Positions 1-64,000 of a stretch of 64,000 bases of DNA are shown here, one piece after another; positions within the stretch are counted from its first letter, which is position 1, and each line of letters starts with the position of its first letter. The DNA is from Micromonospora echinospora (GTDB taxonomy: Bacteria > Actinomycetota > Actinomycetes > Mycobacteriales > Micromonosporaceae). The translations under genes were made by a program, and so were the position numbers. The notes below the pieces were generated by a model, which saw only the letters and a list, made by a program, of their open reading frames with translations, searched no databases and was not told the origin of the DNA. The stretch covers positions 930,001 through 994,000 of the forward strand of contig NZ_LT607413.1 of the NCBI RefSeq assembly GCF_900091495.1. The letters are read 5' to 3'.

Positions 1-489
1 GTAGCGGCCGGCGAGCCGGGCGGCGACCAGGTCGGGTTCCAGGTACACCCGCTGGCCGGCGATCTCCAGGCTGAGCAACGGATGGTCGAACAGAGCGGGT
101 GACGCGTCATCGTCGGCGGCGGTCAGCAGTTCCCGGGACCGCTCGTGCCGCTGTGTCAGGCCGTCGGCGTTCAGGTCGGTCCAGGTGGGCACCCCGCCCG
201 GCGACACCCCGAGCCGTTCGGCGACCAGGCGCAGCAGTTCCGCGCCGCCGTCGGCCTTGACCTGCGCCTCGAACGCGTTACCCCGGCTGATCGCGAACCG
301 GGACTGCCCGAACCGGGCGGGAAAGCCGATCCGCTCCGCCAGCCGGGGCTTGTCCACGCCGGCCCCGTCCAGCACGGCCCGTCGGGTGCAGCCCGGGTTG
401 CCGGTCAGCGCGGCGATCGTCCGGGCGTTGTGCCGGCGGGCCGGCACGCCGCCCCGGATGGCGGCCAGTCGCTGCTCGGTGGTCGTCAC
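1..489 (-). CDS. Hypothetical protein, truncated by the window edge
   Basis: The first 163 codons of a minus-strand gene are present and remain open to base 1. The start is a GTG (complement of 487-489), giving an N-terminus MTTTEQRLAAIRGG. The segment reads as a soluble protein with a basic first third, then a stretch containing SRGNAFEAQVKADGG and later YLEPDLVAARLAG. A conserved-looking glutamate (FEAQVK) followed by a hydrophobic strand ending in an acidic pair (LEPDLV) is loosely reminiscent of PD-(D/E)XK nucleases of the RecB type. That is a guess, because the catalytic core would lie mostly outside the window. The coding frame is supported by strong third-position GC bias and the absence of stops. 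No function is assigned. Confidence 0.6.
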   Translation of the reverse strand, partial: MTTTEQRLAAIRGGVPARRHNARTIAALTGNPGCTRRAVLDGAGVDKPRLAERIGFPARFGQSRFAISRGNAFEAQVKADGGAELLRLVAERLGVSPGGVPTWTDLNADGLTQRHERSRELLTAADDDASPALFDHPLLSLEIAGQRVYLEPDLVAARLAGRY

Positions 490-591
490 GACAGGCCACG
501 ATAGGCGCTCCAGTCCCGCCCCGCCCGCACCGGCACCCCGGGGCGTCGCGGTTGCCGGGCGCGCGGGGTGGGCTGGGGTGGGGTGCAGTTT

Positions 592-644
592 GGTGGTAGC
601 AGGGGTCCCCTGTTACCGCTTTTTGATGAGGAGGGGGCCCTGCA
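592..644 (+). repeat. Interspersed palindromic repeat, copy A
   Basis: This copy carries two GGGG/CCCC palindromes separated by the spacer CGCTTTTTGATGAGG. The left arm GGTAGCAGGGG-T-CCCCTGTTACC can fold on itself with one G-T wobble. The right arm (AGGGGGCCCTGC) has lost one base relative to the other copies. It lies between two minus-strand genes. The same element recurs at 9625, 11493 and 34626. Confidence 0.9.
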
Positions 645-696
645 GGCACCTCAGCCAGGCACCTCAGCCGGGCATGTCAGCCGGGCATGTCAGCGG
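645..696 (+). repeat. Four tandem 13-bp units
   Basis: Immediately after repeat copy A there are four head-to-tail 13-bp units: two of the form GGCACCTCAGCC(A/G) and two of the form GGCATGTCAGC(C/G)G. The first unit corresponds to the flank GGCACCTC also seen beside copy B at 9.68 kb, so this looks like local expansion of the element's edge. The rest of the gap (697-867) shows only a short inverted repeat near 751-767 (CGGCGTC-GAC-GACGCCG), which might act as a terminator for the zinc-ribbon gene. Confidence 0.85.
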
Positions 697-867
697 CCGG
701 TGGAGCGGTTCCGGGGGGAACGGGGCAGCCGCGCCCCGGCGGACGGCCGACGGCGGCGTCGACGACGCCGCACCGGGGTGCAGGGTGGCCGGGACACGGT
801 GTGGGTGGGCGGCTCGTCGGGCGGGGTCGGGGCGCGGCCGATCAGCCAGCAGAGGAAGCGGGTCATC

Positions 868-1101
868 TCAGCCGACCGGGAGGCGCTGCGCCTCGTGTTT
901 CCCGATGACGTACTCCGCGCCGCAGAACGAGCACTGCCGCACGTAGCGGGTGCGGATCGGGATCAGCGGGACGAAGAACACGCTGAACCTCGTCGACCGC
1001 TTGGTGATCACCTGGGCGGCGTGGTTGCCGCAGTTCGGGCAGACCATGGCGACCACGCCCGACCGGCTGACCGAGGTACGGAGTCCGAAGATGAGGAACA
1101 T
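868..1101 (-). CDS. Small zinc-ribbon protein
   Basis: A 77-residue protein beginning MFLIFGLRTSVSRSG. It has one CPNC pair near residues 21-24 and one CSFC pair near 57-60, which together form a four-cysteine zinc ribbon. The two pairs are separated by a basic and hydrophobic segment (RSTRFSVFFVPLIPIRTRY). This matches the small actinobacterial zinc-ribbon proteins of the zinc_ribbon_15 type, whose function is unknown. The ATG at 1101 was chosen because it is the only plausible start that leaves the cysteines near the N-terminal third. A longer reading in the same frame would run antisense through the SRPBCC gene. It may be transcribed downstream of the ArsR/SRPBCC pair. Confidence 0.75.
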   Translation of the reverse strand: MFLIFGLRTSVSRSGVVAMVCPNCGNHAAQVITKRSTRFSVFFVPLIPIRTRYVRQCSFCGAEYVIGKHEAQRLPVG

Positions 1102-1139
1102 CGCCGGGCAGTACCCCGATCGGCCGGCCGCTAACGGTG

Positions 1140-1970
1140 TCAGAGCCAGATCGGCCGCCAGTCCGGCACCTCGTGGTAGCGGCGCAGCTCGGCGAGACCG
1201 GCGACGGAGCCACCCCAGGCGGCGTACGGCGGGTTCTGCTCGTCGAAGCCGCTCTGCACGAAGGTCAGCCGGGTCCGGCCCTCGGACTCGTCGAGTTCCC
1301 AGGTGGTGACGCCGGTCGGTCCCCAGTCGACCGACATCCGCCGTCCCGGCTCCAGGTCGACGACCTTCGCCGCGTAGCCGGACTCGAACCCGCCCATGGC
1401 GTACCGGCCGCCGACCCAGGGCTCGATGCCGATCGGGTACCCGAACCAGGCGCTGGCCTGCTCGGAGTCGATGAGCGAGGTGTAGACGGCGTCCATCGGC
1501 GCGTCGATGAGCAGCTCGCCGCGCAGGTCGGTGGAGGTGAAGTCGACCTTCGGCAGCAGGGGACGCCCCTCCAGGTGGGCGGCGAGGTTGGCGATGCCCA
1601 GCGACCACCAGGTCTGGAGCACGCCCCGGATGTTGCTGCCGCTGATCGCCTCGGCGAAGTCGAAGTGCGTCTGGGTGAGGGTGAGGATCGTCGCGTCCGG
1701 ACCGTCCTCGGCCAGGTTGATCGTGGTGGTGGTCTCCTCGCCGCCGAGCAGCCAGGTGAACCGCAGGTCGTGGTCGTCGACGTGCAGCAGCCGCTGGTGC
1801 GGGGCGTCCCCCTCGGGGGTGTTGCGGCCCCAGAACGCGTACCGGTCCGGCAGCTCCACCTCGGCGTGCTCGGTGAGCCAGGTCCGCAGTTCGGCCGGGT
1901 CGGTGAGGGCGTGGTGGACGGTCTTGCGCGGCGCGTCCAGACGGGCCCGGATGGTCATCGGCTCAGTCAC
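1140..1970 (-). CDS. SRPBCC / AHSA1-type protein with two START-like domains
   Basis: A 276-residue cytosolic protein. The N-terminal half (about 1-135, MTIRARLDAPRKTVHHALTD...) and the C-terminal half (about 150-270, LRGELLIDAPMDAVYTSLID...) are each SRPBCC/AHSA1 folds, and each begins with the typical beta strand followed by a helix-grip. Such proteins bind hydrophobic ligands or clients, and the ligand here cannot be deduced. The GTG start at 1970 overlaps the last 8 bases of the upstream ArsR-type gene (GTGACTGA), so translation is probably coupled. An ArsR regulator followed by an AHSA1 protein is a common bacterial pair, and the regulator probably controls both genes. Confidence 0.85.
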   Translation of the reverse strand: MTEPMTIRARLDAPRKTVHHALTDPAELRTWLTEHAEVELPDRYAFWGRNTPEGDAPHQRLLHVDDHDLRFTWLLGGEETTTTINLAEDGPDATILTLTQTHFDFAEAISGSNIRGVLQTWWSLGIANLAAHLEGRPLLPKVDFTSTDLRGELLIDAPMDAVYTSLIDSEQASAWFGYPIGIEPWVGGRYAMGGFESGYAAKVVDLEPGRRMSVDWGPTGVTTWELDESEGRTRLTFVQSGFDEQNPPYAAWGGSVAGLAELRRYHEVPDWRPIWL

Positions 1971-2526
1971 GGTCTTCTTCTCCCTTGGGATAGCAGGCGA
2001 CGGCGAGCTTGAAGGCGTCGCCCTCGGCGCCGCCGTAACGGGTGAACAGGTCCTGAAGGGTGGTGCGGAGGTCGGCGAGGAACTCCTGCCGGCGGTCGGC
2101 CGGCACCCGGATCTCCCCGGACACCCCGATGCTGGGCAGCTCGGGGGCGGAGCGGTCGAGCGCCGCCACGTCGGCCTGGACCTGCTCCATCAGGTCGAGC
2201 AGGTGGCCGAGGCTCAGTTCGTCGCGGGCCCGGCGGAGGCCGCCGAGCCGACCGACGAGCCGGGGCGAGAGCCAGTACGACCGGGCGGCGGCCTGGTAGA
2301 TGCCCTCGCTGATGCCGCGCACCCGGCGCTCGGACACCTGCTCGGCCAGCCCGGCCGCGACCAGCTGTTTGACGTGGTAGTAGACCCGTTGCGGGGTCTG
2401 CCCGAGCCGGGTGGCGACCTCGGTGCAGGTGCGCGGCTCGGCGAGCTGCCGCAGCACCTCGACCCGCTGCGGTTTGAGCAGGGTCTCGGCCTGGGCGATC
2501 TCTTCGAGGTACAGGACGTCTCTCAT
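1963..2526 (-). CDS. ArsR-type helix-turn-helix regulator
   Basis: A 187-residue protein with an N-terminal winged helix at about residues 12-75. It includes the segment TCTEVATRLGQTPQRVYYHV (the recognition helix reads QRVYYHVKQL), followed by a wing and a C-terminal region predicted to be helical. The arrangement matches ArsR/HTH_20 regulators that repress their own operon. No metal-binding cysteine cluster is visible, so the signal is probably not arsenite. The ATG at 2526 directly follows an AT-rich stretch, which suggests a short or absent leader. It overlaps the downstream SRPBCC gene, which is probably its co-transcribed partner. Confidence 0.85.
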   Translation of the reverse strand: MRDVLYLEEIAQAETLLKPQRVEVLRQLAEPRTCTEVATRLGQTPQRVYYHVKQLVAAGLAEQVSERRVRGISEGIYQAAARSYWLSPRLVGRLGGLRRARDELSLGHLLDLMEQVQADVAALDRSAPELPSIGVSGEIRVPADRRQEFLADLRTTLQDLFTRYGGAEGDAFKLAVACYPKGEEDRD

Positions 2527-2568
2527 GGCAAAAACCAGCTTGTACGTAAAAACTGATTTTGTCAATCG
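2527..2568 (-). promoter_or_regulatory. AT-rich leader and probable operator of the ArsR/SRPBCC pair
   Basis: About 40 bases immediately upstream of the regulator ATG are far more AT-rich than the surroundings. On the minus strand they contain two similar half-sites, CAGTTTTTACG and CTGGTTTTTGCC, about 16 bases apart. A repeated T-tract directly against the start codon is what an autoregulatory operator overlapping a short-leader promoter would look like. This is an inference. Confidence 0.4.
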
Positions 2569-2612
2569 GGCGCGCGACGGGAGACGGCCGGAGCCGCCCC
2601 GTCGTGAACCGG

Positions 2613-3956
2613 TCAGGGTGTCCAGTCGGGACGCAGCGGATAGTCGTCCGCCCCGTCGGGACCGTTCCGGGTCGCCAGCACCTGGTGCAACTGGATGCCG
2701 TTGCGCTCGAACGCCAGCCGCGAGCCGGCCATGTAGAGCCCCCAGACCCGGGCGGTGCCCGCACCGACCTCCGCCACGCAGTCGTCCCAGTGCGCCACCA
2801 GGTTGCGGCACCAGGCGGCCAGGGTCAGCGCGTAGTGCCGGCGCAGGTTCTCCTCGTGGTGCACCTCCAGCCCGGCGTCGTGGATCTCGCCGACCAGCCG
2901 CCCCGGACCGGCCAGCTCGCCGTCCGGAAAGACGTACCGGTCGATGAAGACGCCGGACCGGTGCGGGGCCCGGTTGTCCGCCCGGGTGATGCAGTGGTTG
3001 AGCAGCCGTCCCCCGGGCCGCAGCCGGTCCCGCAGCGCGCCGAAGTACGCCGGATAGTTGCCCACCCCGATGTGCTCGGTCAGTCCGATGGAGGAGATCG
3101 CGTCGAAGGGCCCGGCCGGCGCGTCCCGGTAGTCCAGGTGCCGCACCTCGGCCAGCGAACCCAGCCCCTCCCGCTCGATCGCCGCCCGCGCCCACTCGGC
3201 CTGGGCCCGGGACAGGGTCACCCCGACCGCGCGGACGCCGTACTCGCGGGCCGCGTGCCGGACCATGCCGCCCCAGCCGCAGCCCACGTCGAGCAGGCGC
3301 ATCCCCGGCCGCAGCGCCAGCTTGCCGGCGACCAGGTCGTACTTGGCCGCCTGGGCCTGCTCCAGGGTGTCGTCCGGGTCGCGGAACAGCGCACAGGTGT
3401 ACGTCATCGACGCGCCGAGCACCTTCTCGTAGAAGGCGTTGGAGACGTCGTAGTGATGCGAGATGGCGGAACTGTCCCGGGACCGGGAGTGCCGCAGCCC
3501 GGCCACCACCCGCCGCCAACGCGGGACGGCCTCCTGCGGCGGGGGCGGCGGCGGGCGCAGCCGCTCCCAGCCCAGCCCGCGCACCAGGACCAGCCCCTCG
3601 GCCAGCGACGGCGGACGCAGCCTCAGCTCGTCCTTGAGCACCCGGAGCGCCTCGTACGGGTCGCCCGGGTGCACCCCGGAGAGGGCCAGGTCACCGCTGA
3701 CGTACGCCCGGGCCATGCCCAGATCCCCCGGAGCGGTCAACAGGTACGACAGTCCCCGCTCCGAGCGGATCGCCAGGGTGATCCCGGCGTCGGCCGGGCC
3801 CACGGCGCTGCCGTCGTACCCGGTGATCCGCACGGGCAGGGGCCCGGTGGTGACGGCGCGGACGACGTCGGCCACGGTCGGACCCGGTGGTCGGCGGCGT
3901 CTCGGCGACGTGGACGCGACGGGCACCGTCTGCTGGTCACGTTCGGTGAGGCTCAC
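2613..3956 (-). CDS. tmsB: SAM-dependent fatty-acyl methyltransferase (TmsB-like, cyclopropane synthase family)
   Basis: A 447-residue member of the cyclopropane-fatty-acyl-phospholipid synthase family. The SAM-binding motif LLDVGCGWGG lies at about residues 221-230. It is followed by VGVTLSRAQAEWA and the family signature SSIGLTEHIGVGNYPAYF. The N-terminal 150 residues form the usual lipid-binding extension with a proline run. The GTG start overlaps the stop of the upstream FAD oxidoreductase (GTGA). In other actinobacteria this methyltransferase plus FAD-oxidoreductase pair (TmsB/TmsA, also BfaB/BfaA) makes 10-methyl branched fatty acids such as tuberculostearic acid. The methyltransferase makes the 10-methylene intermediate and the oxidoreductase reduces it. 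The assignment rests on family and pairing. An ordinary cyclopropane synthase is the alternative. Confidence 0.8.
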   Translation of the reverse strand: MSLTERDQQTVPVASTSPRRRRPPGPTVADVVRAVTTGPLPVRITGYDGSAVGPADAGITLAIRSERGLSYLLTAPGDLGMARAYVSGDLALSGVHPGDPYEALRVLKDELRLRPPSLAEGLVLVRGLGWERLRPPPPPPQEAVPRWRRVVAGLRHSRSRDSSAISHHYDVSNAFYEKVLGASMTYTCALFRDPDDTLEQAQAAKYDLVAGKLALRPGMRLLDVGCGWGGMVRHAAREYGVRAVGVTLSRAQAEWARAAIEREGLGSLAEVRHLDYRDAPAGPFDAISSIGLTEHIGVGNYPAYFGALRDRLRPGGRLLNHCITRADNRAPHRSGVFIDRYVFPDGELAGPGRLVGEIHDAGLEVHHEENLRRHYALTLAAWCRNLVAHWDDCVAEVGAGTARVWGLYMAGSRLAFERNGIQLHQVLATRNGPDGADDYPLRPDWTP

Positions 3957-5446
3957 TGTCGTGCCACCGCCTTCTCGTAGAGTCCGGTGAGCCGGTGTTC
4001 CGGGTCGTATCGGTCCTTGACGGCGTGGTAGGCGGCACCGCCGTACAGCCGGTCGAACTCCGCCCGGGCGTAGTAGGCGTCGGAGTAAAGGGACTTGTGC
4101 CCGCCGGTCCGGGCCACCGCCCGCTCCACGGCCCGGTTCACGTCGCCGTCGGCGGCGCCCCGGGCGATCGGCACGCTGCCCCAGAAACCCACGTTGACGT
4201 AGGTCTCGCCGGGACGCAGCGGGTACAGCGGCCAGACCCGGGCCGAACCGGGGCCGGCCACCTCCCTCAGCCGCAGCGGGCAGAGCCAGACCGGCGCCAT
4301 GCCCACCTCGTGGGCGAACCAACGCAGGAAGTCGGCGGTGCCGGCGAGCGGGATCTCCACGTCCTGCACCACCCGCTCCCGGGGCGCCCGCCCCCGCCAG
4401 CGGTCCACCCGGGCGGCGACGCCGTAGCGCTGCTCCAGCCGGACCAGGCGGTGGTAGACGTCGCTGCGTCGCCAGCGGGACGGCCAGAGCCGGCGCACCA
4501 CCGGGTGCTGCGCGCCGAACGCCCGGGAGCACCAGAACCAGTCGGTGTCCCAGCGCCACAGGTAGTCGTGGGTGGTCAGCAGGTCGTGCCCGCGCCGGGA
4601 CAGCGACCGGTAGTAGATCTCCCGGCCGGTGTAGTCACTGGGCCGTTGCCCACCGCCGGCCGGGGACACGCCGCCGGCCGGGCGCGCGTCATCGGCCGGG
4701 CGTTCCTCGTCGGCCGGGCGCGCGTCGTCGGTGAAGGCGCCCAGCACCAGATACGCCTCGTCCGGGGCGAACACCACCCCGTCCATCGCGTCGACCGGAC
4801 GACCCGCCCACATCCGGGTGGTGGTCACCGCGCCGATCGCGTCGACCAGCGTGTCCAGGTCGGTGAAGCGGACGTTGCGCAGGGCGACGTACCGGCGGAC
4901 CGGTTGCAGCTCGATCCGGAGCCGGGTGGCGTAGCCAAGGCTGCCCAGCGAGTTCGGAAAGGCCGCGAAGAGGTCGGCGTGCGGGCCGTCCGGGCCGATG
5001 GTGAGCAGGTCACCCGCGCCGGTGAGCACGTCCATCTCGACCACCGACTCGTGCGGCAGGCCGTTACGGAACGAGGTCGACTCGATGCCGAGGCCGGTCA
5101 CCGCCCCACCCAGCGTGATCGTGCGCAGCTGCGGCACCACCAGCGGCATCAGCCCGTACGACAGGGTCACCGCGACCAGGTCCTCGTAGGTGCACATGCC
5201 CTGCACGTCGGCGGTGCGGGCCACCGGGTCGACCCCGAGCACCCCGGTCAGGCCACCGACGTCCAGCCCCGGGGACGCGGTGGCCGCCCTCGGACGGAAC
5301 AGGTTGGAGGTCCGCTTGGCCAGCCGGACCGGCTCGCCGGCCGGCACCGCCGCGTACGACCGGCGGAGTGCCTCGACGGCCCGGCCGTGCCGGTCACCTG
5401 CCGGTCCGTGCGGGTCACCCACCCGCTCCACACGCAGCGCGCACAC
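3953..5446 (-). CDS. tmsA: FAD-dependent oxidoreductase (TmsA-like)
   Basis: A 497-residue FAD_binding_4 oxidoreductase. The flavin-binding region lies at about residues 40-190 and includes GMCTYEDLVAVTL and LRTITLGGAVTGLGIE. The C-terminal half resembles delta-24-sterol-reductase-like enzymes (ending LYGGAAYHAVKDRYDP). It sits 5' of, and overlaps, the tmsB-like methyltransferase. By analogy with TmsA/BfaA it would reduce the 10-methylene acyl intermediate to the 10-methyl acid using NAD(P)H. The GTG start at 5446 is preceded by an AGGGTG ribosome-binding site. It carries a low-complexity insertion (DDARPA repeats) around residues 240-258, encoded by an 18-bp tandem repeat. Confidence 0.78.
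   Translation of the reverse strand: MCALRVERVGDPHGPAGDRHGRAVEALRRSYAAVPAGEPVRLAKRTSNLFRPRAATASPGLDVGGLTGVLGVDPVARTADVQGMCTYEDLVAVTLSYGLMPLVVPQLRTITLGGAVTGLGIESTSFRNGLPHESVVEMDVLTGAGDLLTIGPDGPHADLFAAFPNSLGSLGYATRLRIELQPVRRYVALRNVRFTDLDTLVDAIGAVTTTRMWAGRPVDAMDGVVFAPDEAYLVLGAFTDDARPADEERPADDARPAGGVSPAGGGQRPSDYTGREIYYRSLSRRGHDLLTTHDYLWRWDTDWFWCSRAFGAQHPVVRRLWPSRWRRSDVYHRLVRLEQRYGVAARVDRWRGRAPRERVVQDVEIPLAGTADFLRWFAHEVGMAPVWLCPLRLREVAGPGSARVWPLYPLRPGETYVNVGFWGSVPIARGAADGDVNRAVERAVARTGGHKSLYSDAYYARAEFDRLYGGAAYHAVKDRYDPEHRLTGLYEKAVARQ
4676..4729 (-). repeat. 18-bp tandem repeat within the tmsA-like gene
   Basis: Three 18-bp units beginning GGCCGGGCG encode the hexapeptides DDARPA, DEERPA and DDARPA on the minus strand. 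A related unit precedes them. The repeat keeps the frame and probably forms a surface loop, so it looks like a slippage-driven expansion. Confidence 0.8.
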
Positions 5447-5569
5447 GCCATCACCCTACGCTGAAACGGGCGGATATGCGTGTTGTCCACGATGGCTTTT
5501 CGCAGGTCAGATAGCTGAAGGCGGGTGGGCCCGCCGGCCGGGCGCGGCCGACCGGGATACCGTCCGGGC

Positions 5570-6049
5570 ATGACGACACCCGCGTTCGCCGCCCTGGACG
5601 CCCTGGAACTGCCGTACCGGGTCATCCGGCACGGCCCGGTCCGCAGCCTCGCCGAGGCCGCCGCCGCACGTGGCGTGCCGGTTCCCGACGTGGTCAAGAC
5701 CATCGTGGTCCGGCGCGGCGAGGACGACTACGTCTTCGTGCTCACCCCGGGCGACCGGGTGGTCTCCTGGCCGAAGCTGCGGGCCCTGCTCGGAGTCAAC
5801 CGGCTCTCCATGCCGGACGCGGAGACCGCGCGGGCGGTCACCGGCTACGAACGCGGGACCATCACCCCGTTCGGCGCGACCGCCGGGTGGCCGGTCGTCG
5901 CCGACGAGCGGATGCGCGGTCGTCTGGTCACGCTCGGGGCCGGCGCGCACGGGGTCGCCGTCGCGGTGGACGCCGACGCCGCCCTGCTCAGCCTGGAGGC
6001 CACCGTCGCCGACGTCACCGACCCCGACCCGGCGCTGCCCGACTCCTGA
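5570..6049 (+). CDS. YbaK/EbsC-family aminoacyl-tRNA deacylase
   Basis: A 159-residue protein that is almost entirely one YbaK/prolyl-tRNA-synthetase-associated domain. Visible landmarks are RSLAEAAAARGVPVPDVVKTIVVRR, with the conserved lysine after the VV pair, and ALLGVNRLSMPDAETA followed by GTITPFG. Members hydrolyse mischarged tRNAs such as Cys-tRNA(Pro), and free-standing ones act in the cytosol. Its specificity cannot be told from sequence alone. The ATG at 5570 begins MTTPAFAALDALELPYRV, the normal N-terminus for the family. A longer reading from 5525 would add a low-complexity GC-rich leader. It is divergent from tmsA across about 120 bases and probably shares an intergenic promoter region with it. 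Confidence 0.85.
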   Translation: MTTPAFAALDALELPYRVIRHGPVRSLAEAAAARGVPVPDVVKTIVVRRGEDDYVFVLTPGDRVVSWPKLRALLGVNRLSMPDAETARAVTGYERGTITPFGATAGWPVVADERMRGRLVTLGAGAHGVAVAVDADAALLSLEATVADVTDPDPALPDS

Positions 6050-6126
6050 CCGGGGCAGGGCACGGCTGACCCGGCAGGGCACGGCGCAAGATGGCCGCGC
6101 CGGTGGACGGGGCATAGCCTGGGCGC

Positions 6127-6411
6127 ATGCCGAAAGCCGTCTGGAACGATTTGGTGATCGCCGAGAGCGACGACACGGTGGTGGTCGAGGGCAACCACTA
6201 CTTCCCCCGCGCCGCGCTCCGGGACGACCTGGTCCGGGAGTCCGACACCCACACGTCCTGCCCGTGGAAGGGCACCGCCTCCTACCTCAGCCTGGAGCAC
6301 GAGGGCCGGACCAGTGCGGACGCCGTCTGGTACTACCCGGAGCCGAAGCCCGAGGCGGAGATGGTCCGCGGCCGGGTGGCGTTCTGGAAGGACGTCACGG
6401 TCGTCGACTGA
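6127..6411 (+). CDS. DUF427 family protein
   Basis: A 94-residue protein comprising one complete DUF427 domain: N-terminal VWNDLVIAESDDTVVVEGNHYFP, then SDTHTSCPWKGTASYLSLE, and C-terminal AVWYYPEPKPEAEMVRGRVAFWKDV. The family is a small beta-tent fold that is widespread in actinobacteria. Its biochemical role is unknown. The SCPWKG and WYYP motifs are the family hallmarks. The gene lies 77 bases after the YbaK-type gene on the same strand and could share its transcript. Confidence 0.85.
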   Translation: MPKAVWNDLVIAESDDTVVVEGNHYFPRAALRDDLVRESDTHTSCPWKGTASYLSLEHEGRTSADAVWYYPEPKPEAEMVRGRVAFWKDVTVVD

Positions 6412-6559
6412 CGACGGGGCCGACCCGGTCAACCGGCTGGCCGCCGGGCCGGGGTCGGTCGACCGGCCGCGACGCCCGGGGCGGCCTGCTGACCGCGCGG
6501 CCGGGGCCGGTCCACCGGTTGCGGCGGCCGGGGTCGGCCGACTGGCCGCACCGGCCGGG

Positions 6560-7027
6560 TCAGCCGGTGGCGCGCAGGGCGCGCAGCTCGGCCAGGTGCA
6601 GCGGCAGGTGCACGCGGCCGTGCAGGTCCAGGGTGCGGCCCCAGGGCAGCGCCTCGTCCACCCGCAGCTCGAACCCCTCCCGCAGGTGGGTCTCGACCAA
6701 CGTCCGGGACGCCGGGCCGAGCTGGTCGGCCAGCGCACAGAGCCGCCGGCTGGTCTCCCCGAACAGGGTGATCAGCCCGGCCATGCCGCCGTGCTGGACG
6801 ACCACCGCGTCGAGCTGCGGCCGGTGGATGTCCTCCAGGTCGTAGTAGGCGTACGTCGAGCCGGCGATCACCGCCTCGGTCGCCTCGCTCATCAGCTCGT
6901 CGTTGACGGCAAGGTGGGCCACGATCTGCTCGGCGCTCAACCCGCCGTCCCGGGGCGGGCCGAACCCGCCCGCCTCCACCTCGGCGAGCAGGACGTCATA
7001 CGTCCGGCGCAGCTCGGCGGTCTCCAT
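6560..7027 (-). CDS. DinB-like / maleylpyruvate-isomerase-type helical protein
   Basis: A 155-residue all-helical protein starting METAELRRTYDVLLAEV. A histidine occurs at IVAHLAVND (about residue 38), and the C-terminus HLPLHLAELRAL places further histidines where DinB-superfamily proteins bind a metal ion. Actinobacterial DinB-like proteins are often mycothiol-dependent transferases or isomerases. That substrate is not demonstrated here. The gene stands alone, convergent with the DUF427 gene. The ATG at 7027 has no competing in-frame start. The assignment is by fold-like pattern only, so the family is tentative while the gene itself is well supported. Confidence 0.65.
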   Translation of the reverse strand: METAELRRTYDVLLAEVEAGGFGPPRDGGLSAEQIVAHLAVNDELMSEATEAVIAGSTYAYYDLEDIHRPQLDAVVVQHGGMAGLITLFGETSRRLCALADQLGPASRTLVETHLREGFELRVDEALPWGRTLDLHGRVHLPLHLAELRALRATG

Positions 7028-7160
7028 CCGCCCAGCGTAGGCGTCGACCGCGCGACGGCGGGCCGATTCCGTCCCGGCACGACAGCCGAGGACGGCCCGG
7101 CGCCGGCACGACAGACATCCGGGGACGGGTCGGCCGGTACGACGGCCACGGGGTGAAGCC

Positions 7161-9122
7161 TCAGCGGCGGCCCCGGCGGGCGCGCAGGTAGTCGGAGACG
7201 ACGTACTCGCCGAGGTCGTCGGTGTCCGGGGTGAAGATCCGCCCCTTCGACCGGCGGGCCACCGCGTCCATGAACCGGCGCAGCCCCGGGTCCTCGCCGA
7301 GCATGAAGATGTTCAACGTCGCGCCGTACCGGGTCAACCGGTCCACCTCGCGGATGGTGGCCTCGACCGTCTCGTGCAGCGGCGGCCAGTGGAAGACCGG
7401 CTCGCCGTCGTCCGGGTCGAGGTGGGCGGTGGGTTCGCCGTCGGTGACCACCAGCACCACCGGCTCCGCCCCCGGATGCCGGCGCAGGTGCCGTCCGGCC
7501 AGCCGCAGCGCGTGCTGGAGGTTGGTGCCCTGCACCATGTCCGGTTCGACCGCCGCCAGTTCCTGCTGGCTGAGCGGCAACGCCGCCCGGCCGAAGCCGA
7601 CGATCTGGAGGGCGTCCTGCGGGAACCGGGTGGCGACCAGGTGGGACAGGGCCAGCGCGGTCTGCTTCATCGGCCCCCAGCGGCCCTCGGAGACCATCGA
7701 GAAGGACAGGTCGACGCAGAGCGCCACCGCCGCCGAGGCCCGCCGCTCGGTCTCCATCACCTCGAAGTCGTCGACGGCGAGCCGCACCGGCACCGTCGGC
7801 CCGGCCCGGCGCACTGCCCGGGTGAGGGTCCGCACCACGTCCAGCGGCTGCTCGTCGCCGTACCGCCAGGGGCGCGACGCCCCGCTCACCTCGCCGGCCG
7901 CTCCGGCGGACCGCAGGTCGTGCTGACCGCGCGGCCCGGCGGTCAGGTCGGCGAAGACCCGGCGCAACGCGGTGCCGGCAAGGCGGCGCAACGCCTTCGG
8001 GCTGAACGTCAGGCCGTCCGGGCTCCGGCTCACCCAGCCCTGCCGGCGCAGCTCCCGCTCCAGCTCCTGCAACCGGCGTACGTCGTCGGCGGCGTCCCGC
8101 CCGAGCGTGCGGCCGACCGTCTCCACGTCGACGTCGTCCAGGGTCGCCCCCGGGTGCTCCTGACCGAGCTGGTCGAGCAGGTCGTCCAGCTCGCCGATCT
8201 CGCCGAGCGCGGCGGCGGCCTCGCCGTAGCCCAACGGCTGGTCGCCCCGGACCCGCTCCCCCCGCGACCAGCCCAGGTCCGGCCGCAGCGCCCGCAGGTT
8301 GGCGTCGAGCGCGGCCAGCTCACCGGAGAGTCGGTCGCCGAGGGACTGCCGCATCAGTCCCGCGAGTTCCTCGCGCTGCCGGTCCGACAGCGACCGCATC
8401 AGCCGCTCCCCCGCCGCCGACCGGCGGGCAAGCACGTCCACCAGCTCGTCGACGTCACGCGGCTGTTCCGGGAAGAACTCGCCGTGCCGGCGCATGAACT
8501 CGGCGAACGCGTCGGTGGTGTCCTCCGCGCGGGCGTGCCGGGCCAGCAGGTCGTTGAGGTCCCGCATCATCTCGGCGAGCTGCTGCTGCACCCGAGGGTC
8601 GGCGGCGGCCCGCGCGGCGTCCCGCAGCCCGGCGAAGCGCTGCTCCAGCACCTCGCCGCGCAGCCCGTCGAGGATCCGCTGGTACGTCTGCCGGGCCTCG
8701 TCGCTGGCCCAGTCGTACGCCGCCAGTTCCTCGACCGCGCGGGCGGTGGAACGCGGCAGGTTGTCCAGCACCGCCTCGGCGAACCGGGCGTCGTCACCGT
8801 CCCGCCCGCGCAGCTCGTCCCGCTCGGCGGCGAGCGCCTGGTCGAGCAGCGCCCGGGCCCGGGTCACCGCCCCGTCCAGGTCACCCCGGCGCAGCGCCTC
8901 GCGCCGCAGCCGGCGGGCCCGGGCGGCCAGGTCGTCCAGTCCGCGCCGCCCCTGCGGCCCCCGGCGCAGCAGGTTCCGCAGCGCCTCACGCAGGCTCCCG
9001 CCGGCCAGCACCTCCGCGCCGACCTGGTCGACCGCCGCCCGCACGTCGTACGGGGGCGCGAGCGGGTCGGGTCCGCCGCGCCACTGCCCGTACCGGAACC
9101 GGTTACCAGCCATGCCCTCCAC
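7161..9122 (-). CDS. VWA-domain protein, partner of the adjacent AAA+ ATPase
   Basis: A 653-residue cytosolic protein. Residues 1-460 are highly charged, helical and arginine-rich. The C-terminal von Willebrand A domain (about 440-645) keeps a full MIDAS: DLSFSMVS near 471, GTN near 532 and TDGEP near 560. Proteins of this kind pair with MoxR/Mg-chelatase-like AAA+ ATPases to remodel or insert metals into partner proteins. The client is unknown. The gene starts 57 bases after the AAA+ gene on the same strand, so the two form an operon. The GTG at 9122 was taken as start because a GAGG motif lies about 6 bases upstream. The ATG at 9113 is the alternative. Confidence 0.85.
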   Translation of the reverse strand: MEGMAGNRFRYGQWRGGPDPLAPPYDVRAAVDQVGAEVLAGGSLREALRNLLRRGPQGRRGLDDLAARARRLRREALRRGDLDGAVTRARALLDQALAAERDELRGRDGDDARFAEAVLDNLPRSTARAVEELAAYDWASDEARQTYQRILDGLRGEVLEQRFAGLRDAARAAADPRVQQQLAEMMRDLNDLLARHARAEDTTDAFAEFMRRHGEFFPEQPRDVDELVDVLARRSAAGERLMRSLSDRQREELAGLMRQSLGDRLSGELAALDANLRALRPDLGWSRGERVRGDQPLGYGEAAAALGEIGELDDLLDQLGQEHPGATLDDVDVETVGRTLGRDAADDVRRLQELERELRRQGWVSRSPDGLTFSPKALRRLAGTALRRVFADLTAGPRGQHDLRSAGAAGEVSGASRPWRYGDEQPLDVVRTLTRAVRRAGPTVPVRLAVDDFEVMETERRASAAVALCVDLSFSMVSEGRWGPMKQTALALSHLVATRFPQDALQIVGFGRAALPLSQQELAAVEPDMVQGTNLQHALRLAGRHLRRHPGAEPVVLVVTDGEPTAHLDPDDGEPVFHWPPLHETVEATIREVDRLTRYGATLNIFMLGEDPGLRRFMDAVARRSKGRIFTPDTDDLGEYVVSDYLRARRGRR

Positions 9123-9179
9123 CGCCGTCCTCGCTCGTGGTTCGCTGCCCCGGCGGACCTGGCACCTATCGCGACGGGC

Positions 9180-10718
9180 TCAGCCCCGCCCGCCGTAGCG
9201 GGTCCGGCCGTCGTCGGTGACGTCCTTGCCGAGCCGGCGGGTCAGGTGCAGCCCCTCCAACACGAACTCGATCCCGGCGGCGGCCTCCTCCGGGGTGGGC
9301 GCGTCGCCCAGGCCGAGCCGATCCAGCACCTTGGCCAGCCCCGGGATGGTGCCCACCTGGGCCAGCAGATCGGTCGCGGCGACCAGCTCACCGGTCTCGA
9401 TCACGGCGTCGTCGGCGACCAGCGCGGTGAACCCGGACAGGTCGATCCCGGCCATCCGGGCGCGGAACGTCTCGGCGGTGGCGGTCCGCAGCAGGTGGGC
9501 GAGGATCTCCGCCTCCCGGCCGTCCTCGCCGCTCTCGAACTCCACCTTGCCCCGCAGCGTGCTCACCACCGACACCGCGTCACCGACGCGCGCCACCGGC
9601 TCGGTTGGTAGCTGGGTTGGCTGGGTTGGTAGCAGGGGCCCCCTGTTACCGCTTTTTGATGAGGAGGGGTCCCCTGCAGGCACCTCGGAGGAGCCGGGTG
9701 CGGGTGCCGGTGCGGAGGCGGCGAGCAGGCCGGCGCGGCGCAGGGCGGCGGCGGCCACCGTCTCGGCGGCGGCGATGGCGAACCGGGCGGAGACCCCGGA
9801 ACGCTGGTCGACCGAGGGCGATTCCCGCACCGTACGGGCGAACCGGGCCAGCACCTCCAGCACGTGCTCCGGCACCTCGGCGACGAGTTGCGCCTCCTGC
9901 CGGATCAGGGCCAGCTCCAGGTCCAGGTCCAGCGGGTAGTGGGTGCGGATCTCCGCGCCGAACCGGTCCTTCAGCGGGGTGATGATCCGGCCCCGGTTGG
10001 TGTAGTCCTCCGGGTTGGCGCTGGCCACCAGGAGCAGATCCAGCGGCAGCCGCAACTGGTAACCGCGAACCTGGATGTCCCGTTCCTCCAGCACGTTGAG
10101 CAGCGCCACCTGGATCCGTTCGGCCAGGTCAGGCAGCTCGTTGACGGCGAAGATGCCCCGGTTCGTCCGGGGCACCAGCCCGAAGTGAATGGTCTCCGGG
10201 TCGCCGAGCGAACGCCCCTCGGCGATCTTGATCGGGTCGACGTCGCCGATCAGGTCGCCGACGCTGGTGTCCGGGGTGGCGAGCTTCTCGCCGTACCGCA
10301 TCGAGCGGTGCAGCCAGCCGATCGGCAGGTCGTCGCCGGCCTCGGCGACGGCCGCCCGGGAGGCCGGGGTGATCGGGTGCATCGGGTGCTCGTTGAGCAC
10401 CGAGCCTGGGATCACCGGCGTCCACTCGTCGAGCAACCCGGCGAGGCTCCGGATCAGCCGGGTCTTGCCCTGGCCCCGTTCACCGAGCAGCACCAGGTCG
10501 TGCCCGGCGAGGAGCGCCCGCTCGACCTCGGGCAGCACGGTGTCGTCGTAGCCGACGATGCCGGGGAAGCGGTCGCCGCCCGTCCGCATCCGGGCGAGAA
10601 GGTTGTCACGGAGTTCCTGCTTGACCGTACGGTGCTGGTGTCCGGCCGCGCGCAGCTCGCCGAGCGTGCCGGGCAGGTCGGCCGGAGGGACCGGAGATAC
10701 CGGGGAAGGGGCAGTCAC
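9180..10718 (-). CDS. MoxR/magnesium-chelatase-like AAA+ ATPase with a repeat-encoded insertion
   Basis: A 512-residue AAA+ protein. Walker A is GERGQGKTR (about 79-87), the Walker B-type segment is GIFAVNELPDL (about 194-204), and sensor motifs follow at VASANPEDYTNRGRIITPLKDRF. The C-terminal part (about 370-505) is the lid/helical region. It pairs with the VWA protein downstream in the arrangement of chelatase-like chaperone systems. The notable oddity lies at residues 344-365: the peptide VPAGDPSSSKSGNRGPLLPT is encoded by interspersed repeat copy B. The element was therefore accommodated in frame in the linker between the ATPase core and the C-terminal domain. The GTG start at 10718 leaves a 108-base divergent promoter region to the GNAT gene. 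Confidence 0.85.
   Translation of the reverse strand: MTAPSPVSPVPPADLPGTLGELRAAGHQHRTVKQELRDNLLARMRTGGDRFPGIVGYDDTVLPEVERALLAGHDLVLLGERGQGKTRLIRSLAGLLDEWTPVIPGSVLNEHPMHPITPASRAAVAEAGDDLPIGWLHRSMRYGEKLATPDTSVGDLIGDVDPIKIAEGRSLGDPETIHFGLVPRTNRGIFAVNELPDLAERIQVALLNVLEERDIQVRGYQLRLPLDLLLVASANPEDYTNRGRIITPLKDRFGAEIRTHYPLDLDLELALIRQEAQLVAEVPEHVLEVLARFARTVRESPSVDQRSGVSARFAIAAAETVAAAALRRAGLLAASAPAPAPGSSEVPAGDPSSSKSGNRGPLLPTQPTQLPTEPVARVGDAVSVVSTLRGKVEFESGEDGREAEILAHLLRTATAETFRARMAGIDLSGFTALVADDAVIETGELVAATDLLAQVGTIPGLAKVLDRLGLGDAPTPEEAAAGIEFVLEGLHLTRRLGKDVTDDGRTRYGGRG
9625..9686 (+). repeat. Interspersed palindromic repeat, copy B, inside the AAA+ gene
   Basis: The element reads GGTAGCAGGGGCCCCCTG...CGCTTTTTGATGAGG...AGGGGTCCCCTGCAGGCACCTC on the plus strand. 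It lies wholly within the AAA+ ATPase gene on the opposite strand and causes neither a stop nor a frameshift. The upstream flank carries GGTTGGTAGCTGGGTTGGCTGGG, a short G/T-rich duplication of the element edge. Confidence 0.9.
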
Positions 10719-10826
10719 CCGACCAAAGCTAGCTCACCCCGGGGAGGTATCCGTCGCACCAGTCGTCCGCTGAAAGCCGTTCGGTAACGTTCACACCTCC
10801 GTCGCCCGTCCGCAGGGAGTGTCAGC

Positions 10827-11357
10827 ATGAACGATCCAGTCGTCACCCGGTACGCCACGCTCGCCGACCTGGAGCACATCGTCGACATCCACACCCGGGC
10901 CCGGCTCGCGTACTACCAGGCCGGCGGATTGACAGCCGACGCCGTCCAGGATCCGACGGTACGGGAGGCGCAGCGGGAAGGCTGGACCGAGGCGATCGAG
11001 TCGCCCGACAAGCGGGTGCTCTGCGCCACGCTCGGCGACGACGTCGTCGGCGCGGCCGCGATGGGACCGCCGCTGACGTCCGCCCCGGACACCACCCGGG
11101 CCGGTCAGCTCTACCAGATCCACGTCGTCCCCGGCCGCTGGGGACACGGCATCGGCAGCGTCCTGCACGCCGCTTTCCTCGACTACCTGGTGGAGACCGA
11201 CCTGTCCCTCGGTCTCATCGAGGTCTGGGAACGCAACACCCGCGCCCTGGCCTTCTACACCCGGCACGGCTGGAAACCGGACGGCGGATCCCGCCCCGGC
11301 CCGGACGACTCCCGGTTCCTCTTCCTCCGACTCGCCCCGGTACGGAGCCTTCGGTAG
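10827..11357 (+). CDS. GNAT-family N-acetyltransferase
   Basis: A 176-residue single-domain acetyltransferase. The acetyl-CoA-binding motif A is QIHVVPGRWGHGIGSVLHAAF (about residues 99-119), where the Q/R-x-x-G-x-G/A signature appears as GRWGHGIG. The C-terminal beta5/alpha4 segment is EVWERNTRALAFYTRHGWKPDG, typical of the family. The substrate is unknown. The ATG at 10827 is preceded by a GGGAG motif. It is transcribed divergently from the AAA+ gene and ends about 135 bases before repeat copy C. Confidence 0.88.
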   Translation: MNDPVVTRYATLADLEHIVDIHTRARLAYYQAGGLTADAVQDPTVREAQREGWTEAIESPDKRVLCATLGDDVVGAAAMGPPLTSAPDTTRAGQLYQIHVVPGRWGHGIGSVLHAAFLDYLVETDLSLGLIEVWERNTRALAFYTRHGWKPDGGSRPGPDDSRFLFLRLAPVRSLR

Positions 11358-11492
11358 CCACCGCGTCGCCGTTTCGCCGATCCGGAGGCCTCGGAAGTTC
11401 TGGACAGGCCAGTTTCGGCGAAACGGAGTGGATCACCCGGAGGGCGGACACGGGACGGAGTGGATCACCCGGACTGCCGCCTCTGGTGTGGT

Positions 11493-11549
11493 TGCAGGGG
11501 TCCCCTGCTCATCAAAAAGCGGTAGCAAGGGGCCCCTGCAAACACCTCA
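11493..11549 (-). repeat. Interspersed palindromic repeat, copy C (inverted)
   Basis: This copy is in the opposite orientation to A, B and D. On the minus strand it reads GCAGGGGCCCCTTGCTACC, then GCTTTTTGATGAG, then CAGGGGACCCCTGCAAC. It lies between the convergent GNAT and aldo-keto reductase genes, where it could also act as a hairpin at the transcript ends. The remainder of 11358-11492 shows a short direct repeat (CGGAGTGGATCACCCGGA, two copies at about 11425 and 11457) and no gene. Confidence 0.88.
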
Positions 11550-11566
11550 GCGCCCCGGCGAACAGC

Positions 11567-12535
11567 TCAGCGGGTGGTGCGGGCGCGGAGGAGGCGGGGC
11601 AGGGCGGCCAGGCCGGTGACCGGCTGGAAGCGACGGGCGGCGGTGAGCAGGGCGTCGTACTCGCCGTCGGTGAGGTCGATCTCGGCGGCGGCGGCGTTGC
11701 GTTCCATCTGCTCGACGCTGGACGCGCCGGGGATGGCCACCACGTTCGGGTGGTGCAGCAGGTAGGCGAGGGCGATCTGGCTGGGCGTGGCATCGTGCGC
11801 GTCGGCCACCTCGCGCAGCGTGCCGATGAGCGCGGCGCCCCGTTCCAGGTTCTCCGGCAGGAAGTACGGGTTCGCCCTGCGGACCGCTCCGGCGGGCGGG
11901 TTCGCCGCGTCGTACCGGCCGGAGAGGAAGCCCTGGGCGAGCGGGCTGTAGGCCATCACGATCCGGCCGGTCCGCTCGGCGTACGGCAGCAGGTCGCTCT
12001 CCGGGCCCCGGTCGACGAGGCTGTAGCGGACCTGGTTGCTCAGCACCCGCCGGCCGAGGGCGATCTCGGCGAACTGCCACCGGCGGAGGCTGTAGTTGCT
12101 GACCCCCACCTCGCCGACCAGGCCGACGTCCTGCAACGCGCGCATGCCGCGCATCGTGGTGTGGTCGCCGACCACCGGGTTGGCCTGGTGGACCTGGTAG
12201 AGGTCGATGTGGTGCACGCCGAGCCGGGCCGCCGAGGCGACCGCCCGCTGCTGCACCACCGGGGCGATCGGGAGCACCGGAAGGACCTTGCTGGCCACCA
12301 CGGCCTTCGGCCGGTCGTCGCCGAGCGCCGCGCCGAGGATCCGTTCGCTGCGGCCGAAGCCGTACACCTCGGCGGTATCGAAGAGGGTGACCCCGAGGTC
12401 CAGCGCCCGGCGGACGATCTGGGCGGCCCGCTGCTCGTACTCCGGGCCGTAGCCCCACTCCTTCGAGCCGAACTGCCAGGTACCGAGGCCGATCTTGGAG
12501 ATGGGCTTGGGGGTGTCCACCGGAACGTAGCGCAT
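11567..12535 (-). CDS. Aldo-keto reductase
   Basis: A 322-residue (alpha/beta)8 NADPH-dependent oxidoreductase. Family motifs visible in order are IGLGTWQFG (about 15-23), LFDTAEVYGFGRSE (catalytic Asp and Tyr, about 51-64), VASKV (catalytic Lys near 83) and IDLYQVHQANP (catalytic His). The coenzyme region follows at AIPGASSVEQMERNAAA near the C-terminus. The length is normal for the general-stress/YajO-like branch. The substrate is unknown. The ATG at 12535 begins MRYVPVDTPKPISKIG. It is monocistronic, with the glycan block lying upstream on the same strand behind an 80-base gap. Confidence 0.92.
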   Translation of the reverse strand: MRYVPVDTPKPISKIGLGTWQFGSKEWGYGPEYEQRAAQIVRRALDLGVTLFDTAEVYGFGRSERILGAALGDDRPKAVVASKVLPVLPIAPVVQQRAVASAARLGVHHIDLYQVHQANPVVGDHTTMRGMRALQDVGLVGEVGVSNYSLRRWQFAEIALGRRVLSNQVRYSLVDRGPESDLLPYAERTGRIVMAYSPLAQGFLSGRYDAANPPAGAVRRANPYFLPENLERGAALIGTLREVADAHDATPSQIALAYLLHHPNVVAIPGASSVEQMERNAAAAEIDLTDGEYDALLTAARRFQPVTGLAALPRLLRARTTR

Positions 12536-12617
12536 GATCCGACGCTACCCCGGACGGCACGGGCCACCGGGCGGGTTACGGGAGGACGCCCCGGCGTCGG
12601 GACGCCCTCCCGTTCGC

Positions 12618-14228
12618 TCACTGGTAGACGGTGTCGGTGCCGACGTCGCGGATGCCGCCGGAGAGGTTGCCGGTGAAGTCGTTGCCCGGTCCGACCACGG
12701 TGGCGACGCACCGGCTGGTGGCGATGTGCAGCCCGAAGCGCTGGGTCCGGACCGCCTGGTCGTCGGTGGCGAGGTTGCCGGCGACGACGTTCTCGGCGCA
12801 GCCGACCCCGGTGGGGCTGGTCAGCCGGATGCCGTCCCGACCGGCCGTGTCGTCGGCGCTGTTGGTGACCCGGTTGTTCATGATCTGGTTGGCGGTGCCC
12901 CCGTCGACGTTGATCCCGTCCTGGCCGGCCTGGTCGACGACGTTGCCGGTCACCAGGTTCCGGTCGGAGGTCTTGTTCGGCTGGTCGGCGTCCGCGGAGG
13001 CGCGGTTGATCTGGATCCCGTGCCCGCCGACGTGGCTGATGGCGCAGCCGGTGACCGTGTTCCGGCTCGACGCGAGCAGTTCGATCCCGTCGCTGGTGGC
13101 GCCGGTGACCACGCAGTCCCGCACGGTGTTCCCGGTGGAGCTCCAGCCCTGGTTCTTGCCGTCGAAGACGATGCCCCGGCCCCGGGCGGCGGTCACCCGG
13201 ACCCGCTCGACCAGGACGTCCACCCCGTCGTCGAAGTCGAGGGCGTCGCTGGTGGACCGGGGTGCGCCGCCGGCGGAGACGGTGAGGTCCCGGACGACCA
13301 TCCGGACCGCTCCCTTGGTGTTGAAGGGCTCGGTGTCGGCGCTGGCGGTGCTGTGGTTCCGGATGAGGGTCAGGTCCATGCCCGCCCCGGCGAAGGTGAT
13401 GTCGTCGATCCGGACGAGCTTGAAGAACTCCCCGCCGAGGTCGAACGTGCCGGGGCCGAAGGCGATCGTGCCGCCGCCCCGACCGTCGAGCTGGCTGACC
13501 GCGCTCTCCACCACCGACTTGAGGCTGCCCCGGTAGCTGTGCCCGGTGACCTGGGAGACGGCCTCGTAGGTGACCGCCCCGGTCCGGGTGACCCGGTACG
13601 GCGACGGGTTGGGCGGCGCCGGCACGAGCAGTTCCGGCTTCGCCGTCCCCTCCCGGCTGGTGATCCGTACGCCGGTGTCGTTGGCGCTGGTCAGTGCCAC
13701 CGTGACGGGTCCGTCGCCGGTGACCAGCGCCGAGACGTCCACCGAGACCCAGGTGCCGGCGGAGACCGGGCCGCTGCTGCCGACCACGGCCCCGAGCGGC
13801 GGCGCGTCGTGGTACGTCAGGGTCGTCTCCTGCCACGGCTCGTCGCCGACCGCGCGGACCTCCACGCCGGTGCTGCTGGACGTCTCGACGTGGAAGCGGA
13901 GCAGCGCGGAGGGTTCGGGGTCGACCCCCTGCGCGTCGAAGCGGAGGTACGCCACCGCGACGGGCAGGCCGTCCACCTTCAGGCTGCCGGTGCCGTGGTT
14001 GGTCGCCGGGTCCATGCTGTCCACCCAGGCGTCGGCCACGGGCGTGACCGGCACGCTGGCCGGGGTCGACGTCGGGTCGGGGGGAGCCGGGGGCGGGGTG
14101 GCCGCCGGAGGTGGGACGTGGGGTATCGCGGCGGCTGCCGGGTCGACGGGTCCGGAGACCGCCACGGCGACCGCCACCAGCAGCGCCACCGTCGGCCGGA
14201 CCAGCCGGCCACGTGTCGTCCGCATCAT
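12618..14228 (-). CDS. Secreted DNRLRE plus right-handed beta-helix protein
   Basis: A 536-residue exported protein. The signal peptide is MMRTTRGRLVRPTVALLVAVAVAVSGPVDPAAAA, followed by a proline-rich linker. A DNRLRE-type carbohydrate-associated module occupies about residues 60-190 (ADAWVDSMDPATNHG...LRFDAQGV...). A parallel beta-helix runs from about 200 to the end, with repeated N-T-V-x-x-C and DGI turns of the pectate-lyase/NosD kind. This architecture suggests binding or cleavage of an extracellular polysaccharide. The catalytic residues are not obvious. A GAGGAG ribosome-binding site lies 7 bases before the ATG at 14228. It follows the GH99-like mosaic gene by 67 bases, as the last gene of the glycan block. 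Confidence 0.8.
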   Translation of the reverse strand: MMRTTRGRLVRPTVALLVAVAVAVSGPVDPAAAAIPHVPPPAATPPPAPPDPTSTPASVPVTPVADAWVDSMDPATNHGTGSLKVDGLPVAVAYLRFDAQGVDPEPSALLRFHVETSSSTGVEVRAVGDEPWQETTLTYHDAPPLGAVVGSSGPVSAGTWVSVDVSALVTGDGPVTVALTSANDTGVRITSREGTAKPELLVPAPPNPSPYRVTRTGAVTYEAVSQVTGHSYRGSLKSVVESAVSQLDGRGGGTIAFGPGTFDLGGEFFKLVRIDDITFAGAGMDLTLIRNHSTASADTEPFNTKGAVRMVVRDLTVSAGGAPRSTSDALDFDDGVDVLVERVRVTAARGRGIVFDGKNQGWSSTGNTVRDCVVTGATSDGIELLASSRNTVTGCAISHVGGHGIQINRASADADQPNKTSDRNLVTGNVVDQAGQDGINVDGGTANQIMNNRVTNSADDTAGRDGIRLTSPTGVGCAENVVAGNLATDDQAVRTQRFGLHIATSRCVATVVGPGNDFTGNLSGGIRDVGTDTVYQ

Positions 14229-14295
14229 TGCTGTTCTCCTCACCGGCCCCGGCGGCCCCGTCGCGGGCGGCGTCACCGCCGCCCGCGACGAGGCC

Positions 14296-16731
14296 TCAGA
14301 GGTCCACTGGATCCACCTGCGGGGCGGCGCCCCGCTGGGTCGGTGGGGTGACCGCGGACCGGGCCCGGCGTCGGCGGTGCACCAGCCAGAGGGGCGGTAC
14401 GGCCGCCACCGCGACGGTGGAGAGCAGCGCCGCCCAGGCGGGCAGCCCCCACGGCTTCTCGTCGGTGGTGGCGTGGCTCTCCAACAGCACGTCGTGGTCG
14501 ACGGCGCGGCCGAGCAGGTCGGCGAGGACCCCCAGGTACGTCTCGCCGTACCGCTCACTCGGCTCGATGTGGGTGTTCTCGCTGAACTCGTTCCAGCTGA
14601 TCACCCCGAGGGCGTCCGGCGCGGAGCGACGGGCGGCGGCGAACGAGGCGCGCAGCGTGTCGCCGTCGCGCCGGTCCACGTCCCGCCGGCCGCCGATCAT
14701 GCGGGCGTCGAAGCCGGGCGCGACCGGGGCGATCCAGAGTCCGCCGGTGCGCTTGACCGCCTCCGACATGGCGGCCAGCTTCCGGTCGGTCTTCTCCTCG
14801 ACGGGGTCGCCGGAGGACCAGTAGTAGGCCTGACCGTCCAGCACGCCCCGGGTGTCGGCCACGGTGTCGACGTTCTTGGCGTTGCCGAGCACGAGCAGGC
14901 GACGGCGGGCCTCCCCGACCGTGTCGTCGATCTGCTCGGCGGTGAACTTCTCGCTGCCCGTCCAGACCACCACCGGCCGGTCGAAGATGTCGAACACCGG
15001 CTCGGTGGCGTACCGGTCGGCGAAGTGCCCCAGGTCGGCGCGGACCGTCGCCAGCGGCAGCGGGTCACGGGCGAAGTCGAGCCCCTGGTAGACGATGCCG
15101 AGCTTGAAGTTCTCCCGCCGGGCGACGTCGACCAGCGCGGCGAGGCGGGCGTCGAGCTGCGGGGTGTGCTTCCAGGAGACGAGGAACCCGTCGATGCCGG
15201 CGGCCTTGGCCATCCGGACGTGCCGGCGCAGGATCTCGGTGTCGTCGCTGGAGTACCGCCCGAGCAGCGGGTAGTCGGTCTTGGCCCGGTTCCAGGAGGT
15301 CGGGTTGAACCAGATGTAGTAGTAGGCGAGCACCGGCACCGGGGCGGACGACGCCGGAGGGTTCGGGGCGGCGGCGGCCACCGAAGGTGGGACGGCGGCC
15401 CACGGGAGCGCGGTGTCCGGCGTCCCGGCGGGAGCCGTCCGCGCCGGGACGCCGGCGGAGGCCGGCCGGTCGGCGACCGGCAGTGGGGCCAGCAGCGCCA
15501 GCAACGCCGCGACCGCGACGGCCGCGCCGCGACGGCCGTCGGTCCGCCGGGCCCCGCGCGCCGCTGCCCCGGCTGCCACGCCGTTCGCCACCGACGGACG
15601 GGCCGCCGGTGCCGCCGGGACGGGGACCGGCTGCTCGGGCGTGGAACCGGAAGCTGCCGGGGCGGGGACCGGCGCGTCGGGCGTGTCCGCGCCGGGGGCC
15701 GCCGTACGTCGGCGACGGGGAAGCCGGAGCCAGAACGGGCGACGCGGCCGGACGAGCAGCCGGAACAGGTGCGGTCGGCCGACCAGGATCAGGCCGAGCG
15801 CCACGGCCAGCACGCCGAGGACCACCAGGCTCAGGTCGAGCGGGCTGATCACGCTGAGCACCACCTGCTGGTCGCGGCTGATGCTGACCGGGCGTCCGAA
15901 GGAGACGCCGCCACCGGCGACCTTCACCTCGTAGGTGCCCCGGGGCAGGTCGGGGACGAGTACCGTGCCGTCGGCGGCGAACCCGAGGCGTTCGACCCGG
16001 CCGTCCGCCCGGGTCAGCACCACGCCGTCCCCGGCCTGCCGGCTGAAGATCATGTCCGCCGCGCTGAACGTGACCTTGAAGAACAGCAGCTCGATGACCC
16101 ACTCCTGCCGGTCCCACGGCACGAACCGCTGCGCGGCCCGGTTGACCACCGACGTGCCGTCCACCACGACGCTGTCCACCACGTAGTAGAGCTGCTTCGA
16201 CGCCAGCCCGAGCGGGCCCTGTTGGGTGCGGCTCTCGGCGATCCAGCGGGGTCGGCTCAGGTCCGCCCCGCTGAGCTCGTGGATCTCCCCGGTGCTGCTC
16301 CGCAGCCGCATCGTGGTGATCCGCTCCACCGGGACCGGGGTGCCCAGCCGCTCGACGAAGCTCCACGAGACCCGGCGGACGGTGCGCAGCCCGACCTCGA
16401 CGACCCGGCGCACCCCGGCGTCCGGGCTGCCCCGGAAACGGTCGAAGACGACCCGCCGGTCGGGGCTGACCGCCGCCGCGGCGACCTTGATCCGGTCTTC
16501 CAGGCCGAGGAAGTTCCGCACCCGCACGGCGATCCGCCCGTGGCTGTCGGAACGCACGGTGGTGCCGTCGACGGTGACCTGCACGCCGGCCAGCGGCGGC
16601 ACGGTCTGCATGCGCAGGACGCCCGGCCGGCGGGAGGCGGGACCGTCGGCCGCGGCGGCGGCCGGGGTGAGCGTCAGCAGGGCCGCCACCACGGCCAGCA
16701 GCAGGAGCAGGCGACGGATCGGCCGGGTCAT
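14296..16731 (-). CDS. Membrane-anchored mosaic protein with GH99-like domain
   Basis: An 811-residue protein with an unusual layout. A signal peptide is followed by an extracellular beta-rich region with a PEGA-like start (about 40-290). A membrane span (PLDLSLVVLGVLAVALGLILV, about 295-320) leads into a basic and proline-rich cytoplasmic stretch. A second membrane span or internal signal (AVAVAALLALLAPLPV) precedes a GH99-like domain at about 485-745 (PVLAYYYIWFNPTSWNRAK...GVISWNEFSENTHIEPS). The C-terminal span is AWAALLSTVAVAAVPPLWLV, followed by arginines. GH99-like enzymes act on mannan-like glycans, and the glutamates of WNEF and THIE are candidate catalytic residues. The ATG overlaps the upstream phosphoesterase stop (ATGA). 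It may be an ancient fusion of two exported proteins. Confidence 0.75.
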   Translation of the reverse strand: MTRPIRRLLLLLAVVAALLTLTPAAAAADGPASRRPGVLRMQTVPPLAGVQVTVDGTTVRSDSHGRIAVRVRNFLGLEDRIKVAAAAVSPDRRVVFDRFRGSPDAGVRRVVEVGLRTVRRVSWSFVERLGTPVPVERITTMRLRSSTGEIHELSGADLSRPRWIAESRTQQGPLGLASKQLYYVVDSVVVDGTSVVNRAAQRFVPWDRQEWVIELLFFKVTFSAADMIFSRQAGDGVVLTRADGRVERLGFAADGTVLVPDLPRGTYEVKVAGGGVSFGRPVSISRDQQVVLSVISPLDLSLVVLGVLAVALGLILVGRPHLFRLLVRPRRPFWLRLPRRRRTAAPGADTPDAPVPAPAASGSTPEQPVPVPAAPAARPSVANGVAAGAAARGARRTDGRRGAAVAVAALLALLAPLPVADRPASAGVPARTAPAGTPDTALPWAAVPPSVAAAAPNPPASSAPVPVLAYYYIWFNPTSWNRAKTDYPLLGRYSSDDTEILRRHVRMAKAAGIDGFLVSWKHTPQLDARLAALVDVARRENFKLGIVYQGLDFARDPLPLATVRADLGHFADRYATEPVFDIFDRPVVVWTGSEKFTAEQIDDTVGEARRRLLVLGNAKNVDTVADTRGVLDGQAYYWSSGDPVEEKTDRKLAAMSEAVKRTGGLWIAPVAPGFDARMIGGRRDVDRRDGDTLRASFAAARRSAPDALGVISWNEFSENTHIEPSERYGETYLGVLADLLGRAVDHDVLLESHATTDEKPWGLPAWAALLSTVAVAAVPPLWLVHRRRRARSAVTPPTQRGAAPQVDPVDL

Positions 16732-18155
16732 CGTGACCTCCGTCCCCGCAGCGCCGCTGCGGCGACCAGCGCCCCGACCAGGGCCACCGCGACGGCGTAC
16801 GAGGCGTAGACCGGTTCCGGCCGGGGCCGGTGGACCGCTGGCGGGTTCCGTTCCGCGTCGAGCAGCACCGCCGGGCGGGGTGGCGACTCGAAGTCGAACG
16901 CGCCGAGGAAGTTCGCCGCTTTCCGGTCCCGGTCGGCCAGGGGCGCCAGCCCCCAGTTGGCCTGGATGAACTTGAGCACCGAGGCGAAGTCGAGGGTGGT
17001 GGACTCGACGTGGCCCCGACGGGCGTACGGGCTGACCATCAGGGCGGGCACCCGGAAGCCGTAGCCGTACTTGTCGACCTGCGGCGGGGTGACGTGGTCG
17101 TACCAGCCGCCCCAGTCGTCGTACGACCAGAAGAACGCCGAGGAGTCCCACGCCGGGGAGCGCATGAGCTGGGTCAGCAGCGAGCGGACCAGGGTCTGCC
17201 CGGCCCGGATGTTGCCCGGTGGGTGTTCGCTGTTGCCGGCCGGGGCAACGAACGCCACCGCCGGCAGGTCGCCCTTCGCGGCGTCCTCGTAGTACTCGTC
17301 CAGGTCGACGATCTTGCTGGACAGGTTCGGGTCGTCGATGTAGCGGGCGTACGCCAGCAGCGGCACCCAGATCACCTGCGCACCCCGGTCGATCTCCTCC
17401 TCGGCGGTACGGGTCCGGAAGGTGATCGTCGGGTCGTAGTTCTGCACGTAGAACTTCCAGGAGATCCCGGCGGCCTCCAGCCGGTCGAAGATGGTGGGGA
17501 TGTCCCCCCACCCGGTCGCCGGGATGGTCTCCGCCTCGCCGTACGCGCCGGGCCCCCCGGTGACCCGGAACATGTGGTTGCGGATGCTGCCCGAGTTCGA
17601 CGAGCTGAAGAAACGGTCGAAGATGACGTACTCGTCGGCGACGTTCCAGTAGTAGGGCATCTCCCGGTCGTCGTAGTAGGCCATCGCCATGGTGCCGTCC
17701 TTGCCCTGCTTGCTCACCCCCTCGACGAAGCCGTCCATCTTCCCGCCGTTGTACTGGGTGCGGAACGCCTCGGCCGAGTGGTCCAGGTCGATCGCGCCCC
17801 GGTCACCGATGTGGAACGGCTTGACGCAGGGCTCGGGCTGGCCCCGCTTGACCGGCATGCAGACGTCCTCCGGAATGCCGTCCACCCCGGGCCGGGTGCC
17901 GAAGTAGTTGTCGAAGGTGTGGTTCTCCTGCATGAGGTAGACGAAGTGCCGGATCGGCGTGCTGGTCGCGGGCTGGCCGGGCGGGGCGGCCACCGCCGGC
18001 CGGGCCGGAGCGGCCCCGGCGGGAGCGCCGGCGGGCTGGGCGGCGGCCGGCGCGGCGGCGATCGGCGCGGCGGCGGCGAGCAGGAGGGCGAGTGCCGCGC
18101 CGAGGGGCCGGCGGAGACAGCCACGGCGGGCCCGGGAACGGATGGGGTCGGTCAT
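16728..18155 (-). CDS. Exported phosphoesterase of the phospholipase C family
   Basis: A 475-residue protein with an N-terminal signal peptide (about 1-40, Ala-rich) and a phosphoesterase domain (PF04185 type). The family motif HFVYLMQENHTFDNYFGTRPGVDG (about 70-93) contains the catalytic-site EN and FDNYFG residues. HMFRVTGGPGAYG, FWSYDDWGGWYDHVTPP and RVPALMVSPYARRGHV are further conserved blocks. A C-terminal hydrophobic span (ASYAVAVALVGALVAAAAL) ending in RGRRSR would anchor it outside the membrane. Relatives hydrolyse phospholipids or other phosphodiesters. Inside this operon it might cleave a lipid-linked or phosphate-bearing glycan, which is inference. It overlaps both neighbours by four bases. 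Confidence 0.82.
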   Translation of the reverse strand: MTDPIRSRARRGCLRRPLGAALALLLAAAAPIAAAPAAAQPAGAPAGAAPARPAVAAPPGQPATSTPIRHFVYLMQENHTFDNYFGTRPGVDGIPEDVCMPVKRGQPEPCVKPFHIGDRGAIDLDHSAEAFRTQYNGGKMDGFVEGVSKQGKDGTMAMAYYDDREMPYYWNVADEYVIFDRFFSSSNSGSIRNHMFRVTGGPGAYGEAETIPATGWGDIPTIFDRLEAAGISWKFYVQNYDPTITFRTRTAEEEIDRGAQVIWVPLLAYARYIDDPNLSSKIVDLDEYYEDAAKGDLPAVAFVAPAGNSEHPPGNIRAGQTLVRSLLTQLMRSPAWDSSAFFWSYDDWGGWYDHVTPPQVDKYGYGFRVPALMVSPYARRGHVESTTLDFASVLKFIQANWGLAPLADRDRKAANFLGAFDFESPPRPAVLLDAERNPPAVHRPRPEPVYASYAVAVALVGALVAAAALRGRRSR

Positions 18156-19843
18156 GGGCGCACCTCGTAGATGATGATCACGGGAACCGGGGTCCGGTCG
18201 GGGCCGTCGACGTACTCGGTGTGCACCACCCGGCCGTGGTACCGGCGGACCAGGGTCAGCAGCCGCTCGGAGAAGTACGTCGAGCGTCGGGCGGAGAACG
18301 AGTCCCAGACGACGTAGTGCAGGTCGTTGGCGCGCATCGACGCGTCCGGGTTCTGCAACGGCGTGTAGGACGGGTTGCGGTGCAGGGGATTCGGGCTCAC
18401 CGACAACCCGTAGCTCTGCCGGCTGCCGTAGTAGCGGACGATGTTCGCCATCGACGGGCCGACGGTCAGGATGACCGAGCCCTCCGGGGTGTGGGCCGCC
18501 AGCCAGCGGCCGGCCTCCCGGCCACCGGGCACCCCGCCGGAGCCGGCGAGGAAGGTGGTCCGTCCGGCGTGGTTGACCGTGTTCCAGGCCGGCCAGAGAA
18601 GGCTGACCGCGACCACGGCGACGGCCGCCAGCCGGACCGCCGGGACCAGTCGGGCCGCGCGTGGGTCCGGCCGGTCGGCACCAGCGGGCAGCGGCTCTGC
18701 CGGCGTCTGCGCGGCGGGGGTCGCCGGGCGGGCGCGTCGGGGCCAGGCCCGGAGCGTGGGCAGTCGGGTGGGCACCGGCAGGGTCACCAGGGCGCGGGCG
18801 GCGAGCAGCACCACCGGCACCGCGACGGGAAGCAGGTACTGGAAGCCCTTGACCGGCCAGAGCTGGAAGAACACCACGGGCACCGCGATCCAGGACAGCA
18901 GCAGGGTCTCCCGCCAGGACCGGCGTCGGCGCGCCCACCAGAGGCCGCCGAGCGCCGCCGCCAGCACGAGTGGCCCGACCGCCGTCGGGACGTTGTCCAG
19001 GTAGAAGTCCATCGGGTGGTTCGGGCGACGGAAGAGCTGCCAGACCAGGTAGTTGCGGCCGGTGCTGCTGCGCCCGGCGAGGGCCTGGGAGAGCGGGTGG
19101 ACCGCGAAGATCGCGGCGAGCACCGGCAGCGCGACCAGCGTGGCCCGGATCGGCCGGCGCACCATCGGGGTCAACGCGAGGAAGGCGTAGACGCCGCCGG
19201 CGAGGACGACGCTGGTCTCCTTGGTGAGCATGGTCAGGCCGAGCATCGCGGCGGTCGCGAGGTACCAGGGCAGGCGCTGCGTCTGCACGAACCGGACCAG
19301 GCAGTAGAGGGTCAGCGTCGCGAAGAGGACCATCGGCCCGTCGAGGAGGACCTGCCGGGTGACCACCACGTGGTACGGCATGACCGCCAGCAGGAGCGCG
19401 GCGATCAGCCCGACCCGCCGGCCGTAGAGGCGCGCGCCGAGCGGGTAGACCGCGAGCACGGTGGCGACGCCGAGGACGACCACCACCACCCGCCCGGCGA
19501 CGTCCGCCTCGCCGGCCCGGAAGAACGGCGACAGCAGCGCCTGGAAGAGCATCGGGTGGGCGCGGAAAACGGGGAAGAGGTCGGCGTACCGGGGGTTGCC
19601 GGCCAGCGACGCGGCCTGCCCGGCGTACACGGCCTCGTCGCTGTTGAAGCCGAGCGCGTCGAGCTGCCAGGCCCGGACGACGGCGGCGAGCGCGGCGATC
19701 GCGGTGAGCAGGCCGACCGCGAGCGCCCGGTGACGGGGGGCCGGTCGGTCCACGCCGGCCGGGTCGGCGCCGGCGCGGGGGGCCGGCAGCGTTCCGACCC
19801 GCTGCCCGGGTGGGGTCGTCGGAGAGGTGCCGGTGGCGCTCAC
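18152..19843 (-). CDS. GT39-family (PMT/ArnT-like) membrane glycosyltransferase
   Basis: A 563-residue polytopic membrane protein with about 10-11 predicted spans. The first external loop carries FNSDEAVYAGQAASLAG, matching the D-E motif of dolichyl/polyprenyl-phosphate-sugar-dependent GT39 enzymes. GRLYG-like and LLAVMPYHVVVTRQVLLDGP segments also fit the family. A C-terminal soluble region follows (EGSVILTVGPSMANIVRYYG...). It would transfer a sugar from a polyprenyl-phosphate donor on the outer face of the membrane. The upstream gene encodes a GT2 of the polyprenyl-phosphate-sugar synthase type, which could make that donor. The GTG start overlaps the upstream stop (GTGA), and the stop overlaps the phosphoesterase ATG. 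Confidence 0.85.
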   Translation of the reverse strand: MSATGTSPTTPPGQRVGTLPAPRAGADPAGVDRPAPRHRALAVGLLTAIAALAAVVRAWQLDALGFNSDEAVYAGQAASLAGNPRYADLFPVFRAHPMLFQALLSPFFRAGEADVAGRVVVVVLGVATVLAVYPLGARLYGRRVGLIAALLLAVMPYHVVVTRQVLLDGPMVLFATLTLYCLVRFVQTQRLPWYLATAAMLGLTMLTKETSVVLAGGVYAFLALTPMVRRPIRATLVALPVLAAIFAVHPLSQALAGRSSTGRNYLVWQLFRRPNHPMDFYLDNVPTAVGPLVLAAALGGLWWARRRRSWRETLLLSWIAVPVVFFQLWPVKGFQYLLPVAVPVVLLAARALVTLPVPTRLPTLRAWPRRARPATPAAQTPAEPLPAGADRPDPRAARLVPAVRLAAVAVVAVSLLWPAWNTVNHAGRTTFLAGSGGVPGGREAGRWLAAHTPEGSVILTVGPSMANIVRYYGSRQSYGLSVSPNPLHRNPSYTPLQNPDASMRANDLHYVVWDSFSARRSTYFSERLLTLVRRYHGRVVHTEYVDGPDRTPVPVIIIYEVRP

Positions 19844-22299
19844 ACGGCGCCCCCGGCACCGGCCAGGTGGGCGTCCCACCGGGGCCACACCGGCGACGGT
19901 ACGGCGGCCCGGCGGAGTTCGCCCCGCTCCTCGCGGAGCAGGCGGGGGATCTCGTCGGCCCACCCGAAGCAGTCCGAGGAGACGACCCGGCCGCGCACGG
20001 TGGAGAGGAAGGCGGCGAGGATCTCCCGCTCCCGTTCCCGGAGCTGGGTGTAGCCCTGCCCGTCGATGGTGATGGAGGGGGCGAGGTAGCGGAACGGCGG
20101 GAAGCCGTACGCGTCGTCGGTGTTGTCGATCATCCGTTCCAGGGTTTCCGTGGGGTCGAGATCGCTGATCCCGGGCGCGCCCCGCTCGATGACGAAGAGC
20201 TCCTCCACCCGCGTGCTGGTGCCCATCCGGCACGGCACCAGGCGGTCGACGCTGTACTTGGGCGGCGGGACGAGCAGTTGGGTGAGCGCGTTGATGCCCA
20301 TGATCGGCAGGTTGAAGCGGGCCAGGGCCAGCGCCAGCGACCGGCCGCCCTTGGAGTGCAACCGGCTCTGGATCTGGAGTCGCCGCCACTCCTGCGGGGT
20401 GAGGTCCTGGGCCTGCACCGCGCGCAACGTGTGCGCGCTGATGGTCAGCGGTTTGGGGAAGCAGAGCGCGACGCCGTCCGGCCGGACGATCGTCATGTCG
20501 TCGGAGAGGAAGAGCCCGCCGTGGTCGCGCAGCAGCCGCAGCACGGTGGCGGTCTTGCCGGTGTCGGTGAGCGCCGAGAGCATCACCCCGACGCCGTCGA
20601 GGGTGACGCAGGCGGAGTGCAGCAGCATGTGCCCCCGGGACACCATCACGAAGCGGAGCAGCGCCTCGATGACGTTGGTGTAGACCACGTGCGGGGAGCG
20701 GGCCAGCAGCGGGCCGACGTGGATGTCGATCGGTGACCCGAGCTGGATCCGGAAGTTCGCGCCCAGCCGACCGAGCTGTTCCTCGTAGCGCAGCACCGAC
20801 TGCTCGGCGTACTGGGTCATCGCCGCGCGTCGCTGCGGGCCGCGTCCGCCCACGTCGGCGACCCGGACGGCGATGTCCACGTCGGCCCCGGCGACCCACT
20901 GCGCGCGGAAGAACTCCAGCTCGGGCAGGCGGATCTGGGAGCCGATGGTGACCACCCCGGCGACGTCGTAGCGGTACTTGAGGTACTGGTAGCGGCGGCG
21001 CGACGGGGTGGGCACCGTCTCCGTCCCGTCGACGGCGACCAGCATCCGTACCGGGTCGCGACGGCCCCGCTCGTCGGCGGTGTAGATCACCCGGTCGTTG
21101 ACCAGGAACCGGAGCAGGAAGAGCGCGCCCAGGGTGACCGCGTTCGCGGCGAGCACCCCGACCCCCGCCCAGACCAGTGCCTGCAGCACCGGCAGGCGCA
21201 GCAGCAGCAGGACGTTGTTGAGCAGGAAGAAGCGGACGGCACGGGCGGGCAGCCCGGCCCGGCGGGTGCGGCGGTAGATCAGGTTGTCCACCAGGAGGAA
21301 GTTCCACGAGGTGGAGACCTGGGTGGCGACCGCCGCGCCGAGCAGGTGGTGCAGTTGGGCGGGTTCGTAGCAGAACCAGAGGACGGCGGTGTTGACCACC
21401 ATGCCGGAGAGCCCGACCAGGCCGAAGGCGACCAGCCGGCCCAGTTCGCGCAGGCGCTCCCGCAGGGCACGGGGGCCGGTCCGGATCTGGCCGATCAGCC
21501 GCTGCCCCCGCAGCCGGAACAGGTGGCGCAGGAAGGTCATCCCCTCCCGCAGCGAGGCCTTGGACTGGCCGGCGTGCCGGGCCGCCATCTCGTAGGCGAC
21601 CTCGGCGACCCGCGCCGCCGGGTGGCGGACCAGCAGTTCCAGCAGGACCTTGAAGCCGACCGGGTTCATCCGGTCCAGCCGGAGCGCGTCGCGGCGAACG
21701 GCGAACAGGCCACTCATCGGGTCGCTGACGGTGGCCAGCCGGCGCGGGAAGAGGCTCTTGACCAGCCGGGTCGCCCAGGACGAGGTGACCTCCCGCGCCG
21801 GGCCGTCCAGGCCCTCCCGGGAGCCGTTGCCGGCGTACCGGGTGCCGATCACCACGTCCACGTCGTGGCGCATGGCCACGGCGGCGAGCATCGCGGCGGT
21901 CGTCGGCGGGTGCTGGAGGTCGGCGTCCATGACCAGGATCCAGTCGCCCCGGGCGTGCCCGGCCCCGAGCAGCACCGCCCCGCTGAGGCCACCGGTCCGC
22001 GCGTGCGCGGGGCGGTGCAGCAGGCGGACCGGCAGTGGGGCGTCGAGCGCGGCGCGGGCGAGCACGGCGGGGGTGTCGTCGTCACTGTCGTCGACCACGA
22101 GGATCTCCGCGTCGAGCGGAGCGACCAGCGGGACGAGCCGGTCGATCAACAGGGACACGTTCTCCGCCTCGTCGCGGGTGGGCACCACGACGCTGAGCCG
22201 GGGTGGCCGGTCACCCCCTGGCGTCCCGAGGTCCTGCGGCACCGCCGCGGAACCGTCCGGCGTCTGACTGGTGGCCGGGCCGAGTACGGCTCTGGTCAT
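19840..22299 (-). CDS. GT2 - GtrA - HPr-kinase-like trifunctional fusion
   Basis: An 819-residue protein joining three modules. Residues 34-270 are a polyprenyl-phosphate sugar synthase-like GT2, with LSVVVPTRDEAENVSLL, an LVVDDSDDD aspartate motif, MDADLQHPP and a GLSGAVLLGAGHARGDWI block. Residues about 285-410 are a GtrA-type four-span membrane domain (LVAFGLVGLSGMVVNTAVLW...). Residues about 430-800 resemble an HPr kinase/phosphorylase-like ATPase with P-loop SALTDTGKT (575-583) and FLSDDMTIV. GT2-GtrA fusions make and translocate polyprenyl-phosphate sugars for GT39/GtrB-type transfer, and the downstream gene is a GT39. The kinase-like domain may phosphorylate a sugar or regulate the enzyme, which is unproven. 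It is the first gene of a four-gene overlapping operon. Confidence 0.85.
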   Translation of the reverse strand: MTRAVLGPATSQTPDGSAAVPQDLGTPGGDRPPRLSVVVPTRDEAENVSLLIDRLVPLVAPLDAEILVVDDSDDDTPAVLARAALDAPLPVRLLHRPAHARTGGLSGAVLLGAGHARGDWILVMDADLQHPPTTAAMLAAVAMRHDVDVVIGTRYAGNGSREGLDGPAREVTSSWATRLVKSLFPRRLATVSDPMSGLFAVRRDALRLDRMNPVGFKVLLELLVRHPAARVAEVAYEMAARHAGQSKASLREGMTFLRHLFRLRGQRLIGQIRTGPRALRERLRELGRLVAFGLVGLSGMVVNTAVLWFCYEPAQLHHLLGAAVATQVSTSWNFLLVDNLIYRRTRRAGLPARAVRFFLLNNVLLLLRLPVLQALVWAGVGVLAANAVTLGALFLLRFLVNDRVIYTADERGRRDPVRMLVAVDGTETVPTPSRRRYQYLKYRYDVAGVVTIGSQIRLPELEFFRAQWVAGADVDIAVRVADVGGRGPQRRAAMTQYAEQSVLRYEEQLGRLGANFRIQLGSPIDIHVGPLLARSPHVVYTNVIEALLRFVMVSRGHMLLHSACVTLDGVGVMLSALTDTGKTATVLRLLRDHGGLFLSDDMTIVRPDGVALCFPKPLTISAHTLRAVQAQDLTPQEWRRLQIQSRLHSKGGRSLALALARFNLPIMGINALTQLLVPPPKYSVDRLVPCRMGTSTRVEELFVIERGAPGISDLDPTETLERMIDNTDDAYGFPPFRYLAPSITIDGQGYTQLREREREILAAFLSTVRGRVVSSDCFGWADEIPRLLREERGELRRAAVPSPVWPRWDAHLAGAGGAV

Positions 22300-22775
22300 G
22301 CCAACCCCTCACGGTCGAACCGAACGCTGATCGAGCCATTCGTCCGACCGACGGGCAGCACGTGAGGAATTCTCTTTCGAAGAAATCGTCACCGCCGACG
22401 CGACTGCGCCTCATCCGCCGGTTGATGGCCCGGGCAGCGGAAGCGTACGAGCGGTGAACCGGGCGCGTCCATTATCGGAACAGTCGATAACGCGACATGC
22501 GGGCAGGCGGTTTCCGTCGCGACGCGTTCACGTTCATCTGATCGTTTCTCCAGCTCAAGCGCTATGAAGATCAGATTGTCGCGACTCGTGGAAACAATTC
22601 CCCATCGGAGCCGTCGGGGCAATGTGATGGAATTTCCAGATGCGAGTTCCATTCTCGTTGGCAAGGGCTTTTTGGCTGTTCGACCGACGGTCTGAGACCG
22701 CCGGAACAGCCGGGAAAATGCGCCCGGCCGGCGGTGCACGACGGTCAGTCGAGCACGGCCCGCGTCACGGTCGGG
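22300..22775. other. Non-coding AT-richer gap with promoter and inverted repeat
   Basis: This 476-base gap separates the GH99 gene from the GT2-GtrA-HprK operon, both on the minus strand. It is clearly less GC-rich than the flanks and lacks a convincing gene. The stretch next to 22300 presumably holds the operon promoter. At about 22673-22715 there is a long imperfect palindrome, CTTTTTGGCTGTTC...GAACAGCCGGGAAAA, around a central GGTCTGAGACC. Its T-run precedes and its A-run follows the stem on both strands, so it is not a standard intrinsic terminator. Confidence 0.5.
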
Positions 22776-24107
22776 TCACCGGCCCGGCGGATCGGCTGAC
22801 GGCGGATCGGCGGGGCCGGCGGGCGGGCGGACCGACTCCGGCGGCGGATCGGCGGGGCGCCGGGCCGACGGAGGCGCGGCAGCGGGTGGCGCGGTGGGCG
22901 CACCGGGGGGCGGTAGGTCACGCAGGTCCGCGACGAGGTCGGAGATCCCGTCACCGCGCCAGTCGCACCAGGTTCCCGCCGGAGCCGGGGCGCGACATCC
23001 GGCGGACGCCTCGATCGCGGTGCCCTCGCCCCACTCGTTCCAGGTGGTCACCAGCTGCCACCGCGCCCCGGAGGCGTTCATCCGGGCCAGGCCGGCCCGC
23101 CAGCGGTCCCGGTCGCGGGCGAGGAAGGGCTCCTGCCCGTACGCCAGTCCGGCCTTCCAGAAGCCGGGCGAGACGGTGTACGTGCCCTCGCCGGGGGCCG
23201 CGCTGAAGTCGCTCTCGGCACGCGCCGGACCGTACTGGTGCCATCCGTCGATGCGGGACGTGCCGGGGCAGGTGCGGAATCCGGGGAACACCTTCAGGTT
23301 GACGTAGACGCTCTCGCCGTACCGCTGGGCCAGCAGCTCCCGGACCTGGTTCCAGCGCTCCACCGTGGCGCAGCCCCGCGCGGCGGTGAGGTCGTTGGCG
23401 TTGTAGACGAAGACCACCATGCCCCGGCCGGGCAGGACGGCCAGCGGGGACCGCGCGCCGCCGTAGGTGATCCGCAGGTAGTGCAGGTCCTCGACGATCC
23501 GCTCGACGTCCACCTCGGTGACGCCCTCCGGCTCGTAGTAGGGGGCCCAGGCGAAGCCGGTGTTCCGCGCGCCGGCCATGATCGCCGGCCAGTGCCGGTC
23601 GGTGGTGGTGCCCCGGCCGAACCAGGAGGCGATGCCGAGGGTGATCCAGCCCTGGCGCATCTCGGCGACCTGCTCCCGGACCGTGGCCTCGTCGACCGGG
23701 TAGAACCCCCGGGCGGGCTGGTAGTTGGTGAACGGGTCCAGCCCCTGCTGCTTCCACGCCTCGGGGAACCACGGGTAGTAGAAGGCGGCCCGGACGACCG
23801 GCGCGGCCCGGACGACCAGCCGCACCTCGACCTGACGGGTCACCGAGGCGCCCCGGCCCTCGACGGTCAGGGTGAAGGTGCCGGCGCGGGTGGAGATCGA
23901 GGTGTGCAGGGTCAGCTCGGCCGACGCGCCGGCGGTGACGACGGGCGGGGTGGACTCGGCGGTGGTCCCGGCGGGCAGGTCGGCGACCCGGAGGGTGATC
24001 GGCTCGGACGAGCCGGCGGTGACCGTGGTGGCGACGGTGAACCGGGCCGGGTGGCCGGCGGTGACGGTCACCGAGCCGGGCGTGGCGGCGAGCGCGAAGT
24101 CGTTCAC
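22776..24107 (-). CDS. GH99-like glycoside hydrolase
   Basis: A 443-residue protein. Residues 1-105 form a beta-sandwich that looks Ig-like (MNDFALAATPGSVTVTAGHPARFTV...). Residues about 108-385 are a GH99-like (beta/alpha)8 domain (VRAAFYYPWFPEAWKQQG...WAPYYEPEGV...VTTWNEWGEGTAIEASAG), with the WNEWGEGTAIE glutamates as likely active-site residues. A Pro/Ala-rich tail follows. GH99 enzymes cleave alpha-mannan-type glycans internally. This is the second GH99-like protein in the block. As read from its GTG at 24107 it has no signal peptide. One is encoded just upstream in another frame (24104..24274), so the gene may be frameshifted, or the two ORFs may be translated in a coupled manner. Confidence 0.75.
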   Translation of the reverse strand: MNDFALAATPGSVTVTAGHPARFTVATTVTAGSSEPITLRVADLPAGTTAESTPPVVTAGASAELTLHTSISTRAGTFTLTVEGRGASVTRQVEVRLVVRAAPVVRAAFYYPWFPEAWKQQGLDPFTNYQPARGFYPVDEATVREQVAEMRQGWITLGIASWFGRGTTTDRHWPAIMAGARNTGFAWAPYYEPEGVTEVDVERIVEDLHYLRITYGGARSPLAVLPGRGMVVFVYNANDLTAARGCATVERWNQVRELLAQRYGESVYVNLKVFPGFRTCPGTSRIDGWHQYGPARAESDFSAAPGEGTYTVSPGFWKAGLAYGQEPFLARDRDRWRAGLARMNASGARWQLVTTWNEWGEGTAIEASAGCRAPAPAGTWCDWRGDGISDLVADLRDLPPPGAPTAPPAAAPPSARRPADPPPESVRPPAGPADPPSADPPGR

Positions 24108-24274
24108 CGCAGCGCCCCGGACACGGGCGCGGCCACGCGGAAGGCGGGCCGGTCGGAGCCGGACGGTGTGGACGGACCGGCTCCGGCCGGCGCGGACCGC
24201 GCCGGTTGGGGAAGGACGACGGGAAGCACCATGGTCAGCACGACGGTGACGACCACGACCAAACGACGAGACAT
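24104..24274 (-). pseudogene. Short ORF encoding only a signal peptide, possibly the detached N-terminus of the GH99 gene
   Basis: ATG at 24274 opens a 56-codon frame. It begins MSRRLVVVVTVVLTMVLPVV and then PQPARSAPAG, an arginine-led hydrophobic core with an Ala-x-Ala-like cleavage site, so it is a textbook secretion signal. It continues with a low-complexity linker and stops at 24104-24106. Its TGA overlaps the GTG start of the GH99-like hydrolase in a GTGA. A one-base change near this junction would fuse signal, linker and hydrolase into one exported protein like its paralogue. It could be a true frameshift mutation, a sequencing error or a coupled reading frame. Too short for standard gene calls. 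Confidence 0.6.
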
Positions 24275-24341
24275 TCGCCCAATTTAGAGGGCTATGTCCG
24301 TTTTGCAGCGACGACGCGCCGCGCCTGTCCCTACCCCACCG

Positions 24342-25235
24342 TCACGGGCGCGACCAGTCGAACTCCATGCCCAGCCGCGCGGCGAGCGCGTCGTTGTGCG
24401 GCGCGAAGTGCGCGGCCAGCTCCGCCCGCAGCCCGGCGTCCATCGCGCTGCTCCGGCGGTCGTTGAAGACCTCGAACCGGGCGAGCTGGTGCGGCGGCAG
24501 GCCGAGGAATTCCAGCACCCGGGCGTACGTGGCGGCCGGCTCCCGGTACAGCGTCTCGCTGGGCAGGAACAGCATCTGCTCCCGGTCGAAGCGGGACAGC
24601 CAGGGTTCGAGGTGCTCCAGGTAGCGGCCCCGGGCCCGGTAGGTGTACCAGTCGTACGCCTCGCTGAAGTACGTCGGGTCGGCTACCAGCCGCTCCCGCT
24701 CGCCGGCCGTCCGCTCCTCCTCCCGGGCCAGTGCCTCGGCGAACTCCAGCGGCTCCTTCCCCTCGGTGCGCCGTTCCTTCCAGTGCGAGTACGCCCGCTC
24801 CACCGGATCCCGGAGCAGGAAGATCAGCCGTACCGAGGGCAGCAGGTCGGCGACCCGCTGCGGGGCGAGCGGATGGAACATGTACAGCGGCGCGGCCTCG
24901 CCCACCCGGGTCGGCCCGCCGTGCTTGCGTTCCAGAGCCCGGCGCTGCCGCTCGGTCGGGAAGTGCGAGCGGTACCACGTCTCGCCCCGGCCCCAGTTCT
25001 CCTCGAAGTAGTGCGAGGTCTTGGTGTTCCACGCCGGGAAGAGCCGGGGCACCAGGGGATGCTCCAGCAGGTACCGCCAGAGCGAGGTGGTCCCGCCCCG
25101 CTTCGTCCCGGTGATCAGGAAATCCGGCAGCGGGCGCTGGTCGCTGGTCCACTCGCCGTAGCGCACCAGCGAGCCACGCACCCGCGTCCGTACCCCCGTG
25201 GGCAGCACACTCTTGGCCCGGTCCCGGATCGTCAT
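24342..25235 (-). CDS. Sulfotransferase
   Basis: A 297-residue PAPS-dependent sulfotransferase of the carbohydrate/NodH-like kind. The 5'-phosphosulfate loop is ITGTKRGGTTSLWRYLLEHP (about 40-59). The 3'-phosphate-binding motif is LIFLLRDPVERAYSHWKE (about 137-154), with the conserved R-D-P and the later serine. The C-terminal RFEVFNDRRS and the final tryptophan-containing tail fit the family. It would sulfate a sugar residue of the glycan made by the surrounding genes. The ATG overlaps the flippase stop (ATGA), so it is translationally coupled within the operon from 29.6 kb. Confidence 0.88.
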   Translation of the reverse strand: MTIRDRAKSVLPTGVRTRVRGSLVRYGEWTSDQRPLPDFLITGTKRGGTTSLWRYLLEHPLVPRLFPAWNTKTSHYFEENWGRGETWYRSHFPTERQRRALERKHGGPTRVGEAAPLYMFHPLAPQRVADLLPSVRLIFLLRDPVERAYSHWKERRTEGKEPLEFAEALAREEERTAGERERLVADPTYFSEAYDWYTYRARGRYLEHLEPWLSRFDREQMLFLPSETLYREPAATYARVLEFLGLPPHQLARFEVFNDRRSSAMDAGLRAELAAHFAPHNDALAARLGMEFDWSRP

Positions 25236-26821
25236 CGCATCCCTCTCGTTCCGCCGGACCCGGCCACCGCCGTCCGGTCGGGTGAACCCTCGTCCTGCCG
25301 GTCCCGGGGTGCCGGCCGCAGCGTCGCCGCAGCCGCCCGGACCACCCGCCGGACCCGCCGGTCGAGCAGCAGCAGCGCGCACCCGGCCACCAGCAGCACC
25401 ACGGTCAGCGTCAGCCCGGCGACGCCCCGGCCGGCCACCGTCGCGCCGAGGGTGGCGAGCACCAGCGTGCCCGCGCCGGCCACCGCGCCGGCCTTCAGCA
25501 GCGCGCCGGTGAGCAGCGGCTGACCGATCGCGGCCCGGGCGGCGCGGGCCGCGAGCAGGTTCTCCACCACGATCCCGACCGTCCAGGCGACCGCCGCGCC
25601 CAGCACGCCGTGCCGGGGCACCAGGACCAGGGCGAGACCGACGTTGAGCACCAGGCCGGTCGCCGCCGCCATCAGGTGCCGGCCGCTGTTGCCGCTCATC
25701 AGCAGCATGGTCTGCACGATCCCGACCCCGGAGTTGACCATCATCGCGCCGGCCAGCACGGTCATCGCGGTCGCGCCCGCGCCGAACTCCGGCCCGAACA
25801 GGCTCAGGAAACCCGGGGCGAAGAAGCCGAGCACGAGGTACGCCGGCCAGGAGAGCATGATGATCATCATGGTGGTCCGGCGGTAGACCTCGGCGGCCTC
25901 GACCGTCCGGCCCTGCCCGAGCAGGCGGGACAGCTGCGGCGCGACCGCCACTCGCAGCCCCTGCATGACCAGCAGCCCGGCGAGCACGTACCGGCCGACC
26001 CCGCCGAGCACACCGGCGTCCGCCTGCCCGGCCAGCGCCGAGGTGAGCAGCACGCTGAGCCACATGCTGCTCGCGTCGATGGTCGCCGACGCGGCCCGGG
26101 GCAACGCGAAACCCCAGAACGACCGCCAGTCGGCGCGCTCCGGACGCAGCACGGCCCCCGAGGTCAGTCCGAGCGGGCCGACCAGCATCAGCGCGCAGGC
26201 CAGCACGGCCAGGGCGGCCGGGAGGAGCCAGCCGCCGAAGCCCAGCACCACCCCGGCGCCACCGACCACCGCCGCCGCCACCAGCAGCGGCCGGGCCAGC
26301 GGCACCAGGACGTACTGGACGGCGACCACGGCGGTCACCGGACGGACCGCGCGGACCGCCGCCACCAGCATGGTCATCGCCACGGTCAGCGGCAGGGTGG
26401 CGAACGCCAGCCGCAGCAGCGCCGGCCCGTCGCCGCCGGGGCGGTCGAACAGCACCTGGGCGAGCGGCCCGACCAGGGCCAGCCCGACCACGGCGACCAC
26501 GGCCGACCCGAGCAGGGTGGGCACCAGCGCCACCGGGAGCAGCCGGGCGGCGTCGCCCCGGCTGCCCAGCCGCCGTCGGGGCAGTGCCCAGACCAGGGCG
26601 GTGTCCGCGCCCGCGCAGCAGAGCACACCCACGATCGTCACGACGCCGATCGCGGTGAAGATCGCCCCGGAACCGGTCGGGCCGAAGCCCCGCACGATCA
26701 CCAGGGTCAACACGAAGCCGAGCAGGCCGTTGACGGCCGCTCCGACCAGCCCGACCGCCCCGTTTCGGGTGCCGCGCCGGACCTCTCCCCCGTCGACGGC
26801 CCGGTCGGTACGGTCAGACAC
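25232..26821 (-). CDS. Wzx/MOP-type oligosaccharide flippase
   Basis: A 529-residue integral membrane protein with about 12-14 predicted spans and few charged residues apart from short loops, like MOP-superfamily polysaccharide flippases. The N-terminus RNGAVGLVGAAVNGLLGFVLTLVIVRGFGPTGSG and the middle SGNSGRHLMAAATGLVLNVGLALVLVPRHGVLGAAVAW are characteristic of the RfbX/MurJ-like fold. It would move a lipid-linked oligosaccharide across the membrane. The GTG at 26821 overlaps the upstream glycosyltransferase by 8 bases, and its stop overlaps the sulfotransferase ATG. Confidence 0.88.
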   Translation of the reverse strand: MSDRTDRAVDGGEVRRGTRNGAVGLVGAAVNGLLGFVLTLVIVRGFGPTGSGAIFTAIGVVTIVGVLCCAGADTALVWALPRRRLGSRGDAARLLPVALVPTLLGSAVVAVVGLALVGPLAQVLFDRPGGDGPALLRLAFATLPLTVAMTMLVAAVRAVRPVTAVVAVQYVLVPLARPLLVAAAVVGGAGVVLGFGGWLLPAALAVLACALMLVGPLGLTSGAVLRPERADWRSFWGFALPRAASATIDASSMWLSVLLTSALAGQADAGVLGGVGRYVLAGLLVMQGLRVAVAPQLSRLLGQGRTVEAAEVYRRTTMMIIMLSWPAYLVLGFFAPGFLSLFGPEFGAGATAMTVLAGAMMVNSGVGIVQTMLLMSGNSGRHLMAAATGLVLNVGLALVLVPRHGVLGAAVAWTVGIVVENLLAARAARAAIGQPLLTGALLKAGAVAGAGTLVLATLGATVAGRGVAGLTLTVVLLVAGCALLLLDRRVRRVVRAAAATLRPAPRDRQDEGSPDRTAVAGSGGTRGMR

Positions 26822-27758
26822 CCCGCCCCCGCCGCTGCGCCAGGCTCAGCACCCGCTCCCCGGAGACCAGACCCAACGCCACCGGCAGGGTCACCAGGAC
26901 CCGCTTCTCGGCCGGGTTGAGCCGGACCACCCGGACCAGCTCGCGCAACGCCTCCCCCCGGCGGTGCCCGGAGGCCAGCGCGAAGGCGATCTGGCCGTGG
27001 ATCCGGGCCAGGCCGGTCCGGCTACGGGCCAGCTCGGGGTGCTTGGCGAGCAGGTAGCGGGACGCCTCGACGATGACCGCCCAGCGTCCGAAGAAGAACG
27101 ACCCGCCGTGCCAGTCGACCACCACCAGCACCTCGGGGGCGATCACCACCGGCCCGTGGGCGGCGACCCGGAGCAGCCACTCGTAGTCCTCGCCGTAGCC
27201 GCCGGGGATCTCCTCGTCGACCGGGCCGATCGCGTCCCAGGTGGAGCGCCGGACCAACATCGTGCTGGAGTGCACCTCCATCACCCGGTCGGCGAGGAAG
27301 TCGTCCAGCGTGACCTCGCTCCGGTCGAGCTGGCGTTCCTTGGCGATGCCCGGACCCTGCAACCGGATGCCGCAGCTCGCCGCCGCCGCGTCGGGCCGCG
27401 CCCGCAGCAGCTCGACCTGCCGGCTCAGCCGGGCGGGAAGCCAGAGGTCGTCGTCGTCGCAGAAGGCGATCAGCTCGCCGGTGGCCACGTCCGCGCCGGT
27501 GTTGCGCCCGCCGGGCAGGCCCTGCCGGTGGGTGTTGTTGACGTACCCCAGTGTCCGCCCACGCTCCGGCACCCGGACCTCCAGCGGCCGGATGTCGCAG
27601 TGGTCGTAGACCACCACGCACTCGATCTCGCCCGGGTAGTCCTGGTCCAGGACCGCCTGGACGGCCCGCTCCAGCAGGCCGGGACGGTCCCGGGTGGCGA
27701 TCACCGCGGTCACCCGCGGGTACGTCTGGTCGGTCGGTGCCAGCTCAGTCACGTCCAT
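26814..27758 (-). CDS. GT2-family glycosyltransferase
   Basis: A 314-residue GT-A-fold enzyme. Residues 15-35 read VTAVIATRDRPGLLERAVQAV. A donor-binding segment RQGLPGGRNTGADVATGELIAFCDDDDLWLP (about 79-108) contains the metal-binding DDDD motif. The acceptor region includes IPGGYGEDYEWLLRVAAHGP, where the GED/YEW aspartate/glutamate is the likely base. No membrane span is obvious, so it acts at the cytoplasmic face to extend a lipid-linked glycan. The start ATG overlaps the Wzz-like gene by 14 bases. Confidence 0.88.
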   Translation of the reverse strand: MDVTELAPTDQTYPRVTAVIATRDRPGLLERAVQAVLDQDYPGEIECVVVYDHCDIRPLEVRVPERGRTLGYVNNTHRQGLPGGRNTGADVATGELIAFCDDDDLWLPARLSRQVELLRARPDAAAASCGIRLQGPGIAKERQLDRSEVTLDDFLADRVMEVHSSTMLVRRSTWDAIGPVDEEIPGGYGEDYEWLLRVAAHGPVVIAPEVLVVVDWHGGSFFFGRWAVIVEASRYLLAKHPELARSRTGLARIHGQIAFALASGHRRGEALRELVRVVRLNPAEKRVLVTLPVALGLVSGERVLSLAQRRGRGV

Positions 27759-29604
27759 CCCTCGTCAACACGAAGCCGACCGGGTTGACCCCGGCGGCGC
27801 GAAGCCGCTCCACCACCCGGCCGAGGTGGGCCGTCCGGGTCCGGTCCCGGGCGGTCACCAGCACCGCGAAGCCGGCCCGGGCGATCCGCACCCCACGGTC
27901 GTCGCGGTTGGCGGCCGGGGCGTCGAGCAGCACCAGTCCCCGGTCGTCACCGGAGTCGAGGTCACGGATGAGCCGGACGAGGCCGGCGCCGATGCGGACC
28001 GTCCGGTCGTCGTCGGCAACCGGGGCGACGGGGGTGACCGGGACGCTGGCCGAGGCGGAGGCCGCCGGCGTGGACGGCTTCGGCGGTTCGTTCGTGGTGC
28101 CGGACCGGTACACGGCGCCGTTCTTGGCCTCCGGCCCCGGGCTGGGCCGGGGCTTGCGGACCGGAGAGATCACCATCGTGTCGTCGGGGCTGCCACCCGC
28201 CGGAGCGCCGGCCGCCGGCCGGGCCGAGCGCACCGGCGTGATCTGCACGGTGTCGTCGGGCCGGCTGGGGGTGCCGGGCCCGACGGTGGTGCCGGGTGCG
28301 CCGGTGGTGCCGGCCGCGGTGGCCGGTCGGGGCGAGCGCACCGCCGTGATCTGCACGGTGTCGTCCATCGACCGGGGCGGGCTGACGCCCTCGGGGACCC
28401 GCGGCTTCGAGACGAGCTCGACGGCGGGTTTCGCCGACGACGTGGCAACGGTGTTGGCGATCGGAGGACGGGTGGCCGCGACCGTCGGAGGGACACGCCG
28501 CTGGGCGGCGAGCAGGACCGGCCGGATCTGCTCCAGGCTCTCCGGGGAGCTGCCGAGCCGCACCTCGTGCCCGGCCTCGGCCAGGGCGGCGGCGAGCCCC
28601 GCGCTCACCTGGGCACGGCCCTCGTCCTCGTCGCTGGAGAGCACCACCAGCGGAACCGGTTTGGGCCGTTCGACCCACTGGTTCAGCGCCAGGACGAGGT
28701 AACGCATCTCGGACGTGGCGGCGTCGCCCTTGCTCCGCTGCACCGTGCCGAGCAGCGGCGCGCCGATGATTTCGGAAGCCTCGTTGGCCGAGCGCACCCG
28801 ACGGTCCATCGCCTCCCGGACGAAGGCCAGCAGCGTGCCGACCAGCACACCGCCGAGCAGCCCGGCCAGGACGAAGAGCGGGGCGGAGTCCCGGTTCGAG
28901 GGGACCGGCGCACGGGCCGCGCTGGTGACCGAACCGGGGCTCAGGTCCGCCGACGCGATCTTGGAGCGCTGCTCGGCGAGCTGGGCCAACTGGTCGTTGA
29001 GGGCCCGGATCTGGTCGAGCAGGGCGCTGGTCCGGGGGCCGGTGTTCGAGCCCTCGTCCGGCAACTGCCGCTGGGTGGTGGCCCGCTGCGTGGTGACCAG
29101 CGAGATGGTGTCGTCGTACGACTTGAGCACGGCGGCGCGCTGGTCCTCGTACATCCCCTTGCGGAGGCTGAGGTACGTGTCGGCCGCCCCGTTCGCCCCC
29201 GCGACCGCCTCCTGCTCGCTCTCCCCCGCGTAGGTGAACCGCAGGAGCTGACCGCCGACCGGGGTCTCCACCTTCAGCGCGTTGGCCACCCCCTCGACGT
29301 CCCGACCGGTGATCTGGGCCACCTTGTCGACGACGTCGTTACTGGTGGCGATGCCGGTCTCGGCGGTCATGTTGACCGCCCGGTCGGCGCCCCCGGCAGG
29401 CAACGAGAACGGGTCGGTCACCACCGGCCGGACCACGACCACGGTCGTCGCGGTGTAGACGGCCGGGACGAAGACGAGGTAGGCGACGACCAGCAGCAGC
29501 AGCAGTCCCACCGCGGCGAGCACGGTGCGCCAGCGGCGCAGGGGGATCCGCGCGAGATCTGCCAGCCCGACAGGGCGTGGCCGGGCGACGTCGGTCGCGT
29601 CCAT
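27745..29604 (-). CDS. Wzz/CapA-like chain-length protein with degenerate kinase domain
   Basis: A 619-residue protein. TM1 is at about 30-50 (VLAAVGLLLLLVVAYLVFVPAVY). An extracytoplasmic Wzz domain with coiled-coil follows, ending with TM2 at about 240-262 (PLFVLAGLLGGVLVGTLLAFV). The cytoplasmic part starts like a BY-kinase (PLVVLSSDEDEGRAQVSAGLAAALAEAGHEVRL), but the Walker A lysine and GKS are replaced by DEGRAQ, so ATP binding is doubtful. A linker (about 395-520) carries three near-repeats of the form DDTVQIT-x-VR. Proteins of this family control export and chain length of surface polysaccharide. The ATG at 29604 was preferred over the TTG three bases upstream. It is the first gene of the flippase operon. 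Confidence 0.82.
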   Translation of the reverse strand: MDATDVARPRPVGLADLARIPLRRWRTVLAAVGLLLLLVVAYLVFVPAVYTATTVVVVRPVVTDPFSLPAGGADRAVNMTAETGIATSNDVVDKVAQITGRDVEGVANALKVETPVGGQLLRFTYAGESEQEAVAGANGAADTYLSLRKGMYEDQRAAVLKSYDDTISLVTTQRATTQRQLPDEGSNTGPRTSALLDQIRALNDQLAQLAEQRSKIASADLSPGSVTSAARAPVPSNRDSAPLFVLAGLLGGVLVGTLLAFVREAMDRRVRSANEASEIIGAPLLGTVQRSKGDAATSEMRYLVLALNQWVERPKPVPLVVLSSDEDEGRAQVSAGLAAALAEAGHEVRLGSSPESLEQIRPVLLAAQRRVPPTVAATRPPIANTVATSSAKPAVELVSKPRVPEGVSPPRSMDDTVQITAVRSPRPATAAGTTGAPGTTVGPGTPSRPDDTVQITPVRSARPAAGAPAGGSPDDTMVISPVRKPRPSPGPEAKNGAVYRSGTTNEPPKPSTPAASASASVPVTPVAPVADDDRTVRIGAGLVRLIRDLDSGDDRGLVLLDAPAANRDDRGVRIARAGFAVLVTARDRTRTAHLGRVVERLRAAGVNPVGFVLTRDGRD

Positions 29605-29752
29605 CAAACAGGTCCTCTTGGGGTGCGGCGGGGGCGTACGGAGTGCCGGTGGTCGACCCGCACTCGCGGACGGTCGTTCCTCCTATTGTCGTCGACGGTC
29701 GGGCCCGGGTCCTCCCCCCGGTCACCCGGAAGTCAGTCGGATCTCCTACGAC

Positions 29753-29790
29753 CACCCGGACGGCCAACCGAATGGATGGCCGTCCGGGTG
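29753..29790 (-). terminator. Strong hairpin terminator after the beta-propeller gene
   Basis: A perfect 14-bp stem CACCCGGACGGCCA / TGGCCGTCCGGGTG encloses the 10-base loop ACCGAATGGA. It lies 50 bases beyond the stop at 29841 on the minus strand and has no U-tract, as is common in actinobacteria. The rest of 29605-29840 presumably contains the Wzz operon promoter. Confidence 0.75.
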
Positions 29791-29840
29791 CTGGTCGATC
29801 GTCCCGCCGGTGCGCCCGTGGACGCACCGGCGGTCGTCAG

Positions 29841-31805
29841 TCAGGACGTGGCGTAGAACAGCGTCCGGCTGGACCAGTTCGTGCCGAGCAGGCCGAGGTC
29901 GAGCCGGGTGGCGGCGGCGCCGTCCACAGCCGCCCCGTCGAACGGCACAGCCCACAGGGAACCGAGCGCGGTGCCGTACACGATCCGGCCGTCCACCCAG
30001 GTCAGCCCCCGCGCCGAACTCCAGGACACACCCTGGCTGGGGACGGTGAACTCGGAGGCGCCGACGGTGTAGCCGTCCGGCTCCAGGTAGCGGTAGTAGA
30101 GCGAGTTCTGGCCGGACTTGGTGTAGTACATCCGCCCGTCGAGGTAGAACGCCCCGTTCAGGGTGGCCGGGTTGAACCAGTCGTTGTAGCCGCTGCCGAC
30201 CCAGGGCGCGCCCACCGTACCGCCGGTGAACATCGAGATCCCGAGGTAGCTGCCGCCCGGTGCGGTCGCGTCCGTCTTCGACCAGTAGAGCTTGTTGTGC
30301 ACGACGAACGCCGCGCCCGCCGCGGTCAGGTTCGGCTGGTTGACGACGGTCGACGTGCCGAGCGTCGCGTCGCCGTCGAAGGGCACCCGGGTCAGCTTGC
30401 CCTCGGTGCCGCCGACGTAGAGGAACCCGGGGGTGGTCTGCGGCGCGTTGACCGCCGGGGTGACCCGACCGCCGGCCAGCGGGAAGAGGGCCATCCGGCC
30501 GTGGTACTCGCCGCCCGCGCCGTCGTTGTCGAAGCCGGCGTGGATGCCGGTGCTGCCCCGCCACAGCTCCCAGACGATCGGACCCCAGTTGGTGGTGCCC
30601 GCCGGCGCGCCGGTGCGCTGCGGGTTCCAGACCAGCGGCATGCCGTTGATCGGGTCGAGCGCGCCGTAGCCGAACCGGTCGATCGCGCCCGGACCGGCCG
30701 AGTCGTTGCCGTTGGTGTTGTTCAGCCAACGGAAGTGCCCGCCCACGTAGACCACGTTGTCGGCCACCTCGACCGAGGTCACCGAGTCGTGGCCGGTGTG
30801 GTTCACCCAGGTGCCGTCGATCGCGCTGCCCCGGGTGTCGGTCTCGAACCGGGCGATGGTGTCGCAGTACGCCCCGCTCACCCGGCCACCGTCCGCGACG
30901 ATCACGAAGTAGCTGCTGTCGTCGGAGAAGTCGACGTCCCGGGCGTAGAACGGGAAGCTCGCGCTGGAGCAGGGGTGCACGTAACGCTGGGTGCTCCAGT
31001 CGGCGACCGTCGGGGTGCCGTCCAGCTCGACCATCACCACCTGGTTGCGGGACAGCCCGTTCACCAGGGTGAAGTTGCCGACCGCGACCAGCGTGCCGCC
31101 GTCCGGCGACACGTCCAGGCCCCAGACCAGCTCGACGCTGGTACGGGCCACCGACGCGTCGATCTGGAAGGTCGGGTCGATCGCCCCGGTCGTGGCGTTC
31201 AGCCGGGCCAGCAGCGAGTGCTCGGTGCCGTTGACCCAGTGGAAGGCACCGGCGATGTACAGGTGGTTGCCCCGGACGATGGTGCGCCGCACCTGACCGC
31301 CGTCACTGCGACCGACCCAGGAGCCCACCGTGGCGCCGGTGACCGGGTCCAGGGCGACCAGGTTCTTCCGGGACACCCCGTTCACGTTCTTGAAGTTCCC
31401 GCCGACAATCAGCTTGCCGTCCGGGTTGACCGCGAGGGCGTGCACCGCTCCGTCCAGCACCGGCGCGAACGAGGTCTTCAGCGCGCCGGTCGCCCGGTCG
31501 TACGCGAAGAGGTAGTTGCGGGACGTCCAGGTCGCCGCGCCGGGGCTCTTGACCGAGGTGAAGCTGCCGCCCGCGTAGACCGTGTCGCCGATCTCGGCGA
31601 ACGCCTTGACGTCGCCGTTCTGGGCGTGCGGCGTGGTGTCGACCGGGTTCGGCGAGGTGAGGGTGCTGGCCACCGGCGTGAAGTCGGCGGCCCCGACCGG
31701 GGTCGCCACTCCCAGCGTGGCGACCAGTGCCGGCACGGAGAGCGCGGCGAGCCAGCGGACCGCGGCCGATCTCCGGCCCGGTCGGGTTGACGTTCTGAGT
31801 GACAC
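29841..31805 (-). CDS. Secreted beta-propeller protein
   Basis: A 654-residue exported protein. The signal peptide starts MSLRTSTRPGRRSAAVRWLAALSVPALVATLGVATPVGAAD. The mature part is a series of propeller-blade repeats (about 40 residues each) with the recurring pattern VYVGGxFxxVNG...LARLDxxTG, as in DUF5122/delta-60-type secreted proteins. No catalytic motif was found. It may bind a surface glycan or act as a structural scaffold. The GTG at 31805 was chosen because it puts the signal peptide at the N-terminus. A longer frame to 31940 would overlap the upstream glycosyltransferase. It sits between the glycosyltransferase gene and the Wzz operon. Confidence 0.78.
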   Translation of the reverse strand: MSLRTSTRPGRRSAAVRWLAALSVPALVATLGVATPVGAADFTPVASTLTSPNPVDTTPHAQNGDVKAFAEIGDTVYAGGSFTSVKSPGAATWTSRNYLFAYDRATGALKTSFAPVLDGAVHALAVNPDGKLIVGGNFKNVNGVSRKNLVALDPVTGATVGSWVGRSDGGQVRRTIVRGNHLYIAGAFHWVNGTEHSLLARLNATTGAIDPTFQIDASVARTSVELVWGLDVSPDGGTLVAVGNFTLVNGLSRNQVVMVELDGTPTVADWSTQRYVHPCSSASFPFYARDVDFSDDSSYFVIVADGGRVSGAYCDTIARFETDTRGSAIDGTWVNHTGHDSVTSVEVADNVVYVGGHFRWLNNTNGNDSAGPGAIDRFGYGALDPINGMPLVWNPQRTGAPAGTTNWGPIVWELWRGSTGIHAGFDNDGAGGEYHGRMALFPLAGGRVTPAVNAPQTTPGFLYVGGTEGKLTRVPFDGDATLGTSTVVNQPNLTAAGAAFVVHNKLYWSKTDATAPGGSYLGISMFTGGTVGAPWVGSGYNDWFNPATLNGAFYLDGRMYYTKSGQNSLYYRYLEPDGYTVGASEFTVPSQGVSWSSARGLTWVDGRIVYGTALGSLWAVPFDGAAVDGAAATRLDLGLLGTNWSSRTLFYATS

Positions 31806-31921
31806 TGGGCGGCCCCCAAGGATGAAGTGATACAGGCGTAGCTTGCTGCGCCGGTGACCGGCGCGCATCACCCGACCGGTCCGGACGTGCCGTAACTCGG
31901 CCGTCGCGGACCGTTCGGGGA

Positions 31922-32872
31922 TCAGTTCTGGTTCGTCCATCGGAACGGCTCCACCTCCTTACGGGCGGAGACCGTCCACCGGGTCGCCAGGGAGAGGTCG
32001 TTCTCGGTGACCTGGTCCGCCTCCCGGGCCAGGACGAGACCACGGCGGTCCAGCTCCCGGGCCATCTCGACCTGATGGTCGTCGACGTGTTCGCCGTGCG
32101 GTCGACGACGGGGCACGTAGATGGCGCGCTGGCCGGCCCGTAACGCGGTCAGCGCGGAGCCGACCCCGGCGTGGGTGACCACCACGTCCGCCTCCCGCAT
32201 CGCCTGCTGCATCTCGGCGAAGGGCACCTGCGGGCGGGCGTCGGCGGGCATCCGGGGGATCCGCGTCGACCCGACCTGCCACAGCACCTCGGCCGACGGG
32301 GGGATGATCCGGGTCAGCCGTTCCAGCAGCCGGGGGAACCCGTACTTCTGGGTGCCGAGGGTGACGACGACCCGGGAGACCGGCCGGGTGGCGGACGACT
32401 CCCGGGGGACGTACGCGTCGAAGATGGAGCCGCCGTAGCGCCAGCGGCCGTCCGCCCACGAGGGGTACTGGGTGTAGAGACCGGTCCCCGGCAGCCGGGC
32501 GACCATCCGGCCGGTGAGCGACGGCCCCGTCGTGCGGGTGGCGCTCTCGATGTAGTGGCAGGCCACTCCGGCCCGGAGGGCGGGCAGGAAGAACGAGGCC
32601 GCCACACTGGCCCCCGTGCTGATCACCCGGCTGAACCGGCCGCCGCCCAGCACCCGCCGGGCCGCCACCAGGTCGCGTACCGCGCCGACCAGGTCCCGGC
32701 TGGTGGCCGGGGGGACATGGATGACCTCCGCCCCGTCGAGCAGCGAACGGCTCTGCGGGGAGTCGAAGGTCGCCCAGACGCAGTCGTCCTGCACGCCGAG
32801 CCGGGGCAGGAGGTCGTGCAGCTCGGCGAGGTGGCCCCCGGTGGAGGCGACGAGAAGCGTGGTCACGGACAC
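31922..32872 (-). CDS. Alg13/Alg14-like (GT28 C-terminal) glycosyltransferase
   Basis: A 316-residue single-chain GT-B-type enzyme combining an Alg14-like N-terminal half and an Alg13/MurG-like C-terminal half. The first half contains TTLLVASTGGHLAELHDLLPRL, with an HYIESATRT membrane-associated stretch. The second contains VVVTLGTQKYGFPRLLERL, ADVVVTHAGVGSALTALRAGQ and VPRRRPHGEHVDDHQVEMA. The latter matches the UDP-sugar pocket of GT28 proteins. It probably adds a GlcNAc-type residue early in assembly of the lipid-linked repeat unit. The GTG at 32872 has a GGGG-rich ribosome-binding site. A longer reading from 33169 is possible but low-complexity. Confidence 0.85.
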   Translation of the reverse strand: MSVTTLLVASTGGHLAELHDLLPRLGVQDDCVWATFDSPQSRSLLDGAEVIHVPPATSRDLVGAVRDLVAARRVLGGGRFSRVISTGASVAASFFLPALRAGVACHYIESATRTTGPSLTGRMVARLPGTGLYTQYPSWADGRWRYGGSIFDAYVPRESSATRPVSRVVVTLGTQKYGFPRLLERLTRIIPPSAEVLWQVGSTRIPRMPADARPQVPFAEMQQAMREADVVVTHAGVGSALTALRAGQRAIYVPRRRPHGEHVDDHQVEMARELDRRGLVLAREADQVTENDLSLATRWTVSARKEVEPFRWTNQN

Positions 32873-33253
32873 CCACCCCGGCCGGTCACCGTCGGCCCGA
32901 CCGGCCGCACCGGTACGGGCACCGCGCGAACGGTGCGGAGGTAGGTCAACGCCACGGGCGTCCTTCCTGGACGGTACGGACTTCTCGGTCGGCCCGGACT
33001 CCCGGGAACGCGGAGCGACGGCACGAGCACCGGACGCGCTCACCCGGCGTCCACCTTCGGATCCGCGTGTCGAGCCCGGCCGGCAGCCGGTGCTGCTCCG
33101 GTCCCGTCCGCGCCCCGGGTGACCCGACGTTCCGGCCACCGCTTGCGGACACGGCGAAACCGCGACCAAGCGGTGAAACAGTAGAGGAATACTCGCGATC
33201 GCGGTAGGGACGATCAGACGATTGCTCGCATTGTGGAGGTTTGACCGCCGGCC
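32873..33253. other. Upstream region of the Alg13/14-like gene
   Basis: This 381-base gap has no convincing gene. The half nearest the APH-like stop (33150-33240) is AT-richer and contains the palindrome CGCGATCGCG (near 33197) flanked by TACT...GGTA. It is a likely regulatory/promoter zone for the glycosyltransferase gene. Confidence 0.35.
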
Positions 33254-34576
33254 CTACCGCAGCCGCACGGCCAGCAGGTCCAACAGGGCCGGGTGCAGCT
33301 TCGGGCTCCAACCCCCGCCGCCCGCAGCCAGTTCGGCCGTCCGTAGCCAGAGCTCGATGAGATAAGCATCACCCACCAGCCGGCGACGGACGGCGTCCAG
33401 TCCGACATCCGACCCCTGCCGGTCGAGCAGGCCCCGCATCTGCTCCGCCGCCTCGGCGGCGGGCCGCCCACCCAGCGACAACGCGGTCTGGAAGCCCTGG
33501 TGCGCGAGGTCGAAGCCGACCGGCCGGTCGGTGCCGCCGTTCTCCCAGTCCCAGGCGATCAGGCGGCCCCGGTGGGTGCCGAGGTTCCACGGCACCCAGT
33601 CGCCGTGCCAGTCGCCGAACTCCAGGGTCACCTCGCCGTCCCGGTCCGCCAGCGCGGCCACGGCGTCCCGGACCGGCCCACCCGCCACCTCCGCCCGCGC
33701 GGTCAGGTCGGCCAGGAACGGTGAGCCGCGCAGCGGCCGGGCCGGGTTGGGCGCGCCACCGCGCCGGGCCACCGCCAGCATCGCGGCGGTCCGGGGCTCC
33801 TCCGGGCGGCGCAGGCCACGCACCCCGGCCGGCATCGGTTCGACCACGGTCACCGCGAGGTCGCCCCAGCCCACCTCGCCCAGCAGCCGGGGCGCGTCGG
33901 GCAGGTCACCGCCGTCGCGCGGCAGGCCACGCAGGGCCGCCGCCTCGGCCCGGACCATGGACCGGGTGGCGTCGTTCCAGCCGATCTTCGCGTACCCCCG
34001 GGGGCGTCCCCGGTCGTCGAAGAGCTGGAGGGTCGGCTTGTGGTGCGGATCGGGCGGACGGATGCCGATCGCGGCGTGCAGCCGTCCACCGAGCACATTG
34101 GCCAGGTGGTCCACCAGGAGCACCTCGGCCGGGTCCACCCCGGCCGGCACCGAGACGGTCAGCACGGGCATACCCGCCGCCCCGGTGGCCCCCACGCCGG
34201 CCAGCAGGCCGACGGCGAGCCGGTTGAGCCGCACCCGGGGCGGACGCAGGGCGTTGTACGCCCACGTCGAGGCCGCCCCGACCCGCCGCGAGGCGAGGGG
34301 CAGGAGGAACCGGGCGCGCTCCACCGACGGCACCACCGCGTACCGCACGGTCACCGCCCCGGCCGCGTCCCGCCGGGTGGCGGCCGGCTGCTCCCTAGAG
34401 ACCGACAACCGCAGCCGGGAATCCGGGAAGACCGCCCGGGTGACCCAGCCGATGCCGTCCTGGCGCTCCCTGGGGTCGCCGTCCCGCCGCTCCGCCACCA
34501 CCGTGCCGCCCCCTGTCCGCGCCCGCACCCGCACGCCCGCGCGAACACGATAGGTGACGCCCCGCCCGCCCCGCAC
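33254..34576 (-). CDS. APH-type phosphotransferase
   Basis: A 440-residue protein whose C-terminal half is an aminoglycoside-phosphotransferase/choline-kinase-like fold. The catalytic loop FGDWHGDWVPWNLG holds the H-x-D-x(4)-N triad. The metal-binding LIAWDWENGG follows about 15 residues later. The N-terminal part includes a nucleotide-pocket-like YAKIGWN with a lysine and several hydrophobic segments. Its place among glycan genes suggests phosphorylation of a sugar, alditol or lipid carrier rather than antibiotic resistance, but this is inference. The start at 34576 is the longest reading, and internal starts are possible because the first 50 residues are low-complexity. Confidence 0.7.
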   Translation of the reverse strand: MRGGRGVTYRVRAGVRVRARTGGGTVVAERRDGDPRERQDGIGWVTRAVFPDSRLRLSVSREQPAATRRDAAGAVTVRYAVVPSVERARFLLPLASRRVGAASTWAYNALRPPRVRLNRLAVGLLAGVGATGAAGMPVLTVSVPAGVDPAEVLLVDHLANVLGGRLHAAIGIRPPDPHHKPTLQLFDDRGRPRGYAKIGWNDATRSMVRAEAAALRGLPRDGGDLPDAPRLLGEVGWGDLAVTVVEPMPAGVRGLRRPEEPRTAAMLAVARRGGAPNPARPLRGSPFLADLTARAEVAGGPVRDAVAALADRDGEVTLEFGDWHGDWVPWNLGTHRGRLIAWDWENGGTDRPVGFDLAHQGFQTALSLGGRPAAEAAEQMRGLLDRQGSDVGLDAVRRRLVGDAYLIELWLRTAELAAGGGGWSPKLHPALLDLLAVRLR

Positions 34577-34625
34577 ACGCGTCCGGCCGGGGCTGAGGGC
34601 CGCCGGGGCGGCCGGGGTTGCCGGG

Positions 34626-34683
34626 TTGGTAGCAGGGGTCCCCTGTTACCGCATTTTGATGAGGAGGGGTCCCCTGCTACCAC
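34626..34683 (+). repeat. Interspersed palindromic repeat, copy D (most symmetrical)
   Basis: This copy begins GGTAGCAGGGG and ends CCCCTGCTACC, giving perfect 11-bp terminal inverted repeats. They extend to 17 bp with a single central mismatch. The spacer is CGCATTTTGATGAGG, with one base different from copies A-C. It sits in the 207-base gap between the GH16 and APH-type genes, both on the minus strand. The remainder of the gap shows no gene. Confidence 0.92.
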
Positions 34684-34783
34684 CGTGGGAGGGCACGCCG
34701 AGCCGACCGCTGGCCTGGACCGGGGACCAGGCAGCCGAAAACCGGGCGGCCGGAGACCGGCCGCCCGGGGGCGGAGACGACGA

Positions 34784-36247
34784 CTAGCGCTGCCAGACGC
34801 GGATGTAGTCGACCCGGAAGTCGGCCGGGAACACCGTGCTCCCGTCCGGGTCGCCGAGCCAGCCGCCGACCTGGAAGTTCAGCCGGAGGTTGTACGGCTT
34901 GTGGAACACCTCGTCGAACCAGGGCGTGGTGGCGCGGTTGCGCTCGTACACCTTGCGGCCGTCGATGTACCAGCGGATCGCGTCCGGCTCCCACTCCGTG
35001 GTGTACGTGTGGAACCCGTCGCCGGGGTACCCGTCGTTCGGGAAGGTCCACCGCTGGTCCTGCTTGGTCGGGGTGTAGTCGTAGAAGATGGCCTGGGTGG
35101 CGGCCCGGTAGTACTGGTTGCCGCCGGGTAGTTCGACCACGTCGATCTCGCCCCGGCCGCCGTCCTCCGGACGCAGCCAGAACGCCGGCCAGAGCCCCCG
35201 CGAGTCGTTCGGACCGTTGGGCGACTCGGCCCGCATCTCGAACCGTCCGTACGTCCACGAGTGGCGACCGATGGTGTCCAGGTAACTCTGGGTGTACTGC
35301 CGGGTCTGCGAGCTGCACTGCGCGGTCTGGCGCTTCGCGCGCAGGGTCAGCACGCCGCCGGAGACGAAGGTGTTCTCCGGGCTGTCGACGTTGCAGCCCT
35401 TGTCGATGTCACGCGCCTCACCGGTGCGCAGGTTCCACTTGGCACGGTTCACCGAGTCGCCGTTGAACTCGTCGTTCCAGACCATCCGCCAGCCGGGCAC
35501 CTGGCCGGGCGGGGCCTGCGTCGGGCTCGGCGAGGGGCGGCTCGGGGTGGCCGACGGGGTGGGTTTCACCGTGGTCGGGGCCGGCGTCGGCTTGACGGGC
35601 GTCCGGCTCGGGGACGGCTTCGGCGCGGTCGTCGTCCGGGAGGGTGTCGGAGCCGGCCGGGTCCCGCCGCCCTTGTAGGTCACCACCAGCTCGGGACGGA
35701 TCTGGGGGCGGGAGTTGTCGCGGGAGGCCCAGTAGATCCGGGTGTGGTGGCTCTGCTGGGTCAACGCGAACGTGTAGGAGCCGTTGCCGGTGACCGCCCG
35801 GCTGACGTCCCACTCGTTGTGCCCCCGGTCGACCTCGTTGACGCCGTCCAACGCCGGCCCGAGGGAGGGCCGCACGTCCCAGTCACCGGGGAAGGTGGCC
35901 GCGCCGTCGGCGAAGTGGGCGAAGACCCGGGCCCGGAACGGCTCCCAGGCGTGCACCCGCAGGGTCGCCTGGATGTCCCGGGCGCCGACCGGAATCGCGG
36001 TCACGTCGAACTGCAACAGCGCGTCACGTCGGCCGTTCGGGTTCCGGTCGCACAGCCGGGGGCAGCTCGCCAACGTCGTCTTGACGCTGTTGTCGCCGTC
36101 CTGGACCACCTGCGACGCGGTGGTGTCCGCGACCGCGCCCATGGTGACCGACGTGTTCTCGTCGGCGAAGAGCGGCAGCACGGACACGGCCAGCATCACC
36201 GTCGTCCCCGCGGCCACCAGCGCGATCGCTGAGCCTCGTCGTAGCAT
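34784..36247 (-). CDS. Secreted GH16 endo-glycanase with DNRLRE module
   Basis: A 487-residue exported enzyme. The signal peptide is MLRRGSAIALVAAGTTVMLAVSVLPLFA. A DNRLRE-type module follows (about 40-190). A Pro/Thr/Ser linker of about 65 residues then leads to a GH16 catalytic domain (about 255-487). The catalytic motif is GEIDVVELPG, matching E-I-D-x-x-E, where the two glutamates are nucleophile and acid/base. WPAFWLRPED and FHTYTTEWEPDAIRWYIDG are further GH16 signatures. Typical substrates are beta-1,3- or beta-1,3/1,4-glucans. Here it may trim or release the locally made glycan. The ATG at 36247 has a GGGGAG ribosome-binding site 5 bases upstream. Confidence 0.9.
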   Translation of the reverse strand: MLRRGSAIALVAAGTTVMLAVSVLPLFADENTSVTMGAVADTTASQVVQDGDNSVKTTLASCPRLCDRNPNGRRDALLQFDVTAIPVGARDIQATLRVHAWEPFRARVFAHFADGAATFPGDWDVRPSLGPALDGVNEVDRGHNEWDVSRAVTGNGSYTFALTQQSHHTRIYWASRDNSRPQIRPELVVTYKGGGTRPAPTPSRTTTAPKPSPSRTPVKPTPAPTTVKPTPSATPSRPSPSPTQAPPGQVPGWRMVWNDEFNGDSVNRAKWNLRTGEARDIDKGCNVDSPENTFVSGGVLTLRAKRQTAQCSSQTRQYTQSYLDTIGRHSWTYGRFEMRAESPNGPNDSRGLWPAFWLRPEDGGRGEIDVVELPGGNQYYRAATQAIFYDYTPTKQDQRWTFPNDGYPGDGFHTYTTEWEPDAIRWYIDGRKVYERNRATTPWFDEVFHKPYNLRLNFQVGGWLGDPDGSTVFPADFRVDYIRVWQR

Positions 36248-36704
36248 CAGACTCCCCGGTGACAGGTCGGACACCGATCCCTCGATGACCAAAAGTAGTT
36301 GCACGCTAACGATGTGGCCCACAATTGGCCAGGTCCGAAGGACAACTTAACCCGTCCCTAAGGACCGGCGGGCCGGGCCAGCCGGTCGGACGGAGCCAGG
36401 TGACCGATGGTCCGAACGGAAACCGGTCGGCCGGTGCGGCCGTCCCGACCGAACCGGTGCCGCATCCGTCCAGTTGGGACGGCCGGTGGTTCTCGACACG
36501 GGCGCGGACGGGTAGCCGCGCGGCCGACGCCGCAGGCGCGCGCGGAAACGCGATCAACGACACATCTTCTTCGATGTCCTGACAGTGTCGACAAGCGGCC
36601 GGAGCAGCCTTCCGGGGCCCGGGACCGCGGTCGAATGTCCCTGGCGGCGGACGGGATTCCACCCGCACGGAACCGCCCGATCGACCAACCACCGAGGAGG
36701 GCAC
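36248..36704. promoter_or_regulatory. Divergent intergenic region
   Basis: This 457-base region lies between the GH16 gene (minus) and the YVWRE-repeat secreted protein gene (plus). It is AT-richer near 36290-36360, where GGTCC and GGACC half-sites flank AAGGACAACTTAACCCGTCCCTAA. Promoters for both genes must lie here. No gene was supported in either direction. Confidence 0.4.
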
Positions 36705-37418
36705 GTGCACGACATCGGAAACATGGTCACGGAGGCCGGTCGCGGCACCGGGCGGCGCTGGCTGGCGGGGGTGCTCGCGGCGGTGGCGCTGCTGGCGGGC
36801 CTGCTGACCGTCGGCTCACCGGCGCAGGCGGTGGACCTGCCCTGGGGGCCGTACACCTGCGCGACCGGCTACGTGTGGCGGGAGGCGGTGCCGGGTGACC
36901 AGGTCTGCGTGACCCCGCAGACGCGGTCCGACACCCAGACCGAGAACGCCCTGGGCCCGTCGCGCCGGGAGTCCAACGGCTTCTGCAAGGTGGGATTCGT
37001 GTGGCGTGAGACGCGCCCCTCCGACCTCGTCTGCGTGTTCCCGTCCAGCCGGGACCGGGCGTACAGCGACAACGCGAACGCGCCGTGGCGGCTGGCCGAC
37101 CCGGGTGCGACGCCGCGCGGCGGGGTCTCCGTCTCCACCACATACCACCAGCTCGGCGGTTACCTGTACGCCACCGGCAGCGGCCTCTCCGCCAACCGGC
37201 CGGTGCGGTTCTACGCGGTCCGGATCAACACGGTGGGCCCGTACTCGCTCGGGTCGCTGACCGCGAACGCCAGCGGCGTCATCTCCGGCTGGCAGTACGT
37301 CGCGGACATCCGTTGCCGCAGCGGGCAGACCCAACCGGCGATCATCGTCGTCCTCGACCAGGGCTCGGGCGTCGTCACCACCGGCGGCACCACGGACGCC
37401 TTCCGCCACTGCGGCTGA
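36705..37418 (+). CDS. Secreted protein with duplicated YVWRE-cysteine module
   Basis: A 237-residue exported protein. A GTG start at 36705 lies four bases after GAGGAGG. The signal peptide ends near AQAVD (about residue 42). The mature region starts with two similar modules of about 43 residues: C-ATGYVWREAVPGDQVCVTPQTR and C-KVGFVWRETRPSDLVCVFPSSR. Each holds a pair of cysteines. An approximately 85-residue beta-rich C-terminal domain follows, with one further CRSGQ cysteine. This module is found in actinobacterial secreted proteins but I know of no function. The ATG at 36723 is an alternative start. It ends at a strong convergent terminator. Confidence 0.75.
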   Translation: MHDIGNMVTEAGRGTGRRWLAGVLAAVALLAGLLTVGSPAQAVDLPWGPYTCATGYVWREAVPGDQVCVTPQTRSDTQTENALGPSRRESNGFCKVGFVWRETRPSDLVCVFPSSRDRAYSDNANAPWRLADPGATPRGGVSVSTTYHQLGGYLYATGSGLSANRPVRFYAVRINTVGPYSLGSLTANASGVISGWQYVADIRCRSGQTQPAIIVVLDQGSGVVTTGGTTDAFRHCG

Positions 37419-37429
37419 CCCGGCGCACC

Positions 37430-37459
37430 GGTCCCGGCGCGGAACCCCGCGCCGGGACC
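37430..37459. terminator. Bidirectional hairpin terminator
   Basis: A perfect 13-bp stem GGTCCCGGCGCGG / CCGCGCCGGGACC with the 4-base loop AACC sits in the 68-base gap between the convergent secreted-protein and S-4TM genes. Confidence 0.85.
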
Positions 37460-37486
37460 GACGTCGTCTCCGCCGGCCGGCGCGGC

Positions 37487-38407
37487 TCAGTCGAGGCCGG
37501 ACGGGCGGTGACGGGTACCAAGGACGTCGACGAAGCGGGTCATCGCCACCTGGAAGTCCACCCGGTCGGCGGCGTGGAACCGGCGGAAGAACCAGTCGGG
37601 CACGCGGGCCTGCCCGCGGCGGCTGTGGAAGATCAGATCCTGGATCTGCCGGGCCAGGACGAGCAGGTCCGACGGTGCGGTGGGCTCGGACGACGCCGCC
37701 GGCGCGAGGTGGGCCCGGAGGACGGCGAGGGCCCGGGTGCGGTCCACCGCGACGTCCCGCTGGGTGCGGTACACCTCCAGGCCGACCATGAGCCCGCCAA
37801 GCGAGGGCACGAACCACTGGAGCAGCAGCTCGGCCACGGTCATTCCGGAGGTCACCCCGAACACCACGCCCAGCACCGACCAGAGCACCACACCGCCGAG
37901 GACGGTGTGCGCGTACCGCAGCCGAATCCGGGAACCCCAGCCGAGGTTCTGCTGCTGGCAGGCGAGAACGTCGTACGGGGCCGGCAGCGGGGGGATCTCG
38001 TAGTAGTCCCGCAGGTACTGCTCGTCCCTCCGGAAGGCACGCTCCAGCCGGCTGACCTCGTGGGCGTCGATCCGGTCACCGGCGGCTACCGGGTTCCACG
38101 GCAGCCCGAACAGGTCCACGTCGAACATCTCCTGGAGGACCGCCGCCTGTCGGAGCTGCCCCCGCGACCACGCACCGAGGCCGAGGGCGTTGGCGACGGC
38201 CCAGAGCGCGCCGGCCACCGTCACCACCGTGCCGGGAGCCGCCGTGACCGCGACCACCGCCCCGGCCACCCCGAGCGCCGCCGACACGGCCATCCGGAGG
38301 TTGTCGAGACGCTGTGCACGGGAGTGGCAGACCGACATGGCCCGTAATAGGGCCATCATCCGAGGTTGGTTCTGGCGGCTGAGCAGGGACTCGGCGCGTT
38401 CGGTCAC
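37487..38407 (-). CDS. S-4TM-family predicted pore-forming effector
   Basis: A 306-residue membrane protein. A polar N-terminus (ESLLSRQNQPRMMALLRAMSVCHSRAQRLDNLR) is followed by a first hydrophobic pair at about 39-80. A cytoplasmic stretch follows (VLQEMFDVDLFGLPWNPVAAGDRIDAHEV...), then a second hydrophobic pair at about 165-212 and a helical tail. The RQNxP start, the LQExFDxDxFxLPWN block and the 2+2 membrane layout match the SMODS-associated 4TM (S-4TM) effector family, placed by comparative genomics in bacterial conflict systems. No nucleotidyltransferase sensor is next to it. Its divergent neighbour is a kinase-like membrane protein. The recognition is from memory of family features, without a search. 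Confidence 0.7.
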   Translation of the reverse strand: MTERAESLLSRQNQPRMMALLRAMSVCHSRAQRLDNLRMAVSAALGVAGAVVAVTAAPGTVVTVAGALWAVANALGLGAWSRGQLRQAAVLQEMFDVDLFGLPWNPVAAGDRIDAHEVSRLERAFRRDEQYLRDYYEIPPLPAPYDVLACQQQNLGWGSRIRLRYAHTVLGGVVLWSVLGVVFGVTSGMTVAELLLQWFVPSLGGLMVGLEVYRTQRDVAVDRTRALAVLRAHLAPAASSEPTAPSDLLVLARQIQDLIFHSRRGQARVPDWFFRRFHAADRVDFQVAMTRFVDVLGTRHRPSGLD

Positions 38408-38655
38408 GTCACTCTCCCGGGCCGGGGCCCCGAGCGTATATCCAGTGCGCTAGATGTAACAGAGAGCGCGACGAAGACGCTGTTTGGGTGACCGTTTCTG
38501 TTATTTCCAGATAGGTAGCAACACTACGAGTAGGTGAACTACCAATTGTCCGGGGGATCGAGTAGCGTTTCTGCCGCGCGGGACTCCCCCGAGCACCACC
38601 TCTCGGACGACCCGCCCGGGTCGTCCCGCTCTCCATCCCCTGTGGGCAGGCCCGA
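38408..38655. promoter_or_regulatory. Shared divergent promoter of the S-4TM / kinase pair
   Basis: This 248-base region is AT-richer than its flanks, particularly at 38440-38560. It contains the arrangement GGTAG-CAACACTACGAGTAGGTGAA-CTACC (about 38515-38543), an inverted repeat suited to a dimeric regulator. Both genes start at its ends, so they are likely co-regulated. Confidence 0.45.
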
Positions 38656-40998
38656 ATGACCGGCATGGGCGACGACGTGGTCGACCCCCTACACCAGCGG
38701 ACGCCGTCCGAGCTGCTCCGGTCGGAGCTGCAGAAGCTGGCGGCGACCCGGAACGCCACCTTCCATCTGCTGGACGGTCGGCCGGCCCGGCGGAGCCACA
38801 CGGATGCTGAGATCCACTACGGCACGTACACCGATCACAACCTGCACCCGCCACGGACCAGGAAGCTGCTGCTCAAGGTACTGCCGGCGGGCGCGAGGTC
38901 CCGGGAGCCGGGGCGGCACCGTCGGGCCCTCGGTGCGAACCGGGAGTTCGCGCGGGAACATCTGGTCGGCCAGCCCCTCGACCCGGTCCGGCTCTCTGAC
39001 GGCCGATGGGTCCTGTTCTTCGAGGTGGCGAACGGCGGAGACCGGCTGTGGAGCCTGGACGAGTTGGCCGGGCAGGACCTGCTCGACACGTTCCGGGCGG
39101 TGGTCGCGGCCCTGCTGCACGGCTGGAACGGCGCAGGTCCGGCCGACGGGCAACGCGGCCTACCGGTCGACTCGGTCCCCGTGAGGACCTACCTCCGGCG
39201 GGAGCTGGCCGCTACCGACGCGCAGACGGAGATCTACGAGGCGGTACGCGAGTTCGGGTTCCCCGTCACCTCCGACGAGCCGTGGACCGTCGACCACTGG
39301 CGACGGGAGCCGAACCCGCTCCGGCTGCTCGACGCCCCGTACGGGGATGTGGAGACCTGGTACTGCTACGGCTTGACTCACGGCGACCTGCACGGCGGAA
39401 ACGTGGTGGGTCCCCGGGACGGCTTCGGCAAACCGCTGCCCGGGGCGTTCCGCCTGATCGACCTGGACGGCTTCGAGGAGGCCGCCCCGCTGAGTCGGGA
39501 CCTGGTCTGTCTGCTGCTCACCACCGTGCTCAGGTTCGTTCCCGACCTCGAGCCCGCCGAGTCGGACGCCCTGATGGAGTACCTGATCCACCCGGACCGG
39601 CCCTGCCCGCCGAACCTGCGGGGGCCGGTGGTCGACCTGGTCCGGATCGTCCGTGAGGAGAGCCTGCGCTACAGCTCCCCGGACTGGGTCAGTGAATTGC
39701 GGACGCAGACACGTCTTTCGTTGGTCGGCTGGGCTCTCGTCTGCGCCACTTACCAGAACCTCGGCCCGCGCCGCCGCCGATGGTGCCTCGTGCTGGCAGC
39801 CCGCGCCTCGGCAGCGTTCGAGCAGGATCTACCGACCGACGGTGGCCGGTCGGCGGGCGGCAGCGGCTCGCTGGAGCCGCCTCGCGTCGGCCCCCCGGGT
39901 GGGGCCGGCGGGCGGCCGGGCTGGGCGAGCACCACGCCGGTCCCCGCCGGCAGTCAGGGCGGGGTCGGTCTCGCCGAACGGCCGCCCCCGGGGCGGCACC
40001 GGGCCCAGGATCCTCCGGTCGGGTGGACCGGCAGGACCCGGTTCCACACGGTCGACGCGCCGCTCGGCCGGGGCCACCGGCTGCTCCAGATCTACCCGCC
40101 GGCGCGCGAGGTCCCCTACCAGCGCCGGCCGGTGGACGCGATGGTGGACGAGCCGGGGCAGGAAGGCCGTCGCTGGAGCCCTCTCACCCGGTGCCTGACC
40201 GCCGGTGCCGCGCTGGTGGTGACGCTCGCCGCCACCGTGGGAGTGGCGCACCATCTGGGAGCGTCGAGCGGCTCCCCGCGCCCGGGCACGGAGCGGGGCG
40301 CCGCGGGCAGCGGACGGGGCCCGGTCGACCCGACCGCGCCGCAGCAACTGATGGACCTCGCCCTGCGCGCCGCCCGGGTGGCGGACGAACCGGAGAAGGG
40401 TCGCTACGCGTACTTCTGCCTGCGGATCTGGGCGTTGGACCGGGACGAGCGGACGCTGCGCCAGGACCACTACCGCGACGAACAGTTCTGGATCGCCGCC
40501 GACGCCTCGGTCCGGCAGTCCGCTGTCGACGTCGTCGCCGGACGGCGGATGCCGGCGACCACGTCCATGTTCTCGCCGGGGGCCAGCACGGTGATGAACC
40601 CGGTGCCCGCCGAGGACCCGGACGTCCTGCGTCGTCAGCTTCGTGAGCTGGTGGACCAGCGACCGCACGAGCGGAGCGCGGCGGCCGCCGCCCTCGACTG
40701 GGTTCTGCACTTCCACCGGTACCACCTGCTCACGCCCGGTCAACGCGCCGCCCTGCTCGCGCAGCTCGCCGACACCGCCGCCCTGGTGTACCAGGGTGAC
40801 TACACCGACTGGAACGGCCGGCACGGGGCCGCGGTGAGCGCACCGGACGGCACCGACGGGCAGGTCACCGCGACCTTCGACCGGCAGACCGGCCGACTGC
40901 TCAGCCACGAGAGGATCAGGGGCGACGCGGTGACCAGCTACACCTCACTGCGCACGTCGGGGCGGACCGACGTCGTCAGTCAGGCGGGCTGTGCCTGA
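38656..40998 (+). CDS. Kinase-like transmembrane protein
   Basis: A 780-residue protein. Residues about 20-400 resemble an APH/kinase fold: a lysine in RKLLLKVL (74), catalytic loop THGDLHGGN (241-249) and metal-binding RLIDLDGFEEA (266-276). A Pro/Gly-rich linker (about 395-510) leads to a single membrane span (CLTAGAALVVTLAATVGVAHHLGA, about 529-552). The remaining about 225 residues would be outside the cell. Their YFCLRIWALDRDE...PVPAEDPDVLRRQL...TATFDRQTGRLL pattern recalls the CU044_5270-type extracytoplasmic domain. It could couple an external signal to an internal kinase. It is divergent from the S-4TM gene with a shared promoter region, and convergent with an I36-like gene five bases away. 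Confidence 0.7.
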   Translation: MTGMGDDVVDPLHQRTPSELLRSELQKLAATRNATFHLLDGRPARRSHTDAEIHYGTYTDHNLHPPRTRKLLLKVLPAGARSREPGRHRRALGANREFAREHLVGQPLDPVRLSDGRWVLFFEVANGGDRLWSLDELAGQDLLDTFRAVVAALLHGWNGAGPADGQRGLPVDSVPVRTYLRRELAATDAQTEIYEAVREFGFPVTSDEPWTVDHWRREPNPLRLLDAPYGDVETWYCYGLTHGDLHGGNVVGPRDGFGKPLPGAFRLIDLDGFEEAAPLSRDLVCLLLTTVLRFVPDLEPAESDALMEYLIHPDRPCPPNLRGPVVDLVRIVREESLRYSSPDWVSELRTQTRLSLVGWALVCATYQNLGPRRRRWCLVLAARASAAFEQDLPTDGGRSAGGSGSLEPPRVGPPGGAGGRPGWASTTPVPAGSQGGVGLAERPPPGRHRAQDPPVGWTGRTRFHTVDAPLGRGHRLLQIYPPAREVPYQRRPVDAMVDEPGQEGRRWSPLTRCLTAGAALVVTLAATVGVAHHLGASSGSPRPGTERGAAGSGRGPVDPTAPQQLMDLALRAARVADEPEKGRYAYFCLRIWALDRDERTLRQDHYRDEQFWIAADASVRQSAVDVVAGRRMPATTSMFSPGASTVMNPVPAEDPDVLRRQLRELVDQRPHERSAAAAALDWVLHFHRYHLLTPGQRAALLAQLADTAALVYQGDYTDWNGRHGAAVSAPDGTDGQVTATFDRQTGRLLSHERIRGDAVTSYTSLRTSGRTDVVSQAGCA

Positions 40999-41003
40999 CC
41001 GGT

Positions 41004-41516
41004 TCAGCAGCGCCGGTACACGTAGTTCGCCCAGTCCCGATACGGACCGGCGTCACCGACGACGCGGTTCTGGACGCTGACACTGAACAGCGACATGTTG
41101 TGGTACTGGAAGGTGACCGAACCCGAGGCCAGGCTGTAGTGCGCCGAGGCCGCGCGGTACTGCCAGCCCCAGTTGGCGAGGTTCTGCTTTCCGCAGGAGG
41201 AGAGGCGACCCCGGGGGTAGCCGTAGTAGGGCCACTCGTAGAAGCAGAACCAACCCGACGGGCAGTCCGCGCCGTAGGTCCCGACCGGACGGCGCAGGGT
41301 GACGACGAACGCGCCGCCGTCGTAGCTGATCTCGTTGGCGTTGATCGGCGTGCCGCCCGGGTGCCGCGCCAGGTAGCTGCGCATCTCCTGGTCGAGTGCG
41401 ACCGGTCCGGGTCCGCCCCGCTCCGGTCCGGCCGACACGGGTGGGGCGGGCAGCAGGGCCAGCACCCCACCGAGGAAGGCGGTGAACAGCGTACGGAGCG
41501 GGCGGGAACCGGCCAT
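41004..41516 (-). CDS. Secreted peptidase-inhibitor I36-like protein
   Basis: A 170-residue exported protein. The signal peptide is MAGSRPLRTLFTAFLGGVLALLPAPPVSA. After a linker the C-terminal domain (about 85-170) reads ADCPSGWFCFYEWPYYGYPRGRLSSCG, then WGWQYRAASAHYSLASG and a terminal YRRC. The four cysteines and the C-P-x-G-x-F-C-F-Y start are those of the I36 inhibitor/crystallin-like family, which includes the Streptomyces metalloproteinase inhibitor. The target protease is unknown. The ATG at 41516 has a GAGGTG site 4 bases upstream. Its upstream gap (41517-41727) is AT-rich and contains a short hairpin AGGAAGG-CGA-CCTTCCT at 41625. Confidence 0.78.
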   Translation of the reverse strand: MAGSRPLRTLFTAFLGGVLALLPAPPVSAGPERGGPGPVALDQEMRSYLARHPGGTPINANEISYDGGAFVVTLRRPVGTYGADCPSGWFCFYEWPYYGYPRGRLSSCGKQNLANWGWQYRAASAHYSLASGSVTFQYHNMSLFSVSVQNRVVGDAGPYRDWANYVYRRC

Positions 41517-41727
41517 TCGACACCTCACGACGTGACACGCGGGGACGGGCGGATGACCGGACGGCTCGTCGCGTCGCCGGTCCGGGGGCCGGTCGCGCCG
41601 GCCACCCGCCCCCCCGAGCATAGGAAGGCGACCTTCCTGATCGACAGATCGGCGAGTGTCGAAATATTTACCGAGGACTATTCGATTGATCAGCGGAATC
41701 GTACGGGTGGATCTCGCGTGGAAATTG

Positions 41728-41758
41728 CGTGTCCCGGTATGTGCCGCACCGGGACACG
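41728..41758 (-). terminator. Hairpin terminator of the LuxR-type regulator gene
   Basis: A perfect 11-bp stem CGTGTCCCGGT / ACCGGGACACG with the 9-base loop ATGTGCCGC lies 14 bases downstream of the regulator stop at 41772. Confidence 0.8.
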
Positions 41759-41771
41759 GATCGCGCCCGGA

Positions 41772-42398
41772 TCAAATCAGGCCCTCCCGGACGGCGTACG
41801 CCACGGCGTGGGTGCGGTTGCGGAGCTGGAACCGGGTGGTGATGTCGTGCAGCACGTTCTTGACGGTGCGCTCGGAGTAGCTGAGCCGGGTCGCCACCTC
41901 CCGGGTGTCCATCCCGTCGGCGACCAGGCGCAGCACCTGGCTCTCCCGGTGGGTCAGCCCGTTGAACTCGATGCCGCGCGGGGCGAGCACCGTCTGCTGC
42001 AACCGGGTCACCTGCTTGACCAGCCGACCGAGCACCTCCGGGGGCATCGCCGCCCCACCGGAGGCGGTGCTGACGACGAGCTGCGCGAGCCGGTGGCTGG
42101 TCGCCTCGGCGCGCGAGGCGAGCGCCCGTACCCCCAGCTCGACGGCGGGGATCAGGGCCGTGTCGGACTCGACCGCGGCGACCAGCACGAAGCGCCGGCA
42201 GCCCAGCCGGCGGACGGCCCGGATCAGGTCCAGCGCGTCCTGGTCGAGGGTGTCGGCGGCGACCACTCCGACGGTGTCGGCGGTGATCCGTGCCTCGGGG
42301 ACGACCTCGATCTCCATCCGGCCCCGGAGGGCGGCGGTGATGCCGGCGGTCGAGATCGGGTCGGGGGTACGGATGTGGGCCTGCGTACGTCCGGTCAT
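41772..42398 (-). CDS. LuxR/NarL-type regulator with degenerate receiver
   Basis: A 208-residue regulator. Residues 1-125 resemble a receiver domain, but the acidic pocket and phospho-acceptor aspartate of a response regulator are not visible (the strand-3 end reads VGVVAADTLDQDALD). The C-terminal LuxR-type HTH (about 143-205) is GLTHRESQVLRLVADGMDTREVATRLSYSERTVKNVLHDI. An atypical, phosphorylation-independent regulator is likely. It sits divergently from the XRE-AfsR gene at the border of the eCIS block, so it is a candidate regulator of that locus. The ATG at 42398 has an AAGGA site 6 bases upstream. Confidence 0.82.
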   Translation of the reverse strand: MTGRTQAHIRTPDPISTAGITAALRGRMEIEVVPEARITADTVGVVAADTLDQDALDLIRAVRRLGCRRFVLVAAVESDTALIPAVELGVRALASRAEATSHRLAQLVVSTASGGAAMPPEVLGRLVKQVTRLQQTVLAPRGIEFNGLTHRESQVLRLVADGMDTREVATRLSYSERTVKNVLHDITTRFQLRNRTHAVAYAVREGLI

Positions 42399-42750
42399 GA
42401 CAGTTCCTTGCCTCGGGAGGTCGGGCCGTCTGCGGTCCGGCCCGGTCCCAAACGGTAGATAGGGCGGGTGGCCGGCCACTGGCACCGCACTGGACGCTCC
42501 CCCATCGACGGTTCTGCCCGGTCCGACCGGCGTCGAGCTGCCCGGTTGCCTGTTGGGGCAACGACACGCCGGAGGGGCACCGGCAGATACCGGCAGAACC
42601 GCTGCCCGTCCGGGCCGGTCACGGCGGGCCTGATCGGTCGACGATCCACTGTCGTCCGTCGCAGACAAGAGGGATCATGGTTACCGGTCCGGCATGATCA
42701 CGTGCCGGTGCCGACAACCGGTAGGTCGCGGGGTCGGACGGGGAGCCGGG
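42399..42750. promoter_or_regulatory. Divergent regulator promoter region with palindrome
   Basis: This 352-base region lies between the LuxR-type (minus) and XRE-AfsR (plus) genes. At 42689-42708 there is the dyad CCGGCA-N8-TGCCGG, flanked by two ACCGGT copies (near 42683 and 42716). It lies about 43 bases before the AfsR-type start, a plausible operator. Nothing else was recognised. Confidence 0.45.
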
Positions 42751-45700
42751 ATGATGGCGGACAACGGCGCCGAGTTGAGACTCCGGCGGTTGCGGGCCGG
42801 GCTGACCCAGGAGGAGTTGGCCCGCCGGGCGGGGATCAGCGTCCGCGCGGTACGGGACATCGAGCAGGGCCGGGTCCGTGCGCCCCGGCCGGAGTCGCTG
42901 CGCCGGATCGCCGAGGCCATCGGGCTGCCCGACGGTCCTCCGCCGGCCGCCGGAGAGCCGCCCGGCCGGACGGCGGACCCGCACATCGGGGTGCTCGGTC
43001 CGCTCAGCATCCGGTCCGGCGTCCAGCCGGTCGCCCTGGGCTCGGGACGACAACGGATGCTGCTCGGCCTGCTCGCCCTGCACCCGGACACCACCGTCTC
43101 CCGGCAGGAGATCGTCGACGTCCTCTGGGGACACGACCCGCCGGACAGCTGCCTGAACCTGGTGCACACCTATGTGGCGCGGCTCCGGCGGGCACTCGCC
43201 CGCCCCGGCGGCGGAACGGGCGGCAGTGGAACGGGCGGCGGCGCGGCGGGTGGTGGCGGCACCACGATCGTCCACTCCGGTGGCGGCTACCAGCTCTGGG
43301 TCGGGCCGGGTCAGCTCGACCTGACCCGGTTCACCACCCTGATCGGCCGGGCCGAGGGCAGCGTCGCCGGTGACCTGAACAGCCTGGACCGGCTCGCCGA
43401 GGCGCTGGCCCTGTGGCGGGGGCCGGTGCTGGTCGACCTCGGGCCCGGCGTGGCCCAGCATCCGACCGCCACCGCCCTGAACCGCCGCCGCATCGCGACC
43501 GCGGTCACCTACGCCACGCTCGCCGTCGAGCTGGGTCTGCCGGACCGGGCGGTCCGCGAGCTGAGCGCGGTGGCCGGTCACGAGCCGCTGCACGAGCAGG
43601 TGCACGCCCGGCTGATGCTCGCCCTCGCCGCCTGCGGTCAGCAGGCCCGGGCGCTGGCCCTGCACCGGAAGCTGCGGGACCGCCTCGCCGACCAGCTCGG
43701 GGTGGAGCCCGGACCGGAGCTGCGCGAGGCGCAGTTGCGCATCCTCCGGCAGGACCTGCCGGTGATCGGGGCACGCCCGCCGGCGCCACCCCGTCCGGCC
43801 GAGCCGGCCCCACCCGGGCTGCCCGGTCACCGACCGCCGGCCCAGCTGCCGGCCGACGTCGCCCACTTCACCGGTCGGAGCAGCCAGATGGCCGCGCTCG
43901 ACGCCCTGCTGGAGGCGTCGACCGGCGGCAGCGGACCGGTCGTCGTCGCGACGATCACCGGGATGGCCGGGGTGGGCAAGACCGCCCTGGCCGTGCACTG
44001 GGCGCACCGGGTCCGGCCGCACTTCCCGGACGGCCAGCTCTACGTCAACCTGCGGGGCTACGCGACGGCCAGTCCGGTCCGCGAGGGCGAGGCGCTCGCC
44101 GGGTTCCTGCACGCGCTGGGCGTGGCGGCCGAGCAGATCCCGGTCGACTCCGGGCAGGCCGCCGCCCTGCTGCGGACCCTGCTGGACGGCCGCCGGATGC
44201 TGCTGGTGCTGGACAACGCGGCCAGCGCCGACCAGGTCCGTCCCCTGCTGCCCGGCACCCCCGGCTGCATGGCGCTGGTCACCAGCCGGGACCGGCTCAG
44301 CGGGCTGGTCGCGGTCGACGGGGCCCGTCGCATCGCGCTGGACGTGCTCACCGGGGCCGAGGCCAGCGCCCTGCTCACCCGGATCATCCCGGCCGACCAG
44401 GTGGCCGCCGCACCGGCCGAGATCGCCGAACTGGCGGAGGTGTGCGCCCGGTTGCCCTTGGCGCTGCGCATCGCCGCCGCCGACCTGATCGACCATCCGG
44501 GTCGGCCGATCAGCGCGCACACCGCCCAGCTCAGCGCCGGCAACCAGCTCGCCGGCCTGCGGGTGGAGGGGGACGACCAGGCCGCCGTCCGGGCGGCCTT
44601 CGACCTGTCGTACGCGGCGCTGCCCGCGTCGGCCCGCCGGCTCTTCCGGCTGCTCGGGCCGGCCCCCGGGGCGGACGTGACGGTGCCGGCCGCCGCGGCC
44701 CTCGCCGCGCTGGACGAGGTCACCGCCGCGCGGGAACTGGACCGGCTCGCCGCCGCGCACCTGGTGCAGCAGCCCCGCCCCGGCCGGTACACCTTCCACG
44801 ACCTGCTGCGGATCTACGCCGTCGAGCGGTCCACCGCCGAGGACCCGGCGCCCGAGCGGGCCGCCGCCAACCGCCGGCTCTACGCCTGGTGCCGGCAGCG
44901 GGCCGAGGCCGCCGCGGCGACGATCTACCCGCAGATGGTGCGCCTGCCGCCGGACGGGGACGACCGGCAGGTGGCCGGATTTCCCTCGTCGGAGGCGGCG
45001 ATGGCCTGGCTGGAGGCGGAGCGGACCAACCTGGTCCGGGTCGTCGCGCACGCCGCCGACCAGGGTGCCGATCCGGCCGCGTGGCGGATCCCCGACGCGC
45101 TGCGCGGGTACTACCAGTTCCGTCCGCACAACGACGGTTTCCTGGCCGCCTCGCACGCGCTGCGCGCCGCGCAGGCCGCCGGGGACGAGGCGGGCGAGGC
45201 GGCGAGCCGGCTCGGGCTGGCCAGCCTGCACCTGCGGCGCAGCGAGTACCGGGTGGGGTTGGAGCACGCCACGGCGATGATCGACGCGGCGACCCGGGCG
45301 GGTTGGCCCGAGGGGCTGGCGGCGGCGTACGGCACGTGCGGGTTGATGCACCTGCGCGCCGGACGGCTGGCCCAGGCCGCCGACCTGACCCGACGGGCGG
45401 TGGAGATCCACGAGCGACTCGGCGGCGCGGAGCGGCTGAGCACCAGCCTCGGCAACCTCGGAGTGATCTACCGGGACATGGGGCGGCTGCGCGCCGCCGA
45501 GGAGGTGTTCCGCCAGGGGCTGGTGCTGACCCGGCGGACCGGCACCCGGATGAACACCGGCATCAGTCTGAGCAACCTCGGCGACGTGGAGCACGCCCTC
45601 GGCCGGTACGACCAGGCCCTGGCCCACCTCGGGGAGGCGCTGGAGGTCAGCCGGGAGAGCGGCTACCGCCCCACCGAGGTGGAGAGCCTTCGGCGGCTGG

Positions 45701-46296
45701 CCGCCCTGCACGTGCACGCGGGCGACCTGTCCCGGGCGGCCGAACTGGCCGACGCGGCGCTGGCCCTGGCCGAGCTGGTCGGCGACCCGTCCCAGCAGGC
45801 CGCGGCCCGCAACGTGCTGGGTGCGGTGCACCTGCGGCGGGGCGACGGCGACGCGGCGGTGACCGAGCACCGGCTGGCCCTGGCGCTGGCCCGGGCCAGC
45901 GGCACCCACGGCGAGCGGGCGGAGGCGTTGATCGGGCTGGCCGAGGTGCACCGGCGGACCGACGTGGACCAGGCGCTGACCCTGGCCGGCCAGGCGTGGG
46001 AGGTGGCTCGGGCCGCCGGGTACCGGGTCTGGGAGGGGCACGCCCTGGTCGCCCGGGCCGAGGCGCAGTGCGACCGGGATCCGGTGACGGCCGCGCGCAC
46101 GGCCCGGGCGGCGCTGGCGACACACCAGGAGACCGGCCACCTGCTCGGCCGGTTGCGCAGCCTGCGGCTGCTCGCCCGGATCGGTCCGGCCGCCGGGCTC
46201 ACCGTGACGGAGCAGACGGCGTACCGGCAGGAGGTCGACCGGCTCGACGGGTTCGGCCGGTGGCGCGACGCCGGCCGGCCGCCCGGCGTCGGATGA
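42751..46296 (+). CDS. XRE - SARP/BTAD - NB-ARC - TPR regulator (AfsR-like)
   Basis: An 1181-residue regulator. An XRE-type HTH occupies about residues 8-62 (LRLRRLRAGLTQEELARRAGISVRAVRDIEQG). An OmpR-type winged helix follows (about 78-185), then a BTAD domain (about 190-335). The NB-ARC ATPase has P-loop GMAGVGKTA (404-412) and Walker B LLVLDNA. The C-terminal half (about 820-1150) is tetratricopeptide-like. AfsR/SARP proteins activate secondary-metabolite and developmental genes. The extra N-terminal XRE domain gives it two DNA-binding modules. The ATG at 42751 follows a GGGAG motif. It is the last plus-strand gene before the eCIS operon and ends at a shared terminator, so it may control the eCIS genes. 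This is inference. Confidence 0.88.
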   Translation: MMADNGAELRLRRLRAGLTQEELARRAGISVRAVRDIEQGRVRAPRPESLRRIAEAIGLPDGPPPAAGEPPGRTADPHIGVLGPLSIRSGVQPVALGSGRQRMLLGLLALHPDTTVSRQEIVDVLWGHDPPDSCLNLVHTYVARLRRALARPGGGTGGSGTGGGAAGGGGTTIVHSGGGYQLWVGPGQLDLTRFTTLIGRAEGSVAGDLNSLDRLAEALALWRGPVLVDLGPGVAQHPTATALNRRRIATAVTYATLAVELGLPDRAVRELSAVAGHEPLHEQVHARLMLALAACGQQARALALHRKLRDRLADQLGVEPGPELREAQLRILRQDLPVIGARPPAPPRPAEPAPPGLPGHRPPAQLPADVAHFTGRSSQMAALDALLEASTGGSGPVVVATITGMAGVGKTALAVHWAHRVRPHFPDGQLYVNLRGYATASPVREGEALAGFLHALGVAAEQIPVDSGQAAALLRTLLDGRRMLLVLDNAASADQVRPLLPGTPGCMALVTSRDRLSGLVAVDGARRIALDVLTGAEASALLTRIIPADQVAAAPAEIAELAEVCARLPLALRIAAADLIDHPGRPISAHTAQLSAGNQLAGLRVEGDDQAAVRAAFDLSYAALPASARRLFRLLGPAPGADVTVPAAAALAALDEVTAARELDRLAAAHLVQQPRPGRYTFHDLLRIYAVERSTAEDPAPERAAANRRLYAWCRQRAEAAAATIYPQMVRLPPDGDDRQVAGFPSSEAAMAWLEAERTNLVRVVAHAADQGADPAAWRIPDALRGYYQFRPHNDGFLAASHALRAAQAAGDEAGEAASRLGLASLHLRRSEYRVGLEHATAMIDAATRAGWPEGLAAAYGTCGLMHLRAGRLAQAADLTRRAVEIHERLGGAERLSTSLGNLGVIYRDMGRLRAAEEVFRQGLVLTRRTGTRMNTGISLSNLGDVEHALGRYDQALAHLGEALEVSRESGYRPTEVESLRRLAALHVHAGDLSRAAELADAALALAELVGDPSQQAAARNVLGAVHLRRGDGDAAVTEHRLALALARASGTHGERAEALIGLAEVHRRTDVDQALTLAGQAWEVARAAGYRVWEGHALVARAEAQCDRDPVTAARTARAALATHQETGHLLGRLRSLRLLARIGPAAGLTVTEQTAYRQEVDRLDGFGRWRDAGRPPGVG

Positions 46297-46386
46297 CGCG
46301 GAGCGGCCGGCGGCGGGACGACGTGGGGCACCCTCCGGCGTCGGATCACGTCAGACGGCCGGCACGGAGCCGGCGCGGTGGGTCCG

Positions 46387-46425
46387 GTGGGCGGCGGCGG
46401 GCCGACGAGCGCGGACCGCCGCCAC
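46387..46425. terminator. Convergent terminator between the AfsR-type gene and the eCIS operon
   Basis: A stem GTGG(G)CGGCGG / CCGCCGCCAC with one bulged G, about 10 bp, lies in the 134-base gap between the convergent genes. It could serve both directions. Confidence 0.6.
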
Positions 46426-46430
46426 CCCGA

Positions 46431-47180
46431 TCAGACCAGCTCGAACTCCCGGGCCAGGTACTGGAACTTCTCGACGGTGAGCACGGTCGCGAGGATCTTC
46501 TCGTCCTCCTCCGAGAGGTCGTCCGCCTCGTCGTCGAGCACCTTGGCGAGGACCTGCCGGGCGACGTCCGGGTCGATGTCGCTCAGCGGTTCCTGCTGCG
46601 CGATGTCCGGCTCGTCGGCGGTGACCGCCTCCGGGTCGTACTCCGCCCCCGTCGGGTGGGGTCCGACGGCCGGTTCGTGCCCGGTGCCGTTGCCCTGCTC
46701 CGCCCACTGCTCCTGGCCGGTCCACTGGTCGGACCCGGTCCACTGGTCGTGCTCGACCCACTGGTCCTGGCCGGTCCACTGGTCCTGCGACGACCACTGG
46801 TCCTGCTCGTCGTAGGACTGTTCGTCGGACTCCTCGTCCTGGTAGGCGGCGGTGGTCCAGGTCTGCACCACCGAGTCGACCAGGCGCGCCATGTCGGTCG
46901 CCGGCTCGCCCATCTCGTCGACGGCGAAGATCTCGACCGGCGGCAGGGAACTGGCGTACTGGTAGACGGCGTTGTAGAAGTCGGCCAGCCAGGCGTTGTT
47001 CTGGTACCAGTCCAGGTCGCCCCACTTCTCGCCGAGCAGGCTGGGCAGTTGCTCCCAGCTCGTTCCCGGTTGCTCGGCGAGGATCCGGGCGGCGCTCACC
47101 GCCGTCCAGTTCAGGTACGAGTACGCGTCCGCCAGACTCGCCGGGCCGGTGGGGTCGAAGGTCTCCGGGTAGTTGCTCAT
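46431..47180 (-). CDS. Acidic repeat protein at the end of the eCIS operon, unrecognised
   Basis: A 249-residue protein. The N-terminal third (MSNYPETFDPTGPASLADAYSYLNWTAVSAARILAEQ...) is aromatic-rich and predicted helical (about 1-130). Residues about 125-160 consist of six tandem hexapeptides of the form (D/E)QW-x-x-(Q/H/S), encoded by an exact 18-bp period. The C-terminal segment (about 195-249) is acidic and helical, ending KFQYLAREFELV. The composition is strongly acidic. It shares no motif that I recognise. Position and orientation, 13 bases after the preceding gene, make it the final gene of the eCIS operon, so it may be a chaperone, cargo or regulator of that system. The ATG at 47180 (GGGGAG, spacing 5) was preferred over the adjacent GTG. 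Confidence 0.7.
   Translation of the reverse strand: MSNYPETFDPTGPASLADAYSYLNWTAVSAARILAEQPGTSWEQLPSLLGEKWGDLDWYQNNAWLADFYNAVYQYASSLPPVEIFAVDEMGEPATDMARLVDSVVQTWTTAAYQDEESDEQSYDEQDQWSSQDQWTGQDQWVEHDQWTGSDQWTGQEQWAEQGNGTGHEPAVGPHPTGAEYDPEAVTADEPDIAQQEPLSDIDPDVARQVLAKVLDDEADDLSEEDEKILATVLTVEKFQYLAREFELV
46704..46811 (-). repeat. Six 18-bp tandem units in the acidic eCIS-linked gene
   Basis: CCACTG occurs at 46704, 46722, 46740, 46758, 46776 and 46794, an exact 18-bp period. Each unit encodes one (D/E)QW-centred hexapeptide. Confidence 0.9.
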
Positions 47181-47193
47181 CACGGCTCCCCTG

Positions 47194-48606
47194 TCAGCTC
47201 GTCACGGTGAAGTACTTGTTGCTGTCCTCGTCGAGCAGGCGCAGCACCGGGTTGCCGGACTGGTCGATGCCGAGCCGGAAGTCGCCGTGGTTGTCGTGCG
47301 ACTGGGACTTGCCCACCGACCCCGCGTGCTGGGCCCGCCAGTTGATCCGCACCTGGGCCCCGACCTGTCCGTTGACCTCCTCGATCCGGGCGCCGAAGCG
47401 CAGCGTCGACGTCTCGTGGAAGCGGTTCTTGATCGCCTTGATGTCGTACTTGGTTCCGTCCTCGCCGACCACGAGCGGGTCACCCGCGACGGTGTCCAGC
47501 ACGGTGAGCGACACGTCCCGGAAGCTGCTGTACCGCACGCCGTTCTGCTGGACCACCTGCCGGTTGCCGGCCTGGTCCGGGTCGGTGAAGTAGGAGACCA
47601 GCGTGTAGCGGAGCAGCAGCAGGACCCTGATCTTGGTGCGGACCTGGGTGGCCAGCACCCCACCGTTGCGGATGTACTCCAGCCGCACCGCGCCCTGCCG
47701 GCCGTTCGGGTCCGCGCGGGCCACCACGCCGTTGACGTTGGCGCTGTCGACGGTGAGGGTGTCCGGGCCGTTGAGCTGGTCGAACCCGATCACCCGCAGG
47801 TTGGCGTGCTCGTGGGCGGCGAGCGCATTCGCGTCCTGCCCGGCGCTGCGGACGATCTTTGTGGCGGTGAGCAGGGACACCCGGCCGGTCGGGGCGCTGG
47901 CCGCGCCGATCCGGCTGGGCCGGTCGTGCACCCGCCCGCTCAGCGGCGTGATCCGGAAGTGCTTCTCGGTCCGCCCCTCACCCGGAGCGATCTCCAGCAG
48001 GCCGTTGCTGTGCACCAGGAACGCGCCGACGTCGTTGTGGTTCAGCGCGAGCGTGGCCCCCATGACGGTCTTGGCCTGGTGCTGCACCCGGTAGTTGATC
48101 CGGAAGTGCGGCAGTCCGGCGGTGACCGGCATGGTGTCGAAGACGAGGCTGCCGACCTCGTTGAACTTGTTGAACGGGTTCCGGCCCCGGCCGGTGGCCA
48201 TCAGCGAGACGCTCAGCCCCGAGATGCCCCACATCGGGTAGTCGGCGAGCGCGTTCAGATGGCGGGTCTTCAGGTCCTGACCGGCCTTGGGCACGTAGTC
48301 GAAGGTGGTGAACCGCACCAGCAGTTCCACGCAGACCCGCTTCCTGTCCGTCACCCCGACCTTGCCCCGGCGGAGGTAACGCAGCCAGTAGACATGGTCC
48401 ACGGACTGGCTGCCCCGCACCATGACGACCTGCTTGTCCCCGAGGGGGTTCGGCGATGCCAGCATCTCCAGCGGCATCTCCTTCTCGAAGCGGGCGTCGT
48501 TGAAGCCGGTGACCTGGAACAGTCCTTCGGTGAGCCCCCGCGCCTGGCCGGTGATGAACCCGGTCAGGCCGGCGGTGGTGTTCAGGACGACAGCTGCCTC
48601 TGCCAC
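47194..48606 (-). CDS. eCIS-linked protein of unknown function, possible cargo
   Basis: A 470-residue protein with no signal peptide and no membrane span. It appears mostly beta-stranded and looks internally duplicated. The N-terminal half (about 80-190, HVYWLRYLRRGKVGVTDRKRVCVELLVRFTTFDYVPK) and the C-terminal half (about 320-460, VRTKIRVLLLLRYTLVSYFTD... and RFGARIEEVNGQVGAQVRINWRAQHAG) share the pattern of a long strand followed by RINYR/RINWR-x-QH. I do not recognise a catalytic motif. A GGAGG site lies 7 bases before the GTG at 48606. It lies between the CisA-like gene and the acidic repeat gene, in the same operon. Candidate roles are tube-loaded cargo or an accessory structural factor. 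Confidence 0.65.
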   Translation of the reverse strand: MAEAAVVLNTTAGLTGFITGQARGLTEGLFQVTGFNDARFEKEMPLEMLASPNPLGDKQVVMVRGSQSVDHVYWLRYLRRGKVGVTDRKRVCVELLVRFTTFDYVPKAGQDLKTRHLNALADYPMWGISGLSVSLMATGRGRNPFNKFNEVGSLVFDTMPVTAGLPHFRINYRVQHQAKTVMGATLALNHNDVGAFLVHSNGLLEIAPGEGRTEKHFRITPLSGRVHDRPSRIGAASAPTGRVSLLTATKIVRSAGQDANALAAHEHANLRVIGFDQLNGPDTLTVDSANVNGVVARADPNGRQGAVRLEYIRNGGVLATQVRTKIRVLLLLRYTLVSYFTDPDQAGNRQVVQQNGVRYSSFRDVSLTVLDTVAGDPLVVGEDGTKYDIKAIKNRFHETSTLRFGARIEEVNGQVGAQVRINWRAQHAGSVGKSQSHDNHGDFRLGIDQSGNPVLRLLDEDSNKYFTVTS

Positions 48607-48698
48607 GGACGTACCTCCGTCTCAGGTGGACCGCCGGACGGGTGACCGACGGTGGTGGTAGTGGTGGCGCGGGCGGGCCGCGCCGCCGGGGAGCGAGG

Positions 48699-50750
48699 TC
48701 ACTCCCGGGCGAAGAACTCCAGTTCGCTGACGGCCACGTCGGTGCCCTTCTCGGCCCGGTAGACGTCGGTGACCTGGATCTGCACGCTGGTCACACCCTC
48801 GGCGGCGGTCAGCGTGAGGGTCTGCGGTTCGCCGGTGTCCTGCACCGTCAACGTGTCGGAACGGTTGGTGGACCAGACCAGGTGCAGCTTCGCCGGCCGG
48901 TGCGAGGCGGTGTAGTTCTCCGCCGTGCCGGCGATGACGATGAGCCGTTCCAGGTCGACCTTCTCGCCGAAGCGCAGGGTCACCGTGGGCGGCCGTTCGG
49001 CGTCCCAGCGCACCTGCCAGTGCGTGTTGCGGTACTGGTCGACGGTGAGATCCGGGCCCTGGTCGCGAACCGACTCGCTGCCGGTCACCTCCACCGGCCG
49101 GACCGCCACGAACCGGGGGTTGAGCTTCCGGTCGACCCAGGCGCGGGCGTCTCGCACCGGCGGCACCACCACCGCGTTGACCCGCTCCCGCAGCGGCGGA
49201 TAGATCAGGTACGCGATGCCGAGGGCGAAGAGCAGCACTGCGGCGACCGCGTTCGCCCGCTGGTAGATGCTCTGGAGCACACCGCCGGCACCACCCGAGG
49301 CGCCCCCGCCCGGCGTGCCCGGACGCACGCCCGCCTCGGTGACCTTCGGGCCGCGTCGCGGCAGCAGCCGTTGCCACCAGCGACGGCGGACCACCTCGGC
49401 GGTCCGCAGCGAGTCACCGCAGCGGCTACAGAACCGACGGGTCGGCGGGTTGCCCTCGCCGCACTCGCCACAGACCAGGTCGCCCGGTTGCAGCCGGCGG
49501 GTGGACGCGCGCCGCCCGGTGGTGACCGTACGGGGTCGGACCGGCTGCGGCGTCACCTCCTCCGGCTCGGCGTCGCCCCGCCCACCGGTCCGGAGGCGGC
49601 CGGACGTCCGGCCGCTGGTCGTCCGGTCCACCGGGTCGGTGGACGCGGCGTCCGTGGCGACCAGCGCACGGCTGTGCGGCGCGGCCAGCGCCTCCCGGCG
49701 GCGGGACGGCGGGGACGACACCGGATCCGCGTCCTCCGCCGGGTCGACGACGGCGACCGCGCCGTGGCCCTTCTCCGGCGCGGCCGTCGCGCCCTCGGAC
49801 ACGCTGTCCTCGGCCGGGGCGGTCGACTCCGGGTCGACGGGTCCGGGCGGGGATGTCGTGGACCGGGCCGGTGCCACGGTGCCGAGCGGGGAACGGGGAC
49901 CGGGCGGGCGTTCCGCCACGGTGGGCAGCCGGGCGTTGGTCACGCCGGGCGGTGGCGGCGGCAACCGGCGTACCGAAGCCGCCGGAGCCGCCCCCGGTGC
50001 GCCCGGACGTGTCCCGGGCGGTCCGGACCGGACCCCCGGCGCGGCGGGTGACCCCGGCGGACCCGGGCGGGTGCCGGGCGGCGCGGTCCGGGGCGGCACG
50101 GCCTCCGTCCCGGGCGGGCCCGACCGGGGACCGGGCCGGGTTCCGGGCGGACCACCCGTTCCCGGCGGACCGGTACGGGGCAGCGGCCCGGGGCCGACAC
50201 CGGGCGGGGACGGACGGCTGGCACCGGGCGGGGACGGACGGCCGACGCCGGGCGGCGACGAGGCTCCATCGCCGGGCGGACGTCCGACACCGGGCGGGGA
50301 CGGGCGCCCGGTGCCGGGCGGACCTGCCACGCCCGGAGGCAGCGGACGCGCGGTGCCGGGCGGACCTGCCACGCCGGGCGGCGACGGACGTCCGGTGCCA
50401 GGCGGGCCGGGACGCGGGGAGGCCGGACCGCCGGTGCCGGGCGGGCCGAGCCTCGGGCCGCCCGGAGCCGACCCCAGCCCGGGTCGGGCTCCCGGCCCCC
50501 GGGCCGAGCCGTCCGAGACCCGGATCACCCCGGTGTCGACGGCGGTCCCGCCCGGGGGCGGCGCGATCACCCCGGCGATGCGCTGCAACAGGGTCGGCCG
50601 GTGCCGGACCTCCTGCTCCGCCTCCTCGACCGCCTCGACGTCGATCTTCGGCGTGGTCTTCTCGCCGGTCCACTCCAGGAAGCTCCCGCAGGAGCCGCAG
50701 AACGTGTCGGCGTCCCCGTTGTGGTTGCCGCACTCACGACAGACGATCAC
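48699..50750 (-). CDS. CisA-like zinc-ribbon membrane protein of the injection system
   Basis: A 683-residue bitopic protein. Zinc ribbon 1 (CRECGNHNGDADTFCGSCG, about 4-22) leads into a very long Pro/Gly-rich disordered part (about 60-400, with collagen-like GPP triplets). Zinc ribbon 2 (CGECGEGNPPTRRFCSRCG) is at about 427-445. A Gly-rich stretch precedes one membrane span (AVAAVLLFALGIAYLIY, about 501-517). The C-terminal domain (about 545-683) looks like an F5/8-type C (discoidin-like) beta-sandwich. This layout of cytosolic N-terminus, one span and an external domain fits the actinobacterial CisA protein, reported to link cytosolic Streptomyces injection systems to the membrane. The GTG overlaps the upstream stop (GTGA). 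Confidence 0.65.
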   Translation of the reverse strand: MIVCRECGNHNGDADTFCGSCGSFLEWTGEKTTPKIDVEAVEEAEQEVRHRPTLLQRIAGVIAPPPGGTAVDTGVIRVSDGSARGPGARPGLGSAPGGPRLGPPGTGGPASPRPGPPGTGRPSPPGVAGPPGTARPLPPGVAGPPGTGRPSPPGVGRPPGDGASSPPGVGRPSPPGASRPSPPGVGPGPLPRTGPPGTGGPPGTRPGPRSGPPGTEAVPPRTAPPGTRPGPPGSPAAPGVRSGPPGTRPGAPGAAPAASVRRLPPPPPGVTNARLPTVAERPPGPRSPLGTVAPARSTTSPPGPVDPESTAPAEDSVSEGATAAPEKGHGAVAVVDPAEDADPVSSPPSRRREALAAPHSRALVATDAASTDPVDRTTSGRTSGRLRTGGRGDAEPEEVTPQPVRPRTVTTGRRASTRRLQPGDLVCGECGEGNPPTRRFCSRCGDSLRTAEVVRRRWWQRLLPRRGPKVTEAGVRPGTPGGGASGGAGGVLQSIYQRANAVAAVLLFALGIAYLIYPPLRERVNAVVVPPVRDARAWVDRKLNPRFVAVRPVEVTGSESVRDQGPDLTVDQYRNTHWQVRWDAERPPTVTLRFGEKVDLERLIVIAGTAENYTASHRPAKLHLVWSTNRSDTLTVQDTGEPQTLTLTAAEGVTSVQIQVTDVYRAEKGTDVAVSELEFFARE
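50268..50410 (-). repeat. 42-bp tandem repeat encoding collagen-like Pro/Gly segments
   Basis: Units starting GGTGCCGGGCGGACC recur with a 42-bp period (at about 50310, 50352 and, diverged, 50394). Each encodes a 14-residue block of the type GPPGTGRPSPPGVA in the CisA-like protein. Looser Pro/Gly-rich repeats continue over about 49930-50500. Confidence 0.75.
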
Positions 50751-51283
50751 GGCCCGAGCACCTCCAGGGTCGTCGCGACATGGGCCGGCACGGCGGCGCG
50801 GATCAGCTCCGCCAGGGCGTGCCGGGACACCCCGTCGGGCTCGGGCGTCCGCACGCGGACGTGCAGCCCGGCCGGCGGCACCGCCGTGGTGGGCGGCTGC
50901 GGGCTGGTCGACCAGGAGACCCCGGCCGAGTCCACCACCTCCACCTCGCCGCCGGTGGCCAGTTCCAGCAGCGTGCGGAGCCCGGTCACGGTGCCGCGCA
51001 GCCGGTGGGTGGCCACGGCGGCGGCGACCATCGCACGCTGCCGCTCCAGCGGCCAGTTCTCGTCGAGGTGCGCGCCGACCCACTCGCCGAGCCAGAGCAG
51101 GAAGTCCGGCGGCGTCAGCCACGGGTCGAGGTACGCGTCCAGGCAGTCCAGGGTGGACACCACCGGGGCGAGCACCTCGTCGAGGCCCTCGGTCCAGCGC
51201 ACCAGCAGGTCGTCCTCCTGCAACAGGGCGGGCAGGAAACCGGCGATCGGGTACGGCATCCGCACCTCGGTCAGACCGCGCAT
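50747..51283 (-). CDS. Phage tail protein I-like baseplate component
   Basis: A 178-residue protein. The start MRGLTEVRMPYPIAGFLPALLQEDDLLVRWTEGLDEVLAPV, then LDAYLDPWLTPPDFLLWLGEWVG and QRAMVAAAVATHRLRGTVTGLRTLLELATG, match the tail protein I (P2 gpI, TIGR02242-type) family in contractile tails and eCIS. It sits at the outer edge of the baseplate wedge and connects to fibre-like parts. Its ATG overlaps the baseplate J stop (TGATG), and its own stop overlaps the CisA-like GTG, so translation is tightly coupled. The C-terminal about 60 residues form a small beta-rich extension. Confidence 0.88.
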   Translation of the reverse strand: MRGLTEVRMPYPIAGFLPALLQEDDLLVRWTEGLDEVLAPVVSTLDCLDAYLDPWLTPPDFLLWLGEWVGAHLDENWPLERQRAMVAAAVATHRLRGTVTGLRTLLELATGGEVEVVDSAGVSWSTSPQPPTTAVPPAGLHVRVRTPEPDGVSRHALAELIRAAVPAHVATTLEVLGP

Positions 51284-53223
51284 CAGTGCTCCTCCACCCG
51301 CAGTTGGTGCTCGAAGGAGAAGACGAGGCTGTCCGGCTCCAGGTCGATGCGGCCCGCCTCCGCGCCCCGCTCCCCGGTCACCGGGTTGGCGCCGAACAGC
51401 CGCAGGTCCTCCACCAGCTCCACGCCCCGCACCCGTTGCAGCACCGCGAAGAGCTCACCGGCCTGCACCGGACGGCCGAAGGGCCACCCCCGCCCGTCCG
51501 GGCCGCCGCCGGTCAGCGGGCTGAGGAAGCCGTACAGGGCGGCGAGCCCCTCCTCGCGGATCCGGTCGACCCGGACCCGGGGCCGGGCCACCACCCGGGC
51601 CACCACGGTCACCCCCCGGTACCGGGGCGGCTCGACGACCACCCGGGTGCCGATCAGCCGGGTCTCGTCCAGTCGCGCGGCCACCCGGGCGAGGCTCGCC
51701 TCGGCCGGGATCAGGTCCTCCAACCGCAGCCGGCCCCGCTCGGCGGGGGCCGCCGGCACCACCAGGATCCGGGCCACCGGTGGCCCGTCGCCGGCGCTGG
51801 GCACACAGCGCACCCGGGCCAGTTCCGGAGCGGCCTCGCGGGCCAGCACCTCGTGGTCCTCGGCGGTCACCGCCCGGTCCCGGCTGCGCAGCGTCAACGG
51901 GCCCCGGCGACGCGCCTCGTCCAGGGTCTCCCCGTCCACCCCGCCGCCGGCCGGGTGGCGGTTCTCCACCCCGGCGACGTACGGGACGCTGGTGCGCAGC
52001 GCGCGGACCGCGCCCGCGCCGACGTTGCCCCGGCTGCCACCGCCGACGGCGTAGCGGCGCAGCCGCAGCCGGGCGCCCCGGGGCGGTACGGCGCCGTGCC
52101 GGCGCAGCGTGCCGTCGCTCTGGCGGACGGCCGGGCCGAGCACCACCTCGCCGGTCACCCCATCGAGCAGGAAGTGCGGGTCGTCCGGTCCACTGGCGGC
52201 GAAGTGGTCGACCGGGGTCCAGGACTGCCAGCCGTCCTCGGAGCTGACCTCCAGCACCGGATCGCCGAGGCCGACCAGCACCGGCCGGCGGGACAGCGGG
52301 AACCGCTGGCCGGGCACCCCCTCCGAGTCGCCGATCTCCTCGTCGTCGACCAGGTCCGCGTGGACCGCCTCGGTGGTGCCGCCCACCGTGTTGGCGGCCA
52401 GCCCGAGGATCACCGGCGAGGCACGGTAGCCGGGCTGCCCCTCCTCCGGCGGCACGACCCGGGCCCGCAGCCAACCGGCGAGCGTGCCGTCGACCAGGGT
52501 GGCCTGGTGCCCCTCGGGCACGTGCAGCAGGATCGCCCCCGGCCGGTTGAGCGCGCCGGTCTCGTCGAGGCTGACCTCGCACCCGTGCCAGCCGTCCGCG
52601 CCGCGCGCCTCCCAGCGCAGTGGCGGGTGCAGCGGGTTCACCCCGACCCCGTCGACCCGGCCCTCGAACTCCAGCCGCACCGCGCAGCCGCCGACCGCCC
52701 GGTCCAGGCCGACCAGCAGTTCGTCTCCGGGCTGCGGGACGGCGGAGAACGCGACCACCGGGCCGCCCAGCTCCAGCGCGGCGGTCTGGTCGCTGATCCC
52801 GTCGGCGGTGCGCACCCGCAGGTGGGTCAGGGCGCAGGGTGGCACGGTCAGGTCGTCCAGCGTGGTGAAGACCAGCGGCTCGTCGCCGTCGGCGGCGGTG
52901 ACCGCCTGGGTGCCGGCCGGGACGACCTGGGTGGCGCGGGCCGGCGTGGAGAGCCAGAACGTCAGCGTGGTCCGGGCCGGGGTGGGCGGCACCAGGCGTA
53001 CCCCGATCAGTTCCAGGAACTTCACGTAGAGCCGGTCGGGCACCCGGTTGAGCCGGTAGATGAGCTGGTCGGTCAGGGACGCGAACGTCTCGATCAGGGT
53101 CACCCCGGGGTCGGCCGGGTGCAGGTCCGTCCACTCCGGACAGCGGTCGGCGATCAACTGCCGGGCGTCGGAGACCAGGTCGTCGTAGCCGCGGTCGTCG
53201 AGCGCGGGGGCGGGCAGCGCCAT
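51283..53223 (-). CDS. Baseplate J / gp6-like wedge protein
   Basis: A 646-residue putative baseplate assembly protein. The N-terminus (MALPAPALDDRGYDDLVSDARQLIADRCPEWTDLHPADPGVTLIETFASLTDQLIYRLNRVPD) contains the D-P-G-x-T-L-I-E-x-F-A block of gpJ/Afp11-type proteins. The C-terminal half (VTAEDHEVLAREAAPELARVRCV..., LARVAARLDETRLIGTRVVVEPPRY...) is the typical baseplate J-like fold. It forms the wedge ring that anchors the sheath. Coupled by TGATG overlaps to gp25 upstream and tail protein I downstream. Length and order fit actinobacterial eCIS loci. Confidence 0.9.
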   Translation of the reverse strand: MALPAPALDDRGYDDLVSDARQLIADRCPEWTDLHPADPGVTLIETFASLTDQLIYRLNRVPDRLYVKFLELIGVRLVPPTPARTTLTFWLSTPARATQVVPAGTQAVTAADGDEPLVFTTLDDLTVPPCALTHLRVRTADGISDQTAALELGGPVVAFSAVPQPGDELLVGLDRAVGGCAVRLEFEGRVDGVGVNPLHPPLRWEARGADGWHGCEVSLDETGALNRPGAILLHVPEGHQATLVDGTLAGWLRARVVPPEEGQPGYRASPVILGLAANTVGGTTEAVHADLVDDEEIGDSEGVPGQRFPLSRRPVLVGLGDPVLEVSSEDGWQSWTPVDHFAASGPDDPHFLLDGVTGEVVLGPAVRQSDGTLRRHGAVPPRGARLRLRRYAVGGGSRGNVGAGAVRALRTSVPYVAGVENRHPAGGGVDGETLDEARRRGPLTLRSRDRAVTAEDHEVLAREAAPELARVRCVPSAGDGPPVARILVVPAAPAERGRLRLEDLIPAEASLARVAARLDETRLIGTRVVVEPPRYRGVTVVARVVARPRVRVDRIREEGLAALYGFLSPLTGGGPDGRGWPFGRPVQAGELFAVLQRVRGVELVEDLRLFGANPVTGERGAEAGRIDLEPDSLVFSFEHQLRVEEH

Positions 53224-53651
53224 CAGCCGGACACCTCCGCGCCGCCGGGGACGTCGTCACCGGGCAGGGTCCGCAGGTCCAGGTGGAGGCTGCGCGGTTC
53301 GTCGGTGCCGCGTACCCGGTAGCGGACCTCGATGTGCAGCAGCCCGCCGCCGCCGGACGGGTCGTCGGTCACCGCGACCTCGGCTATCTCGGCCCGGGGC
53401 TCCCAGCGTTCGAGCGCGGTACGGACCTCCGCCTCGACCGCCCGCCGGGTCTGCGTGGTGGTCGGCTCGAAGACGAAGTCGCGCAGCCGGGAGCCGAACT
53501 CCGGCCGCATCGGGCGTTCCCCCGGGTAGGTCGCCAGGATCACGCACATCGCCTGCTCCAGCAGGGCGGTCCCGCTGACCGTGGCGAGCCCGCCGTGGGG
53601 TTGGACGCGCAGGGGGAAGGCACACCCGGTGCCGATGACGTCGGTCTGCAT
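53223..53651 (-). CDS. gp25-like baseplate wedge protein
   Basis: A 142-residue protein of the T4 gp25/GPW family. Key segments are GTGCAFPLRVQPHGGLATVSGTALLEQAMCVILATYPGERPMRPEFGSRLRDFVFEP. They contain the conserved T-x-PGERxMRPxFG core that templates sheath polymerisation. The C-terminal part adds the usual TRRAVEAEVRTALERWEPRAEI helix. An AGGAG site lies 4 bases before the ATG at 53651, eight bases after the VgrG-like stop. The stop overlaps the baseplate J start. Confidence 0.93.
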   Translation of the reverse strand: MQTDVIGTGCAFPLRVQPHGGLATVSGTALLEQAMCVILATYPGERPMRPEFGSRLRDFVFEPTTTQTRRAVEAEVRTALERWEPRAEIAEVAVTDDPSGGGGLLHIEVRYRVRGTDEPRSLHLDLRTLPGDDVPGGAEVSG

Positions 53652-53659
53652 GGCACTCC

Positions 53660-55588
53660 TCAGTTGAGCTGGATGGGTTTGCCCTTGATGGCGGTCGCCG
53701 CGGTGCCGCTGATGGTGATCTGCGTACCGTCGATGTCGACCGTCTTGGCCTTGAGCTTCAGGCTGGTGCCGCCGTCGAGGGTCATGCTTCCGCCGGGGCC
53801 CGCCTTGATCTCCACGGCGGTCTGGCCGGTGCACTCGATGACCAGCTTCCCGGGTTTGTCGGGGGCGCAGCGCAGGGTGACCTCGCCGGCCACCGCGTCC
53901 ATGGCGAGGGAGAGCTTGTCGCCCTTGCTGCCCAGCACCACGTTGGCCGCGGTGGGTTGGCCCTTGCCGCCGGGCGGCACCTCGTCGTGGAACACCAGCC
54001 GGTTGCCGGACGGCGAGAGCAGGCCCCGCCGGATCACCGAGCTGGTCTGGCCGACCGACTTGACGCCACTCGCGCCGGGTTTCGTCGAGGAGGTCTGCGC
54101 GCCGTCCAGGCCGTACCCGGTGTGGCGGCTGGGCAGGCTGCCCAGCACGTACGGGCGGCGGACGTCGCCGAACTCGAACGCCACCAGGACCTGGTCACCC
54201 GGTTCGGGCACGAAGAACGCCCCGCCGGCCGGACCGGCGAAGAGCTGCCCCACCGGGGCCCAGTCGGTCTCGTGGTCCGGCGTCAGCCAGGGCAGGGCGA
54301 GTGTCACCCGGCCCAGGTTCTGCGGGTCCTTGACGTTGCTGACCACCCCGCAGACCACCCCGTCGATCCGGGACGGGCCGTCCGACCGGTCGGTCGCCAG
54401 TCCGAGCAGCGAGCGGTCCTGGGTGCCCCCGACGGTGAACTCGGTGCGGTACCCCTCCTCGGTGTCGTCGAAGACGTGCCGGGCGGCGCTGAGGGTCCAC
54501 GTGCCGGCGAACGGGGCGGGCACCCCGTCCACCCGGACCGCCCGGCCGGCGACCAGCCGGGCGTCGCCCAGCGCCTCCCCCTCGGCCTCGGCGAACGAGC
54601 CCCCGACGGTGGCCGCGAGACTCGCCGCCACCTGCCGTACCGCGCCGTCGGAGCCGTTGGGGACCGGCAGGCCCCGCCCGACCAGGACATGCCCCCGGGG
54701 GCCGGGGGCCGGACCGACGTCGCCGACGGCGCTGTTGCCGGCGCGTGGGGGCGTCGGGGCGGCCCGGGGCACGAAGGGGTCGGCGGCGGCCGTCGGGGTC
54801 CGGCCGCCGCCCAGGCTCACCCCGGGGGCGGTGGTCCCGGTCCGTCCGGCCACCACGGTCGCGGCGACCGAGTCCCAGGTGCGCACCTCGACCTCCGGGG
54901 CGAGGTTGCCGGCGGTGACCCGGGGCAGGAACCGGCGCAGGTTGCCCCGGAAGGTCAACGGCAGCGGGCTGCCGGCCCCACGCGCGGTGGCGGCCCGGCG
55001 GAAGTGGAACCGGTCGCCGTCGGCGCCGACCTCGTAGCCGATCTCCCGGGCCCGGCCGGCGAGGAACTCCCAGTCGGTCTGGTCGACCTGGGAGAGGTGG
55101 GCCAGCGTGCTGCCGGTGGCGTCGATGGTGCCGACGGTCAGCTTGGCGGCGGTGGCCACCTGACGGGCGATGTCCGAGTCGGACTGGTTGAGGAAGGTCC
55201 GGGTCCGCCGGACCCGGTGCAGCCGGTGGTCGTGGGTGTAGCCGCGCACCACCACGTACGCGGCGAGGTCGACGAACCGGCCCTCCAGGGCGGTCACCTC
55301 GCCGCTGATCAGCCGCTGCTCGGCGGAGCCGTCCTGGGTCGGACCGAACACCCGCACCACCGTGCCGAGTTGGAGACCGGCCCGGGTGAGCAGGTCGCCG
55401 TCCAGGTCGACGAAGGTCAGCTCGAACATGTCCGGCAACGCCAACTGGGTGTCCACCACCACCCGGACGAGCTGCTCGGCGACCGCCGCCGGCAGGTCCC
55501 GGTCGGCGGTGCCGGTGGTGACCCGGGGGCGCAGGGTGGCCGTACCCCAGATGAGCTGGTGCCGGTCGATGCCGGCCGCCCCGCTCAC
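53660..55588 (-). CDS. VgrG-like central spike protein
   Basis: A 642-residue spike. The N-terminal gp27-like half (about 15-270) contains LPDMFELTFVDLDGDLLTRAGLQLGTVVRVFG and the phage late control D-type LAHLSQVDQTDWEFLAGRAREIGYEV. A low-complexity linker follows. The gp5-like OB-fold starts about 385-470 (IDGVVCGVVSNVKDPQNLGRVTLALPWLTPDHETDWAPV). The C-terminal beta-prism ends with MTLDGGTSLKLKAKTVDIDGTQITISG. The GTG overlaps the upstream fused tube gene (GTGA). No separate PAAR tip gene was seen in this window, so the spike may be capped by an unidentified protein. Confidence 0.9.
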   Translation of the reverse strand: MSGAAGIDRHQLIWGTATLRPRVTTGTADRDLPAAVAEQLVRVVVDTQLALPDMFELTFVDLDGDLLTRAGLQLGTVVRVFGPTQDGSAEQRLISGEVTALEGRFVDLAAYVVVRGYTHDHRLHRVRRTRTFLNQSDSDIARQVATAAKLTVGTIDATGSTLAHLSQVDQTDWEFLAGRAREIGYEVGADGDRFHFRRAATARGAGSPLPLTFRGNLRRFLPRVTAGNLAPEVEVRTWDSVAATVVAGRTGTTAPGVSLGGGRTPTAAADPFVPRAAPTPPRAGNSAVGDVGPAPGPRGHVLVGRGLPVPNGSDGAVRQVAASLAATVGGSFAEAEGEALGDARLVAGRAVRVDGVPAPFAGTWTLSAARHVFDDTEEGYRTEFTVGGTQDRSLLGLATDRSDGPSRIDGVVCGVVSNVKDPQNLGRVTLALPWLTPDHETDWAPVGQLFAGPAGGAFFVPEPGDQVLVAFEFGDVRRPYVLGSLPSRHTGYGLDGAQTSSTKPGASGVKSVGQTSSVIRRGLLSPSGNRLVFHDEVPPGGKGQPTAANVVLGSKGDKLSLAMDAVAGEVTLRCAPDKPGKLVIECTGQTAVEIKAGPGGSMTLDGGTSLKLKAKTVDIDGTQITISGTAATAIKGKPIQLN

Positions 55589-56712
55589 CGGCGGGCTCCG
55601 ACGGCCGCGCCCCGGGCCTGGGCCCGCATCGGGTCGTCGATGCCGCTGGCCGCGGCCCGCTGCCGCCACTGCGCCGGATCGGTGCGCACCGCCCGGGGCG
55701 GTGCCGGGGCGCCACCCTGTTTCGGGAAGATCTCCCCCTTGGTCACCACCAGGTCGAGGGTGGCCTGGGCCCGGATCGGCTGTCCCGCGCCGTCGAACCG
55801 GGTGAGGTTGACGTTCAGCGTGCTCAGGTTGACCGTCATGGAGAGCTTCCCCCAGCGGAAGGTGAGCTCAGGCAGCACGGACTGGCCGCGGCCCTGCTCG
55901 TCCCGGGTCGTGGTCTGACCGGAGAACGCGACCAGTTTCTGCACGTCCTGGGCCACGCCGGCCCCGACCAGCAGCACCTCCCCCGCCATCACCCGCAGCG
56001 CGTCGTCGGAGGCGAGCACCAGCCCCTTGCCCTGCCCGATCACCTGGCTGGGCCGGGAGGATCGGGTGATGGTCATCTTCGCCGGGTTGTAGGAGAACGC
56101 GACCGTGCCCAGCGTCGTCGACGACAGCTCGGCGGTCTCCGCCCGCGCCTGGAGGTCGGGGAAGAAGCCCTCGTGCACCAGTTCCAGGCGTTCCACCGCC
56201 ACCTGGTTGGTGTCGGCGGAGAGGTCCGGGCCGGCCCAGGAGGCCGGTCGTACGCCGTAGAGCAGCCAGCTGTTGACCGGCTCGCCGTCGGCGTCGAGGA
56301 GGGTGATCCGGGCGGTGGTCCGGGTGTCGTCGCCGGTGCCGTCCTGCCAGGAGCGCAGCACCCCGACCAGCCACTGCTGCAACTGCGCGGAGTGTTCCCG
56401 GTGCACGGCCCGTTCCAGCACGACCGGCGGGTAGCTGACCTCACCCGGCAGGTGGTACTGGGCGACGTAGTCCCCGGTCACCCGGACCACCTCGGGCCGG
56501 AAGTCGGCCCGCAGCCCCCGGCAGGAACGCCAGAGTCCGATCTGGACGTCGCCGATGGTCACCTGGAACCGCATCGCCAGGCCGAGCTTGTCGGTCCGCC
56601 GGACTCCTGGCCCACTGCGGAACAGCTGCGCCAGGCCGCCGGAGGTCAGGCCCTGCGCGGTCTGGCTCGGGTCGCCCAGCATCCCGCCGAGCTGCCCTGC
56701 GGAGAGCGCCAT
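55585..56712 (-). CDS. Fusion of a tail-tube domain and a CIS tube-adaptor (Afp7-like) domain
   Basis: A 375-residue protein. Residues about 40-195 resemble a gp19/Hcp-type tail tube (KLGLAMRFQVTIGDVQIGLWRSCRGL...YPPVVLERAVHREHSAQLQQWLVGVL...VAVERLELVHEGF). The second part (about 205-340) begins TVAFSYNPAKMTITRSS and continues ELTFRWGKLSMTVNLSTLNVNLTRFD, like the contractile-injection-system tube protein that sits between tube and spike. In Afp/PVC these are separate genes, so this appears fused. I saw no clear LysM motif. It lies between the second tube gene and the VgrG-like gene, where that adaptor belongs. Confidence 0.75.
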   Translation of the reverse strand: MALSAGQLGGMLGDPSQTAQGLTSGGLAQLFRSGPGVRRTDKLGLAMRFQVTIGDVQIGLWRSCRGLRADFRPEVVRVTGDYVAQYHLPGEVSYPPVVLERAVHREHSAQLQQWLVGVLRSWQDGTGDDTRTTARITLLDADGEPVNSWLLYGVRPASWAGPDLSADTNQVAVERLELVHEGFFPDLQARAETAELSSTTLGTVAFSYNPAKMTITRSSRPSQVIGQGKGLVLASDDALRVMAGEVLLVGAGVAQDVQKLVAFSGQTTTRDEQGRGQSVLPELTFRWGKLSMTVNLSTLNVNLTRFDGAGQPIRAQATLDLVVTKGEIFPKQGGAPAPPRAVRTDPAQWRQRAAASGIDDPMRAQARGAAVGARR

Positions 56713-56745
56713 GGGTGTCCGTCCTTCGGGTTCGAGAGATGCGGG

Positions 56746-57231
56746 TCAGAGGGAGAAGGCGACGTCGTCGTCGAGGAACCCGGTGTGGGCCAGTTCGAGG
56801 GTCTCCACGGCCACCCCGGACCGGCTCGGGTCCAGCTCGGACACCGACCAGCCGACCGGGAAGAAGTGCTTCAGCTCCCAGCCGACGATCTTGAGGCCGA
56901 GACTGTCGACGAGCTGGATGCTGCCGCTGAGCGGCCGGTACCGCTTGGCCTGCTGGCAGAGCCACTCCTGCACCACCTGGGAGTCGAAGCAGACCGCCCG
57001 GCTGAGCCGGATCCGGCTGTAGTTCGGGGTCCCCACGTAGGTGAAGAGGTCGTTGCTGTCCCCCGCGCGGTACTCGCAGACCTGCCAGGTCACCCCGAGC
57101 CCGGAGACCCGGGACCAGGAGCCGAGGTTGTAGCGCTCGTCGTCGATGACCACCAGGTAGCGGTGGTTGACCCCGGTGACCTCGAAGAAGCCGCCCAGGA
57201 ACCGGGCTCCGGTGGAGAGACCACCCGCCAT
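56746..57231 (-). CDS. Second phage-tail-tube protein (Afp5-like)
   Basis: A 161-residue gp19-family tail-tube protein. The core is NHRYLVVIDDERYNLGSWSRVSGLGVTWQVCEYRAGDSND...YSRIRLSRAVCFDSQVVQEWLCQ, and it ends VAVETLELAHTGFLDD. These match the inner-tube fold, in which strands form the hexameric ring. In eCIS a second tube protein often initiates polymerisation at the spike. The ATG at 57231 has a GGAGG site. It lies between the DUF4157 gene and the fused tube-adaptor gene. Confidence 0.87.
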   Translation of the reverse strand: MAGGLSTGARFLGGFFEVTGVNHRYLVVIDDERYNLGSWSRVSGLGVTWQVCEYRAGDSNDLFTYVGTPNYSRIRLSRAVCFDSQVVQEWLCQQAKRYRPLSGSIQLVDSLGLKIVGWELKHFFPVGWSVSELDPSRSGVAVETLELAHTGFLDDDVAFSL

Positions 57232-57259
57232 CGTCGCGTCCTCCTCGTCGTCGTCGGAT

Positions 57260-60200
57260 TCACGGGAACCGGGTCAGTCGTCCGCTGCGTTCCCGGTCGA
57301 CCAGCAGTTCCTGGCGGAGCCGGCCGCGCAGTCGCCCGTAGAGGCGGCCGGCCAGTTCCTCCAGGTCGTCGGGGTTGTCCAGGTCCACCGCCCGGGCCGG
57401 GGACCGGTCGGGCCGCAGTCCGGTGGCGTCCCGGTCGAGCCGGGCCGCCAGTGCCTCCTCCCGGCCGGTCACGGCCCGCAGCTCGCCACGGAGCTGCTCC
57501 ACCGCGGCGCTCACCTCGGCGAGTCGGCCACTGCTCCGGTCGAACGCGGGTGGGCTGGTCGCGGCGGCCACCTCGGCGCGCAGCGCGGCCAGGGCGGCAG
57601 CGCCGTCCGGGGTCGGTTCGGGCCCCTCGCCCGGGTCCGCGTCCTCCTGCCGGGCCACCTCGGCCCGCACCAGGTCGCGCAGGTCGGCCAGGGCGTCGGC
57701 AGAACCGCCGACCGGGGCCCGTTGGAGCGGCGGTCCGCTGCCGAGCGGCCCACCCGGGTCGGCCCGCCAGGTCAGTCCGCCCCCGGCGGTGGTGCCCCAG
57801 GTGCCGACCGGCCCGGCCGCGCTGCCGAAGGCGGCGCTGCCGGCAGCGCCGCCCGGCGCGAACGCGCCCGGAGACCCGCTGGAGGATCCGGGGCCGACCA
57901 GAGGCAGCGCCGCCGTCGCACCGACGCCGGCCGGCACCGCCCCGTCGCCGAAGGCGTACTCGGCGGCCAGGGCCCGCGCCTCCAGGTCCCGTCCCGCCCC
58001 AGTCGACTCGGCCGGGGGCATGGCCCCGAGCACCCGCTGCTGCACGACGTGGGCCAGCTCGTGGGCGAGCAGGGCCCGGACCGGCGGCGCGTCGAGCGGA
58101 CCGGCCTCCGCCGGCAGCAGGACCTCGCCGCCCCGGGTCGCGGCCCGCGCCCCGGCCTGCCGTACCAGGGCGGTGGCCGCCGGACCCCGGCGCACCGGCA
58201 CGTCCGAGACGTCCACGCCGTACCGCTGACGGAAGCCGTCCACGAGGGTGGCGGGCACCGGGGTCAACGGCTCGACGCCGAGCGGCGCGACCGGGGCGGG
58301 CGGCGTCGACACCACCGGCGGCACCAGCGCCGGCAGGTCGGGCAGGACCGCCCGGTGCCGCAACGGCACCGCCGGACGCTCCGACCAACCGGTCGATAAC
58401 GCTCCGTCCGCCGGTACGTCGGACGATGTCGAATCGGTCCGGAATGGAACGGGGTACGGCGAGGTGCCGACCCCCGTCGCCGGGCAGGGGTCGGGGAAAC
58501 CGTCGGACCGCGATGGTCGTGGTACGGCGCTGCCCTGGCCGTCCGTGGCCGGTGCCGGTTCGGCAACGAAGGCCGACACCGGCCACGGGTCCGCGACCAC
58601 CGGTGTACCGGTGGCGGGCCCGGCCGGGGGTGCCGGACGCCGCGCGGGCGGGGTGGGTTCGTCGGTCGGTCCCATTCGGGACCCGGCCGGTGCCGGGAAC
58701 CCGGGGGCCGGCGGCTCGACGGCCAGGGGTGCCGGCGGGACGGCGGACCGGGGACGGGACCACGGTTCGGTGGATGCCGCCTGCGCCACGCCACCGGCTG
58801 GCGAACCAGGGAACTGCGGTGGCAGGTCAATCGGCGCGACCGGCGGTGCTGCGGATAAATCGTCGGACGGCCCCGCCGTGCCGCTGTCCGTCGTGACCAC
58901 CGGATACGCCACGTCCGGCGGTCCGGACAGGATCGTCGGACGCGGCCCATCGGGCCGGACGGGCCGGGCTGCCTCGCCTGACACGTCCGGCTGGACGGGC
59001 GGGACCGCCTCGCCTGACACGCCCGGCCGGAACGACGGCACCGCCGGACGGTTCACATCGGACCGGACGGACGGAGCCGCCGGATGTCCGGCCTCGGGCC
59101 GGACGGACGAGGTCGCCGGTTGTCCGGCGTCGGGCCGGACGGGCAGCGCGCCGGCGCCGGCCGATGCGGGGGCGGTGGCGTCGGGATGGTCGGACGACAC
59201 CGGCCGGGCCGGCGGTGGGGCGTCCGCCCGTCGGGTCAGGAACCGGGCCGGCGACAACGCCGCCGACCGGTCCCCGCCGGCCGGCCACGCGGGAGCCGCC
59301 TCGGGCACGGTCGGAACGGCACCGGACCGGGGCGTACCCGGTCGACCGGGAGCCGCCGGGAACCCGGCCGGGTCGGTGGTCGGGTGGGGCGGTGCCGGCT
59401 GCCGCCCGACGCCGACGACCTCGGCCGGGACGGCACCGCGGGGACCTCCGCCGGGGCCTCCACCGGTCAGGACGGCATCACCGGGGCGTCCGCCGGCCGG
59501 AGCAGCACCGCCGGGGCGTTCATCGGCCGGGACGGCGTCGCCGGGACGCACGCCGGGCGGCACGTCCGGCTGGGCGACGCCGGCACCACCCGCTGGCGGT
59601 CCGTCCGGGGCCGGGGCGACCGGCGCGTTCGCTGCCGCCGGGGCCGGTCGGGACGCGGCGGCGCGGGCGGACCGGGACCGGGACACCACCTCGACCGGAC
59701 GCGGCGTGGACCCGCCGGGCAGGCCCGACGGTTCGCCGGGGACGGTGCCGGCCCCGGGCACCCGGTCGATCGGGCGCGGCGGCGGGTTCTCCCGCCGAGC
59801 GGCGGCACCCGGTACGGGTCCACCCGCCGCACGGGCCGCCTCCGCCGCCCGGGTGACCTCGGCCGCGCGGTAGACGTCCTCGAAGCCGGGCGGGGGCCAG
59901 ACGTCGACGGTGGGCAGGCCGGCGGCGGCGAACTGGGCAGCCGCACGGGCCGCCTCGCCGGGGTCACCGGCCGGGGTCGCCTCTTCGGCCGGCCCGGCGG
60001 ACGGCGGGACCGCCCCGAGCGGGTTGGCGTCGCGGACGGTGTGCTCCGGCGCGCGGGGCTTACCGACGGCCTCCCCGTCGGCCACGGTCAGCGGGGTCCG
60101 GACGGAGACCGGGGCGACCACCACCGGCAGGGTGCGGGGCGCACCCGCCGCATCGGGGGCGCTGGTGACCGGCGACGCGACCCGGACGGCCGGTTGGCGG

Positions 60201-60619
60201 TCCTCGCCAGCGGGGTCGGCCGGGTGCGGGCCGGGGTGGCCGGTGACCGGGCGGGCGGCGGCAAGGCCGGTGACCTGGCCCCGGGGTGCCGTTCCGGGGT
60301 CGGGTGTGGCCGGCGCCGCCAGCAGCGGTTCGCTCGCCGCCACCCGGGGCACGGCAACGGTGACCATGGCCGGTCCCGGGGCCACCGTCAGCGGCAGGGC
60401 CGCCAGCCGGGTCCAGTCCCGACGCGCGGCTGCCGACCCGACGGTTCCGTCGAAGGGCGCGGCCCCCTCCCCCGGCCCGGCCGATCCAGGGACAGCCGAC
60501 CCGGCGGCGGGCAACCCAGCGGCGGGCGATCCGGCAGCGAACGACCCGGCAGCGGGCGATCCGACCGGCACGTCGCGGCGCGACCGGAACGGTCGGCGGA
60601 GCCGGAACGGCCAGGCCAT
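57260..60619 (-). CDS. DUF4157 (eCIS core) protein with a long disordered N-terminus
   Basis: An 1119-residue protein. Residues about 1-780 are almost entirely Pro/Ala/Gly/Asp-rich low complexity. The DUF4157 domain (about 800-895) contains FRQRYGVDVSDVPVRRGP and the metalloprotease-like motif LLAHELAHVVQQ, with HELAH at 853-857. A helical region and a conserved-looking C-terminus (LAGRLYGRLRGRLRQELLVDRERSGRL) follow. DUF4157 is a hallmark gene of extracellular contractile injection systems. HELAH fits the HExxH pattern for zinc binding, but protease activity has not been shown for this protein. A strong AGGAGG site lies 6 bases before the ATG. It lies between the DUF6760 gene and the second tube gene. 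Confidence 0.88.
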   Translation of the reverse strand: MAWPFRLRRPFRSRRDVPVGSPAAGSFAAGSPAAGLPAAGSAVPGSAGPGEGAAPFDGTVGSAAARRDWTRLAALPLTVAPGPAMVTVAVPRVAASEPLLAAPATPDPGTAPRGQVTGLAAARPVTGHPGPHPADPAGEDRQPAVRVASPVTSAPDAAGAPRTLPVVVAPVSVRTPLTVADGEAVGKPRAPEHTVRDANPLGAVPPSAGPAEEATPAGDPGEAARAAAQFAAAGLPTVDVWPPPGFEDVYRAAEVTRAAEAARAAGGPVPGAAARRENPPPRPIDRVPGAGTVPGEPSGLPGGSTPRPVEVVSRSRSARAAASRPAPAAANAPVAPAPDGPPAGGAGVAQPDVPPGVRPGDAVPADERPGGAAPAGGRPGDAVLTGGGPGGGPRGAVPAEVVGVGRQPAPPHPTTDPAGFPAAPGRPGTPRSGAVPTVPEAAPAWPAGGDRSAALSPARFLTRRADAPPPARPVSSDHPDATAPASAGAGALPVRPDAGQPATSSVRPEAGHPAAPSVRSDVNRPAVPSFRPGVSGEAVPPVQPDVSGEAARPVRPDGPRPTILSGPPDVAYPVVTTDSGTAGPSDDLSAAPPVAPIDLPPQFPGSPAGGVAQAASTEPWSRPRSAVPPAPLAVEPPAPGFPAPAGSRMGPTDEPTPPARRPAPPAGPATGTPVVADPWPVSAFVAEPAPATDGQGSAVPRPSRSDGFPDPCPATGVGTSPYPVPFRTDSTSSDVPADGALSTGWSERPAVPLRHRAVLPDLPALVPPVVSTPPAPVAPLGVEPLTPVPATLVDGFRQRYGVDVSDVPVRRGPAATALVRQAGARAATRGGEVLLPAEAGPLDAPPVRALLAHELAHVVQQRVLGAMPPAESTGAGRDLEARALAAEYAFGDGAVPAGVGATAALPLVGPGSSSGSPGAFAPGGAAGSAAFGSAAGPVGTWGTTAGGGLTWRADPGGPLGSGPPLQRAPVGGSADALADLRDLVRAEVARQEDADPGEGPEPTPDGAAALAALRAEVAAATSPPAFDRSSGRLAEVSAAVEQLRGELRAVTGREEALAARLDRDATGLRPDRSPARAVDLDNPDDLEELAGRLYGRLRGRLRQELLVDRERSGRLTRFP

Positions 60620-60634
60620 GACGCACCTCCTTGG

Positions 60635-60805
60635 TCAGGTCGGGAACGGGTGTCGCGGTACGGCGGGACGGTCGAACTTGCGGATCTCGGCGAGCAACCG
60701 CACCCGGTCGGGGTGTTCGAGGTCGAGGATGCTGTCGAGGGACCAGTGGAGGTGGTGGGCGACGTACGCGACTTCCTCCCAGAGCCGATCTGTCGCGTAC
60801 GTCAG
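60635..60805 (-). CDS. DUF6760-like small eCIS protein with a CTG start
   Basis: A 56-residue protein. Read from CTG (complement of 60803-60805) it starts MTYATDRLWEEVAYVAHHLHW and continues SLDSILDLEHPDRVRLLAEI, the pattern of the small DUF6760 protein found in actinobacterial eCIS loci. No ATG, GTG or TTG in the frame precedes this region. The CTG overlaps the stop of the upstream assembly gene (CTGA), giving translational coupling like its neighbours. The tail KFDRPAVPRHPFPT ends 16 bases before the DUF4157 gene, whose ribosome-binding site lies in that gap. It is too short for ordinary ORF lists. The function is unknown, probably assembly. Confidence 0.75.
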   Translation of the reverse strand: MTYATDRLWEEVAYVAHHLHWSLDSILDLEHPDRVRLLAEIRKFDRPAVPRHPFPT

Positions 60806-61218
60806 GATCCCCCCGGCGCGGCCCCCGCCACGTCCACCGCGAACTCGCCCCCGCAGTGCGGGCAGGCGACCTCGGCCTCGGTGTGGCCCTGCTGGTTGAT
60901 CCGCCGGTACAGGTCCTGAAGGAAGGCCAGGTCGGAGGCGAAGAGCCGTTCGATGACCGTGGTGTCCACCGCCCGTACCGCGCCGATCCGGGTCACCGTC
61001 TGGGCCAGCAGCAGCACGGTGAGGAACGCCGGGTTCTGCCGTACCCGGGGATCGCCCTGGGGGTTGATCTCGTCGCGGGCGGTGGCCAGCCGCATCACGC
61101 CCTCGCGGTGCACCCCGCCCCGGTCGTCGACCAGGCCACGGGGCAGCACGAACGGGTACTCGGTGCGCAGGCCCGCCGCCGGTCCGACGACGGGCTCGGC
61201 GAGGTCAGATCCGCGCAT
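60802..61218 (-). CDS. Tail assembly protein (T4 gp26/gp51-like) with zinc motif
   Basis: A 138-residue protein. It begins MRGSDLAEPVVG and contains EYPFVLPRGLVDDRGGVHREGVMRLATARDEINPQGDPRVRQNPAFLTVLLLAQTV. Then come FASDLAFLQDLYRRINQQG and a CPHCGGEF cysteine pair near the end. These blocks match the T4 baseplate hub/assembly-chaperone family annotated in eCIS clusters. It probably helps assemble tube and baseplate. It overlaps the inner-tube gene by 14 bases (start inside the tube C-terminus) and the DUF6760 gene by 4 bases. Confidence 0.82.
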   Translation of the reverse strand: MRGSDLAEPVVGPAAGLRTEYPFVLPRGLVDDRGGVHREGVMRLATARDEINPQGDPRVRQNPAFLTVLLLAQTVTRIGAVRAVDTTVIERLFASDLAFLQDLYRRINQQGHTEAEVACPHCGGEFAVDVAGAAPGGS

Positions 61219-61687
61219 TGAAGTCGAACAGGTCGTCGCACATCAGCGTGACCGTCTGGTAGACGATGTCGGTGGAGCCGGCCTTGACCCCGCTGACCTC
61301 CACCTTCGCCGGCCAGGCGTTGGTCATGATGTACGTCAGCCGGGCGTCGCCGTTGAGGTCGTCACCGGGACCGTAGAGCTTCAGCGCGCAGTCCCGGTAC
61401 GCGTCGTACATCAGGTTGCGCACCTTCTGGTGCCAGAGCCAGAGGTCGCCGTTGAGGTCGAGTCCCCGCTTGAGGGTGACCGTCGGCGGCTTGGTCCGCC
61501 CGAAGTGCCGGGAGAAGATCGGCCCGGTGGGACCGGCGGCCATGTACTCCGCGTTCTCCACCTCGCTGCTGATGCCGACCAGCTCGGCGAAGTTGATCGC
61601 CGTCATGCCCGGCACCTCCAGCCGGAAGACGGCGGCGCTGATGATCTCGGTGTTCTGGCGGGGGTCCTGGGTACCCTGACCTGCCAT
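61205..61687 (-). CDS. Inner tube protein
   Basis: A 160-residue gp19/Hcp-like tail-tube protein. Recognisable segments are SAAVFRLEVPGMTAINFAELVGISSEVENAEYM, FGRTKPPTVTLKRGLDLNGDLWLWHQKVRN, and the C-terminal AWPAKVEVSGVKAGSTDIVYQTVTLMCDDLFDF. This is the main inner tube (Afp1-like), placed directly after the sheath gene as in other eCIS operons. An AGGAAGG site lies just before the ATG. It stacks as hexamers to form the lumen that may hold cargo. Confidence 0.92.
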   Translation of the reverse strand: MAGQGTQDPRQNTEIISAAVFRLEVPGMTAINFAELVGISSEVENAEYMAAGPTGPIFSRHFGRTKPPTVTLKRGLDLNGDLWLWHQKVRNLMYDAYRDCALKLYGPGDDLNGDARLTYIMTNAWPAKVEVSGVKAGSTDIVYQTVTLMCDDLFDFNARI

Positions 61688-61719
61688 GGTCGTCCTTCCT
61701 GGTTACGTCGGAGGGCGGA

Positions 61720-63282
61720 TCAGTCGTCGCCCGCGCCGTGCGAGAGCTGGGAGAGGCGGAACACCACGAACTCGGCCGGCTTGACCGGTGCGATGCCGAT
61801 GTCGACGGTGAGGATCCCGGCGTCGAGGTTCTCCGGCGGGTTGTTCTCCGCGTCGCACTTGACGAAGAACGCCTCGGACCAGGTGTCGCCCATCAGGGCG
61901 CCGCTGCGCCACACCCGACGGAGGAACATCGTGATGACCCGGCGCACCGCGTCCCAGAGCCGGGGGTCGTTGGGCTCGAAGACCACCCAGTTGGTGCCGA
62001 GCAGGATGGACTTCTCGATCCAGTTGAACAGCCGCCGGACGTTCAGGTAGCGCCACTCGGCGTCGCTGGAGAGCGTCCGGGCGCCCCAGATCCGGATGCC
62101 CTGGCCGGGGAAGGCCCGGATGCAGTTCACCCCGATCGGGTTGAGCTGGTCGTGCTCGCCCTTGGTCAGGCCGCTCTCCAGGGCCAGCGCACCCCGGATG
62201 ATCTCGTTGGCCGGTGCCTTGTGCACGCCCCGGGTGTCGTCGTTGCGGGCCCACACCCCGGCGACGTGGCCGCTCGGCGGCATGAACACCGCCCGCCCCT
62301 GCGCCGGGTCCATCACCTTGACCCAGGGCCAGTAGAGGGTGGCGTACTTCGAGTCGTAGCCGGCGACGTCCTGCCGCCACTCCTTGAGGCGCTGCGGGTG
62401 CAGCCCGGGCGGCGGGTCGAGGATGGCCACCCGGTCGCCCATCAGCTCGCAGTGCGCGATCATCGCGAGCTGGACGGCCTTGAACGCCTCGTCGTCGATG
62501 ATCCCCCGCTGGTAGGCGGCGGCCAGGTCGGGCACGCTGAGCATGGTGACGTCCTCGATCGCCTCCAGCCCGGCGAAGCCGGTCCGGTCGCTGACGTCCC
62601 CGACGTAGTCCTCGGCGCGCACCCGCAGGTCGCCGTCGACACCGGTGGTGGCCGGCAGTCCGGCGGTGGCGAGGGCGACCTCGGCCCCGCGTCGCGGCGG
62701 GGCGAGCGTGGCGCCCTTGACCTCCTCGATCTGGATCAGCTTCGACTGCTGCTTGACGGCGGTGACCACGTTCCCGGAACCCCGGCGGGTGGTCAGGTTG
62801 TCCAGCGTCTCGACCGGCTTGCCGGCCTGCTTCACGACCAGTTTGAAGGTGTCGTCGCCGCCGTCGGAGGCGTCGGTCACCTCGACCGAGAGGTCCTGCC
62901 CGGCCGGACCGGGCAGGGCGGCGCGGACGGTGAAGGAGAGCTTCCCGTTGTCCCCACCGGCCGGGACCGCCGCGGTGGCGTACGCCCCGTCGCCGCCCGC
63001 CGGCCCGGCGTCACCGCCGCCGGGTCCGACCCGGACGACGTACGCGGAACCGCCGCCGTTGAGGAAGTACCCGTAGACCGACAGGGGCAGGAACGCGCCG
63101 GCCACGAACCCGCCGAAGACGCGGGTGTACTGCGACCAGTTGGTGACCAGGGTGGGCTCGTTGACCGGCCCCTTCTCGGCGAAGCCGACGAACGCGGCGA
63201 CGGCGGTCCCGACCGCCTCGATCGGCCTCGACCCGGAGGACACCTCCTCCACGTAGACGCCCGGCGACAGATACGTCGGCAT
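61720..63282 (-). CDS. Contractile tail sheath protein
   Basis: A 520-residue sheath. The N-terminus MPTYLSPGVYVEEVSSGSRPIEAVGTAVAAFVGFAEKGPVNEPTLVTNWSQY is the classic sheath start (SPGVYVEE). The central part has a variable beta-insertion (about 100-220), then VRAEDYVGDVSDRTGFAGLEAIEDVTMLSVPDL and GHVAGVWARNDDTRGVHKAPAN. The C-terminus VRRLFNWIEKSILLGTNWVVFEPND...GILTVDIGIAPVKPAEFVVFRLSQ is the conserved sheath lock. A perfect AGGAGG site lies 5 bases before the ATG at 63282. It is the first gene of the eCIS operon on this strand. Only one sheath gene is seen, unlike Afp (three). Confidence 0.95.
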   Translation of the reverse strand: MPTYLSPGVYVEEVSSGSRPIEAVGTAVAAFVGFAEKGPVNEPTLVTNWSQYTRVFGGFVAGAFLPLSVYGYFLNGGGSAYVVRVGPGGGDAGPAGGDGAYATAAVPAGGDNGKLSFTVRAALPGPAGQDLSVEVTDASDGGDDTFKLVVKQAGKPVETLDNLTTRRGSGNVVTAVKQQSKLIQIEEVKGATLAPPRRGAEVALATAGLPATTGVDGDLRVRAEDYVGDVSDRTGFAGLEAIEDVTMLSVPDLAAAYQRGIIDDEAFKAVQLAMIAHCELMGDRVAILDPPPGLHPQRLKEWRQDVAGYDSKYATLYWPWVKVMDPAQGRAVFMPPSGHVAGVWARNDDTRGVHKAPANEIIRGALALESGLTKGEHDQLNPIGVNCIRAFPGQGIRIWGARTLSSDAEWRYLNVRRLFNWIEKSILLGTNWVVFEPNDPRLWDAVRRVITMFLRRVWRSGALMGDTWSEAFFVKCDAENNPPENLDAGILTVDIGIAPVKPAEFVVFRLSQLSHGAGDD

Positions 63283-63458
63283 CGAACCTCCTGTACGACG
63301 GTGTGTTGCGGCGAGCATGCCAACGGCGCGCGGTCGGAACCGTTGCCCGCCGGACCGCCACGGAGGCAGGCCACACTGCCCCGAAGGGCACCGGATCCGC
63401 CCCACCGGCCTGCCCGCCCGCCGAGCGCGGGCCGCCCGGCGACCGGCAGGGTGGGTGG
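63283..63458. promoter_or_regulatory. Divergent promoter region of the eCIS
   Basis: 176 bases separate the sheath gene (minus) from the DUF4255 gene (plus). It is GC-rich, with no convincing consensus. Expression of both eCIS arms must start here or just outside. An inverted motif CGGTCGGAACCGTTGCCCG lies near 63331. No gene. Confidence 0.45.
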
Positions 63459-64000
63459 GTGATCTGGGATGTCGACCTGTCGGTCCGGGCCTGGCTGGGC
63501 AGCTACCTGCCGGCGGGCGTACCCGTCGTCTTCGACCCGCCGGACCGCTGCGCGCAGCTCGACGGCGAGCGGGTCTCGGCCTTCCTGCTGGACGTCGAGG
63601 AGGACTCCAGCGGGGTCTCCGCCAGCTGGGACGACCTGCGGGACGCCAACGGGCAGGTGACCGGACGCCGCCCGCCGGGACGGCGCTACCGCTTCAGCTA
63701 CCTGCTCACCGCCTGGGGGCCGGACACCGAGCGGGAACACCGCCTCCTCGGCGACCTGCTGGTCGGCTGCGCGATGTGCACGGCGCTGCCCGCCCGTTTC
63801 CTCGCCGGTTCCCTGGCGCGGGCGAACCAGCCGGTGGTGGTGCGCAGTGCCCCCCGCCGCGAGGGGGACACCGGCTCGGCGTGGGTGGCGCAGGGCGGGG
63901 CGGCCCGGACCGGCCTGCACCTGCAACTGCTCGTCCCGTTCGTCCCGGAGGCGACGGCCGAGCTGGCCCCAGCGCCACGCGAGGTGAGCGTCAACAGCGC
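63459..64000 (+). CDS. DUF4255 / Pvc16 N-terminal-domain protein, truncated by the window edge
   Basis: The first about 180 codons are present, starting from a GTG at 63459 behind a GGGTGGGTG purine-rich run. The sequence begins MIWDVDLSVRAWLGSYLPAGVPVVFDPPD and continues to RRYRFSYLLTAWGPDTEREHRLLGDLLVGCAM and LLVPFVPEA. This is the Pvc16 N-terminal domain (formerly DUF4255), a tail-terminator-like cap protein in contractile injection systems. It is divergent from the sheath gene. The remaining eCIS genes (ATPase, tape measure, fibre) are probably downstream on this strand, beyond 64 kb. Confidence 0.85.
   Translation, partial: MIWDVDLSVRAWLGSYLPAGVPVVFDPPDRCAQLDGERVSAFLLDVEEDSSGVSASWDDLRDANGQVTGRRPPGRRYRFSYLLTAWGPDTEREHRLLGDLLVGCAMCTALPARFLAGSLARANQPVVVRSAPRREGDTGSAWVAQGGAARTGLHLQLLVPFVPEATAELAPAPREVSVNS

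Follow-up and report, generated by a model that had tools for sequence, protein, structure and literature searches.

A type IId contractile injection system of Micromonospora echinospora with DUF4157 inside a giant protein and no CIS-type AAA+ ATPase found

Can a contractile injection system (CIS) work without its AAA+ ATPase? In the excerpted text of PMC10020575 this ATPase is described as invariable in eCIS regions; the same excerpt reports that deletion of the S. coelicolor ATPase gene, sco4259, gives the phenotype of CIS-deficient mutants, the ATPase being needed for the cell-death phenotype. A functional ATPase-free system therefore demands explanation. Moreover, a metagenome survey, as excerpted, rejected clusters with a fibre and a tape measure but without an ATPase as phage or bacteriocin (PMC12210884). 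The question is raised here by a locus of Micromonospora echinospora, found in a stretch of 64,000 nucleotides (contig NZ_LT607413.1, positions 930,001 to 994,000) that we refer to as the window.

The injection system and its CisA homologue

The locus encodes an actinobacterial CIS of type IId, the kind known to kill Streptomyces cells from within, complete at 46431-64070 with its core operon on the minus strand, and the genome (a single 7.78-Mb contig) holds one sheath gene. The contractile sheath, Cis2 (61720..63282), matched PF04984 (E 1.7e-22) and PDB entries 8bky/9gtp (2.4e-195). Along the operon there follow the inner tube Cis1a (gp19; 61205..61687; Pfam 6.5e-15), a tail assembly chaperone-like protein with a C-terminal CxxC (60802..61218; phrog_508 tail assembly chaperone, 8.6e-06, also matched by 11/12 of its homologues), a giant protein treated below, the tube initiator Cis1b (gp19; 56746..57231; Pfam 2e-18) and a fusion of an extra gp19 tube-initiator domain with a Cis7-like CIS_tube domain (55585..56712; Pfam 1.6e-24 and 3.8e-06). 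The Cis7 assignment was made from gene order together with a CIS_tube score of 27.2 bits (cut-off 27). The VgrG-like spike Cis8 (53660..55588; Pfam 4.7e-23; PDB 9gtr_q, E 4.7e-55), gp25-like Cis9 (53223..53651; Pfam 4.4e-22) and the baseplate wedge proteins Cis11 (baseplate J; 51283..53223; PDB 9gtp_1K, E 4.7e-216, full length) and Cis12 (Tail_P2_I; 50747..51283; Pfam 1e-14; PDB 9gtp_E, E 2.1e-43) complete the minus-strand series. The cap/terminator Cis16 (Pvc16_N, DUF4255; 63459..64070, plus strand; Pfam 1.5e-15; PDB 9gts_0A, 3e-17) is divergent from the sheath and, as it runs to 64070, is cut by the window edge at 64000.

Each of the six structural proteins compared with the PDB matched S. 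coelicolor CIS chains (9gtp/9gtr/9gts), and CISSc-type structures were the nearest solved ones for the sheath and baseplate proteins; 9GTP, 9GTR and 9GTS are given as S. coelicolor CIS structures in the excerpt of PMC12237407. The structural set Cis1a, 1b, 2, 7, 8, 9, 11, 12 and 16 is fully represented by Pfam, PDB or gene order, and all nine proteins of the CISSc reconstruction have counterparts (CISSc/SLP of S. coelicolor and S. lividans, IId). Of the features by which type IId eCIS are recognised, the Pvc16_N terminator was found by both Pfam and PDB; no CIS-type AAA+ ATPase was. The first-pass annotation had named a sheath, three tube-type proteins, an assembly protein, DUF4157, spike, gp25, baseplate J, tail protein I and DUF4255, and had called the locus eCIS-like and actinobacterial in type. 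Profile and PDB matches bear out every one of these families, and the sheath and Cis11 are those of a Streptomyces-type CIS, not of a phage. It had also likened the protein at 48699..50750 to CisA, rightly so on the evidence that follows.

This protein (minus strand) consists of an N-terminal zinc ribbon, a Pro-rich linker, a second zinc ribbon, a TM helix and an F5/8C (discoidin) C-terminal domain, and thus matches the layout of CisA: an N-terminal arm, probably disordered given its Pro-rich composition, one TM helix and a conserved C-terminal domain. Its gene lies directly after Cis12, downstream of the baseplate genes, and in CISSc/SLP, too, CisA adjoins the baseplate wedge genes. All eight zinc-ribbon cysteines are invariant in 15/15 proteins (that of the window and 14 relatives encoded in CIS loci, of which three carry a Streptomyces name). 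Identity to the protein of a relative taken as Streptomyces (G254) is 26% over ribbon 2, the TM helix and the C-terminal domain (E 1e-14); a PDB sequence search gave no match. In S. coelicolor, CisA is reported to be required for contraction and to have a cytoplasmic N terminus (PMC12237407, excerpt). By homology with that system the Micromonospora CIS, which is known from its genes, may act inside the cell, with CisA as the likely trigger of firing there. The F5/8C fold and the two invariant zinc ribbons are concrete CisA features open to testing. Filamentous actinomycetes with a IId CIS and CisA were, as such, already known.

The type B branch

The novelty, at the level of sequence, is the architecture that we call type B: no CIS-type AAA+ found, DUF4157 in the giant protein and an extra gp19 domain. 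Type B is a distinct CIS branch of 12 loci from at least five genera, forming a single clade in the sheath tree (98/94). This tree held 67 loci, after removal of 27 named redundant loci and of rows in which the sheath match was short or missing; a quick Cis11 tree held 93/98 loci after exclusion of short or absent Cis11 matches. In the Cis11 tree the 11 rows labelled B needed three label changes, because the clade that holds them (13 rows, SH-aLRT 100) also includes L150 and L152. These two were assigned to type B post hoc, from the Cis11 tree and gene order, and the 12-row group was then one clade of the sheath tree. The sister group of type B differs between the two trees. L146 and G443 are one record, counted once, and L147 and G464 C14 are one contig. 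Relatives are labelled Streptomyces on 81-90% Cis11 identity to S. coelicolor, or on a genus label shared with those.

The first-pass annotation had suggested looking further to the right for the AAA+ ATPase, but none of CIS type was found in the M. echinospora locus or anywhere in its genome. ATPase state was scored only where the upstream side was covered (7/12 type B loci; the other five are uncovered), and on this basis a CIS-type AAA+ was present in 0/7 type B loci against 32/33 other loci. The sole in-locus exception of type A, G049, has its CIS AAA+ about 50 kb from its sheath. Genome-wide, 0/4 type-B-only genomes had such a gene (best matches 38-60 bits) compared with 5/5 controls (435-1064 bits), one control being the source of the query itself. 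Two type B carriers (G015 and G464) have a 44% AAA+ match elsewhere, which in G015 lies some 4 kb from a second sheath, distinct from the first, and the AAA+ match of G132 belongs to a second, type A locus. Other loci of the genus keep the AAA+ form: the IId CIS of other Micromonospora (G457, G468, G491, G427, G472, G431 and G483) resemble the window in Cis11 (55-58%), CisA, Sco4256-like, LuxR and BTAD genes, but 7/7, all with upstream coverage, have both an AAA+ gene and DUF4157 as a separate gene. A natural ATPase-free branch with ATPase-bearing relatives in the same genus offers a direct comparison for the roles of the ATPase and of DUF4157.

The giant protein (57260..60619, minus strand) has 1119 residues, is rich in Pro, Ala and Gly, and occupies the tape-measure position. 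It matched eCIS_core (1.6e-16); the DUF4157 domain, with HELAH, occupies residues 787-862, and the protein ends in a conserved helix. DUF4157 lies within the giant in 11/12 type B loci and in 0/69 other giants, counting among the latter open frames of 350 codons or more; the type B exception, L150, has a short giant without the domain. A separate DUF4157 gene was found in 0/12 type B loci fetched, the upstream side being covered in seven. The C-terminal helix is common to other IId giants and is present in 11/12 type B giants, although for L152 this was judged only by eye. The N-terminal start resembles that of relatives by eye, a strict motif matching only 9/69 and 6/12 rows. No domain besides DUF4157 was found in Pfam, PHROGs or NCBIfam, and peak 19-residue hydropathy is 1.71 (0.92-1.81 over the 12), a borderline value without a clear membrane span. 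A gene-calling artefact was considered for the fused giant and is ruled out, because there is one open frame and both the C-terminal helix and DUF4157 recur in 11/12 loci. The third type B trait, a second gp19 domain encoded between the giant and the spike, occurs in 12/12 type B loci and in 0/76 others.

In phages the tape measure is encoded by a large gene immediately behind that of the tail assembly chaperone. The giant gene likewise directly follows the chaperone-like gene (by gene order and phrog_508), and Streptomyces-type loci show the same order of chaperone, then giant. The position of the tape measure, which the first-pass annotation had suggested seeking further right, is filled within the window by the giant; the giant itself has no match in PHROGs. 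Its open frame spans 1000 to 1282 codons across five Micromonospora, which is unlike a strict ruler. We raise as a speculative and rather unlikely idea that the giant is the long-missing tape measure/scaffold of IId particles, and that in type B its fusion with DUF4157 merged scaffold and cargo carrier, making the AAA+ loader dispensable in a self-loading machine. For CISSc the excerpt of PMC12237407 reports that neither a fibre nor a tape measure gene was found.

Compared with CISSc, the M. echinospora locus differs in the three traits above, and also in that Pvc16 lies divergently beside the sheath and PAAR nearby, not between spike and gp25. DUF4157 has been tied to large or cargo proteins before. 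In the excerpt of PMC11126660, Tme of S. davawensis is likewise the largest ORF, placed immediately before the baseplate-related genes, mostly disordered and with DUF4157, but there the domain is N-terminal, membrane helices and a C-terminal nuclease are present, and the CIS clade is distant from CISSc; in the giant, DUF4157 at 787-862 of 1119 is the only domain matched. The Sle1/Sle2 effector pairs, as excerpted, also tie DUF4157 to cargo in actinobacterial CIS, including that of Micromonospora eburnea (PMC13277306), whereas the type B loci fetched yielded no separate DUF4157 gene.

Proposed mechanism and rival readings

We consider it probable that the locus encodes a cytoplasmic, self-acting CIS of the Streptomyces IId kind, triggered by CisA, which has lost the AAA+ and the separate DUF4157 gene and whose giant carries DUF4157 so that no ATPase loading is needed. 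Particles would assemble in the cytosol and be captured at the membrane by the CisA-family protein through its cytoplasmic, zinc-ribbon-bearing arm. Under stress, captured particles would fire and deliver the predicted Sco4256-like membrane effector (64161-65519). In the type B branch the direction of change would be loss of the ATPase and of the separate DUF4157 gene, with the DUF4157 domain now in the giant Pro-rich protein, and gain of one more gp19 domain at the tube-to-spike junction. The giant may be incorporated into the lumen during assembly; as it would carry the DUF4157 function along, an ATPase-driven loading step would not be needed.

The ATPase step could instead still be required and be supplied by another cellular ATPase, such as a general AAA+ or the neighbouring STAND-type regulator, only the dedicated gene having been lost. 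Generic AAA+ matches do occur in 4/4 type-B-only genomes, and the distant gene of G049 indicates that displacement can happen. However, the best of these generic matches (about 180-200 aa, 31-34%, at most 60 bits) are at the level of secondary matches in the controls, and eight type B loci compared share no further family beyond the known CIS set, the cluster list being judged by eye; we regard this alternative as possible but doubtful. The absence of a gene that the literature calls invariable could also mean that the CIS is decaying, with the ATPase lost and the remainder disappearing. This is very improbable given an architecture common to the whole clade, structural genes in 8/8 loci compared, core proteins of the window 80-95% identical to sister-species counterparts, and an intact HExxH in all 11 fused giants. 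Myophages share the sheath, tube and baseplate families, but a prophage tail or tailocin remnant is the most remote of these readings: CISSc proteins were matched full-length, Pvc16, DUF4157, CisA and Sco4256-like genes are present, and 50,697 phage records gave only weak similarity. Cis11 had two phage matches, the better covering 22% at 27% identity, and among the ten matches listed of 2526 for the sheath the top identity was 41.5% over half of the protein, on which grounds we reject prophage identity. The earlier reading had looked to capsid or terminase genes beyond the window as the sign of a phage and had seen no fibre gene within it; none of these families was found among 13 ORFs to the right in a general family scan (no dedicated capsid/terminase models).

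A fibre would indicate a released particle, and the candidate is a 470-aa protein (47194..48606, minus strand) in which one predicted beta-rich domain occurs as two diverged copies (hhalign of the halves, E 7.7e-07, probability 91.7). Its gene follows the baseplate genes, the usual place of a fibre gene, and the divergent tandem paralogues (three copies in three relatives) resemble variable binding proteins. A released extracellular CIS with this protein as receptor-binding fibre is nevertheless unlikely. A CisA homologue is present in 11/12 type B loci (between Cis11 and Cis12 in three of the 11), the record of the 12th (L147) ending before it, and the 470-aa gene is absent from 6/6 non-Micromonospora type B loci whose records continue for 5-23 kb after CisA; the record of a seventh, G014, stops 0.5 kb after it. 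Of 151 relatives only four carry the gene, the same four with Cis11 at 90% identity or more. The protein matched nothing in Pfam, PHROGs, NCBIfam or a PDB sequence search, its family was not found in viral contigs, and its AF2 model (pLDDT 68.5, moderate confidence) matched no PDB fold at E <= 0.001 (best E 0.04, probability 0.06). CISSc/SLP likewise has no recognised fibre. Whether as cargo or as surface binder, a role for the 470-aa protein is conjectural.

Neighbouring genes

The predicted effector, right of the window, shares 40% identity across 253 aa with a protein encoded next to a Streptomyces-type CIS, and has the Sco4256-type layout of a conserved N-terminal Ig/chaperone-like part and a single TM helix. 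From layout and position, the compared protein is probably a Sco4256 homologue; a Sco4256-like effector is also found with CISSc/SLP, and tube loading and toxicity have been shown for Sco4256-4258 (PMC10066040, excerpt). A LuxR regulator and the PAAR protein also lie right of the window.

At the other end of the operon, a 250-aa acidic protein with Q/W-rich repeats (46431..47183, minus strand) had no match in Pfam (E <= 0.01), PHROGs or NCBIfam. HMM matches to its family occur in 6/98 and 0/9 loci, all six in type B records of Micromonospora, of which two are one and the same record; among the loci fetched the protein is thus restricted to Micromonospora type B. Convergent with the CIS operon is an AfsR/SARP-type regulator with NB-ARC and TPR domains (42694..46296, plus strand; Pfam; NCBIfam AfsR 497.7 bits, below the cut-off of 1430). 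It is possibly associated with the CIS, and a similar BTAD gene lies past the 3′ end in 8/8 other Micromonospora CIS loci.

Relation of the locus to the CIS of Streptomyces coelicolor

The window covers positions 930001-994000 of its contig. Every gene family named in the first-pass annotation is present, and the genes lie in a single run on the minus strand that begins with the sheath (61720-63282) and extends to position 46431. The terminator protein (Pvc16_N/DUF4255; 63459-64070) is divergent from this run. Genes that follow past the right window edge encode a single-span membrane protein whose N-terminal part is Ig-like (64161-65519), a regulator of LuxR type (65516-66187) and a PAAR protein (66222-66614). 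The annotation saw no fibre gene in the window, and a family scan of 13 ORFs in the right-hand extension likewise found no fibre, capsid or terminase family. The sheath family PF04984 was matched once in this genome, a single contig of 7,775,486 bases. The closest named relatives by Cis11 (baseplate J) are Micromonospora sp. C31, M. wenchangensis and M. antibiotica, at 89-91% identity, which places the genome in Micromonospora.

All six structural proteins searched against the PDB matched entries that, according to passages of PMC12237407, are the solved contractile injection system (CIS) of S. coelicolor. These were Cis11 (E 4.7e-216, full length), the sheath (2.4e-195), the spike (4.7e-55), Cis12 (Tail_P2_I; 2.1e-43), the cap (3e-17) and the gp19 domain of the Cis7-like protein at 55585-56712 (1.7e-12). 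Phage matches of Cis11 and the sheath were far weaker. Judged by sequence, the locus is a CIS of the actinobacterial type, as had been proposed, and of subtype IId. Among the ten phage sheath matches listed, the top identity was 41.5%, over half of the CIS sheath, to the Streptomyces phages LuckySocke and Alone3 (OR725497.1, OR725492.1).

The gene directly after that for Cis12 (48699-50750, -) encodes a 683-aa protein. A protein in the same position in genomes taken as Streptomyces has the same layout of zinc ribbon, linker, second zinc ribbon, membrane helix and C-terminal domain, and the counterpart in one of these (G254) aligns over the second ribbon, helix and C-terminal domain (E 1e-14, 26% identity). 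Eight cysteines are invariant in all 15 aligned CisA-type proteins, 14 of which come from named loci. The shared layout, this alignment and the invariant cysteines bear out the earlier call of a putative CisA homologue. The C-terminal part of the protein is a domain of F5/8C (discoidin) type. It scored 60.5 bits with NCBIfam NADase_discoid (cut-off 38), and Pfam searches of the 15 proteins gave NADase_transloc in 11 and F5_F8_type_C in five. The folds nearest to the AF2 model of the window's domain (mean pLDDT 80.7) are APC10/DOC domains (E 6.7e-09) and CBM32 modules (1.8e-08). In passages of the published work, the C-terminal domain of CisA is likened to solute-binding domains (PMC12237407, eLife), CisA is given a sugar-binding domain (Casu et al. 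2023, PMC10066040), and a Cys-rich, possibly Zn-binding stretch is placed ahead of the membrane helix (Vladimirov et al., PMC10020575). A word search of the main text of PMC12237407 found no mention of zinc.

The 64161-65519 protein aligns with one encoded next to the G254 CIS (40% identity, 253 aa), and the alignment runs through the membrane span and ends past it. Parts of two papers describe Sco4256 as an effector associated with the CIS that has a TM segment and a chaperone-like N-terminal part (PMC10020575, PMC10066040). The predicted layout of the 64161-65519 protein fits Sco4256, and the G254 protein is, from its layout and position, probably a Sco4256 homologue.

A IId branch without a recognised CIS-type AAA+ ATPase

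The window's CIS belongs to a branch of 12 loci (type B), which form one clade in a careful sheath tree of 67 rows (bootstrap 98, SH-aLRT 94). A quick Cis11 tree of 93 rows recovers the same clade with 13 rows, including one duplicate record (SH-aLRT 100). Two of the loci, L150 and L152, joined type B only after the first tree. Its members come from Micromonospora, Labedaea, Kutzneria, Actinosynnema sp. ALI-1.44, Streptomyces bambusae and three further genomes, and the CisA gene lies between those for Cis11 and Cis12 in 3 of 11 type B loci.

The tape-measure position, between the tail assembly chaperone (phrog_508, matched by 11 of 12 homologues) and the tube initiators, is taken by a giant protein rich in Pro and Ala, which in the window has 1119 aa (57260-60619, -). 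The giants have a C-terminal helix in common, which in L152 was seen by eye only. A DUF4157 domain with intact HExxH lies inside the giant in 11 of 12 type B loci, the exception being L150, versus 0 of 69 others. There are two gp19 domains between giant and spike in all 12 type B loci, against one in all 76 others.

We tabulated 98 CIS loci with HMMs made from those loci and counted the state of the CIS-type AAA+ gene where the sequence upstream of the sheath reached 7.5 kb or more. On this basis the gene was not found in any of the six loci with DUF4157 in the giant, and was present in 25 of the 26 whose giant is plain; in the sole exception (G049) it lies about 50 kb away. Nine extra Micromonospora loci gave 0/1 for type B (G464) and 7/7 for the others, the contig of G487 being too short to tell. 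The combined count is 0/7 for type B versus 32/33 for the others, with type B loci L148-L152 outside the count as their upstream is not covered. G058, G030 and G310, three more distant loci that lack a giant, have AAA+ genes about 22-30 kb off on their own contigs.

Whole-genome searches of four genomes that by sheath or Cis11 search have only the window-type CIS (G000, G443, G076, G014) likewise found no CIS-type AAA+ gene. Their best matches of 38-60 bits are at the level of secondary AAA+ matches in five control genomes; the best matches in these controls reached 435-1064 bits, one control being the query source. Stronger matches occurred in G132, within its second CIS, in G015, near a second sheath, and in G464. 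G132 holds both IId branches, with and without the ATPase, on separate contigs. In contig C42 of G033 (L048, L121) the Cis11, AAA+ and CisA frames are broken, and this type A system (the AAA+-bearing IId relatives) is decaying or badly sequenced.

In these midpoint-rooted trees the sister of type B is the type A loci by Cis11 but the G030/G058 group by sheath (80/85). Since the ATPase is present in the three G030-group genomes tested, its loss in the type B branch is the simpler reading.

Proposed mode of action

In S. coelicolor, CIS particles sit in the cytosol and effectors are needed for stress-induced death. Parts of the published accounts state that contraction requires CisA (PMC12237407) and that the ATPase is required for the phenotype (PMC10020575) and dispensable for particle formation. 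PVC particles without Pvc15 still form and lose their payload, as a passage of PMC11495950 reports. By homology, the window's CIS would fire by the same route as that of S. coelicolor. We propose that DUF4157, cargo-linked elsewhere, would be delivered in cis within the giant during assembly, without loading by an ATPase. We consider it fairly probable that the whole is best explained as a cytosolic, CisA-triggered IId CIS that has lost its ATPase and carries DUF4157 in its giant; our confidence is tempered because the absence was seen in 7 of 12 loci and the sister groups differ between trees. The system lacks one published defining feature, the AAA+ ATPase, yet would work like a IId CIS.

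The basic system is already known. We found no mention of a IId branch free of the ATPase in the literature searched, mostly the main texts of open-access journal papers other than Chen et al. 2019, which others cite for the CIS subtypes.

Genes beside the operon

A gene for a 470-aa protein (47194-48606, -) and its 250-aa neighbour (46431-47183, -) were found only beside Micromonospora type B loci, in 6 of 98 records (two of these being one record) and 0 of 9 further loci. Among 151 relatives drawn, four have the 470-aa gene, and the same four have Cis11 at 90% identity or above in a like draw; three copies are in G015, G464 (M. wenchangensis) and M. antibiotica. The protein is built from one domain present in two diverged copies (hhalign E 7.7e-07) and is beta-rich in its AF2 model, with which a fold search gave no match. 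It is possibly a cargo, binder or decoy.

In 24 of 31 type A and B loci, Pvc16 has a LuxR-type gene within about 5 kb. A regulator gene of AfsR/SARP type (42694-46296), whose product has NB-ARC and TPR parts, converges on the operon's 3′ end, and a BTAD gene lies past the CIS 3′ end in all eight other Micromonospora CIS loci and near several further loci. A few kb from the operon is an S_4TM protein (37487-38407, E 1.7e-79); SMODS-associating 4TM effector proteins are components of nucleotide-signalling defence systems. A 780-aa protein (38656-40998) has a below-threshold TCAD9 match (E 0.0024, 17.5 bits, cut-off 40). To the right of the window, a 718-aa ORF (75224-77380) combines a right-handed beta helix with a sigma-70 region 2, which is unusual.
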